64,000 bases of DNA from assembly GCF_032854445.1 (NCBI RefSeq), contig NC_088299.1, positions 16,051,608-16,115,607 of the forward strand. Direction: 5' to 3'. The DNA is from Liolophura sinensis. Taxonomy: Eukaryota; Mollusca; Polyplacophora; Chitonida; Chitonidae. The position numbers and the translations under genes are program-made. The notes beneath the pieces were generated by a model that saw only the letters and a program-made list of their open reading frames with translations, had not been told where the DNA came from and did no database searches. Numbering within the stretch: the first letter of the stretch is position 1; each line of letters begins with the position of its first letter. Shown here in pieces: positions 1 to 64,000 of this stretch.

Positions 1-3000
1 CTAACATGGAAGACAACCATAAAGGAAAGTCTGCTGATATGGATGAAACGTGGTCATTCTAACAAGGAAGACAAACATAAAGGAAAGTCTACTGATATGG
101 ATGAAATGTGGTCATTCTAACAAGGAAGACAAACATAAAGGAAAGTCTGCTGATATGGATGAAACATGTGGTCATTCTAACAAGGAAGACAAACATAAAG
201 GAAAGTCTGCTGAAATGGATGAAACATATGGTCATTCTAACAAGGAAGACAAACATAAAGGAAAGTCTACTGATATGGATGAAACATGGTCATTCTAACA
301 AGGAAGACAAACACAAAGGAAAGTCTGCTGAAATGGATGAAACATATGGTCATTCTAACATGGAAGACAACCATAAAGGAAAGTCTGCTGATATGGATGA
401 AACGTGGTCATTCTAACAAGGAAGACAAACATAAAGGAAAGTCTGCTGATATGGATGAAACGTGGTCATTCTAACAAGGAAGACAAACATAAAGGAAAGT
501 CTGCTGAAATGGATGAAACATGTGATCATTCTAACAAGGAAGACAAACACAAAGGAAAGTCTGCTGATATGGATGAAATGTGGTCATTCTAACAAGGAAG
601 ACAAACATAAAGGAAAGTCTACTGATATGGATGAAACGTGGTCATTCTAACAAGGAAGACAAACATAAAGGAAAGTCTGCTGAAATGGATGAAACATATG
701 GTCATTCTAACAAGGAAGACAAACATAAAGGCAAGTCTACTGATATGGATGAAACATATGGTCATTCTAACATGGAAGACAAACATAAAGGAAAGTCTAC
801 TGATATGGATGAAATGTGGTCATTCTAACAAGGAAGACAAACATAAAGGAAAGTCTGCTGATATGGATGAAACGTGGTCATTCTAACAAGGAAGACAAAC
901 ATAAAGGAAAGTCTGCTGAAATGGATGAAACATATGGTCATTCTAACAAGGAAGACAAACATAAAGGCAAGTCTACTGATATGGATGAAACATGGTCATT
1001 CTAACATGGAAGACAACCATAAAGGAAAGTCTGCTGATATGGATGAAACGTGGTCATTCTAACAAGGAAGACAAACATAAAGGAAAGTCTACTGATATGG
1101 ATGAAATGTGGTCATTCTAACAAGGAAGACAAACATAAAGGAAAGTCTGCTGATATGGATGAAACATGTGGTCATTCTAACAAGGAAGACAAACATAAAG
1201 GAAAGTCTGCTGATATGGATGAAACGTGGTCATTCTAACAAGGAAGACAAACATAAAGGAAAGTCTGCTGATATGGATGAAACGTGGTCATTCTAACAAG
1301 GAAGACAAACATAAAGGAAAGTCTGCTGAAATGGATGAAACATGTGATCATTCTAACAAGGAAGACAAACACAAAGGAAAGTCTGCTGATATGGATGAAA
1401 TGTGGTCATTCTAACAAGGAAGACAAACATAAAGGAAAGTCTACTGATATGGATGAAACGTGGTCATTCTAACAAGGAAGACAAACATAAAGGAAAGTCT
1501 GCTGAAATGGATGAAATGTGGTCATTCTAATAAGGAAGACAAACATAAAGGAAAGTCTGCTGATATGGATGAAACATGTGGTCATTCTAACAAGGAAGAC
1601 AAACATAAAGGAAAGTCTGCTGAAATGGATGAAACATATGGTCATTCTAACAAGGAAGACAAACATAAAGGAAAGTCTACTGATATGGATGAAACATGGT
1701 CATTCTAACAAGGAAGACAAACACAAAGGAAAGTCTGCTGAAATGGATGAAACATATGGTCATTCTAACAAGGAAGACAAACATAAAGGAAAAGTCTACT
1801 GATATGGATGAAACGTGGTCATTCTAACAAGGAAGACAAACATAAAGGAAAAGTCTGCTGATATGGATGAAATGTGGTCATTCTAACAAGGAAGACAAAC
1901 ATAAAGGAAAGTCTACTGAAATGGATGAAACGTGGTCATTCTAACAAGGAAGACAAACATAAAGGAAAGTCTGCTGAAATGGATGAAACATATGGTCATT
2001 CTAACAAGGAAGACAAACATAAAGGAAAGTCTACTGATATGAATGAAACATATGGTCATTCTAACATGGAAGACAAACATAAAGGAAAGTCTACTGATAT
2101 GGATGAAATGTGGTCATTCTAACAAGGAAGACAAACATAAAGGAAAGTCTGCTGATATGGATGAAACATGTGGTCATTCTAACAAGAAAGACAAACATAA
2201 AGGAAAGTCTGCTGAAATGGATGAAACATATGGTCATTCTAACAAGGAAGACAAACATAAAGGAAAGTCTACTGATATGGATGAAACATGGTCATTCTAA
2301 CAAGGAAGACAAACATAAAGGAAAGCCTTCTGATATGGATGAAATGTGGTCATTCTAACAAGGAAGACAAACATAAAAAAAAGTCTGCTGAAATGGATGA
2401 AACATATGGTCATTCTAACATGGAAGACAAACATAAAGGAAAGTCTACTGATATGGATGAAACATGGTCATTCTAACATGGAAGACAAACATAAAGGAAA
2501 GTCTACTGATATGGATGAAATGTGGTCATTCTAACAAGGAAGACAAACATAAAGGAAAGTCTTCTGATATGGATGAAACATGTGGTCATTCTAACAAGAA
2601 AGACAAACATAAAGGAAAGTCTGCTGAAATGGATGAAACATATGGTCATTCTAACAAGGAAGACAAACATAAAGGAAAGTCTACTGATATGGATGAAACA
2701 TGGTCATTCTAACAAGGAAGACAAACACAAAGGAAAGTCCACTCCTATGGATGAAACATGTGGTCATCCTAACAAGGAAGACAAACTTAAAGGAAAGTCT
2801 GCTGATATGGATGAAACATGTGGTCATTCTAACAAGGAAGACAAACATTAAGGAACGTCTGCTGATATGGATGAAACATGTGGTCATTCTAACAAGGAAG
2901 ACAAACATAAAGGAAAGTCTACTGATATGGATGAAACATATGGTCATTCTAACAAGGAAGACAAACATAAAGGAAAGTCTACTGATATGGATGAAATGTG

Positions 3001-4425
3001 GTCATTCTAACATGGAAGACAAACATAAAGGAAAGTCTACTGATATGGATGAAATGTGGTCATTCTAACAAGGAAGACAAAAATAAAGGAAAGTCTTCTG
3101 ATATGGATGAAACATGTGGTCATTCTAACAAGAAAGACAAACATAAAGGAAAGTCTGCTGAAATGGATGAAACATATGGTCATTCTAACAAGGAAGACAA
3201 ACATAAAGGAAAGTCTACTGATATGGATGAAACATGGTCATTCTAACAAGGAAGACAAACATAAAGGAAAGTCTACTGATATGGGTGAAACATGGCCATT
3301 CTAACATGGAAGAAAAACATAAAGGAAAGTCTACTGATATGGATGAAATGTGGTCATTCTAACAAGGAAGACAAACATAAAGGAAAGTCTTCTGATATGG
3401 ATGAAACATGTGGTCATTCTAACAAGAAAGACAAACATAAAGGAAAGTCTGCTGAAATGGATGAAACATATGGTCATTCTAACAAGGAAGACAAACATAA
3501 AGGAAAAGTCTACTGATATGGATGAAACATGGTCATTCTAACAAGGAAGACAAACATAAAGGAAAGTCTACTGATATGGATGAAATGTGGTCATTCTAAC
3601 AAGGAAGACAAACATAAAGGAAAGTCTGCTGAAATGGATGAAACATATGGTCATTCTAACAAGGAAGACAAACATAAAGGAAAAGTCTACTGATATGGAT
3701 GAAACATGGTCATTCTAACAAGGAAGACAAACATAAAGGAAAAGTCTGCTGATATGGATGAAACGTGGTCATTCTAACAAGGAAGAAAAACATAAAGGAA
3801 AGTCTACTGATATGGATGAAATGTGGTCATTCTAACAAGGAAGACAAACATAAAGGAAAGTCTGCTGATATGGATGAAACATGTGGTCATTCTAACAAGG
3901 AAGACAAACACAAAGGAAAGTCCACTCCTATGGATGAAACATGTGGTCATCCTAACAAGGAAGACAAACATAAAGGAACGTCTGCTGATATGGATGAAAC
4001 ATGTGGTCATTCTAACAAGGAAGACAAACATAAAGGAAAGTCTTCTGATATGGATGAAACATATGGTCATTCTAACAAGGAAGACAAACATAAAGGAAAG
4101 TCTACTGATATGGATGAAATGTGGTCATTCTAACATGGAAGACAAACATAAAGGAAAGTCTACTGATATGGATGAAATGTGGTCATTCTAACAAGGAAGA
4201 CAAACATTAAGGAAAGTCTGCTGATATGGATGAAACATGTGGTCATTCTAACAAGGAAGACAAACATTAAGGAAAGTCTGCTGATATGGATGAAACATAT
4301 GGTCATTCTAACAAGGAAGACAAACATAAAGGAAAGTCTACTGATATGGATGAAACGTGGTCATTCTAACAAGAAAGACAAACATAAAGGAAAGTCTGCT
4401 GATATGGATGAAACATGGTCAATGT
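1..4425. repeat. 58/60-bp minisatellite, about 75 copies, reaching the left edge
   Basis: Near-identical units built on ATGGATGAAACATGTGGTCA. They come in a 60-base form (AAACATGTGG, AAACATATGG) and a 58-base form (AAACGTGG, AAACATGG, AAATGTGG), so reading frames keep breaking and no long coding frame exists. Read on the minus strand, each unit has a pyrimidine-rich tract ending TTCCTTGTTAG followed by AATGAC, which resembles a 3' splice site. The array lies in the USP5 intron after the UBA2 exon, whose next codon in the family is Asn, so it may copy the acceptor of the next exon, outside the window. Right boundary near 4425. Confidence 0.95.
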
Positions 4426-4498
4426 CAATCTTCCATCCCAAAAAAGTGAGGAGAAGAGAAAAGAAAGCAAATATTAAAATTAGTGGCATGGATGATTT

Positions 4499-4545
4499 GA
4501 AGACAGACAGACACACAGACAGACAGACAGACAGACAGACAGAAA
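4499..4545. repeat. (GACA)n microsatellite
   Basis: A run of GACA tetramers with a few interruptions, shortly after the left-edge minisatellite, in a USP5 intron. Confidence 0.9.
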
Positions 4546-4640
4546 GACTGCAAGAGCAGGCTTGCAAATATTAATAACGAGATTTTAATGTTTAAATGCT
4601 AATGTTATTAAGGAAGGAAGATGTTGAGAAAGTAACTCAC

Positions 4641-7600
4641 AGTTGCTTTCAAGGCCATAGATGCTTGTTCAATGGTAAATCCCATGGAGACAATCATAGC
4701 AACTGCTTCTTCATTGGGTGAAAAGGAATCTTTTGACTTTTTGGGAAGCTGAAGGGGAACTTCAAAATCTGCAAATAAATCCCAGAAGAGAAATCATGAC
4801 CAGTTATATGTACAATTTATCATTAATAATGCTCCTAAGTTGATCCTTCCTTCCCCCTGACATTTTTCATCACTCAAAGTTTATACATTGTCTGTGATGA
4901 AATATCGGCCATATTGGGATGTTGATGGGTAATAACACATTAAAGTGCATACATTATCTCCTGTCCACACCTAGGTAGTCAAGACTTCAGAAGTATGTCA
5001 TATAGGAAAGCAGTATATATACACAAAAAAGAAATGTGAAAATACAGCCTTACTGAGTTCACAAAACCAAGTGATGATTTTACATCATTTCTTTTTTGGC
5101 AGCTATCACTGTCCCATACACAGCAGTCAGCAGCAGTCCCTACCTGGGTCTCCCATATGCTCCATCACCCAGTTCATGGCAGCTTCTACACCTGTATTTT
5201 TTGTATGGTATACTGCTTTTCGACAGCCTTCCCTTGCAAACCCCATTTCTGTTAGCTGAGTGACAACGGATTCGTCAATCTGAATCTCTGAAACAGGTAA
5301 TCAACATCAGGTATGCAATCCCATGAAGAAAGTCATGTGACCCAGCACAGGTAGGCCTACATACAAATGTATATGACAAGAATTTACCCACAATAACCTA
5401 TTTTTCAGCTAAAAATATACTTTCTTTATTCTTTTCAATCCATTATTTTTATGCACAATGATTTACAAAGTATTCATGAGCGTCTGACTGACACAATGTT
5501 CCGTGTTTTGGTTTATGAGTTGAGGAACGTGAGAACAAACACACAGGGGCACGAAAAAACCAAACCACATCATGAACACACCAAACCTGGTGATCAACAC
5601 ACAAAACCTGGTCATGAACATACCAAACCTGGTGATGAACATACCAAACTTGGTCAGTGAAGCAATGCCAGTTGTATTGTGGTGTGCTGGCCGCCGTGGT
5701 ATAAGTGAAATATTCTTGAGTACAGCGTAAAACACCAATCAAATAAATAATAAATATTGTGGTGAGTTGTTACAGTCAGCAGGCTGCATTACTGTTTCCA
5801 GAGTAAAACAAGCATTCTGGAAATAATAACTACATGTAAAAGTACATCTTTATGGCTGGCTGTATCATAAACCTATGCCCGCAGCACCGGGGTTCTGGGG
5901 ACTGCTCTTAATCCCCTGGCTATAGCAGGAAGGCCGAGACTACAACATACCTCAGCTGGTCTGTTCTGGGGACCAATCTTCCTCGCCTGGGTGTAGGAGG
6001 AAGGCTGAGACCACAACATACCTCAGCTACTCTGTTCTAAGGACCGCTCTTCCTCCCCTGGCTGTAGGAGGAAGGCTGAGACTACAACATATCTCAGATG
6101 CTCTGTTCTGGGACCGCTCTTCTTCCTCTGGCTGTAGGAGGAAGGCTGAGACCACAACATACACAGCTACTCTGTTCTGGGGACAGCCCTTCCTCCCCTG
6201 GCTGTAGGAGGAAGGCTGAGACTACAACATACTTCAGCTCCTCTGTTCTGGGCACCGCTCTTCCTCCCCTGGCTGTAGGAGGAAGGCTGAGACTACAACA
6301 TACCTCAGCTGCTCTGTTCTGGGAACCGCTCTTCCTCCCCTGGGTGTAGGATGAAGGCTGAGATAACAACATACTTCAGCTACTCTGTTCTGGGGACAGC
6401 ACCTTCCTCCCCTGGCTATAGCAGGAAGGCTTAGCTTACAGCATACCTCAGCTGCTCTGTTCTGGGAACTGCTCTTCCTGGCTGTAGGAGGAAGACTGAG
6501 ACCACAACATACGTGTCTGTTCTGGGGACAGCTCTTCCTCCCCTGGCTGTAGGAGGAAGGCTGAGACTACAACATACATGTACCTCAGCTGGTCTGTTCT
6601 CGGGACAGCTCTTCCTCCCCTGGCCGTAGGAGGAAGGCTGAGATTACAACATACCTCAGCTGGTCTGTTCTGGGGACAGCTCTTCCTCCCCTGGCTGTAG
6701 GAGGAAGGCTGAGATTACAACATACCTCATCTGCTCTGTTCTGGGGACCGCTCTTCCTCCCCTGGGTGTGGGATGAAGGCTGTAATTACCACACGCCTGG
6801 TTCATCTGCCAATTCTGGGGACAGCAGTTCTTCCCCTGGATGTAGGAGGAAGGCTTGGATTACAACATACCTGGTTCATCTGTCTGTTCTGTTGGCAACT
6901 CTTCCTCCCCTGGCTGCATACCCTGACCCCTGAGAGGAGACAGGTCCAAAGTGTCGGGGACATCAACAGAGACATCTGAAATCAGAAACCCATATACAGG
7001 TATATGCAACAACACATCAGAGTGCAACACAGCCAACATGCGTGATATCAACTGTAACACTTCATTACCGTTAAAGGATTATTGATAAGATGCTGTTTTT
7101 CTCTTTGATAGACATTTCTTTGGAGCACATGTGGATGAAACTGGGACGCCCAGCAGATAACACACCCCACTGTAGAATACACAGAGGTTATTGAACGGTG
7201 AGTTTTGAATACCATAAATACTTTTCCAGGGAGAACTGGAAATGATAAACCATGAGGAGACATTTCCATCTTTCACAAGAAAAATATTTGTGGCATTCAA
7301 CTTTCACTAAGCAATATTCCATTTACTATTTATATTTCAACAATGTCACTTATCATTTTGTGTATTTGAATAAGGTTAAGCAGAGACTCAAATCAGTAAA
7401 ATCTCACCTAACTTCTTGGGCACCCAATCCTCTCCTATGGTGAACTTTTTTAACTGAATCACTAAGAAGTCTGGAAATGTTGACAATCTGGTTGTTCTGA
7501 AAAAATAAAATAAATATGGAATTTCAAAGCAGACATTCTGAAGTTGGTAAAAAAAAAGCATATTACCCGATCCTATGCAAACCTTCCAATCGAGTTATAT

Positions 7601-10600
7601 ATTCTTGTTATATTAGAATAGCAAAATCAGAATGTCTAATCTGACTAATGGAAATTCAAATGTTCATCGATGCACAGAGACCTGGAATACTACATTGCTA
7701 CATTGTACATACAAAAAACTTACTGCTGAGCTTTGCACTTGGACTGGAGAGCTGAGCTGTAGAAATCATCTATAATCACTGTGGCAGCGAAAGATTCTAT
7801 ACATGACTGTAAAGGAATTTGGGGACGAACTATTTCTGATGGATCTCTACAATGCAGATAAAAATAACCAAATTGCCTTCAGTAATTAATCACAACCGTC
7901 AAAATCATTAACTTTGTCACATCATTAAATATGATAAAATTTAACAGTAAGATGAAAAAATGGGAACAGAGAAACCTTGTAATTTGTAGATTGAGAAGAA
8001 AGTGGCACAAGTCTATAAAATCAAAATCTGGAACACATGACCTTGCAATAGGCTATCCATCAAGACAGAAATATCTGATATTTTGAAGTTGATGAATTTA
8101 ACTCAAATCCTTTCAAAGTCACATGACTGAACAGACAAATGAGATCATGGAAGTGCCATGGGTGATTTAAAATGCACAAGTGGACAAACAATATCCAAGG
8201 AAATTCAATGACAACATTCCCTTTCTTCTACAAACTTTTTTATATCAGAACATGAACAAACCCTCAAGATTTTTCTCAAGCAATAAAGCTTTTCTGAACT
8301 TAAATTTACTCCACAGATTTCTCTTTTCAAATAGTTTGTAATTCATATATTTACTGTATCCTTATAGAAAATGCATTTACACATGAAGTATTTAAAGCTT
8401 ACCAGCAAGCCATACATACAGATGTCTCTTGTGATGTGTTGGGTTGGGTTGTGTTGTTACTACAGGTGAAACAGAGAAGATTTTCATTCTAGGAATATGT
8501 ACTTACATTTTCTTTGACTCTACTGCCAGCTGTTGCTTTTTTGCTTCATAGGCCAAGACTTCATCTACAGAAAACAGTAAATACAGGGTCAGACAATGTG
8601 AAATTTGAATTCTATGTATACATGAACATGTACAATGTCTAAGAGATGAATAACCAAGTTCACAAATTACAAACCATCCTAAATTCTTCTCATCATTTCA
8701 TTGTTTTGTAAATAAAATATACCTACTGCAAATAAATTATGAAATGAATTTATCTCTGAGGTAAAAACAATTATTTTTTAATCCAGATTCCCTTTATTAT
8801 AATTTTCCAAATATTTCCAAACACACAAAATCAACATTAAAAGCAGTCTGTTAGTGACACGGCTGTCTACTCTGGTCTTTCTCACCTTTGTTTACAGCAG
8901 CCTCTAGGGGGATGTTCAATGAGAGCAGGTACTCTGAACGTTTACTATAGCGCACCTTGCTCGACCCCCCACACTGGACCCTCTCCTCTACCTCATACTT
9001 GAAGCTGTCAGTTGGATTTTCTGTCCCTCGACTGTTTCTCTAAAATCAGTTTCCATGACAAAGGCTGGTGAGCTACCACTTCTTCTACATGTACAACCTT
9101 GGTATACAATCACACCTGTTAGCTGAGCACTGGAGTTCTCAGGCACCATTTAACTGTAATATACTCTGTCTAATGCTTTAACTGTCACTTGATGTCACTC
9201 ATACATGTGCTATACCTCACCCATCTTTTTACCTCTAAAACTGAAAGTTTTCAGAAATTTTTGTTTCAACCATTACATGCATTCTGAAAATCTATTTTAC
9301 AAATGTACCAATATTTGTACAATAAACTTTTTTGATGGAACCACGTGAATTACATATATATTCTCCCAAAACAGAAACTCATGCATGTATGCCAGTGGTG
9401 GACAGTGGACACAGATGGTGGACCCAGATGGTGGACCCAGATGGTAGTCCCAGGTTCTGAGATGAACATCCAACTGTGTTCTTGCTGAATGAGTTACTCC
9501 TGCTTATTTTTATCATTACACACATTCTTGTTTCCTCATTTTGTTACTTAGCTAAAACTGCCAGTGTATTTACTTAATTAGCCTACCCTGAACCAAAGCA
9601 GGTGTTTCACTTATTTCCCTCTAAAATAACTGTACCTCTATGACATTAATGATGTGGAGGAGGAATTCTTGAGCATCTTGTTGTCGTTTGGTGGAGAACT
9701 CTGGATGACCGCGACCAATCAATGACTTGAACATCTGAGGACGGATTCCTCTGGGGGCCTACAATATAAGCCACATAAACTGGATACATATTTGACATAT
9801 AAATTTTCAACAAAGTCATATGACACACTGACAGGAGTTGTGACCGTGCCTACCAGGGGTCCACTGTGAGTTAAATATGGCTCTGTGCAGTAAAGCGGGT
9901 AGGGGGTTGATTGACAGGGACTGTAATTCTACTAAATTTGTCACAGTATATTTGGGACTTTGTATTTAGTTATTGTGGTAGTCAACCTGAGCATACTCAT
10001 ACAATGGAACTATAAACACAAATTTAAACTCCTCACATTTCTGAACCAGAACAAACAGATGATACCTGAACTTTGTCTTCTGTCCCCTCTGGTATTGGCT
10101 GAGAGTAGTCACCTGACAGCAAACCGTGACCAAACTTTGCCCTGTCTCAATAGAAATAGGCAAAGTGTGCACGAACTCAAAGACATTATGGGTCACACTA
10201 ACTAAGTCAAAAACAAGATGTGTTACAGATGTGATCTGTCAAGGAGGAGTGTCCATGTCTCAGGACAACTGCCAAGCTACTCACACCCTGGTCAGGATGT
10301 GTTGCCTTTAGTTAGCAAGAATCACTGTATTTTGTAACTAGCCAAATAACCATAGACTTGAGCAATTTCCTACATTTACCTGTCACAGAACAGTGACCTG
10401 AATATCAAGTTCATGTGTACTTGGTACTTTAACTTTAGTCATAATCAAAGATGATAAAATAAAATGTGACACACTGCCTGGTTAGGAGACACCCAACAGC
10501 TTGTGGTGGGCAGTGGGCATACACTGTACAACAACTAAACCTCCCACATTGTCATCAGGTGGTTTGCAACAATAGTACAGTATTTGATACTTTTGATTAG

Positions 10601-13600
10601 TGACTATGGATTTTTTGCCCAAAACCTTCAGTATGTCATCTACTACAGATTCTGGATAATACAAATACATACAAAATATTCAAACCTTGACTGCACACAA
10701 TTTTAAAATAAACTTTGCCAAGGAACTAGCTCTATACAACATTTAACGCCAAAAAATCAACATTTACCCTTAAAAGTACAGTGTACTTTGGGCAAGCTGG
10801 ATAAAGACAAAAATTTTAAGCACTTTACATTTGAGTGTTGAAATCAGATGTAGGGTCACTGGGCGCGTCATCAAATATCCTTTCAGCAGCCTCTGCATAT
10901 CTGGGAAAGAGGTATAAAACAGCTGAACTGTCTGAGGTCATACATATGTCACTGCACACTGCGTTCAATTCTGAGTATGTACAATGAAAGCAAAGTCTCA
11001 CATCGAACATGCTGCCATACAACAAGACAGCCTCTGCAGACTTGTCACTAGGTTAGAGCAACACATGGTAGATCTCAACAACCTTAATCTCAATTAAGAT
11101 TTTAAACAAGCACAGTATTAAGTTTAATCCTGACTAAAGTACCAAGTGTTAAGACTTAAGCTTCAGTAATGTACATGTATAATGTACTTTTTAACAACTG
11201 TTCTCTGGTCAAAGGATAATGTCTTAAGTTTTTTCTCATTTACAGAATATTTGTAGGACCAAAAACACTCTGCTCTTACTTGTATTGCGTAAAATGGCCA
11301 TTATTACACAATTTCTTTACAAAGACATATGCTCTTGAAAAACACATGTTTTCAGAAAGAATGTCTCTTCGCACATCCAACCACAGAGAACCAACAGTCT
11401 CAAGGAATCAAAGGACTAAAAATTAACTGGTCAATTTACCGCTTCTGAAAGTCTGGGACTGTGAAGAGGATTTGCATGACGGAGTTCATATAGCAGCTGT
11501 TGCCAAGGTTACGGATGCCAGTGAGTCCAGGTCCATAGACTGGGATGAGTTTATTGCCCGCCTCCTGGATCACGTCCCACTCTCCAACCTTCTGGTTCAG
11601 ATCAATCTCCATCTCGATCATTGTTTTCTCTGTCTGAAACACAGCACATTAAACACTTAGACCTACACAATTCGCTGTATGAACCGCAGCACATTAAACA
11701 CTTAGACCTACACAATTCGCTGTCTGAAACACAGCACATTAAACACTTAGACCTACACAATTCGCTGTCTGAAACACAGCACATTAAACACTTAGACCTA
11801 CACAATTCGCTGTCTGAAACACAGCACATTAAACACTTAGGCCTACACAATTCGCTGTCTGAAATGTAGCACATCAAACACTGAGGCCTACACAATTCTC
11901 TTTCTGAAACGCAGAACATCAAACACTGAGCCCTACACACTTCTCTGTCTGAAACGCAGCACATCAAACACTGAGGCCTACACAATTCGCTGTCTGAAAT
12001 GTAGCACATCAAACACTGAGGCCTACACACTTCTCTTTCTGAAACGCAGAACATAAAACACTGAGCCCTACACACTTCTCTGTCTGAAACGCAGCACATC
12101 AAACACTGAGGCCTACACACTTCTCTTTCTGAAACGCAGAACATCAAACACTGAGGCCTACACACTTTTCTGTCTGAAACATAGCATGTCAGACACTGAG
12201 GCCTACACACTTCTCTGTCTGCAATGCAGCATGTCAAACACTGAGGCCTACACACTTCTCTTTCTGAAACGCAGAACATCAAACACTGAGCCCTACACAC
12301 TTCTCTGTCTGAAGTGCAGCACGTCAAACACTGAGGCCTACACACTTTTCTGTCTGAAACATAGCACGTCAGACACTGAGGCCTACACACTTCTCTGTCT
12401 GAAACACAGCACATCAAACACTGAGGCCTATGCACTTATGTTTGAATCCCACCTCATTTTTACTATCCACTGAGTCCCTAAAACGCCCGAAATGTGATAT
12501 GTCAAAAGACGCACTGGTAAACCATCTTTCAACAGTAATCCAGCCGTTTAAACTTTCAAATCAAACAACTCAAATCAACGTCTGCCATCTTTGGAAGTTT
12601 TTTTTTCAACTTCGGTCAAGACGATGGGTCACTAAATGTTTGGCCAGATAAGGGTACAGTCTCACCTTTTGTATGGCTGCTATGTTTATTCCCCACTGAG
12701 CTAATAGTTTGGCATGATAAGCGTACAGTCTCACCTTTTGTATGGCTGCTATGTTTATTCCCCACTGAGCTAAATGTTTGGCCAGATAAGGGTACAGTCT
12801 CACCTTTTGAATGGCCACTATGTTTATTCCCAATAAGGGTACAAGCTAATCTTTTGCATGGCAGCTATGTTTATTCCCCACTGGGCAAATAGTTTGGCCA
12901 GATAAGGGTACAGTCTCATCTTTTGTATGGCAGCTATGTTTATTCCCCACTGAGCTAATAGTTTGGCCAGATAAGAGTACAGGTTCACCTTCTGAATGGC
13001 CACTATGTTTATTCCCAATAAGGATACAAGGTAATCTTTTGTATGGCTGCTATGTTTATTCCCCACTGGGCAAATAGTTTGGCCAGATAAGGGTACAGTC
13101 TCACCTTTTGAATGGCCACTATGTTTATTCCCAATAAGGGTACAAGCTAATCTTTTGCGTGGCAGCTATGTTTATTCCCCACTGGGCAAATAGTTTGGCC
13201 AGATAAGGGTACAGTCTCACCTTTTGTATGGCAGCTATGTTTATTCCCCACTGAGCTAATAGTTTGGCCAGATAAGGGTACAGTCTCACCTTTTGAATGG
13301 CCACTATGTTTATTCCCAATAAGGGTACAAGCTAATCTTTTGCATGGCAGCTATGTTTATTCTCCACTGGGCAAATAGTTTGGCCAGATAAGGGTACAGT
13401 CTCACCTTTTGAATGGCCACTATGTTTATTCCCAATAAGGTTACAAGCTAATCTTTTGCGTGGCAGCTATGTTTATTCCCCAATGGGCAAATAGTTTGGC
13501 CAGATAACGGTACAGTCTCATCTTTTGTATGGCTGCTATGTTTATTCCCCACTGGGCAAATAGTTTGGCCAGATAAGGGTACAGTCTCACCTTTTGTATG

Positions 13601-16600
13601 GCAGCTATGTTTATTCCCCACTGAGCTAATAGTTTGGCCAGATAAGAGTACAGTCTCACCTTTTGAATGGCCACTATGTTTATTCCCAATAAGGGTACAA
13701 GCTAATCTTTTGCATGGCAGCTATGTTTATTCTCCACTGGGCAAATAGTTTGGCCAGATAAGGGTACAGTCTCACCTTTTGAATGGCCACTATGTTTATT
13801 CCCAATAAGGTTACAAGCTAATCTTTTGCGTGGCAGCTATGTTTATTCCCCACTGGGCAAATAGTTTGGCCAGATAACGGTACAGTCTCATCTTTTGTAT
13901 GGCTGCTATGTTTATTCCCCACTGGGCAAATAGTTTGGCCAGATAAGGGTACAGTCTCACCTTTTGTATGGCAGCTATGTTTATTCCCAATAAGGGTACA
14001 AGCTAATCTTTTGCATGGCAGCTATGTTTATTCCCCACTGGGCAAATAGTTTGGCCAGATAAGAGTACAGTCTCACCTTTTGAATGGCCACTATGTTTAT
14101 TCCCAATAAGGGTACAAGCTAATCTTTTGCATGGCAGCTATGTTTATTCCCCACTGGGCAAATAGTTTGGCCAGATAAGGGTACAGTCTCACCTTTTGTA
14201 TGACAGCTATGTTTATTCCCAATAAGGGTACAAGCTAATCTTTTGCGTGACAGCTATGTTTATTCCCCACTGGGCAAATAGTTTGGCCAGATAAGGGTAC
14301 AGTCTCACCTTTTGTATGACAGCTATGTTTATTCCCAATAAGGGTACAGTCTCATCTTTTGTATGGCTGCTATGTTTATTCCCCACTGAGCTAATAGTTT
14401 GGCCAGATAAGGGTACAGTCTCACCTTTTGTATGGCTGCTATGTTTATTCCCCACTGCGCTAATAGTTTGGCCAGATAAGGGTACAGTCTCATCTTTTGT
14501 ATGGCAGCTATGTTTATTCCCCTCTGAGGTAAGTGTTTGGCAGTGCTACAGATGAGGGGCATACACGTGTAAACACACTTTAAAATTGGATGATAAGCTT
14601 CTAAAGCAGAGCATACTGTATACGCCAGAAGATTTGTGTGTATGCCCAAGATCCCGAAAGTTCCTGTGCCACCACCCACAGCTGTGGAGAAGGCCTACCG
14701 TGATATTTCTCTCTGCGACATTCTCAAGTGTTTGCTATGAAAAAGAATTAGCAAAGGGTTTGAAATGGTCTTTTTGGTTGCTATACTTCAAGTTCTGCTT
14801 CTGTATTGCACAAAATCATCCTAATATCGCTTCCAAATGTCTGATTTCAATTCCCCCCAAATCGTCATTCTGCAGTTTTAAAGTATCATCGAGGGTCCAG
14901 TTCCTGACATATGCCCGTAGCTATGATTTCATGAAGAGACAAGCTAATGCAACGAAATAAAAATATCATGAGAACAGATAGTAACATATGCACAGGAATA
15001 CTTCAGATTTATACTATACACTGCTAATAATTAAAGCACAAAATAATAAATGCTTGTCTTCAAATGTAGGCCCTACATTTGGATTCAGCTTACATGTATA
15101 TCAACAACCGTTTTATCATCTTTTGACACAAAGAAGGCAGTTGTTGACAAGTTTGTATGGGCCAAGAAGTGTTTAGACAGGTAAAAGAAAATTTACCTCT
15201 GGCATCTGGCAGGTTACCATAGAAAAAAATAATACTACAACCCCTTCTATCAAAGCACAAGGAATGAAAAGTACAGAATAAAACTGTCAGTGAATGAGTT
15301 ACTGAAATAAACCTCACACAGATTGATACGAAATAAATGTGTTAACTTCAATGAAATTCATTCCTCTTGTGGAAGAGTTGAAATAATTACTTTATTCCAG
15401 AACGTTTTTGGGCAATTTATATGTAGGTCTACATCTACTTGTATACAAGATAGTCCTGTGTAACTACAAAGGAAGAATCTCTGTACGTATCGATTTATGT
15501 ATACATGTATGCACATGTCTTTTCTTCACTCCTTTCACTCAATCAACTTCATACTTTCCAGGTGTATTACTGGTGACCCAAAATAGTTAAGTGTGGAGTA
15601 CTTGAAAAAAAACAACTCTTTTCTGCGGTATCGCATACTTGGAAAGTCAGAAGTAATTAACATACTCCTTATCTTTCAAAGTCGGGAATACCGTATCCCC
15701 TCTGACAAAAAATTATCTGTAGCACTGGTTTGGCCAGATAAGGGAACAGGCTCACCTTTTGCATGGCTGCGATGTTTATTCCCCAGTGAGCTAAATGTTT
15801 GGCTAAAAAAGGGTCCTCCACCATGTCATCTTCATCGTAAGAGAAAACATCTGTAGTCAAAAAAGCAAGGAGAACTAGTGCAATTACAAATACCTTTACA
15901 TTCACATTTCATATACTTTTATTGATAATGATTCAGCAATGTGAAATTTTCTTCAACAGATATCTAAATGTATGTACAACATACTGACCAAATCAGACCA
16001 GGCACGTAGACAAGAACTATAGAATAATAATCTTGAAAAATGTACCTAGACATAAAGAATTCTTATATTGGGCCCTGACGGGTTGAATATACTTGAGATT
16101 TGGTATACACTGACACGCTTTCCCTCATTTTGTCAGTGTCACCCTCATGTGTCATTTGACACATGTAGAAGCCTTACCTGCCCCGTTGGGTGTTATAGTG
16201 CCCAGCTTGACAGCCAGTGGGTACTTGGTCTTGGCGTAAGCCTCCAAGGCATGGTTATTACCACCACTCCCATCAAAGAACTTCCTGCCGCAGAGGATGC
16301 TGCCATCCGTGAGGTTCAGCCAGAGGTTAGAGGTCAAATCACACTGCTCACACTTCCAGCCTGTAGGTGGGATCTTCTTCCCATTGTCTAACTGTTGTAG
16401 AGACTCAGCATACCTGCAGCACAGAACCAAACATGTGTATTATTATATTTATTTGATTGACTTATTTATTTAATTGTATGCAGTACTCAAGAATATTTCA
16501 CAGAAATGAAGGTCAGCATTATGGTGGGAGGAAACCGGGCAGAGCCTGGGGGACACCCACGATCATTATTGCTGACAGTTGCCCCAAGTTGCTGACAGAC

Positions 16601-19600
16601 ATTTCAAAATAAAACTGGAGAGGAAGCCTGCATGATCTAGACTTGAACTCACAGTGATCGTATTGGTGAGAGGCTCCTGTGTCATTGTGCTGCACCAGCA
16701 CACTAAGCACTAGGCATAATATGTTCAGAAATAAATCAACCAGATGCTGTGGTCTTTTGACCAGGCCTATGCCTATACATCAACTTGGCTTCTGACAGAA
16801 ATCACAATAATCAAGTTTATTTATAACCTTCGGCAAAGAGATTATGTTCTTGCCGGTGTTTTTTCTATCTGTTCAGAAACTTTGGGCAGATTTGGCTGAC
16901 AGTTTGTACACAGCTTGAGTCAAGCAACAACCTATGGTGGTCTAGATCTAGATACACATACAGGATATGCTCACCATAGTTCACACAGATCACTGTTCAC
17001 CACTGTACACAGCTTGAGTCAAGCAACAACCTATTGTGGTCTAGATCTAGATACACACACAGGATATGCTCACCATAGTTCACAACGATCACTGTTCACC
17101 ATTGCACACGGCTTGAGTCAAGCAACAACCTATTGTGGTCTAGATCTAGATACACATACAGGATATGCTCACCATAGTTCACACAGATCACTGTTCACCA
17201 TTGTACACAGCTTGAGTCAAGCAACAACCTATGGTGGTCTAGATCTAGATACACACACAGGATATGCTCACCATAGTTCACACAGATCACTGTTCACCAT
17301 TGCACACGGCTTCAGTCAAGCAACAACCTATTGTGGTCTAGATCTAGATACACATACAGGATATGCTCACCATAGTTCACACAGATCATTGTTCACCATA
17401 GCCATATAGGATAGATATGCAGAATACTGTCCCTTGGTAGGGTGGGGCGATTTGTGCCTTTAGCTGTGGAGGAGATTTGCACTCTCAGAGGGCATTCCAG
17501 CTTATTTATTTATTTTAAGAGCATACCTGTATGTAGGGCTGTAGTGTCAAACTGTCCCACAGATCAGGTACATATCTGCATAAGTATTGTAGTGGCACAA
17601 ACAGTGTTAGACACGTGATGTTAAACAAGTGTAAATTTAACCCACAAGCACCATTAAAATTATTGTTATCATGATCACACAAACATGACAGACCTACACC
17701 TTATGTGCTTTGTGTAATTTATATTTAAAGCACCATGAAAGAATATTTGCCTCATATGCCATGCTGAATGTCAGGCCTATGGTGGAGCAAATCATTGGTT
17801 GCCTGAAATTCTGTTGTCAGACAACACAAACCTTTGTGATCAGTCAAAATATGATTACCAGGCATTGCAAACCCTTGTGTTCAGTCAAAATATGATTACC
17901 GGGCATTGCAAACCCTTGTGTTAGGTCAAAGTATGAATACCAGGCATTGCAAACCCTTGTGTTCAGTCAAAATATGATTACCAGGCATTGCATACCCTTG
18001 TGTTCAGTCAAAATATGATTGCCAGACAATGCAAACTGCATACACTAAACAACTGCATAGTTTTGTAGGAACTTTAAAAGTTGATAAGCATGATAAGTTG
18101 ATAAAATATTGTGTGAAGTTATATGTGATTTACCCACAATCAAATAAAACTGCACCTTTTTTCACCTACTTAGTACAGATGCATAAATAGTTGAAGAAAA
18201 TTTCCATGAAATACTAGGTCATGAACTGCACATACACATATATACTTATATTAAAAGTAAATCAGACAAATTTTGCTCCAGCCTACTTTGAGATGATGCG
18301 CTTCTCCCCATCCCAGGTACCCGCCATTGCAGCTGCCTCCTCAAGCTTCCAAGCATCTTCTGCGCCAAGAATTCCCGCTACTGACAGTGCAACCTAGACA
18401 AGGAAACAACACCAATAGGCTCAGTCCACCATCAAATTCTACAGTTACAGGACTTATTCAATAACAACATGTTGCGCATTTTTAGTCTGTTATTATCATC
18501 ATACGCTGAGAACAGGGGTCTACTTTTCAGTGAAAATCACATTGTGAAGATTTTCAGATACATACACAGCATATGTACAATCATATTGATAACTTATTTG
18601 TACTTACTTGTATAATACAAAATACACTGAGAATTTTTACACATTCATTGTTCTATTTTTCTAGCAATCTGTTTTATATCAAAGTACTGAACATTTAATT
18701 TAGCCGATCAAAGTGATGGTAAGCAAACCGTGCCCTAATAACAGCACTTACTCTGCAGTTTAAAAACATTCCTAATCCAGAAAAAAAAGGCTGGAATCAA
18801 ACTTGAATCACAAGCATATCTTGACAAGCCTCAAAACTTCAGGTCATGCACCCCTGAGCCAGTGTAACCAAATCCATTTTTCTACTTGCACAACCTAATT
18901 TCAGTGATGGATCAACTTCACTGACTGACTGGCTGTTTAAAACTGCACTCAGTACATGTATTTCCCTTTAAATGAGAGCTTTCGGTTTCATGGCTGGAGT
19001 GAATCACCACCAGTCACCGTCAAGTCATCTGAAACTGTCCCCTAGTCTTGTACATGCAGAGTGAGTGGGTTCAAATCTATGCAAAGTCTGCAGAATGAAA
19101 ATGATGAACTTTATGTAAGAGTACAAATGTACTTATACACAGCTCATTTTCCATCAAGATTCAGAAAAAGATTCATCAAGATTAGCAAAATGTGCTAAGC
19201 ATGACTGATTCGTATTAAACACCACACTATTCAAGAATTTCCACTAATAAGACTGGTCAGTTTTATAAGTGGAAGAAACTGGAGTGCCCTAAGAAAACCT
19301 TCACCTTCTGGTAAGTTACAGACATACTTTCTGAGGTGTGACATACATGCACAGACTTTCACACTATATTGGTGGTGCAAAAATGATCTTCAACAATTGT
19401 TGTCCTGCAAAAATGGGCGGACAGGCATTGCCAATCGCTTATTGTCATCATGACACCTACAAACATTAATGGCTGGCCAATCTATAGAAGAGAATGACTT
19501 ACAATGTCTGGTAGCTCATCACATGGGAGAGGGATTTCTTTCCAGTCAGGAAGAACCACAATTGATGTTGTTTCCTCAAACTTGAATTTCTTCTCTTCCA

Positions 19601-22600
19601 CACTGAATCCTCCTTCAATGCCTGGAGAAAACATATAAACCAGAAGAACGATACTAGTACATGTTCTCTGAAAGACAGATTGACCAAACACAGCTATGCA
19701 CCAGTCAGACTCAAGTAATTAAATAGTAAGCTTGCACAGATAACAAGTGACCATAAGCTGGCACAGTACATGCCTTCTGAGTTACTTGTGAGCCGTGAAA
19801 GTATGGCTTGGTGGGTTTACCTACCTACCCACCTATGACGAGCTTGGTGGGTTTATCTACCTATGGCCAACTTGGTGAGTTTATTTACCTATGGCCAGCT
19901 TGGTGAGTTTACCTACCTGTGGCCAGCTTGGTGAGTTTACCTACCTGTGGCCAGCTTGGTGAGTTTACCTACCTGCGGCCAGCTTGGTGGGTTTACCTTC
20001 TTATGGCCAGCTTAGTGGGTTTATCTACCTATAGCCAGCTTGGTGGGTTTACCTACACAGGCTTAACGACCTATTCCTGACTTGGTGAGCTTACCTACAA
20101 TGTACTATTGCCAGCTTGGTGGGTTTTCCTACTTATGGCCAGCTTAGTGAGTTTACCTACCTATGGCCAGCTTGATGGGTTTACCTACTTATGGTCAGCT
20201 TAGGGGGTTTATCTAGCTATTGCCAGTTTGGTGGGGTTATCTTTCTATGGCCAGCTTGGTAAGTTTACCTAACTATGGTGGGTTTACCTATCTATGGCCA
20301 GCTTGATGGGTTTACCTACATATGGCCAGCTTCGTGAGTTTACTTACCTGTGGCAAGCTTGGTGGGTTTACCTACACCTATGGCCAGCTTGGTTGGTTTA
20401 CCTACACCTATGGCCAGCTTGGTGAGTTTACCTAACTATGGCCAGCTGGGTGGGTTTACCTACCTATGGCCAGCTTGGTGGGTTTGCTCTCTTTATCTTC
20501 TTCGGACTGTGGAATCTGCAAAAAATTAAACATTTAAAATCATATTTATTTGATTGGTGTTTTCAGCTCTACTCAAGAATACTGCCCTTAAACGACAGCG
20601 GATTATGATGGAAGATAACCGGGCAGAGCACGGTGACCATCTGCAGGTTGCTAGCAGACCTTCCCATGTATGAAGATGCCACCGAAGAAGATGCCACCAT
20701 GAGCTGGACTTGAACTCTAGTGACCACATTGGTGAGAGGCTCCTGGGACATTGCATCCGCTGGTACGCTAACCGCCATCTTCAAACAGCACTAGATAAAA
20801 GAGCGGTGGAAATCTGTCCTGCAACAAGGTGGCACATTACATGCTCTGTAGGGATTCCTTCAACGTCATATGACTGAAAAATTGTTAAATATGATGTTAA
20901 ACCCCAAGCACTCACTCCCCCCTAGCAGGCTTACCCATAGATTATTACTGATTGACGCTAAGCCCTAGCCTCTTCCAACTCCCTGCAGCCATATTTTACC
21001 AACCTAGAAGTGGGAGAGAAGTGATTTTCAATGAACTAATAACTGATCAATGGGACCCTCGAGTGTCAATGCCCTCTAATTGTCACTAACACCTCACAAA
21101 CAATGCTGGCGAGAGAAGTCTACAAATTTCCTGTCCAGACTGATTGTGCACCACCCTTGATGTGCTTTATGGCTGGAGTAGCAGGCCCTACTACTGAGCC
21201 AAGCCCAACTTCTCTCTCTGTCTAAACACACCAAACTAACAGCAAATATCAGTGACAGTGATAGATTAATCGATTAACTGATCACAGTGATTGATCGATC
21301 AATGGACTGATCACTGTGATTGATCGATCAATTGACTGATCACAGTCACTGATTGATTAACTGACTGACTGATATGTTGATGTGCTTCATGGCTGGAGTA
21401 CCACACTCTCCCACTAAGCCATAAAACACACAGCAGACATTAATGACAGTGACTGATTTATGGTTGAACTGACTGACCTCACCTCTTTTCTGACTCTCTT
21501 TATCCGTAGATAAACTGCACAGCTAGATGCAGTCTTTCTGTAATGTCTCTCTACATGCTTCTTGCCCAGTCCAAGAAATGTGCTCATGCAGATGTACAGG
21601 CCATTTTCACTTTCCTTCAACACAGAGAGGACATGTCATACACATATTAAGGGCATAGGTGAAATTCTATTTTATTATACATGCTCCATTCATTTTCAAC
21701 TGACATCTTAGCTGGCAATGGTGACCACGTCAACATTAAAAAGTTCTAATCATGTAATTTTTCTGTATGTGCTTCTCTCCAAGCTAGATACTTATGCTCG
21801 CCTGATTGAGCAGTTCCAAAACTGCAAACTGTTCAAGTCAGGCAATACGTTCAAATACTGACTTCTATAGGGAAATAACATAGAATGACATCATCATACA
21901 CGTGTCAGATATTATTCTCAGACATTCACAGATGTAAAATATAGAGATCGAGTACAACATCACAATATTGACATGTGTTTTCAGTTGGCCCACATAGAGC
22001 ATTAAGAAATATAAGTTTAACCTTCCATCCAAGTATGAACATTAGTTTTTACATACCATACCTTAGAACAGGGGGCTAAAAAAATAAGTTTAACCTTCAA
22101 TACATGTATGAGAGCTCAATATAAAGGAGCTCAAAAACAAGCTTACCCTTCCACTGTATGTAAATTTACAAAAAATACCTTACACCATGTAGTTAAAAAA
22201 AACCAAAAAACTGAGCAAAAAGCTTAACTGAACACCAACGCTTTTCCTTCCCCTCACAATACCTTTCCTTATTTCGTAGAGGTAAGTTAACAACCTGCGT
22301 TCTTCCTATGGGGAAAAGACCTCTTGCTACCCATCTGTAGTGATCACATATTTATCATATAGCTTCATTTTTACTTACTATATAGTCAAAATGCATGCTG
22401 TTTTTCGTCAATCAGTAGACTAACTTGCTTCAACTAAAGAACTTGCACCAACAAAATGTGGTTCATCTATAAATGTGCACAAACTCTTCAGTTTGAATAT
22501 AATTTCACTTAGTGTTGTCAATTCAGTGTTTCATTTTCATCAGCCATTTTGAAGCGTCACTAAAACCTACCTGTGGGTCTTAAATGTAAATAAGTTTTGG

Positions 22601-23133
22601 CATATCCTCCAGGGAACTATTATATTTCCATTGCCGACTGAACACAACTTCAATATTCATTAGTTAATCAATCTAAAAAAAAGTATTTTTAGTGCAGGTC
22701 ATTTTGGGTGCAGTCAGCACAGACCTCGTTCAGATCAGTTCCATCTAGCTGGAGTTCGGGAATCTATGACACTTTTTTCGAAAGGCGGGGATGGACTCTT
22801 GTCATCTTGAAGTTGAGCTTAATTTGTAGGCCAACATGTTTACGTCTAATCAAAGAGAGATTAACCATTTATTTTCCTTTGAATCTTGTTGGATAATTTC
22901 ACATATTATATGCAAAGTAAAAGAAGGTGAATTTATTCAAATCATTTCACCTGAAAGTGGGATGAACTTTTTAGTTTTTCTTCGCAGTACACTTATCTAT
23001 TTGTCAAAATGTATCAGTCATCATACTGTACCGGTGTGTCAAACGAGTAGGCACACTCATCCTTGTAGACTTTTTGGCCACCTTGTGGTACACGAATCTT
23101 TGGTAGATGGGGGTTCAGTAAATTAGCCAACAT
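4641..23133 (-). CDS. USP5: Ubiquitin carboxyl-terminal hydrolase 5 (isopeptidase T), 18 exons, C-terminus outside window
   Basis: Deubiquitinase that disassembles unanchored polyubiquitin. Coding exons in transcript order: 23032-23133, 21483-21614, 20464-20515, 19503-19621, 18287-18393, 16178-16413, 15756-15850, 11440-11633, 10829-10900, 10066-10141, 9636-9758, 8886-9039, 8507-8564, 7724-7846, 7408-7496, 6871-6975, 5144-5287, 4641-4768. All junctions are GT-AG and phases agree, giving 703 codons. The start [16 protein letters not shown] matches the family N-terminus. The ZnF-UBP domain lies near residues 172-280, with likely zinc ligands C192, C195, C212 and H225 and the [11 protein letters not shown] ubiquitin-tail pocket. 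The catalytic Cys box GNSCYMN puts the nucleophile at C328, followed by QQDAQEF. UBA1 (about 613-660) and UBA2 (about 661-703) end the visible part. The His box and stop must lie left of position 1. Divergent from CDCA3. Introns are loaded with exon-edge minisatellites. USP13 is the paralogue alternative; the sequence reads more like USP5. Exon calls were made by eye. Confidence 0.95.
5665..5757 (+). mobile_element. tRNA-derived SINE, 3' end fragment, in a USP5 intron
   Basis: GTGGTGTGCTGGCCGCCGTG, TATAAGTGAAATATTCTTGA and AAAACACCAATCAAATAAAT. About 90 bases, next to the start of the exon 16 donor-copy array. Confidence 0.85.
5880..6870. repeat. About 71-bp minisatellite copying the end of USP5 exon 16 and its 5' splice site
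   Basis: About 14 imperfect copies. On the minus strand each unit joins roughly 43 bases like the end of exon 16 (CCAGGGGAGGAAGAG, the PGEEELP codons) to GTATGTTGTAGTC, the exon's splice donor and first intron bases, then CTTCCTCCTACA. The array is contiguous with the real exon at 6871. Many copies keep the GTATGTTG donor. TAA or TAG lies just inside each pseudo-intron start, so use of a decoy donor would add a stop. Confidence 0.9.
11640..12430. repeat. 45-bp minisatellite copying the 3' splice site of USP5 exon 8
   Basis: About 17 copies. On the minus strand each unit ends TGTGTTTCAG followed by ACAG.GA, the acceptor and first bases of the catalytic-Cys exon (real acceptor at 11634). Copies far from the exon are more diverged (CTGCGTTTCAG). 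Because 45 is a multiple of three, one antisense frame stays open for 277 codons, but that frame is not the USP5 frame. In the USP5 frame each proximal unit has a stop. Confidence 0.93.
12640..14540. repeat. 69/47-bp minisatellite copying the end of USP5 exon 7 and its 5' splice site
   Basis: About 30 copies of two unit types. The long type, on the minus strand, reads like exon 7 end (GGGAATAAACATAGCTGCCA, the WGINIAA codons) then CAAAAG-GTGAGACTGTACCC, the donor and intron start. The short type lacks 22 bases and has CAAAAGATTAGC, so its donor GT is lost. Other long units have AAAAGATGAG, also dead. The real exon 7 is at 15756-15850; a 1.2-kb transposon now separates it from the array. Confidence 0.93.
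14541..15727. mobile_element. Non-autonomous DNA transposon with 13-bp terminal inverted repeats, copy A
   Basis: Begins CAGTGCTACAGAT and ends with its exact reverse complement ATCTGTAGCACTG. GTTTGG flanks both sides (14535-14540 and 15728-15733), a probable target-site duplication. A second copy is at 32479-33738. I see no transposase. It is inserted inside the donor-copy minisatellite of USP5, so the array is older than the insertion. The superfamily cannot be told from the ends alone. Confidence 0.85.
16440..16715 (-). mobile_element. tRNA-derived SINE, diverged copy
   Basis: Read on the minus strand the tRNA-like head has a B-box-like GAGTTCAAGTCTA; the body matches the family seen at 46.2 kb (CAGCATTATGGTGGGAGGAAA on the plus strand), and the AT-rich tail is at the left. 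It lies in USP5 intron 5. Confidence 0.8.
16905..17410. repeat. 99-bp minisatellite, five copies
   Basis: Units contain GGTCTAGATCTAGATACACA and GATATGCTCACCATAGTTCA and are about 95 per cent alike by eye. As 99 is a multiple of three, a 164-codon plus-strand frame stays open, but there is no sign of a gene. It lies in USP5 intron 5 and does not copy an exon I can recognise. Confidence 0.92.
17800..18035. repeat. About 41-bp minisatellite, about five copies
   Basis: Units carry TTGTGTTCAGTCAAAATATG and ATTACCAGGCATTGCAAACC. Intronic (USP5 intron 5), about 250 bases from exon 5, with no exon similarity seen. Confidence 0.85.
19805..20463. repeat. 28-32-bp minisatellite copying the end of USP5 exon 3 and its 5' splice site
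   Basis: Roughly 22 copies. On the minus strand the unit is AAACCCACCAAGCTGGCCAT then AG-GTAGGTA: the last 22 bases of exon 3 (codons for KPTKLAIG) plus its donor. The array begins at the real donor (exon end 20464). Many copies keep CATAG-GTAGGT intact. Confidence 0.92.
20530..20785 (-). mobile_element. tRNA-derived SINE, diverged copy
   Basis: AT-rich tail with TTATTTGATTGGTGTTTT at the left and GAGCTGGACTTGAACTC (B box on the minus strand) at the right, the same family as the 46.2-kb copy. USP5 intron 2. Confidence 0.8.
20790..20925 (+). mobile_element. Fragment of a CACTCACTC-tailed dispersed element
   Basis: Shares AAAAGAGCGGTGGAAATC, ATATGACTGAAAAATTGTT and ACCCCAAGCACTCACTC with the complete copy at 59153-59478. 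The first half is missing. Confidence 0.8.
21250..21375. repeat. Degenerate ATCGATCA/CTGATCA repeat cluster
   Basis: GATTGATCGATCAAT-type palindromic words and CTGATCACAGT recur several times in about 120 bases. They form small inverted and direct repeats in USP5 intron 2, next to exon 2. No known element. Confidence 0.6.
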
Positions 23134-23640
23134 TTTACAGCGTGAAATCAGCAGAATAACACCGTGTATATTCTGCTCAGCACTTGTCGACGAGATTGTT
23201 TTGGCGTTTCAAAGCATGGATGAAACTTCCAGTTTCGTTTATCCATTATATAAGTCTTTTTTGACTGTTAAAAATATTAAACTTAAAAAAATAATGGACT
23301 TTCGATTCCAAACAGCTAAACGTGGGAAATTCGATGCGTTACATGCTGTCGCGTAGACAGGAAAAATTTCCAGTATGTTGAAATTACAGTCTTGTTTCTG
23401 CATAGTTTCTTGTCAAAGATAAACAATGTTATTTTCAATGTTTTTGTGGTTTAGTTCCATACTTTTGTATCACATACACAGACTGTACTAACCGATAAGA
23501 AAATAGCTATGACATCAGAAATGCTGCTGTTGAATTTACCCAATCAAATTTGAGGTCTCAACGTGATCCATGTTGAAAGGTAGTCGTTGATTGGTCAAGG
23601 CGGGAACTTTGAACAGTTTGGCATTTTACGTCAAGAGGGA
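23134..23640. promoter_or_regulatory. Shared divergent promoter region of USP5 and CDCA3
   Basis: Region just upstream of the USP5 start codon (minus strand) and upstream of the predicted CDCA3 first exon (plus strand). The two genes are divergent with no other gene between. It holds CCAAT boxes and a CDE/CHR-like module. Transcription start sites are inferred, not seen. Confidence 0.6.
23540..23613 (+). promoter_or_regulatory. CCAAT boxes plus CDE/CHR-like cell-cycle module
   Basis: CCAAT at 23540-23544 and an inverted CCAAT (ATTGG) at 23590-23594 are followed by GGCGGGAA (23599-23606, E2F/CDE-like) and TTTGAA (23608-23613, the CHR consensus). The spacer between GGCGG and TTTGAA is four bases, as in classical G2/M promoters. 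It lies just before the predicted first CDCA3 exon. The family link (NF-Y plus DREAM/MuvB sites on mitotic genes) is established knowledge; function here is inferred. Confidence 0.6.
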
Positions 23641-23672
23641 ATCGCCACCAAGTCCGGTTTTTGTTCGATTTT
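23641..23672 (+). other. CDCA3: Candidate noncoding first exon of CDCA3
   Basis: A strong 5' splice site, TTTT followed by GTAAGT, begins at 23673, about 60 bases after the CHR-like element. It could join the acceptor ending at 25572 (TATTTCAG), just before the CDCA3 start codon, as a 5'UTR intron of about 1.9 kb. The upstream limit is arbitrary because the transcription start is unknown. Confidence 0.35.
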
Positions 23673-25572
23673 GTAAGTAATTTCATTGTTTTCGTAGCAC
23701 CAAAATATATGAAGAAGTGTAAAATTGAGTTTGATAGCAGGTAATACGTGTTTCTGTACTGCTTTTAATTTGATCCGGTAGAAATTTAATAAATGTACTT
23801 TCGGATTGCTGTTGTTGCACTGTGTACAAAATATTAGGCAACACCGTCTGAAGATGGAACAATAAGCTTGCGATGTGTTCCAAGGTATCAGGTCATTTCT
23901 TACCCAAATCACTAGTCCTTTCGGGGATTTGTTACGCCGAGGCTCCTATTTACATCACGTGGCAGAGGGTATGATGCCAATCCATCATAATACCCATCAA
24001 GACCCGTTACTTGGTAGGCCTACATACATGTATAACTAGCGCAAAGCTGGCTGGACGTGCCTACCGTAACGCCTAGCTTCGCTCATATGGACTTCCACGT
24101 GAACAATTTCACCTTAAAATATACTGAAAAATATACACTGATTCCACATCATCATTCCATTATCTGTCAAAAGACATCAAAACATGAACCGGTAAACCCA
24201 TATTTTAACAACAATCCATCCGTTGAGAATTTTGAATCAAGAAAAGCAAATGACGTCTGCCATGTTTTATGTTCGAACCTCAAGCTAAAAGTAAAAAGCA
24301 AATTAATTCGTGACAAAATATACAGCTGGCTGACTGTTCAAACTTAAAGATGGCGGACCTTGGTTTGACATGTTCGATTCCAAAATCTCAGTAGCTGGAT
24401 TACTGATCAATCATAGTTTAGCAATGACAGGTTCCCATGGCAAATTTTCCATGTTTTGCAGATAGGCAGCCACCCAGGGCTCTATGTAGAAGAACTCTGT
24501 ATATGACTGGGGTAAATTAATCGTAGAATCTGCTTTTCACAATCACAGTGAGCATATCAAGAAGGTGAGCCATGACTTGACAGCAACAATGAATAGCAAC
24601 GTCAGCTTTACAACACCCTTTACATCATCTAACATATGGCTTCATTTTGTCAGATTGAGAAATCTTCATGTTCATTCATGACTTTCTTCTTTGCCATATG
24701 ATAGGAGTAGTTAAATTAAACATCACTTGTGGCAATATATGCCATCAGCTATCATGATCAAATATCACCACAGCTGACATTTGATCTGATTGAAATAGTC
24801 TAAAAGAGTAGACATTTTCAATATCGCATTGTGGCACTGTGGCAAATTTGGACATCACCGTGTTACACTTAGTGTTGAAAACTTCAAGCTGGATTAATGT
24901 AATGAGACCATTTATGATTAGCATTTTTAAATAAATTTCACATTCTGCTATTTTAACATAATGTTAATGTGAAAGACAGGCTGACAGAATTGTGGTATAC
25001 CTGGTTCCAGATGGATGGGACAATTATAGTCAAGTACAGGCACACATTTTGTCATCTTTATTTATGCAGTTTACCCTAGCATGTACATTGTGGACAGTTG
25101 TAGCGTTCTAATGTAGGCCAATTATGTGTTCATGAAATATTTCCTGTTTGAAAAGTGAGCTTGAAGAACATCATTTGTAAATATTTTGGGTAGTACCAAA
25201 CGGCCTTGAGTATGAAATGAGCAGAAACCATGTTCAACACGTACACCTATTCTCAGGAAAAAAATACAGTTATATTGTAATGAGAGCTCTTCTGAGCATT
25301 TTGAAAGTTTAAATTGTATACATGTAATTATGTTTTGAAAGCATCATGTGATGGTTGGGTTTATTCCACAGCCAATGTATATGCTAAAACATATGAAATT
25401 AATGTTTAATTAATGTTCTGAAATGCCTTCAGTTTTCCTGTGTGACTCCTGCACAGTGGAGTTAATTTCATGCATCACACATGTAGCTAAAAAATCTAGG
25501 CTGTGATGATTTTAATATTTATTGTTAGTAAGTTTCAGGTTGTTACCTTGTTCATTACAGTTTGTATTTCAG

Positions 25573-25610
25573 GTTTTAGTAATAACAGTGTAACTAGCTG
25601 AGCCGTAGTC
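25573..25610 (+). other. CDCA3: CDCA3 5'UTR part of the first coding exon
   Basis: An acceptor-like TTTGTATTTCAG ends at 25572, and the stretch to the ATG contains in-frame stops, so it is untranslated. The ATG context GTCATGGGA is acceptable. Confidence 0.5.
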
Positions 25611-27821
25611 ATGGGATCTGCAGTGAGTCACGACGCCATGGATGATTCCTATGAGGGGTCACACTCTCTAACACCTTCCAAAAGAGTTTTGTACGTGGAC
25701 CCACGGTCCCCCTCAGCTGGTATAGACAGAACACCAATACTGGTGGAGAAAACACCGCCGGCTGATGTTTTCTGGGACCCTCGTTCTCCTACTGTTGGCA
25801 TTGTCCGTACTCCTATTTCCAGTATTAACAATCGAAGTAAGTATTAAATTAATTAGGTTTTATATTCCTAAACATTTTGTTCTTCAGAAATAATTAAAAC
25901 CACCAGTGATCCTCATGGATAAATTAATCTGAGGGGCATGGTTTACTCTGATTTTAAGTGTTGCTGTCCCAACAGAATGAAAGAAGGAAACTTAGTGTTT
26001 CAGAGACCTTTTATGGGGTTTTGAATTCAACTTGTACAAATTGCAAACATTGAAAAACGCCATTTCATCAAAATGGCCAGTTCCCTCGCTCGGCCTGCTA
26101 GTGGGGGCTTGGTGACAACAGGCAGTCAAAGACAGCCATGTATTCATTTTCGCAGTCTAACGTTCGTTGAAGATCACCAACATGGTGAGCATATCTGTAT
26201 GTTACGTGGGAAAGTTTGTCAGTAACTTGTCAAGGCTGACTGCTTTACCCGGGCACTGTTCAAGTTTCCTCCACCCATACATGTAAAATCAAATGTCATA
26301 GAACAAGCGAAAAATTCTTGATGGTGCTGTAAAACAATCAAATAAATGATGTGGCCAGTAAAATGTTTTTAGTACAGTATAGCCAGTGTTCATGCACACG
26401 GAAATGTTTCAGTACAATATAATGACCATTGACAACTTTCTGGTTTGAGAGTACCTGTATATTAAATGATGTTAATGCAAATATACATGTAAATTGTAAG
26501 GTGCAAGTACTGTACTCAGTCTGACTCAGTGCTTTTTTTATTTTATTTTTTAAATGCTGGTTGCTGTGAGCTATATTATGAACAGTGTCTTTAACCTCAT
26601 GTGCGTCACATCAACCTTGACATGACGGTACCATTTCAGGCAAACAGACAGAGACAACGGAACTGATGTCTGCTGCAGAGACTGACCATGGTATGTCACC
26701 CGTGAAGTTTGACAATCTTGCCCTGAACATTGAAGATTCAGATGATGTAATGAGCAGCAAGCAGGATGATCCACTCAACCTTCACAGTCTGTCTCTGTTA
26801 GAGGAGAGTGAAGAAGACAGTTGTCAGCTCCTTCCTATCAGTCAAGGTAAGCCAGACAAGCTCATCAACCCTTCCTGATCAAATAGTCTTAGGTAGGGTA
26901 AGTGGCATTCTCTGAACTCTCAGTTCACTTAGCACCTGCATGGTATTGGTGTCGTAATAAAAGACATTGTAACAACCCTGAAATCTGGAAGGACCCAAAA
27001 CAAAGACGCTACCTTTCTGAATCCACTTTTTCCATGTTAAGACCAAATAGTAATTTCCTGAAAGGCAAGATTTAAAGTGGGCTTTAGTAATACATGTATG
27101 CGATTAGTTAACAACAAATAAAATGGGGCATCCAGTTTCAAAAGTCAGTGTCACTTTTTTCAGGTTAGAGAACTTAAAAGTTTTGAAATACCAAATATAC
27201 AATAATACAAATACCACAGCCTTTTACAAGAGCCTTGTAGATTATGAGAGATCATCTGTCCCATTGTAATCTGCCAACAGATTTTAATTACAAAACGTCC
27301 TTTCATGATTAATTTGTAATGTGTATGTGTTAGTTATTATCACCATCATTATAAAACATTATAAAAAATAAATGGAACAGCAGGGATTTCATGAAGTTAA
27401 ATTTTCTTCATAATGATAACACAGACATCTGAACACGAGTGTGTTATTCAAACTTCGCTCTGAAACGTGATTTCACATTACATTTATTTTATGTCCTTCT
27501 TTATATTTTATTCTTCTAGAAAAGCCTATCAGCTCTGAAAAAAGAATAGATTTTGGCAGTAAGCTGCCCGTCAACAAACCGCTTGCTAAACAGCTGTTCT
27601 CTAAAAGAGAGAATCGCCAAGGCAGCAGATTGAACACCTCAGACAATCGCTCGCCTCTGAGGTCACGGAACCAGGATGTTGCCTCACCAAGGAACATATT
27701 ACAACGGAAACAGATCAATTTTGTGGACAACAAGATGAACTATCGGTGTGTGAACAGTCAGAGTACTCCACCCTCTCAGGACAAGGAAAACCTCACTAAT
27801 GTGAGGCTGTGTCAGAACTAA
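25611..27821 (+). CDS. CDCA3: Cell division cycle-associated protein 3 (Tome-1 homologue)
   Basis: Three coding exons, 25611-25836, 26640-26846 and 27520-27821, both junctions phase 1 and GT-AG, encode 244 residues (human about 268). It starts MGSA, as the vertebrate protein does. Exon 1 carries the two family signature blocks DPRSPSAGIDRTPI and DPRSPTVGIVRTPI; the SP and TP sites suit CDK-type phosphorylation. The middle is acidic and low-complexity. The last exon has RSPLRSRNQDVASPRNILQ and a KEN box (K233-E234-N235) ten residues from the stop. In vertebrates CDCA3 is an F-box-like cytosolic protein that promotes Wee1 turnover at mitotic entry and is itself degraded by APC/C-Cdh1 through KEN; the KEN box here supports the same control. 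Transcription is probably G2/M-specific (see the CDE/CHR module). An upstream noncoding exon is likely. The stop-codon region is copied into a 3'UTR repeat. Confidence 0.93.
26140..26345 (+). mobile_element. Second SINE-like family, copy in CDCA3 intron
   Basis: Shares TCTAACGTTCGTTGAAGA, GTGGGAAAGTTTGTCAGTAA, TTTCCTCCACCCATA and an AAAATTCTTG...CAATCAAATAAA tail with the copy at 53.4-53.7 kb; parts recur at 41.9-42.05 and 43.13-43.26 kb. Confidence 0.65.
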
Positions 27822-28440
27822 CCTTACAGGGAACCATACCCTCACCAGGCATGGAACCTTAACACTACAAATATGAGGCTGTGTCAGAGCCAACTCCCTA
27901 CAGGAACCCACAACGTCACCAGGAATGGAATCTTAACGCCGCAAAGACGAGGCTATGTCAGAACCAACTCTCTACATGGAACCAGACATGGAGAAAACAC
28001 AGACACAAGGCAGTGTCAGAACTTACCCTGCCCATAGACACAAGGCTGTGTCAGAACTAACTCTGTCCATAGACACAAGGCTGTGTCAGAACTGACTCTC
28101 TCCATACATAGAACCACAACCTCATCAGACATGGAACTATAGTGTCACAGACATGATGCTGTGTCAGAACTCACTCTCTACATAGAACCATAGCCTCACC
28201 AGACATGAAGAACCTCACAAAGATGAGGCTGTGTCAGAACTAACTCTCTCCATACATAGAACCATAACCTTACCAGACTTGGAACCATAGCGTCACAAAC
28301 ATGAGACTGTCACATTGTGTAAGAACAAACTCTGTACATGGACCATAACCTAACTAGACGAGGAAAACCACACAAACATGAAGCAGTGTCAGAACTAACT
28401 TTCTCCCTGCATGAAACTGAAGAACATCACAAACATGAGA
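27822..28440 (+). repeat. Degenerate tandem repeat copying the CDCA3 stop-codon region
   Basis: Irregular units of about 40-70 bases begin at the very end of the CDCA3 coding sequence. The motif GAGGCTGTGTCAGAACTAAC, which contains the TAA stop, recurs with changes (for example near 27872, 27950, 28030, 28080, 28150, 28230), mixed with ACATGGAACCATA-like segments. The repeats lie in the 3'UTR. Their seed is coding sequence, as in the exon-edge arrays of the neighbouring genes. Confidence 0.7.
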
Positions 28441-30137
28441 CTATGAACTTTTGCCTGTTATTTTGCAGTTCAAACTAAAACACATTATGTGGTCTTTTAG
28501 TATAATCATTTTCATTTTATGGTATATCACATGTACAGATTTTGATTATATGTCAGCATTGTATGTGATGTTCAAGTATTACCCCAAACTGAGAGGGTTA
28601 TCATCTCATCAGTAAGCAATCAAACATCATATGATTGGAAACACCTTCAGTATCGTGGGCGCTGTTCTCATCAGTCATCTCTCTGATTGCTCTTCTGTTG
28701 TCTGATCATTTCATTGTACATATTACTTTTGTTGTGCATTTTATCATGACTAGATAAGGTTAAATTCAGTATTTTACAAACAGAATCTATTCAGTGTTTG
28801 TTGAATGTTTATTGTAATTATTGAAATACATAATACATGAAGTGGAAGAAAATTGTCTTGATTAGGTCTTCCATTAAGGGAAATTAATGTAAACATTTGC
28901 ACCTGTACAGGCAGCTTTGTATTGGTTTGGAATGAGGACATAAATGTCTGTCAGTACATTGTACATTTGGTGAATCATGGTGCACAATGTGCTTTAAAGT
29001 GGTCAGTGAAATAAAATACTAAATGTGACATTTTTTTTAAGGAGGTTTAATCTTCTTTCATTGTACTACCTGTATATGTAGCCTTATTCTTGTTTCATAT
29101 AAATGGGGATCATTTCCTGCCTAAAGTCATTCAAACCCAAGCTCTGGTTTATTGTTCACTCCTGGAGATGATGATAGTGGCCGAGTTGGTCATACAGTGT
29201 TGTATATTACAAGAGAACAATGGTCAGTCTGAGTCCACATAGGGCAGGAGTTGGTGCCTGACTAAAATAGGTCAATCTGAGGTCTGCTAGATGGCTCCTG
29301 GCATTACCATCATTAACCACACAAGATTCAATACATTATCATTTTGCCATGTGTGTGTTACAGTGCATTATAGTACAGTGTTATGGTGTCAGATGAATGA
29401 ATGAATGATTATGGCTTAATGCCACATCAGCAGTATTTCAGCCATATCTTGCCAAGAACATTTTTAAACCTGGAGGCCATAAATGGTTTTCGACTTTCAA
29501 AAGTCGAAAGAATAGACAGATGTGATTGAGAGCAGTTAAAAAAAAGTAAACCTTAGTTAAACTCGAAAACCACAATATGTTGTAATATATTATTTAGAAA
29601 AGTTTTGCATGTTAGTTGAAGATTTGCACCTTCATACCTCCGCAATTTGACATGTTTTGAACATCTTCCCCAGTCTACCAATGTAAGCATGTTTAAAAGT
29701 AGTAAATATGCATGTGCAATGACTGACTTTTACCAAAATTGGGTGCAGCAACGGTTGAATCATAATTTGTGGCAGCAAGACAATTGGTTGGCTGTGTGGT
29801 TTCATAAGAAGTTGACTGGAGACCTCTTTTTGCCTCCATATAGTATGACGGAAGCTGTGAGTGAAATTTGATGACAATTGGCAATTAGCACCTGAATAAG
29901 TCATAAGCAGAATGCTGGTTTCTATCCCCATCTTTAACAGAAGGCCATCTAGGATTGACTTCTGTTCAAAACCATATGGCGGTCAGCTTTAATGGCTGGA
30001 AGAAACATGAGTGCCTGGATTAACCCACCTACATTTAACATGTTTAAGACAACCCAATATACTATGTAATACTATGTAATACTGCAACTGGGCTTGGAAT
30101 GTAAGAACACACCATACCATGAAAATCACAAGTTTGA
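28441..30137. other. Intergenic stretch after the CDCA3 repeat, no gene seen
   Basis: AT-rich and mostly unique. It holds the candidate CDCA3 poly(A) signal and a short remnant at 29395-29460 (TGAATGAATGATTATGGCTTAATGCC) of a mollusc-type dispersed repeat that recurs at 55.84 kb. Open frames here are short and unconvincing. Confidence 0.6.
29010..29015 (+). terminator. Candidate poly(A) signal of CDCA3
   Basis: AATAAA followed within about 20 bases by a T-rich tract. It is a clear signal downstream of the CDCA3 stop on the right strand, which would give a 3'UTR of about 1.2 kb. The choice among possible signals is uncertain. Confidence 0.35.
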
Positions 30138-30358
30138 TATATTTATTTCATTGGTGTTTTATGACATTCTCCAGAATATTTCGCTTATACAATGGCAACC
30201 AGCATTGTGGTGTGAGGAAAAAGGGCAGAGACCAAGGAAAACCCATGATCATCTACAGGTTGCTGCAAGACCTTCCCATGTATGGCCGGAGAGGAAGCCA
30301 GCATGAGCTGGACTTGAACTCACAGTGACCTCATTGGTGAGAGGCCCCTGGCATGCCT
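30138..30358 (-). mobile_element. tRNA-derived SINE copy
   Basis: Has TTATTTCATTGGTGTTTTATG at the left, CAGCATTGTGGTG, GGCCGGAGAGGAAGCCAGCA and GAGCTGGACTTGAACTCACA at the right. The same family as the 46.2-kb copy, abutting the next minisatellite. Confidence 0.85.
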
Positions 30359-30359
30359 G

Positions 30360-32330
30360 GGTTACACCTGACAAATTGCGGTTCCAAGACAAGACACTGA
30401 CGGACAGATGCTGAACTTAGTCCTTGTATCCAAGAAAACATCTGTCAAACTGTGGTTCAAAGACAACCTCATTGATGGACAGATGCTGAACTCAGTCCTT
30501 GTATCAAAGAAGACACCTGACAAATTGCTCTTCCAAGACAAATTGCAGTTCACACAATCATTGGTGGACAAATGCTGAACCTAGTCCTTGTATCCGGGAA
30601 GACACCAGACAAATTGCGGTCCACACAATCACTGATGGACAGATTCTGAACCTAGTCCTTGTATCCCGGAAGACACCAGACATATTGCCGTTCACACAAT
30701 CACTGATGGACGGATTCTGACCTGTCCTTGTATCCCGGAAGACACCAGACATATTGCCGTTCACACAATCACTGATGGACAGATTCTGAACCTAGTCCTT
30801 GTATCCCGGAAGACACCAGACATATTGCCATTCACACAATCATTGATGGACAGATTCTGACCTATCCTTGTATCCCGAAAGACACCAGACATATTGCCGT
30901 TCACACAATCATTGATGGACAGATTCTGACCTGTCCCTGTATCCTGGAAGACACCAGACAAATTGCCGTTCACACAATCACTGATGGACAGATTCTGAAC
31001 CTAGTCCTTGTATCCCGGAAGACACCAGACATATTGCCATTCACACAATCATTGATGGACAGATTCTGACCTATCCTTGTATCCCGAAAGACACCAGACA
31101 TATTGCCGTTCACACAATCATTGATGGACAGATTCTGACCTGTCCCTGTATCCTGGAAGACACCAGACAAATTGCCGTTCACACAATCATTGATGGACAG
31201 ATTCTGACCTGTCCCTGTATCCTGGAGACACCAGACATATTGCCGTTCACACAATCATTGATGGACAGATTCTGACCTGTTCTTGTATCCTGGAAGACAC
31301 CAGACAAATTGACGTTCACACAATCACTTATGGAGAGATTCTGAACCTAGTCCCTGTATCCCGGAAGACACCAGACAAATTGCCGTTCACACAATCATTG
31401 ATGGACAGATTCTGACCTGTCCCTGTGTCCTGGAAGACACCAGACATATTGCCGTTCACACAATCACTGATGGACAGATTCTGAACCCAGTCCTTGTATC
31501 CTTGAATCCAGCAGACAAATTGCGGTTCACACAATCACTGATGGACAGATTCTGAACCTAGTCCCTGTATCCCGGAAGACACCAGACAAATTGCGGTTCA
31601 CACAATCACTGATGGACAGATTCTGACCTGTCCCTGTATCCCGGAAGACACCAGACATATTGCCGTTCACACAATCACTGATGGACTGATTCTGAACCTA
31701 GTCCCTGTATCCCGGAAGACACCAGACAAATTGCCGTTCACACAATCATTGATGGACAGATTCTGACCTGTCCCTGTATCCTTGAATCCACCAGACATAT
31801 TGCAGTTCACACAATCACTGATGGAGAGATTCTGAACCCAGTCCTTGTATCCTTGAATCCACCAGACATATTGCCGTTCACACAAACACTGATGGACAGA
31901 TTCTGAACCTAGTCCCTGTATCCCGGAAGACACCAGACAAATTGCCGTTCACACAATCATTGATGGACAGATTCTGACCTGTCCCTGTATCCTGGAAGAC
32001 ACCAGACATATTGCAGTTCACACAATCACTGATGGAGAGATTCTGAACCTAGTCCCTGTATCCCGGAAGACACCAGACATATTGCTGTTCACACAATCAC
32101 TGATGGACAGATTCTGAACCCAGTCCTTGCATCCTTGAATCCAGCAGACAAACTGCGGTTCACACAATCACTGATAGACAGATTCTGACCTGTCCCTGTA
32201 TCCCGGAAGACACCAGACAAATTGCGGTTCACACAATCACTGATGGACAGATTCTGACCTGTTCTTGTATCCCGGAAGACACCAGACAAATTTCGGTTCA
32301 CACAATCATTGATGGACAGATTTTGAGCTG
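30360..32330. repeat. About 69-bp minisatellite, about 28 copies
   Basis: Units contain CACACAATCACTGATGGACA, GATTCTGACCTGTCCCTGTA and CCCGGAAGACACCAGACA, with a two-to-three-base length variant (CTGAACCTAGTCC). It lies between CDCA3 and PEX14. On the minus strand each unit has TGTCTTCCAG or TGTCTTCCGG, so some copies resemble a 3' splice site, but no exon matching the unit was found. Confidence 0.93.
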
Positions 32331-32478
32331 GGTGGGAGCTGAATTCAATGAAAACTCATTGTTGAAGAGCTGTTGAACTTACAGTCAGGCTAGCTCGGAT
32401 ATCTTCATGGGTAAAGAGACTGTCCGTTCCTTCAATGCAATTCTATAAGTGATATGTTAAACTGTACCGGTACATGCA

Positions 32479-33738
32479 AAGTGCTACAGATGAGGGTTGT
32501 ACAGGCGTAAACACGCCTAAAAAATGGATGATACGCTTCTAAAATTAAAACAGAGCGTACTGTATACGCCCGAAGCTTTATGTGCATGCCCAAGTTCCTG
32601 AAAGCTTGCGTACATACGAGATTGAAAGCAGACAGTCCTGTCAAAATTAAAAGTAAATCTCTACGTGCTCGACGTTCTCCACCACATGTTAGTTTTCAGA
32701 CACTCTACAGTAAACGTGCCTATCGTGATATTTGTGTTCTTGACATTCTCGAGTGTTTGCCATGAAAAAGATGTAACAAATGGTTAAAAATGTTTTTTGG
32801 TTACTATACTCGAAGTTTTGCGTCTGTATTCCACAAAAAAACATCCTAATACTACACCCAAACTGTGTGATTTCAGTTCTCCACGAATCGTCAGTCTGCA
32901 GTGTTAAAGTATCATGGAGGGTCCAGTTCCTGACATAAACATGTATCTCTGATTTCGTGAAAAGCGAAGCTAATGCAATGGAATAAAAATATCATGAGAA
33001 CAGCTAGCAACATATGCACAGAAACACTTCAAATTTATACTACACACTGCTAATAATTAAAGCACAAATAATAAATTCTTGTCTTCAAATGTAGGATCTA
33101 CATTTGGATGCAGCCTGTATCAACAAACGTTGTGTCATCTTTTGACCCAAAGACAGCAGTTGTTAAGAAGTCTGTAAGGGCCAAGAAATGTTTAGACTGG
33201 ATCAGGCAGGCTACCATACAAAAAAATAATACTGCAACCCCTGATTTCAATTAAAGCACAAGGAATGAAAAGTACAGAATAAACTTGCCAGTGAGTGAGT
33301 TGCTGAAATAAACCCCACACAGGTTGATGCGAAGTAAATGTATTATTTTCATTCAAATTCATTCTCTTGCGGAAGAGCTGAAATAATCACTTTATTCTAG
33401 AATGTTTGTGGGCAATTTATATGTAGGCCTACATCTACTGGTATATCGGGTAGTCCTATATAACTACAAAGGGAAGAATCTCTGCACATGTCGGCCTATG
33501 TATACATGTATCCACATGTAGGCCTATGTCTTTTCTTCACCCCACTTTCACTCGATCAATTTCACACTTTCCAGGTGTATTCCTGGTGACCCCAAATAGT
33601 GAAGAGTTGGGTATTTGAGAAAAAAAAGAGTTCTGCAGTGCTGCGTACTCGGAAAGTCAGAAGTAATTAACATACTCCCTCTGCTTCAATGTTGGGAATA
33701 CCGTACTTGCTCTGACAAAACATTTATTTGTAGCACTG
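32479..33738. mobile_element. Same DNA transposon family, copy B
   Basis: Begins AAGTGCTACAGAT and ends ATTTGTAGCACTG, the same termini as copy A with two changes. Internal sequence is collinear with copy A (for example GCATACTGTATACGCC-like near the left end, GTATCATGGAGGGTCCAG in the middle, AACATACTCC near the right end) with small indels. It lies between CDCA3 and PEX14. No transposase is visible. Confidence 0.85.
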
Positions 33739-34909
33739 CATATAAACAACAGACAATATGCTACATCTGACCAGACAAGTGGGACCTCGATACAAGGAGG
33801 ATCCCATCCATGGAAAGCTGGTTACCATCCACGTGATCAGTCAGAAACACTATACCATGTATACCTACTTTTATTCTTGAATCTCACTGAACAGATTTAT
33901 ACTTTATCTTTATTTGGTTGGTTGGTGTTGATACAATGCTCAAGAATGTTTACCGGAGGAGGAAACCAAAAAGTGCCCAGGCTAAACTGCTGACCTACTG
34001 GCAACTGCGTCCCAAGAGTTGAAAATTCTACACTTTACCACGTGCCATGTCCCACCAACAAATGAAAAATAAAACAACTTCTCCAAATGTGCATGAATGT
34101 ATATATTTTCTGAGTTTGTGAAGTTCTCTAACACCCCACCCCACCGACCCCAACCCAGGTCATCAAGGATTAGCTGTCATTCTCACACTGTACAAAGACA
34201 TCTACTTACATATACCAAAGTACATGTGGATCCCCACCGATTTTGTAGACAACTGAACAAGGAAAAATATAACGGCTATTATTTTCTGCATATAAGAAAC
34301 CAAATCAATGTATACTTGATGGCCATTAGTAATTGCTGTAAAAGGTTTTGTCAATCATGTGCTAATTTCAAATATTTCCAACAACAACTTCCAAAAAGCT
34401 CTGGCACAATGTCTTGTCCTTACAGACCTGCAGATTGATTACATTTATCTTATCATCTACAACTTCTTCTACCCCATATGTTCCAAATCACTGGCATCAC
34501 TTCACCCAAACCAATCCCATAGATACCAAATCCCTGGCATCACTTCACCCAAACCAACCCCATAGGTTCCAAATCCCTGGCATCACTTCACCCAAACCAA
34601 CCCCATAGGTTCCAAATCCCTAGCATTATTTTATCCATGATGCAGAATTAAATGTAAAATCATGTTTGAGAACCATGTGAAATTAACAGCTCTACAATGT
34701 CCACCACAATTAAACTTGAAAACAATCCACATGCAGTTCTCACAGCTAACATGCCTGTAGATGTACAAAATATAACCATAATTTTTCCCAGTACATCCAG
34801 ACACAACTGCACCATATTTAAATCATTTGTTGTTGTACACAGCCTTATAAGTAAACACATGGTGGGTCTGTCAGGTGACGCCCAACAAACTTTTTTTTAA
34901 TGTCCTAGA
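33739..34909. other. Intergenic region between transposon copy B and the PEX14 stop codon
   Basis: Contains a degenerate SINE remnant (33895-34065, with GTTGGTTGGTGTTGATACAA and AAGAATGTTTACC) and a three-copy repeat near 34.5 kb. It should include the PEX14 3'UTR, but I could not settle on a poly(A) signal. No other gene is visible. Confidence 0.55.
34490..34625. repeat. About 42-bp tandem repeat, three copies
   Basis: Units contain AAATCCCTGGCATCACTTCA and CCCAAACCAACCCCATAG. Confidence 0.85.
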
Positions 34910-37900
34910 TCAGCTCAAGACTTTCAGTGTTGAGTCGTCTTCTACCAGAATCCCATTTTCTTTCCTCAACTCTCTGCTTGGAGACGGCTGGCTGTCTTCC
35001 TGCTGCACAGAACTTTGCTCTGCTAAAATCTGATTAGCTGGGTCTAGTTCATCACTTTCCTCTTCCTCCACATTAAAGTGTGACTCCTGCTTCATCCCAT
35101 TGTTTTTGCTGGCTGTTATCAACCCGCTGTGCGTTCTTAATCCACTGTCCCCTGGCTCACTGCTCATCCTTTCTCCAGTACTATTTGGCACATCACTCAC
35201 AGCCTCATGACTCTTGCCCTGCAACAGAGAAATTCATGGCTCATATGGTGTTGTTGTTGTTTTTACATGTGGGGGGGGGTGTTTTTTCTTTTCAGTTAAT
35301 TCATTGAACCCGAAAAGGTCAATTATGGCCATTTCCAATCCTTTCAAGGTCACAGTCCATTTTTTATGTTTAATACACCTACATGCCATTGATAATTCCA
35401 AACAGAAACTCAACCGTGTACTAAAGAACTGCTTCAACATTACTACCATACTCCATATAGCACCTAGTACGTTCGATGTTTTAAAACTTTAAACAAGTGG
35501 CTGAGGTGTGCCTAAGGTGCATGAAATTTTTATACTCAAAAAGCTCTCGAAGTTCCTATGGTGTACCTGTGGTACATCTTCTAAGTACTGATTTTTTTCA
35601 AAGTTCCTGAGGTACAGTTCAAGTTGCTTAGGTGTACTTGAGGTACATATCTCATATTCAAAAACCCGTCAAAACTCTCAAAGTTTCTAAGGTGTACCTG
35701 AGGTACATTTTTTAAGTGTTGATTGTTTCAAAGTTCCTGAGGTACAGCTGAGGAATAGGCAAGTAGCTGGGGTGTGTGTTTGCATAACATCACTGCCAAC
35801 ACCAGCAAATTTTGTACAGAAATCTAGAACGCTGAGGTCATTAGGGATGACGGTAATGAGACAGGAAGGCATGTCAAAAAAAAACCAAAACAAACAAAGA
35901 CACTGTCTCAACATTTGTTTCTAATTATACCTTATACATGCATTGTCTTCATTTAAATGTGGGTTAGACAATATGGTTCTAACCCACACGTGAAACAATT
36001 TTATTGAAGAATGCCGATTAAACAGCTCCGCTTGAGAACATAGGTGATGAGACTAAGCCTAACCAAGCCTACGTGCCTCCGTGACTGCGTGCCTCCGTGA
36101 CTACTTGCCTCACACAAGCTCCAAAGGTCAAGCTTGTCTAGTGGTGGAAGTGATATAAAGTGCACACAGAGAGCAGCACATGCGCTGTGTGCATTACTAC
36201 ATGAGGCACTTTATACCTGATAGGGCAACTTCAAGCCATAAATTGGGTAACTTTCTTTTTTTGGACAATATTAAGTCATCTATCTAAAGTTGAGTGTAAG
36301 TGTAAAGTAAACATGACTATCTCTGCTCAATGTTCAAATACACAGATATACATCTCCATCTGATGTTATACTAGAGTGAGAATTTACACTGGTACTCCAC
36401 ATATAACTGGAGAGAAAATACGTCAGTTTTTCTGAAATACGTCCTCAGTCTCACCTCTACGGCCTCACTGTCCCCAGACGGGCCGACATTCCCCGATGTC
36501 ACCGCAGGGCTTGCTGCTGATCTTTGCCAAGATGGCAGTACTGGTGTCGTCGTGGGAGCAGGAGGAAACTGACGTCTGAAAATTAGAAGAAAAGAAATAA
36601 AAAAAAAAAAGATGATTAAAGACGAATTTACAATGTAGTAGTAAGCACCCATGGAGATTCATCAATCAACCCATTTAAAACAAACTCACACGTAACCATG
36701 GCAGCAGACAATGAGGTCTGAAGCAAGGCTCAGAGATATAATATAAGTACAATGAGCTTAATGACAGAACGCTTCAATACCCTACACAAATGACTACAGA
36801 ATATTTTCCAGCATGGCGTAAAACACTAATTAAATAAATCATATGACTACACAGAAATTTACAAGCTGCACTGTTAGTCTGACACTAGGAACATCAAGAT
36901 CCACTTTATATCTTTACAAACTTTCCCATAGCAACCTAAAAATTCACTACGTTTTACTACAAACATTTCTGGGGATAGCAGAATTACTTTATATGGAGTG
37001 GTCAGATTGATGTACAAATACCTGTTGAGCAGAAGACCTTTGATAGAAGTGACTTCTGATTTGAGTTCAGTTACCAGCTGTGAATCCTGCAGTCTGCTCA
37101 AGCTAGCCTCTGTCTGCAAAATGGAAATTTCCACAAAACTGAAAATTGAAGAGACACAATTTGCAGCAAAATTCCAGAATGTTTTACTTCAGGTCTTTTA
37201 CTATCCATAACATCTAAATCTATGGCTGAACTTTGTAATTCTCAGAGCAGTGCACAAAAAGAATAAAGTTCCTTGTAAACTATTTTTTTTCTAGAAAAGA
37301 GAAATCTACACAAATTGTAATCAGTAAGACAGGTCATAAAACTTACTTCTGCTTTCCTTACATTTATGACTTTCCCGTACTCTCGATGAGTATCCCATCT
37401 AGAAACAGCTGGCACCACACGGTCCTGACTGCTTTGGTACAGGGAAAAACTTAAATGCCAGCGGAATATTTTTATGCTGTGCTGATATTACCATAGTAGT
37501 AACATCAACAGAGTAGTCTCCCTTGTAACCAATAACGTGTATCCCTCAATCATAATTTTCTAATGGTGGCAGATGACAGTTGAAAATTTACCTCTGACAT
37601 TTTTCATTCGATTTTCCGTACCAAGGGCAGCCACGACTGTGTGCTCGTGGCTAAGTTTAAATGGGTTGTGCATCAAGACTTGTGCATCCGTTAAAATTCA
37701 AATTTATAAAATTAGTTACGTTAAGCAGTGTCTAGAGACTCTGTGATTGGTCTAGGCATCATTCTAGCAGAGGAACAAGAGTGACCACTCGTCACTATTG
37801 CCCGACCTACCTTCTTGGCTCCTGATTGGATAGACAGCTCCTGAATTTGCTCCTCCTGCTGCCTTAATGTGGTCTGAATGGCCTGCAAAGTCTCCTGTAC

Positions 37901-40858
37901 TTTAACCAAAGTACTGCTCATCTCTGCTTGCACCTCTAACACTTGTGTCATAACAGATTTTTTGTGGTTTTCCTAAAAAATATGGTCTGACAACATCTTG
38001 ATAGAGCCGGTAGACGACGACACCTAATCCTCCAACAACAACAGTGAGCGCTGTGAAGTCACGCACTTTGGCCCAGGTAGATGAAGCAGGTGCTACAGGA
38101 CAGAAACAATATCAGGATTCATTCTGTAGTTCTTCTGGGCCGATTCTTTGATTTATTGCTTATTACCATACTCAGGAATTATTCATTTATACACTGAATA
38201 GCATTCAGGTTTATAGGTCAGAGTGGAGGAAAGGAGAGAGCCGCACATTAACCACCAACCTTCTACAAGTTACTGACAAACTTTCCAATGTATTGCTGCA
38301 ATTTGCCACACAAGCATTCCTGAACATGAAGGTCCAATGAACAGTGAGAGTGGAGCAATTTTCAAATTTCCTGCCTGAAAGCTAGGACAGAACCAGTATC
38401 TCAGTATCCTAGTGATCGAAAAACAAGCATCCTAACCACTCAGTCACAACTCGCTCTCCCCTTCTGACTCAGAGCTGGAGCAGAACAAGGCAGAAGCAGA
38501 AGCTCACACAATGACTGTGACAAGAGCAATGTTTTAGGTGAACAACCCCGCGCTTTGGTCAGCCTTATACAGAGGACTAACCCTGATATCTGATGTGCAA
38601 CTATATTGACTGTGTACAGGTAAATAAGTTACACTTACCCATGTGAGGAGAGTACTGCACCATGTGCCCTGTGTTTGCTGGGGTCCCCGAGGACATGACG
38701 CCGACATCTGTGCCCACATGCTCAATAACCCCTGACCTCTGCACAGCGAGCTGAACCTCAGACTCTGTTAATCCTACAGATGATTATTGGAAGACAAGAG
38801 ACAAGTTTGATCACATAACAACATCACCAAGGGAAGCATATATAAATACATGTATATTGTAACTCACCTGAAATTCTGTCCATGACTAAATAACTTTGCC
38901 AGACACCGAGAGGTCAACTGACAATACAAAGATCTTTGAAAAGGTAAATGATATTATTCTGGATATATGTAAGTTTCACCATGTAATACTAATACATTAT
39001 TATCATTATTTGCTGTAAAAATTCTCTTTTTCGGACGAAATTTCGGGTCAAGGGCACCGCTGACCACCTTATTAAGGCCACACAAACAGCGAGAGAAAGA
39101 ATTTCATAACTGCCTGACCAAGCCCGGGATTGAACCTGTCCTTCATGTATCCTTGCGATTAAAAGACAAGCATCTCAGCTGCTCAGCCACAAACTCTTCC
39201 TTTAGCCCACCAAATGAACATGTTTGAATGAGAACACAGAACACTTTACGGTTACCGGTTGTGGTTATTACTGGTGTGTCAGTCACGCAACAGCCCGTAA
39301 CATTAATGGCTGAAAGGCCTGTCTAGAGTAAAGATCCTGGCTTGTGTGTTTATGGATCATTCATACATTTCTACTTAACTCTACCAGCACTCACCCACAT
39401 TTAATTAAAGGATACATGAAATGTTGGGGTTTTATTTCTTAATATACAGTTTAGGATGCGTCCTAATATATAAAAGTGAAAAAAAGCTTCACTGGCTCGT
39501 AAAAACAGCTTTAATCCACAGTTTTCCCAAGGCCCCAATGGCCAGTCAACAAGTTAAATAATTTGCAGTCAGGACATCAATAACAATGGCTGTCAAAACA
39601 ACTCTGTGGGGTCCTAATATTGGGCACTAACCTGGTTTCGAGTTCCCAAAAACTTCATTTATGACATACATGTAATTTCTCAAATCTCCTTTTGGCATTT
39701 CTCTCACACCAAAGTGTTCATTTAAGAGTTCCTTTTTCATTTATGTGTCCAGTGTACTTACCTTTCTTTTCTTAAAAATGCCTTTTTTGTGGCAGAGAAC
39801 TGCTCTGAACGTTTGGATTCTGAAGAAAATTTACAGCTGTTGCAATCTGTAGAAAAGAACAAAAGAATTTACCTTACTGTTCACATCTAGGAGACTCACA
39901 ATAATAAATGCAACACTCTGGCTTCCCTGGCAGTCAATGATCAAGTAATACACCTCCCCTTCATTACAATCTGTCATTCTACACAGCACAATAGACTTTA
40001 GGTTAACTGCCACATGGCTGTACAAATATACAGCTTACCAACACATCCAAATGTTTATGTTTATTTATTTATTTGATTCTTCATCGAGCATACTCACGAC
40101 TCAAGAATTGTTCACACATTCAACAGCGGTCAGTTTTAAGAGTGGAAAAAAATGGAATGCCAGTCGTGAACCACCCTACCTTTAACTTTTGTTAAGCTAC
40201 TAACAAAGCGTCCCACGTGTACATTCAGACATACACCATATTGATGAAGAATGAGTTAACAGTGATACAAGCGTTATCCACCGCTTATTGTCACCAAAAG
40301 CCTCACACGCAGTCGCGAGCGAAGGAGAATCACATTTTAAGCCATGCACTGGACACTGAAAGACAAGTGCCCTTCACCATTCAGCATGTTCAAGGCTTTT
40401 TCTGTTTTTGTGAACAGACGGTTATCTAGGAAAGGAGCCAGCTATACGTAGGCCGTACCTTACACAAATTAAATGAAGTGAAATTGAAGCATAAATTGGT
40501 CAATGTAGGTCGCTGACTTCCCATTTTCTACGAAAAAAATGGTAGACTGCCTACATAACTACATATGCCGGTAGGCCTACCCAACCCATCTGTCATTCTG
40601 TTCTTGCATGTCTTGGGCTGGCCCTACAGTGTAGTGACTGTAGTCTCAACTTTAAACTTCATGATTCTCCATTAGTTCAATTAAATTACACGTTGATTAT
40701 TGTGATGATTGATCTGATAGCTGACAATCATAAACCTATCAAATTGCCAATCATCACCACAACTAATCAACGTTTAATTGAATTGAACTATTCCCTCAAC
40801 CCTTGTACTTTTTACAAGTACTTGCCAAGTTTTCCCTTGGATCATCCTGATCTGCCAT
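34910..40858 (-). CDS. PEX14: Peroxisomal membrane docking protein PEX14, with apparent indel frameshifts
   Basis: Core of the peroxisomal docking complex that binds cargo-loaded PEX5. Coding exons in transcript order: 40826-40858, 39762-39846, 38639-38773, 37811-38092, 37022-37113, 36455-36575, 34910-35218, summing to 1057 nt, one more than a multiple of three (about 351 residues; human 377). Exon 1 reads MADQDDPRENL. The N-terminal PEX5/PEX19-binding domain follows (IATAVNFLQNP in exon 2, GLTESEVQLAVQRSG in exon 3). The membrane segment is near residues 99-115 (TALTVVVGGLGVVVYRLY). A coiled coil (VQAEMSSTLVKVQETLQAIQ) and the signature LKSEVTSIKGLLLNRRQFPP come next, then an acidic low-complexity tail. 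Read literally, exon 2 contains a TAA and exon 4 shifts frame; both look like short indels near homopolymers. Intron 1 uses a GC donor. Head-to-head with PIGT. Identification is secure; integrity of this copy is not. Confidence 0.92.
35500..35770. repeat. Loose tandem repeat of a GAGGTACA motif in PEX14 intron 6
   Basis: AAAGTTCCTGAGGTACAG and AAGGTGTACCTGAGGTACAT recur irregularly about seven times. Confidence 0.65.
37955..37975 (-). other. PEX14: Apparent +1 frameshift in PEX14 exon 4
   Basis: The frame encoding the membrane segment and VVRPYFLG runs into a TAA at 37902-37904. The coiled coil (from SVMTQVLEV on), which has the phase required by the next exon, is one base over. Between them lie runs of four A (37968-37971) and six A (37958-37963); shortening either by one restores a single frame. 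The exon is 282 bases where 281 would keep phase. Confidence 0.7.
38140..38460 (-). mobile_element. Degenerate tRNA-derived SINE in PEX14 intron 3
   Basis: On the minus strand, GACTGAGTGGTTAGGATGCTTG resembles a tRNA 5' region with A box, and the AT-rich tail is at the left end. It differs from the main family. Confidence 0.5.
39040..39200 (-). mobile_element. tRNA-derived SINE fragment in PEX14 intron 2
   Basis: On the minus strand, GTGGCTGAGCAGCTGAGATG (A-box-like) and GGTTCAATCCCGGGC (a good B box) are spaced as in a tRNA head; related to the 38.1-kb copy. Confidence 0.65.
39762..39846 (-). other. PEX14: PEX14 exon 2 with two compensating frame disruptions
   Basis: The 85-base exon has the right length and phases (0 in, 1 out). 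The entry frame reads IATAVNFLQNPNVQSS, then meets TAA at 39772-39774. A neighbouring frame reads ATKKAFLRK, the expected continuation, before the original frame is needed again for the next exon. This implies one base missing before GCCACA and one extra A in AAGAAAAG. Confidence 0.7.
40060..40430 (-). mobile_element. SINE-like remnant in PEX14 intron 1
   Basis: TTATTTATTTATTTGATTCT at the left, then GCATACTCACGACTCAAGAAT and further body sequence related to the 38.1-kb copy. The head is poorly preserved. Confidence 0.5.
40673..40790. repeat. Imperfect 118-bp foldback (hairpin) element in PEX14 intron 1
   Basis: The left arm begins TAGTTCAATTAAATTACACG and the right arm ends with the near-perfect reverse complement, ...CGTTTAATTGAATTGAACTA. 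Arms of about 40 bases also share CAATCATCAC around a short central loop. It looks like a small MITE or foldback remnant. It starts only about 35 bases after the GC splice donor of PEX14 exon 1. Confidence 0.75.
40824..40825 (-). other. Non-canonical GC 5' splice site of PEX14 intron 1
   Basis: The exon ends AAAACTTG and is followed by GCAAGT. Using this GC keeps phase 0 into IATAVNFLQ of exon 2 and matches the usual junction in the protein family. The nearest GT (four bases further) would shift the frame. GC-AG introns are a known minor class with strong surrounding consensus, as here. Confidence 0.7.
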
Positions 40859-40882
40859 TGTAATGGAACTGACATCACCAAC
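40859..40882 (-). other. PEX14: PEX14 5'UTR segment with upstream 3' splice site
   Basis: On the minus strand a long pyrimidine tract followed by CATCTTTCAG ends 24 bases before the PEX14 start codon. This suggests that the first coding exon is the second exon of the transcript. A donor-like ACAA-GTAAGC at 41053/41052 (minus strand) could end a noncoding first exon near 41.05-41.3 kb. Confidence 0.45.
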
Positions 40883-41488
40883 CTGAAAGATGTGAAAAAA
40901 AAGCCATTAAATATAGCCATATTTAAGTGGTCATACGTCAGGCTAGGCCTACTTGTACAGTATTTTTTTGTCATTTTGTCGTTTTCATCAAAGCTCCACA
41001 CTAGACCCTACATGTAGACATGCCACATGATGAAATAAATATTCCAGCTTACTTGTACCAGCAAAAGGCAATGCCTACAGTAACTTGTCTTACTAAATTT
41101 TACTCAGCCAAAGCTAGTGATCATCATATGTCACGCACTGCTTGTCAATCTTGTTCGTGAATCGATGTCACTGTTTGTGCGTCTGAAATTGAGTGCACAG
41201 TACGTTAGTTTCGTCATGCTCGTTCAGCAAAGTTGTACGTCCACAAAATAGAATGTATGCTTGACACCTGATTTTTGTCCCCGTTCTCCATTGGCAGTTC
41301 ACAAGTCTTCCATTAGATCCACTCGATAACATATCTGAGAGGAGAATTCATGCTTGATGATCTATCCAAATTGTCCACACAAACGGATGGACCCTGCACA
41401 CGATGTCCCCATCCACCCACAGTTGTCCGAGAGACTGCATCCAACCAGCAGCACGCCGGATGTCTATAGGTAGGTCGGTACAGTGCGC
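40883..41488. promoter_or_regulatory. Divergent promoter interval between PEX14 and PIGT
   Basis: About 0.6 kb separates the first PEX14 coding exon (minus) from the PIGT start codon (plus). The gene order and orientation imply a shared promoter. I see no convincing TATA box, and transcription starts cannot be placed from sequence alone. Confidence 0.5.
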
Positions 41489-44400
41489 ATGGCAAGCTGT
41501 CCCGTATCCCATGAAAACATGCAGACGAAAACAGCGGCACGCTATTTTGATGTGTTCTTAATTTTTGGTGTGGCCTTCTATGCCCATTTGATCTCGGCTA
41601 AAGACAGTTTCACGGAGGAGCTCTATGTCAAGCCTCTACCTCACGGACATGTATATTTCCAGTTTCACTTCTCAACGAAATGGGAAGCTGATATCGGCTC
41701 CCCGGAAACATGTGAGCATACAACAACAACAATGAACTGTGTTAGTGTGTAACTGTAATGTTTAGCCTATCTTACTAGACAAAACGAGTTGGTCAATCTA
41801 GATTGTCTATAGGTTGCTGTTTAATTTTATATTCTGACAATTGGCGTCCTAGACACAGTCTAACATTCATTTGAGAATACTTGTCTTCCGCTGTTAAGTA
41901 GTGTGCTTATTTATATGTCACAGGAAAGTTCGTCAGTAACTTTCCAAAGGTTAGTGGTTTACCAGTCTGGTTTCCTCCGCTTATAAAATTGACCACATCA
42001 TAGAGGTTAGAAATTATTAAGAATGGCCTTGAACAACAATCAGATAAATAAATGTGGCACATTCGCAATTTTGAAAGCTGTCAATTTTTAGTTGAAATGT
42101 TGCAAGATCTTGTAGAGCCGGGTGTTAATTTTTATGGCCTAGACCTAGCAATAAACATGTTTACTTGTCATTAAAACTCCACATTGCAAATCTTGTTCCC
42201 GCACAAGGAGAAACTGAAAACACCACATACAAAGTGCTATTTTGAAGTGTTACTGTTTGATTACCTATGGAAAGCAACTGCAGCCTCAACCAATGTGAAT
42301 GGGACATACTTTATATCCCAGTTTTATCATCCACTTTAGACTTGGCTTGTGAATTCATGCTGTTGCTTAGTTGCTTTGTGAAAACCCTTCTGGTTTATAG
42401 ATTTGCCTCCTGAAAACAACAACAGGGAGATCAATCTTGATATAAATAAATATAGTGAATGTAAAGATGGCTGTTTAAATTCTCAGCTAATACTTTGGTA
42501 ATTACTACATGCAGCTTATTTGGTTTATTTACTTATTTATTTGATTGGTGTTTTACGCCGTACTCAAGAATACTTCACTTATACGACGACGGCCAACTTT
42601 ATGGTGGGAAGAAATCCATGACCATCTGCAGGCTGCTGCAACACCTTGCCACCTTGCCAGAGGAAGCCAGCCAGCTTATCTGACATACATGTAGGTCCAG
42701 ATCTGTCTCTATTAACATGTCATTAAATCTGCGCCTTTTTCTATTTGTAATTCTCAGTCCAACATTATAGATTGTTCCCCAAATCCTTGGGTGAGCTGAT
42801 CTCGGCATACAATGTACAGGAGCTCCATCTCAGCTTGACACAAGGCCTGTGGAGGTATGAGAAGTGGGGATACCCAAAGGAGGATGCCCCTCCTGGGGCA
42901 GAACTCTGGGTGTGGTTCCAAAATAACACTCAGGAGTAAGTATTTGGCTCAGTTCATCCTCTACTCCAGATACTCAACTTTGCCATAAAAATCAGGTACA
43001 TGTAAGTTACACGGGGTTGTTTTTTTAAGCCCTTAAGCTGACAAAGAACCAATTAAAGCAACAGTCACACTGTTCTTAGATAGGGATTTCTATTCCTAGG
43101 GCCTGTTCTTAGGGTAACAATAAGTGGTCAACAGTAAATATTTGTGGGTATTTTCGCAGTGTTGTGCACTCTGGTCTCTGCTATCCATAAAGCCAATCAG
43201 AATCGTTTAAGTGAAAAATTCTTAACATGGTGTTAAGCAATAATCAAATAAATACATTGCTAATCAAATATCTATGTAAATAATGAAATGAGTAGGAAGA
43301 CTGATTGCTGTTGATGAAGGACAGCGGTCAAATATTACCTCTAACAAAGGATACTTGAAAAGTTAAAGTGTCAGTCTGCAGTGTGTGATGGGGTTGTCTC
43401 AGGAAAATCATTGTGAGCATTGCTATAAAAGTGTCAGAAGTCAAAGACTGATACAGTTGTGCAGAATCAATGTATGTCTCTGTTGATAGTGTGGACAAGA
43501 CCTGGAGTGAACTGAACAATGCCCTGTCTGGCCTGTTTTGTGCCACTCTAAACTTCATGGACAATAAATCTACGACAAGTCCCAGGTGGAGTTTCCGACC
43601 AACAGGGCTGGCCACGAAGGAGTACGCCAGGGAATCTGGTTTCCTCAGGTATTCAGCCCTGCCCAGAGAAATTGCCTGTACAGAGAACCTCACACCATGG
43701 AAAAAACTGCTACCCTGTGATTCAAAGGTTTGTCTGATATCTGGTGGGTTTCTAGGGTTCTGCTATGTACATGTACTGTATTGATCTGTACATGTACTGT
43801 ATTGATCTCTACATGTACTGTATTGATCTCTACCTGTACTGTATTGATCTCTACATGACCTGAATTACTCATTCTGGCATTGATCCCAGAAAGGTTTTTG
43901 GAAATTTGTATCGGTAGACAGTAATCTTACCTCTTGATGGAAAAAACAAACTTTTCAGCACCAAAATTGGTACTTTCTGATCTTCATTTGCATCTGAAAG
44001 TGTTGGCTTTTGGCGTTTTTACTTTGAGGTCAGTGTGATTTGCTGAAGAATCTTGTGATTTGCTGAAGAATGTTGTGATTTGCTGAAGGATTTTGTGATT
44101 TGCTGTAGGATCTTGTGAGTGTTGTGATTTGCTGAAGGATCTTGTGATTTGCTGAAGGATCTTGTGATATGCTGAAGGATCTTGTGATTTGCTTTAAAGG
44201 GTGTTCTGTGTACATGTACCCTTATTCTTCTAATTTTTGGGACATATTTGTAGCATTGAAAGCAGAATATAACATTTCTTTCTAAGATTTTTTGGAAAAG
44301 TAAATATATGAGTGTGCTGTTCATTAGATGGTCTAACCCTGTGAGAAAAAAGAAACTAAATATTCCTGCTACAGTTACATATATGCTGGCTGAAAAGAGC

Positions 44401-47400
44401 AGTCCAGGTGTTCCAAAACTGAGAAATATAATATGCAAATCTGTTGAAACTTACATTACATATGTACATGTTGTTCTGAATAGATATGACATCATCTTTC
44501 ATGTAGGCCTACTTTGCACATTTTATGTTTTAAATTATAGACAAGTTAGAGTTTTTCTGCACTCTAAATTTTGATAATATTTATGACTTTAAAATTAGTA
44601 ATCTCAGTCCTACCTTGTTTGGCCCTCAGCATAGAATATGTGAAGTGCTGGTCGACCCAGTGCCCACTGACAGGTATTTTGTTGTAGGTTGGATTGTCTA
44701 CCTTGTTCAACACAGTGAAGCTGTATGATGCTAACTACCACAGTCTCAGTGTTCATATCCGGCCAGTATGCTCAGTGAGTATGTCAACATGTTATATTGT
44801 TTATTTCTGCATTGAAATAATTGCCATGGCCTCATGTTATTTATCCATTATTATCATGGTTACATGTAACCATGTGTTATCACTGACCTCTAAGCAAAAG
44901 GGTCAATGCCAAACATACCAAATATACAGTGCCACCCTCTCCCAGAAGTAAACTCACTGAAGATTACCTGCTGATCATGCCCACAGCATGTGAGGATTAA
45001 AGCAGACATAAAACGTTTAGTTTTCATTTCTTCATGGGTAGCCTCTCATGTATCATACCACAAAAAGATACAAAAAGGCTTTTTAGATTTTTTCTCAGGG
45101 CGAAAAAAAAATGGCTTTAAAATTACAGATTTTCCAAGGCCGCAACAGTCAGTCTGGAAAGGAAGCGGAATATGTTTGTGACATCAGTGGTAATAGCTGT
45201 CAATACAACTTTTTGGAAGGAACTGTCTGAATGGTGTGTAAAGAGCTGCTCCCCTGTTCCCGCTAAGCTCATCGATGAAATGAATTATTTCCGAAAAATT
45301 TCCAAACCTTGATTGAAGATATGAATCAAATAGAGCGGTCATTTAGAGATATAAGCTGTGCATTAAAAATGAAAGAAATGTTAAATTTCTTTGTTGGCAT
45401 AACTTTCTTCATTTGTCTTAAAACCATAATCTTAGTTGTACAGTTCATTTTCATCATATCCTTTAAGCACAACTGGTGAATAGTGTGTGATGGCTGTACT
45501 GTAGCTCCTTAATTTAGGCATCCTTTTTTGTTCCAGTAATTTTGATTAAAGGCAAGGTGTTTATATGAAATACATCTATTATGTTGAGCAAAATCTTCAA
45601 CAAACTATTAAAAAGGAATTGATAATTAATAACAAAGCCACATACAAAACATGTTTTTGTAAAATTTCATTTTCATCAATTAGTGGGAATTGTGCCTGAA
45701 GTTGCATTGGAGCCCACATTATGGGTTTTTAAAATGCTGTCCTGCGCTTGCCTGTGGGAACACATTGGCAGTGCAGTGTGGCATTGGAACACATGCGCAG
45801 TCCAATGCTCTGTAGGGACACACTGGCAGTGTAATGTTTTCATGGAAACACAATGGCAGTCTAATGTTCCATGGGAACACATGAGCAGTCTAATGTTCCA
45901 TGCGAACACATGGGCAATCTAATGTTCCATTGGAACAAACGGGCAGTGTGATATTCCATGTGAAGACATGGGCAGTGCAATGCTCTATGGGGACACATTG
46001 GCAGTGTAATGTTCCATGGGAACACATGGGCAGTGTGATATTCCATGCGAAGACATGGGCAGTCTAATGCTCTATGGGGACACATTGGCAGTGTAATGTT
46101 CCATGGGAACACATGGGCAGTGTGATATTCCATGCGAACACATGGGCAGTCTAATGCTCTGTAGGGAGACATTGGCAGTGTATTTATTTATTTATTTGAT
46201 GTGTGTTTTACACTGTACTCAAGAATATTTCACTTATACGACGGCGGCCAGCATTATGGTGGGTGGAAACCCGGCAGAGCCCGGGGGAAACCCACGTCCA
46301 TCCACAGGTTGCTGGTAGACCTTGCCACGTACGGCCGGAGAGGAAGCCAGCATGAGCTGGACTTGAACTCACAGCGACCGCATTGGTGAGAGACTCCTGG
46401 GTCATTACGCTGCGCTAGTGTGCTAACGCGCTAACCAACTGAGCTACGGACATTGGCAGTGTAATGTTTCATGGAAACAAAATGGCAGTCTAATGTTCCA
46501 TGGGAACACATGAGCAGTCTAATGTTCCATGGGAACACATGGACAGTTTAATGTTCCATTTGAACTCATTGGCAGTCTAATGTTCCATATGAACACATGG
46601 ACAGTCTTCCTCCACGACTGAATATTATGAACCTTACACAACAGGCCCCTGGTTAGCTGATTGCAGGACAACTTTTTTCCCTCCAAATATCAAAGAGTAA
46701 CTGTAAAATCGGAAACCTTTGTTAGCCTCATAATTCTTACACTGAAAGGAGGTTTCCGAGATTCTAACATTCAGCCAACCGTGCATTATATATAATGCGC
46801 TACCGTGGATCAACAAGCTCGAAATGACAAGTTTGCACCACAATTAAACTTGAACGCTAGGCCATTGCCAACAGTATGCCCAGTTTGGGTAGGCTGGAGC
46901 GGAAGCCGAAAGACTAGCCACAAGTCCATTCGATCTTTTTTTATGAACCGGTTGAAAGCAACTGTCCAAGCAACAACGTCGACAGCGTGCAGCCTCATAC
47001 TCATGAGTCATTCTTGTAGTATAAGGAGATCATTATACAAAGTTCTCCGCAAGCAGACCAGTCAAATCTAATCTAGAAAATGAATTGTATTTTTTTGTAA
47101 CTTTAAAAAAAAAACATTTGATTCTAGTGGTGAATTTTACCAGTAACTTAATTGGTTTACTTAAGTGATGTCAGGAACAGGACCTTGGTTTGTTTCAGAT
47201 GCCACACCCAATCCTGTCAGTTATAATTCCTGAACAAATAACATTTATGGTGCTATTGATGTTGTGGAAATCACAAAAAATAAAATACATCAAAAAGATA
47301 TATGAATAAACATAAATTAAACAATTTCCTACTGTTTATGTCTTAAGTTAATGGACTGTCTGCAAAGGAGTACTTTAAAAAAAGTTCTGTCGTTTTAAAA

Positions 47401-50400
47401 AATAAATTTCATGCAATACTAATGCGATATCTGCAGGTACGTGCTTATATGTATGTGAAAATATCCATTTTTTATTATCAGTGGAGGAGCACCATGAGTG
47501 ACATGGTATTAATATTGACATATATTTAAACTATGACTTAAACTAGATCTCAGCTGGTCTTAAATTACAACATAGCCATCTCCAGCGATGGCAAGATCTT
47601 GGTGGCTGGAGAGACCTCGGACACCGAGCTATTATTGCTAGGACACTTATCCCTTATGCCTTTCATAAATCCTGGCTAGGGTGTCTGCACAAACTTGTGT
47701 GTTTTGCAGGATGCTGATTGTACTAGGCCAGGTATAAAACTGACAAACTTGTGTGTTTTGCAGGATGCTGATTGTACTAGGCCAGGTATAAAGCTGACAA
47801 ACTTGTGTGTTTTGCAGGATGCTGATTGTACGAGACCAGGTATAAAACTGACAAACTTGTGTGTTTTACAGGATGCTGATTGTACTAGGCCAGGTATAGA
47901 ACTGACAAACTTGTGTGTTTTGCAGGATGCTGATTGTACTAGGCCAGGTATAGAACTGACACAGAACCTGGCCCTGGTATTTGATGTACCAAGAATCTCT
48001 TCAGGATCTGCAAGTATGACACATTCTTTGCTTGGTTACTTTTGTTGTCAGTTACATTTTATAAATACCTGCCATTCATGTTTGCCAATACGGTATTAAG
48101 TTTCCTCCACACTTAACTCGTAAGTTTCCTCCAGATGCTATGAGATTTCCTCCAGACACTATGAGGTTTCCACCAGATGGTATGAAGTTTCGTACAGACA
48201 CCATGATGTTCCCACCAGACTCTATGATGTTTCCTCCACACACCATCATATTCCCTCCACACACTATGAGGTTTCCATTGGATGCTGTGAAGTTTCCTAC
48301 TGACAATGTGCAGTTTCCTCCAGACAGTGGGTATTTCCACCAGACACCATTACATTTCCTCCAGACACTATGAGTTTCCACCAGATGGTATGAAGTTTCC
48401 TACAGACACCATGATGTTCCCACCAGACACCATGGTGTGTCCTCCACACACTATGAGGCTTCCTACAGACTGTGCAATTTCCTCCACACACTATGAGGTT
48501 TCCATCATATGCTGTGAAGTTTCCTACTGACACTGTGCAGTTTCCTACAGACACCATGATGTTCCCACCAGACACCATGATGTGTCCTCCACACACTATG
48601 AGGCTTCCTACAGACTCTGTGCAATTTCCTCCAGACACTGGGGATTTCTGCCATGTCCAGCTTTTGTCCACCCATATACATGTACCTGACCTCCATCAAA
48701 GGACTGATGTTTTTGACTACATGGATGTGTAAAACACCTGTCAATTACAGCAGTCAATCAATCAATCAATCAATCATGTATCTATTGTTTCTGTCCCCAG
48801 GCTGGAGTCTGAAGAAGCTGTTTAGCAGTGGACTCACCACTCAGTGTCCCCTCTCTGACATGAGCAAGGTCTATGTTGATGTCACTGACATGGAGGTAAG
48901 ATCACTGTGTAGAGATATACAATATTACTGCTATTGATGAGGCTTCAGGGACCTGATGGGGTATTGCGGTTGTCTGTCCAATTTCCGTCTCCACCATCAT
49001 ATAACTGATATTGTTATGCTGTCTTGTCAGTGCATTAGTAGAATCTTGATTCGCATCTGTGTCTGTGGGCGAGGGGGGCGTAATTTCATAAGCATGATAT
49101 CTCATGAAATAATTATGAAATTGTGACTTTTGGTGACTGCTAGAGCTCTGGTACAGCTCCTTGCTACTACTTTTCAGCTGTCTGGTACAATACATTACAT
49201 CTACACTTGGCTTTGTTTCCATTTATACCACAGAGTAAGGAATCCCCATTCCAGCTGCTGCCCGTGTCTGACTCGACTGATGTAAGATCTGGCCACACTG
49301 GGGACGTCCCCTATGCTGTGTACGATGTAGGTCTTCAGACGCGAGACGGACGCCAGTTCAACCTGGAGCTTATGTACAGCAGTCAGTTTGGCCACAGCAC
49401 TGTCAGACCCCCTCCACTCTACGCTCATCGCTACATTACAGGTAAGACTGCTCACAACTCCCAGTTATAGAGGTCCTGTCCTGTGTTTCCTTTTTCTTCT
49501 CTTACCTTTGAAGGAGAAAATTTGATGGTCGTTTCCACCAAAGATCACCACAGTTATGAAAATCGTTACAACTTGTAATGGCCTTTTTTTTTGAAACCGG
49601 TTGCGTTGTTGTAGTAGGTGGAACCATCTGCCCAGCAAGCTGTTCATGGTTCAATTCCAAATCAAGTCAAACCTCGGTAGCCTTGGTAGTACCTCATTTG
49701 TCACAAAGCATAGGAGTAATATACTATATACTTATTGTCCAGGCATCATTATAGTGTGTCTGGGTGGGACATTCCTCGTGTTGTCTTTGGCATGGCATTC
49801 CAAGGCAGCATTATAAATATGTTGGTACTGCGCCTGGCCTGTTACACAGACGTATGGTAATAACGAAATAATGCTGCAAGCAACTGTAAACCTCAAATTC
49901 AAGTAAGAGAAAGCCAAAATATGAAGTAAGGTTCATCACCCAGACAACTGAAATCTATGCGTAAAAATACTTTCATTTGTTTTTTCAGATTTTATTTTAA
50001 GAGTGTTGAAAGGCTCAAAATGTTTGAATATTTGAATACGGTGGTGGGTTTTATGAGCTGTACTGACAGTATTTAGGAACTCTGACATCATATCACCTTT
50101 TTTACCTGATGTTAATAAGAAGGAAGGAATTTTTGGGAATATTATTTCAGTAATCTTTTACTCATGGGTAAAGAGAGTTATTCCAATGTTCAGTGTTGTG
50201 ATTAGACTTGGAAAGACTTCCTGTGATGTCAGAGTTCCTAAACTTTGATAGTATGGTCCACAAAGCCCACCTTAGAATTCAAATGTTTGAATGCCTTTAA
50301 CTCTTTTCACAAAAATCTAAAAATTAAATGAAAGTATATTTGTGTGTAGTTTTAAGTGGTCTATTTAGTGATGTGTACTTTGATTTTTAAGGCTTTTCCT

Positions 50401-53116
50401 TTAAGGCTTTCTCCGCAAGTGCTGGAAGCACATAGGTAAAACAGTTCAGTACAGGTTTATGGGAATGTGTCCTTATTTTGTGTTTAATCACACTGAAATT
50501 GAACCACATTTAACATTCCCCCATGTTGTTATCTGTGAGCAGGACATGGTTTAGAGAAGGGAGGAGTCACATGTCACCTGTACAACAGCTTACCTGAGGA
50601 TTTGATGATTGTTTACTTGGAGACACTCCCCTGGTACATGAGGATGTACTACAACACATTGAGGATAGAGACTAATGGTACCATGACAGTCAGACCCAGT
50701 AAGTGATGTCAGTCTCATATGTCTGTGAACACAGGAAGTGAAAGTCGTATGTGAGAAGATGTGTCAGCAACCTGTGGATAGTCATGGGTTTCCCCTGGGC
50801 TCTGACCAGTTTCCTCCCATCATATTGCTGGGTGCTGTCATATATTGAAAGTGAAAGTGAAATATTCTTGAACACGATGTAAACCACCAATCAAATAAAT
50901 AAATAAATCAATACTATACCGTAGTATTGCTGTATTAAAGGTCCTTATCATGGGCTCTTGCTGGCTCAAATGGTTAAGGCGCTGGTTCACAGAGACTGTC
51001 AGACCATTGACCAATGAGGTTACCTGCTGGAATTTAACTCTCTTTGAAATTTGTCAGATTTCAGCCAAAGAGAGGTGGTTTCCTCTAGTTTTCTTCCGCT
51101 ACAAACCTAACTGCAGTGATACCAGTGATAAATTCTTGCGCGAACAGTAAACAAACCAATAAACTTGCAATTGTTATGTATTGGAATGTTTTAAAATTTG
51201 AGTTCGACAACATTTAGTTATGTATGCATACTTTCCAACATATCCAATTTTACAGTCATTGTTTAAATGAAAAATTTTTCAAAATGCCAATTGTAAAAGC
51301 TTATAGATAAGTGAACATTCTGTCTACCAATGTATCTTCTTCTTTTCATTGTAATGAATTAATCAATATGGTATTGAGATCTTATTTATCCGTCCCAGTA
51401 AAGCAGACATATCAAGCTTATTTCATGTGTTTACAGAGCATGTTCACTACGTCCCAGGGAAGGACAGAGAGAGACTCTACACTCTGGAACTTGTCCTCCA
51501 CCTACAGGCCTACTCCATCACATCTGTCAGATTTCAGTTTGACCGTGCCTTTCTCAAATGGACAGAGTACCCACCAGATGCCAACCATGGGTTCTATGTT
51601 AACTCTGCTGTGATCAGTGTTAAACTCCCAACCAAAAACCTGGATAAAAGGTAAGGCATGTGGTGGTAAAGAATTAATCCATTTTCGAAGCGTTTATAAA
51701 AGGTTGACTACTGTGATATTATGTGAGGTCTGTGTTACAGTGATGACCCTGTGGTGTAGACTACTGTAATATTGTGTGAAGTCTCTGTTACAGTGATGAC
51801 CCTGTGGTGTAGACTACTGTAATATTGTGTGAGGTCTGTGTTACAGTGATGACCCTGTGGTGTAGACTACTGTAATATTGTGTGAGGTCTGTGTTACAGT
51901 GATGACCCAGTGGTGTAGACTACTGTAATATTGTGTGAGGTCTGTGTTACAGTGATGACCCTATGGTGTAGACTACTGTAATATTGTGTGAGGTCTGTGT
52001 TACAGTGATGACCCTGTGGTGTAGACTACTGTAATATTGTGTGAGGTCTGTGTTACAGTGATGACCCTGTGGTGTAGACTACTGTAATATTGTGTGAGGT
52101 CTGTGTTACAGTGATGACCCAGTGGTGTAGACTACTGTAATATTGTGTGAGGTCTGTGTTACAGTGATGACCCTATGGTGTAGACTACTGTAATATTGTG
52201 TGAGGTCTGTGTTACAGTGATGACCCTGTGGTGTAGACTACTGTAATATTGTGTAAGGTCTCTATTGCAGTGATGACCCTGTGGTGTAGACTACTGTGAT
52301 ATTGTGTAAGGTCTCTGTTACAGTGATGACCCTGTTGTATAGACTGCTGTGATATTGTGTGATATCTCTGTTACAGTGATGACCCTGTGGTATAGACAGC
52401 TGTGATATTGTGTGATATCTCTGTTACAGTGATGACCCTGTGGTATAGACAGCTGTGATGTTGTGTGATATCTCTGTTACAGCGATGACCCTGTGGTTTG
52501 GACTACTGTGATATTGTGTGAGGTCTCTGTTACAGTGATGACCCTGTGGTTTTGACTGCTGTGATGTTGTGTGATATCTCTATTGCACTGATGACACTGT
52601 GGTTTAGACTGCTGTAATATTTTGTGATATCTCTATTACAGTGATGACACTGATTTAAACTACTGTAGTATTGTGTGATATCTCTGTTACAGTGAACACA
52701 CTGGTTTGGACTGCTGTGATATGGTATATTATCTCTGTTACAGTGATGACCCTAACGCTGGGTTCCTCAGGCTTCACACAGAGAGCCTCCTGCTGCAGTT
52801 GCCTACCCCTGACTTCAGCATGCCTTACAACGTCATCTGTTTAGCGTGTACTGTCGTGGCCATAGCATTTGGCTCTCTCCACAACTTGACAACTCGCCGA
52901 TTCCAGCTCGTCGACCCGAGCAAGAAGAAAGGACTCAAGGAGAAAATAAAGTCTTTTTTGCAGCGTGTTTTCAAACAAAAGCCCAAGGAAGGAAGTGTGG
53001 AGGTCAGTGATACTACTAAAGAAAGCTCAGAAGACAAATCTGGTGGAGAAAAGATGAAAAAAAAGTCTAAAGACTCTCTGGAACAAGAGGAACAATTGGA
53101 TAAAAAAGTGCTATGA
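41489..53116 (+). CDS. PIGT: GPI transamidase component PIG-T
   Basis: Subunit of the ER GPI-transamidase complex that swaps a C-terminal signal for a GPI anchor. Ten coding exons: 41489-41711, 42758-42935, 43490-43727, 44688-44774, 47926-48013, 48801-48895, 49234-49441, 50543-50698, 51437-51650, 52744-53116. All are GT-AG with matching phases, giving 619 residues (human 578). A hydrophobic leader near residues 19-35 fits a signal peptide. Signature blocks are [43 protein letters not shown] (C197, C210; the region holding the human cysteine linked to PIGK), [20 protein letters not shown] and [15 protein letters not shown]. One C-terminal membrane segment (about 525-545) follows. The cytosolic tail of about 75 residues is Lys/Glu-rich and much longer than the human tail. 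The first ATG is at 41489. Exons 5 and 10 are preceded by tandem copies of their own 3' splice sites. Confidence 0.95.
41905..42055 (+). mobile_element. Second SINE-like family, partial copy in PIGT intron 1
   Basis: Shares CAGGAAAGTTCGTCAGTAAC, CTGGTTTCCTCCGCT and CAATCAGATAAATAAA with the 26.1- and 53.4-kb copies. Confidence 0.6.
42520..42685 (-). mobile_element. tRNA-derived SINE, truncated, in PIGT intron 1
   Basis: TTATTTATTTGATTGGTGTT, then TACGCCGTACTCAAGAATAC, TATACGACGACGGCCA and ACCATCTGCAGG. The tRNA head is missing. Confidence 0.85.
43770..43862. repeat. 21-bp tandem repeat, about four copies, PIGT intron 3
   Basis: TACATGTACTGTATTGATCT repeated. It starts about 40 bases after the exon 3 donor and does not copy it. 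Confidence 0.85.
44030..44195. repeat. 20-bp tandem repeat, about eight copies, PIGT intron 3
   Basis: TTGTGATTTGCTGAAGGATC repeated with small changes and one unit of different length. Confidence 0.88.
45750..46600. repeat. About 30-bp minisatellite in PIGT intron 4, split by a SINE
   Basis: Units contain TAATGTTCCATGGGAACACA and TGGGCAGTCTAATG. About 20 copies in two parts, 45750-46180 and 46449-46600, separated by a SINE insertion. Confidence 0.9.
46181..46448 (-). mobile_element. Full-length tRNA-derived SINE with target-site duplication
   Basis: On the minus strand it starts with the tRNA-like head TAGCTCAGTTGGTTAGCGCG (A box) and has GAGTTCAAGTCC (B box, 46359-46370), followed by a body with a CCGGGTTTCCACCCACC-like segment and an AAATAAATAAATA tail. 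It is flanked by GACATTGGCAGTG at 46168-46180 and 46449-46461. This is the best copy of the family in the window and interrupts a minisatellite. Confidence 0.93.
47690..47925 (+). repeat. 54-bp repeat copying the 3' splice site and start of PIGT exon 5
   Basis: Four upstream copies plus the real one (exon starts 47926). Each has TTGTGTGTTTTGCAG then GATGCTGATTGTACTAGGCC, i.e. the acceptor and about the first 36 bases of exon 5. The frame is open across all copies because 54 is a multiple of three and no stop occurs, so use of an upstream acceptor would insert multiples of 18 residues in frame. Confidence 0.95.
48105..48660. repeat. 21-bp minisatellite, about 26 copies, PIGT intron 5
   Basis: Units such as TTTCCTCCAGACACTATGAG and TTTCCACCAGATGGTATGAA. 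Period 21, so frames stay open on both strands, giving heptapeptide-like patterns (FPPDTMR). Nothing suggests that it is translated. Confidence 0.92.
48752..48776. repeat. (CAAT)n microsatellite next to PIGT exon 6
   Basis: Five to six CAAT repeats ending about 25 bases before the exon 6 acceptor. Confidence 0.85.
50740..50910 (+). mobile_element. tRNA-derived SINE, 3' part, PIGT intron 8
   Basis: Sense copy: CAGCAACCTGTGGATAGTCA, CCAGTTTCCTCCCATCATA, GTGAAATATTCTTGAACACG and an ACCACCAATCAAATAAATAA tail. The head is missing. Confidence 0.85.
51690..52743 (+). repeat. 53-bp repeat copying the 3' splice site of PIGT exon 10
   Basis: About 19 copies, each with CTGTGTTACAG then TGATGACCCTGTGGTGTAG, leading to the real acceptor (exon starts 52744 with TGATGACCCTAACGC). 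The copied exon part is about ten bases. In the PIGT frame most copies reach a TAG a few codons in, so use of a decoy acceptor would truncate the protein before its membrane anchor. Copies nearest the exon are the most diverged. Confidence 0.95.
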
Positions 53117-55365
53117 TGTTTTAGCTTTTAGAACGTTTTGTATGAAGAGCAGCAGTTTTCATGCATTTTTATGGATCCTATGTAATTCATGTCTACAGCA
53201 ATAATGTAAGAGATCTGCAGAAATATGACAGGATGGTAAATAATGGACATGGAATACCCCGACAGAGTCTACATGGGTGCTAACAACGAACTCTAAGCTC
53301 TAATGACTCTTAAGCTTGACCAGTTTGTTTAATTTCATAGGCCACAGCAAACATGCCCCACCCGCACTCAAATTTCAAAGAGGATGTTAAGCAGTGGCTG
53401 ACACTCTTGTAGCCATTTGGACAGTCTAACGTTTGTTGAAGACCCCCAATGTGCACATCGGTATGTCACATGGGAAAATTTGTCATTTACATGACTCAGG
53501 TTTCGTGCTTTAGCACGGGCTATCCAGTTTCCCCTGGGCACTCTGGTTTCCTTGGGGCTTTTCAGTTTCCTCTGGGCACTCTGGTTTCCTCCACCCATAA
53601 AACTGACTGTTTTTATACAAGTGTAAAATTCTTGAGCATGGTATCAAAGAACAATTAAACAAGTATTAAGCAATCTGGTTATCCAGATGTCTCAGTAAGA
53701 GCAAGAAGTACCCTATAACGTTGCTCTTTCTCTTGAACATAATCAAGTTAAATACGTGTAGTTTTAGATAAACAGAAACTTTGCAGACAATATTAGTTAC
53801 ATTGTTACTCAGTGATAGGATAGGAAATGTATGGGTGAGGTGTCGGCCAAGCTTAGTATGAGAGTTACTGACACCATATATATAATTATCAGTATCCTCT
53901 CATTGAGTAACCATATAACGAATTTACCCGGCAGAAGACCCACTAATTCAGAACAAAACACCGATGTACAGACGAAGCCCTTCAATGATATGACAATTGT
54001 TTTCACAAACAAAGGGAGATAAACTGGTCAAAAGACACATATGACACCGGCTGCAGAATAAGGCAATATGCATGTGACTGGTGTTGTTCAATATTCTGTC
54101 TGATGTGGGATAATATCAGAAAGTTACTCAAATGCTTAATGAATATTTGCAGTTTTGTTCAGGTCACAAGTATTTGATATTGTATATATGCTATGCCTAA
54201 GAGGTCTTGTTGTAAATCTTCTACAGCTGCGTTCACACCACAGAATTCGTTACATGGACTGTAGAATTCAACAAACTGCAACACATTTGCTCTCAAGCGA
54301 TTGTAGGCAAAGGGTGCAAATCATATGATATGGAGCCTGGCGTGTTTTCGTTTCACTTGGCGTATTTGACAAAACCACAAATCACACCGTGTGAACGTGA
54401 CATACTTTCGTATGCATATATAATCATATACCCTTGCATGTAACCTAAGGTTGGCTGTGAATGTCTCTGATGTTTATCTATGTCTGTATGAGAGAATGTG
54501 TGACTGAATGTTCATTTATGTGTATTTTAGGTACACTCGAAAGTACTAGGGGTGTTCAGTGTACATCTTATGCCCCTTGTATGTTTTGTATCTGAACTAC
54601 TTATAATGAAATCTGGTATAATTCTGGACATTGTATTTGCTCGTGTCTGATAAGTGCTACTTCATATTCAACAGCATGGAACGTGACATGAACACATTTG
54701 GCTGTAGATACAGTACCAAAGCTGTCGTACTGACCTTGAAAGGTGGCGGTAAACATGACTTTGTTGAAAACAGGCGTTCTAAGTTGAACGGTAGGCTTGA
54801 TACTTTCAATGTATTCATGGTCCAACCAACGATGGATTGTTGAACAGTAAAAAAGTTACCTGTGGACTTTCGTTCATTTACACTCCGTCGGTTGATTAGC
54901 ATATTGGTAGGAGAGCTACTGTACCATAACTTAAATTACCTAAACTTTCACCCACAAAAGTGCATTTTTATAGGCAAATGAATGTCACAAAATATTATTT
55001 ATGGTGCTCAGACAATTTCCCAGCGGAATATCATTCCATGTTCCCAGCAAACCTCAAAACACCGTTCTAAAATCTACAGAACTCTCAGAATCTGGAAAAA
55101 TGGCCAAGTTCGTCATGGACAAAATTTATTGCTCCTGGAAAGAGGTAGGTGTTGGTTCCAAACATTCTGGTTTCCCCTGCCCTTAAACCTGACTACTGTA
55201 TGATAGGGCAGATACCAGTCAGCAAAATAACGAGATGGACATAGCACTGATCATCTAAAGCCATCTAAGGTAACCTTTGGTTTGTGGGAACATGCAAGTT
55301 GCTTTTTGGGAACAGCCTTAAGTGCCAATGGAATTTATATGTTAATAAATGTGCATGATGCATGG
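53117..55365. other. PIGT 3'UTR and downstream intergenic DNA
   Basis: No gene recognised. It includes a second-family SINE-like copy at 53385-53665 (CTAACGTTTGTTGAAGAC to CAATTAAACAAG). An ATTAAA at 53654 lies inside that element and could serve as the poly(A) signal. The rest is AT-rich with only short frames. Confidence 0.55.
53385..53665 (+). mobile_element. Second SINE-like family, copy downstream of PIGT
   Basis: Longest copy of the family with CTAACGTTTGTTGAAGAC, CACATGGGAAAATTTGTCA, CACTCTGGTTTCCTCCACCC and AAAATTCTTGAGCATGGT. Confidence 0.65.
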
Positions 55366-55580
55366 TGGCGACCATTAACGCTACGTTGACGGTGCTGCTG
55401 ATATATTGTGGCAACCATTAATGCCACGTTGATGGTACTGCTGATGTATGGTGGTGACCATTAACGCTACGTTGACGGTGCTGCTGATATATTGTGGCGA
55501 CCATTAATGCCACGTTGATGGTACTGCTGACGTATGGTGGCGACCATTAAAGCCGCGTTGACGGTAATGCTGGCGTATTG
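55365..55580. repeat. 43-bp tandem repeat, about five copies
   Basis: Units contain GACCATTAACGCTACGTTGA and CGGTGCTGCTGATATATTGT; alternating variants suggest an 86-base higher-order unit. Confidence 0.88.
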
Positions 55581-55624
55581 TGGCAGTGAGTGTGACTTAT
55601 AATAATTACGATAATATTATTTAC

Positions 55625-57215
55625 GCCAGTATGATTTCATGTTTGAGAACAGGGGAGATACGGGAATGTCGATGATTCCATGTTTGTCAACGGGAGATGT
55701 GGGAATGTCGGTGATCCCATATCTGAGAACAGAAGGGGTGCGCGGGTGCAGGAATGTCGCTGGTTCAATGTCTGGGAACAAGAGAGATGCGAGAATATCA
55801 ATGATTCCATGTTTGAGAACAATGGAGAAGCGGGAATGTCGAATGAATGATTATGGCTTAGGGACACATCGGCAATATCTCAGACATATCTTGACAATGG
55901 GAATGTCGATGATTCCACGGCTGAGAACAGGGGAGATGCGGGAATATTGATGATTTCATGCCTGGCAACATGGGAGATGCGGAAATGTCGATGATCCCTT
56001 GTCTGAGAACAAGTGAAATGCGGAAATCTCGATGATTCTTTGTCTGAGAACAAGTGAAATGTGAGGATGTCGATGATTTCATGTCTGAAAAGAGGGTGGA
56101 TGCAGAAGGTCGATGATCCCATCTCCTATAAGAACAAGGGAGATGTGAGGATCCCATGTTTGAGAACAGGGAAGATGTGGGAAGATGTCTGACAGCAGGG
56201 GAGATGTGGGAATGTGAATGATCCCATGTCTGACAACAGGGAAGTGGGGGGAATGTTGATGACTCCATGTCTGAGAACGGGAGATGTGGGAATGTGAATG
56301 ATCCCATGTCTGACAACAGGGAAGTGGGGGGAATGTTGATGACTCCATGTCTGACAACAGGGGAGATGTGGAAATATGAATGATCCCATGTCTGACAACA
56401 GGGAAGTGGGGGGAATGTTGATGACTCCATGTCTGAGAACAGGGGAGATGTGGAAATATGAATGATCCCATGTCTGACAACAGCGAAGTGGGGGGAATGT
56501 TGATGACTCCATGTCTGACAACAGGGGAGATGTGGAAATATGAATGATCCCATGTCTGACAACAGGGAAGTGGGGGGAATGTTGATGACTCCATGTCTGA
56601 CAACAGGGGAGATGTGGGAATGTGAATGATCCCATGTCTGACAACAGGGAAGTGGGGGGAATGTTGATGACTCCATGTCTGAGAACAAGGGAGATGTGGG
56701 AATGTGAATGATCCCATGTCTGACAACAGGGAAGTGGGGGGAATGTTGATGACTCCATGTCTGACAACAGGGGAGATGTGGGAATGTGAATGATCCCATG
56801 TCTGACAACAGGGAAGTGGGGGGAATGTTGATGACTCCATGTCTGAGAACAGTGGAGATGTGGGAATGTGAATGATCCCATGTCTGACAACAGGGAAGTG
56901 GGGGAATGTTGATGACTCCATGTCTGAGAACAGGGGAGATGTGGGAATGTGAATGATCCCATGTCTGACAACAGGGAAGTGGGGGGAATGTTGATGACTC
57001 CATGTCTGAGAACAGGGGAGATGTGGGAATATGAATGATCCCATGTCTGACAACAGGGAAGTGGGGGGAATGTTGATGACTCCATGTCTGAGAACAGGGG
57101 AGATGTGGGAATGTGAATGATCCCATGTCTGAAAACAGGGAAGTGGGGGGAATGTTGATGACTCCATGTCTGAGAACAGGGGAGATGTGGGAATGTTGAT
57201 GATTCTATGTCTAAC
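55625..57215. repeat. About 81-bp dimeric minisatellite
   Basis: Two related half-units of about 40 bases: GATGACTCCATGTCTGAGAA plus CAGGGGAGATGTGGGAATGT, and GAATGATCCCATGTCTGACA plus ACAGGGAAGTGGGG. The left third is diverged, the right two thirds very uniform. All three minus-strand frames stay open for over 360 codons, a property of the period and not evidence for a gene. On the minus strand half-units end CCCTGTTCTCAG or CCCTGTTGTCAG, which resembles a 3' splice site. Confidence 0.93.
55842..55900 (+). mobile_element. Short dispersed-repeat fragment inside the 81-bp array
   Basis: GAATGAATGATTATGGCTTA and ATATCTCAGACATATCTTGA match the remnant near 29.4 kb and interrupt the minisatellite. 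Confidence 0.6.
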
Positions 57216-58380
57216 AATGACGGATCTTAAACGTTAAATGTTTCTCCTTGTATCTCTAATTACATTTTCTTGTTGAACACATAAATGTGAAGCGTTCCCA
57301 GCAGCATGTTAGGAATATATGTGCCTCCAAACATACATTCATACGCCTATAGTCAACCACAGAGGACGTTTTGATTAATTTTCACAAAAACAATATGCAA
57401 AGGAACGTTGAACACAAACCATCAAAGAACTAAAAAAGTATGTACATGTAAAGCAGACCTCAGATCTTACTGATGACAGAGTACACGTACCAGTGTAACA
57501 ATTCTTGCCCGTATACCACGGGAAACATGCGCGCAAATAATTAGTGTTTCTCACGTCTTACACTGATTGTATCTACACGGATTTGATAATATACAGGGCA
57601 CGTACCGGTTAATTCTGGACTACTTGTAGAAATACAGAATGACTGCAACTGCATTTTACTGTTAGGTTTCATCTGATGCTTTTGATCTGATTAGTAGTAG
57701 CCTCTTTCTATCTACGCAAATCCGTATGTATAAAACGCAACGCGGTTTAAATTACGATGTCTGGTCAAACAGCTGATTAGAATAAATGTATTTATTTATT
57801 TTATTGGTGTTTTACGCCGTACTCAAAAATATTTCACTTATACGACGGTGGCCAGCATAATGGTGGGCAGAAAGCGGGCCGAGCCCAAGGGAGGCCCACG
57901 ACCATCAGCAGGTTGCCCAGAGCAAGATGGGTTAGTCTGATTGGCTAGGGCATGTCATTTAATTGGTTAACGAACATATCGTAGAGCAATTCGTCGTGGT
58001 ATGAATGGATGAGCGATAGTAGTGTTTCCGCCTGATAGTGACGACGTCACGTTAATTAAACGCTTTTGTCCATTGTAACTGACATATTTTTACAAGTACA
58101 CCAGTTACATGTAGGTATCACGAAATTGCATTCGAAGTTGTTTTCTGATATGCGAAAACGAAGAAGAAATCGGTAATGTTGAAATAGAAAATATTCAGCA
58201 CAAGTATATTTATAATTAACTTCGTCACCTACCTTCCAAGGGCTATTTTGATACATTTATCATTAGACAATTAGCATATCCTTTACAAGAATACCTCATG
58301 CAATATCACTGTAATCAATAAATAGAACCCTTTCTTAGTACATTACGTACGAAACAAAGCTTTCTAATGTATTACCAACA
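57216..58380. other. Unique DNA between two large minisatellites, no gene seen
   Basis: AT-rich sequence with no convincing exon on either strand. A truncated SINE lies at 57789-57925. Confidence 0.55.
57789..57925 (-). mobile_element. tRNA-derived SINE, truncated
   Basis: TTTATTGGTGTTTTACGCCG, TACTCAAAAATATTTCACTT, ATACGACGGTGGCCAGCATA and CCCACGACCATCAGCAGG; the head is missing. Confidence 0.85.
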
Positions 58381-58394
58381 GCACAAAGACCGAT

Positions 58395-60685
58395 GCATGG
58401 CATGTCACACTGGCCTGCCTTGTGAGCTACATGTCGAACTGACCTACTTTGTATGCTGCATGTTACACTGACCTGCCTGGTGAGTTACATGTCACACTGA
58501 CCTACCCTGTGGGCTACATGTCACACCGACCTGCCTTGTAAAGTACATGTCACACTGACCTACCTTGTGGGCTATATGTCACACTGACCTGCCTTGTAAA
58601 GTACATGTCACACTGACCTACCTTGTAAGGTACATATCACACTGACCTACCTGGTGAGCTACATGTCCTGACCTACCTTGTGAGCTACCTGTCATACTGA
58701 CCTACCTTGTAAGCTCCATGCCGCACTGGCCTACTTTGGGCGATACATGTCACACTGACCTAGCTGGTGAGCTACATGTCCTGACCTACCTTGTGGGCTA
58801 CCTGTCACACTGACCTAGCTTGTGAGCTACATGTCACACTGACCTACCCTGTAAGGTACATGCCACACTGACCTACCTGGTGAGCTACATGTCGCACTGA
58901 CCTACCTTGTGAGCTACATGTCACACTGACCTACCTTGTGAGCGACATGTCGAACTGACCTACTTTGTATGCTGCATGTTACACTGACCTACCTGGTGAG
59001 TTACATGTCACACTGACCTACCCTGTGGGCTACATGTCACACTGACCTACCTTGTGAGCTCCATGCCGCACTGGCCTACTTTGGGCGATACATGTCACAC
59101 TGACCTACCTTGTGAGCTACATGTCACACTGACCTACCTTCTAAGGTACATGTCGGGACCGGTAGATCCAGGATCAATCCTTGATCGAGTCACACCTAAG
59201 ACTTTAACAGAGGAAGTTGTAACGTCCTCGCTTGGCGTTCAGCATGAAGGGGATAGTGCAACGACTGGTTGACCCATATTAGTATAATGGCTCGGGCGGG
59301 GCGGCTTACTTGCCTTCGGTAAGTCGTCTCAGTGAAGCAGCACTAAATAAAAGAGCGGTGGAAATCCGTCCCGCAACAAGGAGGCACATTACACGTACAT
59401 GCACCCTAAAGATTCCTTCGTCGTCATATGACTGAAAAATTGTTGAGTACGACGTTAAACCCCAAGCACTCACTCACTCTAAGGTACATGCCACACTGAC
59501 CTACCTGGTGACTTACATGTCGCACTGACCTACTTGTGAGCTACATGTCACACTGACCTACCTTGTGGGCTAAATGGCACACTGACCTGCCTTGTAAAGT
59601 ACGTCACACTGACCTACCTTGTAAGGTACATGTTACACTGACCTACCTGGTGAGCTACATGCCACACTGACCTACCTTGTGAGCTATATGTCACACTGAC
59701 CTACCTGGTAAGGTACATGTCACACTGACCTACATTGTGAGCTACATGTCACACTGATTAAACTTGTGAGCTACATGTCACACTTACCTTCCTTGTGAGC
59801 TACATGTCACAATGACATATCTTTTGAGGGATAGATCACACTGACCTACCTTGTGAGTTACATGTCACACTGACCTAACTGGTGAGCTACATGTCACCCT
59901 GACCTACCTTGTAAGCTACATGTCACACTGACCTACCTTGTGAGCTACATGCCACACTGACCTAGCTTGTGAGATATATGTCACACTGACCTACCTGGTG
60001 AGATACATGTCACACCGACCTAACTGGTGAGCTACATGTCACACTGACCTACCTTGTGAGCTATATGTCACACTGACCTACCTGGTAAGGTACATGTCAC
60101 ACTGACCTACATTGTGAGCTACATGTCACACTGATTAAACTTGTGAGCTACATGTCACACTTACCTTCCTTGTGAGCTACATGTCACAATGACATATCTT
60201 TTGAGGGATAGATCACACTGACCTACCTTGTGAGTTACATGTCACACTGACCTAACTGGTGAGCTACATGTCACCCTGACCTACCTTGTAAGCTACATGT
60301 CACACTGACCTACCTTGTGAGCTACATGCCACACTGACCTAGCTTGTGAGATATATGTCACACTGACCTACCTGGTGAGATACATGTCACACCGACCTAA
60401 CTGGTGAGCTACATGTCACCCTGACCTATCTTGTGACCTACATGTCACATTGACCCACCTTGTGAGCTACATGCCACACTGACCTAGCTTGTGAGATACA
60501 TGTCACACTGGCATACCTTGTAAGGCACGTCACACTGACCTACCTAGTGAGCTACATGTCCTGACCTACCTTGTGAGCTACATGTCACACTTACTTACCT
60601 TGTGAGCTACATGTCACACTGACCAACCTTGTAAGCTACATGTCATACTGGCCCATCTTGTGAGCTACATGCCACACTGCTGTAA
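58395..60685. repeat. About 30-bp minisatellite, about 65 copies, split by an inserted element
   Basis: Units contain CACTGACCTACCTTGTGAGC and TACATGTCA. On the minus strand most copies read CACAAG-GTAGGTCAG, a near-perfect 5' splice site. The array is split by a dispersed element at 59153-59478, and about 377 bases within its right half are duplicated in tandem. No matching exon was found. Confidence 0.93.
59153..59478 (+). mobile_element. Complete CACTCACTC-tailed dispersed element with target-site duplication
   Basis: Starts near TCGGGACCGGTAGATCC and ends ACCCCAAGCACTCACTCA. Flanked by CTAAGGTACATG on both sides (59141-59152 and 59479-59490), a variant of the array unit that I do not see elsewhere in the array, so it is a likely target-site duplication. 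The SINE-like end type is one I associate with mollusc genomes. Confidence 0.8.
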
Positions 60686-60699
60686 ACAGGACACCCGAG

Positions 60700-60945
60700 C
60701 CTAACTCTCTTGGGGCCTATCCACTGAACACCCCATGCAGAGGCTGTCCTGTGTCACACAATGGTGAGAACGACCAATCGGGACCGAGTGAGAAGGCTGT
60801 GTACCCCAGCTCTGGCTCCCCTTGGGCGTATGCTGTCCCTGTCAGGTTCCACAAAGGTGAAGGCCTTCGTATAGTTTGTTACACCTCGAAGAAAAGTGTT
60901 ACCAAACATATTTTGTCAAAGTGTTGCCTGGTAAACTACACCGAA
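60700..60945 (+). other. GC-richer open stretch of unknown nature
   Basis: A plus-strand frame from about 60751 reads GENDQSGPSEKAVYPSSG and continues to about 60945 before entering a SINE. It is richer in GC than its surroundings and lies at the right end of the 30-bp array. I do not recognise it; it may be chance or part of an unidentified exon. Confidence 0.2.
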
Positions 60946-61097
60946 CGAGGGAAGGTCTTCCAACAACCTGCGGATGGTCGTGGGTTTCTCCCAGGCTCTG
61001 CCCGGTTTTCTCCCACCATAATGTTGGCTGCGGACATATAAGTGAAATATTCTTGAGTAGGCGTAAAACACCAATCAAATAAATAAATAAACAATCT
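60945..61097 (+). mobile_element. tRNA-derived SINE, 3' part
   Basis: CAACCTGCGGATGGTCGTGG, TTTTCTCCCACCATAATGTT, AAGTGAAATATTCTTGAGTA and CACCAATCAAATAAATAAAT. The head is missing. Confidence 0.88.
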
Positions 61098-63760
61098 ACT
61101 CGGGAATGAAAATGTGTTTCTGACTCAAAAGTGCTCCTTTATGCATGTATTTCTATAAAACTGCGCATAATCTTATAGTCCATGGGCCAAGTCCTAAAAT
61201 ATGACATATTGATACCACAAAAGACGGCATATATCTATGCTATTTTTAAAATGGTGTATATCTTTAGTTCATGTTTATATATGATAACCCTAGCAAACAG
61301 GTAGCTTCACAGGGGTTTTCTCACCTGTACATGCACATACCATATCGGTCAATGTGTAGACTCAAACTTTGCTAAATGTTATGCAGTAACTAAGAATGGA
61401 ATCATTCAGAAACCATGTTCTTACTTTTGGAAATACTTCCCTTAACCAGAACTTAACCAGTTCGTGTCCGATATAATGGAATAATAAGTTTGTTGATGAA
61501 GTTGGTGAGACGCTAAATGCCTTTCTGAGTTCGACTCATGCAAAGATAAGGAGTCCAAAGTTTTCAATAATGACCGAAAGACATAGGGTATGTTCCAGGC
61601 GAATGAATGAAATCGGTATCCAAATCGTGTTCTGTTCTAGCTTAGAAGTTGTTCCTAATCTAGGCCTGAGACTTTGTTAATCAAAATGTGTATCTCAAAA
61701 GCAATTGTGACTGAGATCACAAGAAGAAAATGCATTTTCTTCCTGATATGATAACATAAGTTCCACTTCTAGACGTAGTCAAGAGACTATAAGGTGGACA
61801 GTCTAGAACTTGGGCATACATTGCCTGATCACAGCCCGTTGTAGGGCGTTCGGCACCTTTCATCGACAGCCAAATCAGTCATCATCAGGACAATGGGAGA
61901 ATGATGTCTTCGTGAACACCTGATATGTCCATCACTAGAGTTTACAAAGAAGAAGAAGAAAACAGGAAAAGGACAGACTTGCTCTTCCATTCATAGAATA
62001 TATACATTTTGAATGCAGAAGTAAAGCAGTAGTTGTGTATCAAGTACGGGAAACCCTATGAAACATTACTTATTTCATTATGGTCATCTTGTTTGAAACG
62101 CATTTTACTCACTTCTACTATTCCTGAAAAGTATTTAATGGTTTTGCATGTACTTCACGTTATTGTATTGTTTGTCCTTGAATTCAAAGTAGTCACTTAT
62201 CCTTTGAGAAAAGTATTTTGAAACCTTGGTCTAGGTGATTGTGCTTGTAAACAAAAGAAGTAAAAAGCTACCTGTATGGGCATCTGGCCAAATTGCTTAT
62301 AGCCATCTGAAAAGCCCACAAATTTTACACGCTAAAGTACAAGTCACAGGAATATTCTACTAACAGCTCATATTACCTACACTGTATGGGTAAAAAGTGC
62401 ATTGTTAAATTTACATTACTTTACAAACAATAGTAACTAGCTCTTTTGACATTTTTTTCCGTAATGTACGCAGCACCGAAAAGGATGATTATTCCCCTTC
62501 TCCAAATGTGTGATAAAGCTACCATTTTAAAAAGGTTATCATATCCTCTACTCCTACTGAGTCTATAAACCTACAAACCAGAAGCCATATCAGCAGCTCA
62601 ATTACCTGAGATGTCGGAGTACATTACCATATCAAGGAAAGTCAAAATGCAACTCGAAACTTGGAAACTATTCAGTATTTGTTATACTCACATATCAACA
62701 CCAAAAGAACAGATGGAGTACGACATTTCAAAAATCGAAACACAGACACGGAAAATAAGAGCTGGCACGTCTGGCCTTGTGTCAGCGATAGGTGTTTCTA
62801 TACTGCTCTCTGTCTTTACGGATCATAGATATACTCTTCCTCTGACAGACGGGAAGTTGAATTCAATAGGTGCAACCTGGACGTGCAAACAATCCATGCC
62901 TAATATGTTGTGTTAATGCAATTCTCTTTAATTTGTCCTCCGTGAATAATTGTTCTATTACTAAATCGATACATGAGTTCGATTTTATTGTTCGACATCA
63001 CACATGTGTTTATATAAATATGGTGGTTATTATTCATAAGAATGTGATCATTGAAGACGTCTGCTGTTCATAACGATCCTCTCAGGACAGAAAAAAAAAA
63101 CGATTAACTTTGGATAAAACTTTTAAAAGTTACACAGGCCTCATACTGTTGTTCTTGGAATGATTTACATTTATTTAAATGTTTTTTATCGCCATCATGA
63201 AGGCTATTCCAATTGCTCATTGGCTGACAGTTTCATGAGTGGAGTAAACACGAGGGCCCGAAGTAAACCACCGGCCTTTGGCAAGCAACTGACAAACCCT
63301 TCCACCTGATAGGTATAAATAATCATCCACAAATCGGGCTCAGTGTGCATGCCCTGTTAGTGGAACGTGGGTGATCTCCACTGAAATTCATGCAAGATCA
63401 TACAAACACTCTTTTGAGTGCTGTTGTCCGTTTCTTGCTATGTACCAAGGCGCATAAAACAGTGGAGGCGAGGTAATGTCGATTAATGGCTATCCGAACC
63501 TCCTCCTAATTTGTATTAGTCTTGACAAACAAGCCACTTAACCACTCCCCTAGGACCTCTCCACTTATTAAATGATTTATATGAATTGTCTATAATTTAG
63601 TACAGTGGAACACAGATTTCTTTTTAAAAATTGGTTTTCAAATTGCTTGAAATCAGGCATGGAAAAATACTTTGACTAACCGATATGCCAATGTACACGA
63701 TTCCTAAGTTGTTGTACGACTATGTAAGCGAACATAACAAAAACTTTAAACTTGCCCACT
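61098..63760. other. Right-hand unique DNA, no gene recognised
   Basis: AT-rich. The longest frames (for example 62611-62916, plus) show no family motif I know. A weak SINE-like remnant is near 63170-63330. An exon of an uncharacterised gene cannot be excluded. Confidence 0.5.
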
Positions 63761-63779
63761 GCAGTCTCGCTGTTGTGTT

Positions 63780-64000
63780 ACGTGTGTGAAAAACCATTGG
63801 GAGGGCCAATCTCTGATAACAAGTATTTGATGCACCTCTCTAAAATTATATGGCGTGAAACATACACCACACGTCTGCTGGGGGAACCCTCCTATTGCGT
63901 GAAACATAAAACACACGTCTGCTTGATGAATCATCCTACTGTGTGAAACATGAAACACACGTCTGCTTGAAGAACCTTCCTACTGTGTGAAACATAAAAC
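63780..64000. repeat. About 46-bp tandem repeat running off the right edge
   Basis: Three to four copies with GTGTGAAACATAAAACACAC and GTCTGCTTGAAGAACCTTCC; continues beyond position 64000. Confidence 0.85.

Follow-up and report, generated by a model that had tools for sequence, protein, structure and literature searches.

The name mirages was given in amphioxus to tandemly repeated intron-exon boundaries, and the available portion of the paper places them in Adh3 and in the globin genes BflGb6 and BflGb9 (PMC3087553). The same portion cites somatic instability for the Adh3 mirages, carries an intron-gain proposal for the globin mirages and cites retinol dehydrogenase and presenilin loci as similar, and a second report extended the list to troponin C and PGBD5, according to its excerpted text (PMC3902484). 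Two other systems bear a partial likeness, as their papers describe them in the sections available. In a potato RdRp gene a duplicated segment also crosses a splice junction, although that case is one tandem duplication, in which a new intron was detected, rather than an array (PMC4974935). In C. elegans the CeRep25B intronic minisatellites are tied to splicing decisions, but they form one dispersed 24-base family and are not copies of each gene's own exon edge (PMC4039745). We recognised no report of junction arrays in molluscs in open-access full text, which was judged mostly by title or the opening of the abstract, so that reports in other wording or other venues could be missed. Nothing mirage-like appears in the accessible parts of papers on amphioxus huntingtin (PMC2206037), abalone calmodulin (PMC6171432), earthworm metallothionein (PMC12783039) or comparative chiton genomes (PMC12005716).

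Six arrays in the genome of a chiton, a mollusc, are mirage minisatellites by the features tested, these being a tandem array, a unit that spans the boundary, an adjoining exon and involvement of both exon boundaries. As in amphioxus, the boundary-spanning unit carries a 5' or a 3' splice site and lies beside the genuine exon, and the unit lengths are 28-71 bp in the chiton, 10-72 bp in amphioxus Adh3 and 150-160 bp in the amphioxus globins, as given in the portions available (PMC3087553, PMC3902484). The initial annotation had suggested a link to the amphioxus Adh mirages, and the available text of both papers agrees with it. Unlike the amphioxus cases, the host is not a cephalochordate, the arrays reach about 28 copies, and four of them lie in one gene (USP5). 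Normal mRNA and haplotype length differences are reported for amphioxus mirages in the excerpted text, whereas the chiton arrays are known from the DNA of one assembly.

The window covers positions 16,051,608-16,115,607 of contig NC_088299.1, a 64,000-bp stretch of the genome of Liolophura sinensis, an assembly first published as Liolophura japonica (PMC11068029) and later given the corrected species name (PMC12441733). The assembly comprises 609 Mb in 632 contigs, and the part of the genome paper available gives a mean length of 8,347 bp and a depth of 14x for the HiFi reads behind it (PMC11068029). Splice-consistent models of the genes were derived from the sequence, the exons having first been spotted by eye with the human proteins as a guide. 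The USP5 model, complete with 20 exons and 802 aa, lies on the minus strand at -3435..23133 (window coordinates), with two of its exons in the left flank outside the window proper, and its alignment with the human protein spans residues 9-800 (1059 bits). The PIGT model is also complete, with 10 exons and 609 aa on the plus strand (41519-53116). In an early draft its last 156 residues matched human PIG-T in a database search (E 6e-41), and we take the rest to be PIGT as well. All 28 introns of the two models are GT-AG.

Elsewhere in the window, reading frames on the plus strand at 25611-27821 stand head to head with the USP5 start (23133, minus strand). They presumably belong to a CDCA3-like gene, CDCA3 and USP5 being adjacent in human too; the first exon of this gene had no Pfam match. 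Minus-strand frames at 34910-38111 are presumably PEX14-like, and the two frames scanned gave no significant Pfam match. An Rfam search of the window gave no match. A dispersed SINE-like repeat occurs at about 20550-20790, 30070-30328, 42465-42683, 46183-46440, 57734-57940 and 60861-61138.

For the window and its flanks (94 kb) TRF rows with a period of at least 7 and a score of at least 100 were merged into 36 arrays, and each array unit was aligned to 100-nt windows round all 56 exon edges of USP5 and PIGT, with 40 shuffles per unit as the control. The CDCA3-like and PEX14-like genes were outside these 56 edges, and in the flanks beyond USP5, where genes are unannotated, arrays were searched. 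Six of the 36 units crossed an exon edge (Table 1). The initial annotation had proposed that each of six arrays reproduces a real exon's edge together with that exon's own splice site, and the alignment bore this out, with scores of 54-156 against shuffle maxima of 23-29. In all six the best match was to an exon edge in the gene that holds the array, and the copies were found in gene orientation. Chance matching of units to exon edges is thus ruled out by the shuffles. The remaining 30 arrays had edge scores of 17-29, which is noise level. Two of these came out one point above the best of their shuffles, in alignments that cross no edge, and in three others a noise-level best alignment (24, 20 and 18) happens to cross one. 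A test made independently of TRF gave the same result: an edge-spanning 24-mer recurred within 1.5 kb at exactly the same six of the 56 edges.

Table 1 Positions of the arrayed exons, the junction arrays and the inserted elements. Coordinates are those of the window unless the C1 block is named; scores are those of the unit against the exon edge, followed by the maximum over shuffles
Feature	Position	Strand	Basis
USP5 exon 3	20464..20515	-	Gene model, human USP5 alignment
USP5 exon 7	15756-15850 (with intron flank 15728..15850)	-	Gene model
USP5 exon 8	11440..11633	-	Gene model, human USP5 alignment
USP5 exon 16	6871..6975	-	Gene model, human USP5 alignment
PIGT exon 5	47926..48013	+	Gene model
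PIGT exon 10 (last)	52744..53116	+	Gene model, database match of C-terminal part
A1, about 14 x 71 bp: 3' part of USP5 exon 16, donor and intron start	5892..6916	-	Score 99, shuffles 23; genuine donor 6871
A2, 18 x 45 bp: intron end, acceptor and first 8 nt of USP5 exon 8	11626..12437	-	Score 81, shuffles 25; genuine acceptor edge 11633
A3, 47/69 bp: 3' part of USP5 exon 7 and donor	12632..14540 (TRF end 14541)	-	Score 63, shuffles 26; genuine donor 15756
A4, about 24 x 28 bp: 3' part of USP5 exon 3 and donor	19805..20485 (TRF 19826-20485)	-	Score 102, shuffles 26; genuine donor edge 20464
A5, 5 x 54 bp: intron end, acceptor and first 33 nt of PIGT exon 5	47689..47961	+	Score 156, shuffles 29; genuine acceptor 47926
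A6, 20 x 53 bp: intron end, acceptor and first 10 nt of PIGT exon 10	51706..52753	+	Score 54, shuffles 29; genuine acceptor 52744
Element in A3, 1,187 bp, 13-bp terminal inverted repeats	14541..15727	.	GTTTGG on both sides
Second copy of that element, aligned in two pieces at 81% identity	32480..33738	.	Sequence match
Acceptor array, 83-bp unit, 1.9 copies	C1 block 66559-66715		Annotation-free detector
Diverged array, 28-bp period, acceptor of SLC43-like gene	C1 block 188036-188506		Accepted by eye; detector score 0.0

Four of the six arrays lie in USP5 on the minus strand and two in PIGT on the plus strand, and donors and acceptors are represented by three arrays each, in agreement with the initial annotation, the array coordinates of which were good to about 50 bp. 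The units are 28-71 bp long and are present in 5 to about 28 copies (TRF), and in each of them at least 8 nt of exon and at least 22 nt of intron were aligned. Every array is on the intron side with the intact exon at one end, and the individual copies differ by point changes. The A5 unit lacks a stop codon and is in frame with PIGT exon 5; its copies form an open frame that includes the acceptor along with a weak donor. A6 accounts for 1,038 of the 1,093 bp (95%) of PIGT intron 9.

Two other arrays are of note. That at 27794-28406 starts in the last codons of the CDCA3-like frame, covers its stop codon and enters the 3' region. It is seeded on a coding end, and was rejected as a splice-junction case because it runs over a stop codon rather than a splice junction. 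Most of USP5 intron 18 is taken up by a 5.5-kb array (-1054..4421), in which a 58-bp unit without an exon-edge match is repeated about 93 times.

Five of the six arrays overlap the genuine exon edge, and the sixth (A3) does so once an inserted element is discounted. The 1.2-kb gap between A3 and exon 7 is occupied by this element, which has GTTTGG on either side; no clear target duplication could be read round its second copy. When the flanks were joined and one GTTTGG was dropped, the sequence leading from the array into exon 7 aligned gap-free to the interior of A3 over 114 bases with a score of 163, the left part alone scoring 70 and the right part alone 103. The segment at 15728-15814, which takes in the edge of exon 7, is the genuine copy of the A3 unit. 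Because the joined flanks align gap-free to the array interior, it is most likely that A3 formerly reached exon 7 and was later parted from it by the element. Seeding of A3 away from its exon is rejected, the intervening sequence being a dispersed element. As to the claim that each array adjoins or points at its exon, the insertion accounts for the exception at exon 7.

The initial annotation had also described the excess of arrays at boundaries as large. If unit-length duplications start at random in the introns and across the edges of USP5 and PIGT, 1.75 of the 19 in-gene arrays would be expected to cross an edge and six were seen (P 0.0048). This P value and the others given here are nominal, and the window is where the pattern was first noticed. 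With the introns taken at full length the expectation was 1.06, and among in-gene arrays having TRF scores of at least 500 six of ten crossed an edge (P 0.0003). When whole arrays were placed randomly inside introns an average of 0.38 adjoined an edge, and five or more did so in none of 4000 trials. Arrays make up 48% of USP5 intron sequence and 27% of that of PIGT. Measured as recurrence of 24-mers, cover was 44% per base in random intron positions, 12/56 at 200 bp into introns, 6/56 at the edges and 2.7% of 565 positions in exon interiors, a gradient of exon, edge and intron that is expected if exons are constrained and junctions are intermediate. By this measure it is introns, not junctions, that arrays favour.

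An annotation-free detector was constructed with splice and codon models trained on the same two genes, and a period of at least 14 was required in the detector and in the samples from outside the window. It ranked the five adjoining arrays 1-5 of 36, with the array over the CDCA3-like stop codon sixth, a ranking that is not independent proof because the training used USP5 and PIGT. At a threshold of 1, six of the 36 arrays of the window region passed (2.6 expected from random placements), as did one of the 34 arrays of a 200-kb block elsewhere (1.25 expected), which is no enrichment.

That block (C1:20.0-20.2 Mb) was picked by its round coordinates before any inspection, and two of its arrays are junction arrays as compared with 0.5-1.25 expected for an assumed 60-160 edges, a difference that in so small a sample is not significant. 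Ten sequences of the block were scanned with Pfam. The exon-like frame at the short acceptor array had no significant Pfam match, and a CARD match together with weak coiled-coil and SH3 matches lies upstream on the same strand. At the SLC43-like gene the two exons joined matched no Pfam family and, when compared with the PDB, matched SLC43 transporters (E 2.7e-11), the best stretch being in the neighbouring exon. The SLC43-like exon at block position 188039 (L024) has seven extra copies of its 20-nt edge when up to six mismatches are allowed; the paralogous exon 29 kb away (L021, block 159218) has none at the same threshold. The two exons differ by 8 mismatches in their first 180 bp, and a weak similarity of the two intron ends persists. 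These two copies, with near-identical exons and a recognisable junction array in one of them, form a natural comparison pair. The SINE-like repeat also occurs several times in the block, as judged by its reading frames. Array density is about twofold higher in and round the window (36 in 94 kb) than in the block (34 in 200 kb).

An exon-anchored sample consisted of nine kinesin loci and one myosin locus (54.7 kb, 49 matched exons, 11 arrays). The loci were chosen for density of matched exons before their arrays were viewed, and used 41 of 132 kinesin rows and 8 of 81 myosin rows. One of the 11 arrays is a junction array, in which six 31-bp copies lie at the donor of a myosin exon that scores above the Pfam cut-off. 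With 80-98 edges estimated, 0.8-0.95 such arrays were expected, and here too the sample is small and the result not significant. The 10 arrays of the nine kinesin loci, which have from none to six arrays each, all failed to pass the detector, and the nearest lies 61 bp from a matched exon end, such ends not being exact exon edges. The three cases found outside the window comprise one donor and two acceptors. The supposed large excess is thus partly supported: it was seen in the window, and outside the window junction arrays were found in about the number expected.

The splice-site dinucleotide is kept in many copies. Leaving the genuine sites uncounted, it is present in 9 of 10 scored copies of A1, 16 of 17 of A2, 16 of 31 of A3, 16 of 22 of A4, 4 of 4 of A5 and 18 of 19 of A6. 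Copies that also exceed the score passed by 95% of the genes' own sites number 7, 10, 16, 9, 4 and 18 for A1 to A6, and those that equal or outscore the genuine site number 0, 4, 15, 5, 2 and 9. Divergence of the dinucleotide columns is near or below the middle of the unit in A1, A2, A5 and A6 (0 to 58% of columns are less diverged) and above the middle in A3 (96% for G and 62% for T) and A4 (86% and 50%). We read these columns as suggesting no consistent selection in either direction. The USP5 model is spliced at the exon-proximal sites of its four arrayed junctions and has no inserted unit relative to human USP5, an alignment which suggests that the protein needs the exon-proximal sites.

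We consider it probable that these are mirage-type minisatellites that arose by ordinary tandem duplication and are tolerated at junctions since the exon-proximal site still works. Duplication of some 28-71 bp would begin anywhere in the non-coding DNA of a gene and sometimes across an exon edge. Copies inside exons would be removed by selection, those in introns would be free, and those crossing an edge nearly so, because the site beside the intact exon would give the same mRNA while the further copies stay intronic. The array would then grow and shrink by slippage or unequal exchange and be homogenised like other minisatellites. The junction arrays found outside the window (1/11 and 2/34), being about the number expected from random starts, support such a neutral start, as do the gradient of cover from exon to intron, the lack of consistent extra conservation of the splice dinucleotides and the difference in edge copies between the two SLC43-like exons. 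The 3.4-fold excess over random starts within the window counts against it, and under a neutral model that excess would have to reflect chance or the window having been singled out. That excess, which is stronger for high-scoring arrays, is an argument for the alternative that splice junctions are preferred starts of duplication, through either the splice-site sequence or the transcription or splicing that takes place there. Consistent with preferred starts, donors as well as acceptors, and genes on either strand, are affected and the only array of the myosin locus sits on a donor. On the other side, the 3 junction arrays among 45 outside (about 1.3-2.2 expected) give no clear excess, the kinesin arrays keep their distance from matched exon ends, and by eye the donor and acceptor units have no obvious common sequence beyond the splice consensus. 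We regard preferred seeding as doubtful.

Selection of the copies as splicing decoys or as a buffer that regulates or protects the genuine site, an option raised in the initial annotation, would fit the many intact dinucleotides, the strength of about half of the A6 copies (9/19) and the stop-free unit of A5, inclusion of which would extend the protein. However, the dinucleotides show no consistent advantage in conservation over the other columns of the unit, the G column of A3 (GT in 16/31) is among the most diverged, and concerted turnover alone keeps copies alike. We consider such selection very unlikely. Intron gain under way, with junction arrays as the first step to new exons or introns as was proposed for the amphioxus globins, would be in keeping with the nearly complete occupation of a PIGT intron by A6, with the acceptor and weak donor in the open frame of the A5 units, and with the new intron that the potato gene, in the portion of its report available, got from a tandem duplication across an intron-exon boundary (PMC4974935); as the explanation of these arrays we consider it very unlikely. 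An artefact, in which the assembly invented or collapsed copies or the alignments are due to chance, is hardly credible. Although long arrays may have been assembled at the wrong length, given the mean length and depth of the HiFi reads in the available part of the genome paper (PMC11068029), the mean read is longer than any of the six arrays (0.3-1.9 kb), the match scores of these arrays far exceed those of the shuffles, the copies carry point differences, and A3 is interrupted by an element that has a second copy elsewhere.

A bolder picture would be that of ongoing, genome-wide minisatellite production in chitons, preferentially seeded on junctions and independent of amphioxus, with many genes relying, among as many as twenty nearly identical splice sites, on the one nearest the exon, and with junctions acting both as hot spots of duplication and as a permanent source of new exons and introns. 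We put this forward tentatively and think it on the whole unlikely. Apart from that picture, the arrays place rows of look-alike splice sites beside the real one in genes, and each array is a natural test of splice-site choice. In PIGT intron 9 the acceptor that the protein seems to require is preceded by 18 intact copies, every one of which passes the score threshold set by the genes' own sites and nine of which match or exceed the genuine acceptor in strength. The arrays are also concrete places to seek intron or exon gain and length alleles in housekeeping genes. Mirages are now found beyond amphioxus, in a mollusc, which suggests that the process is open to any minisatellite-rich animal genome.
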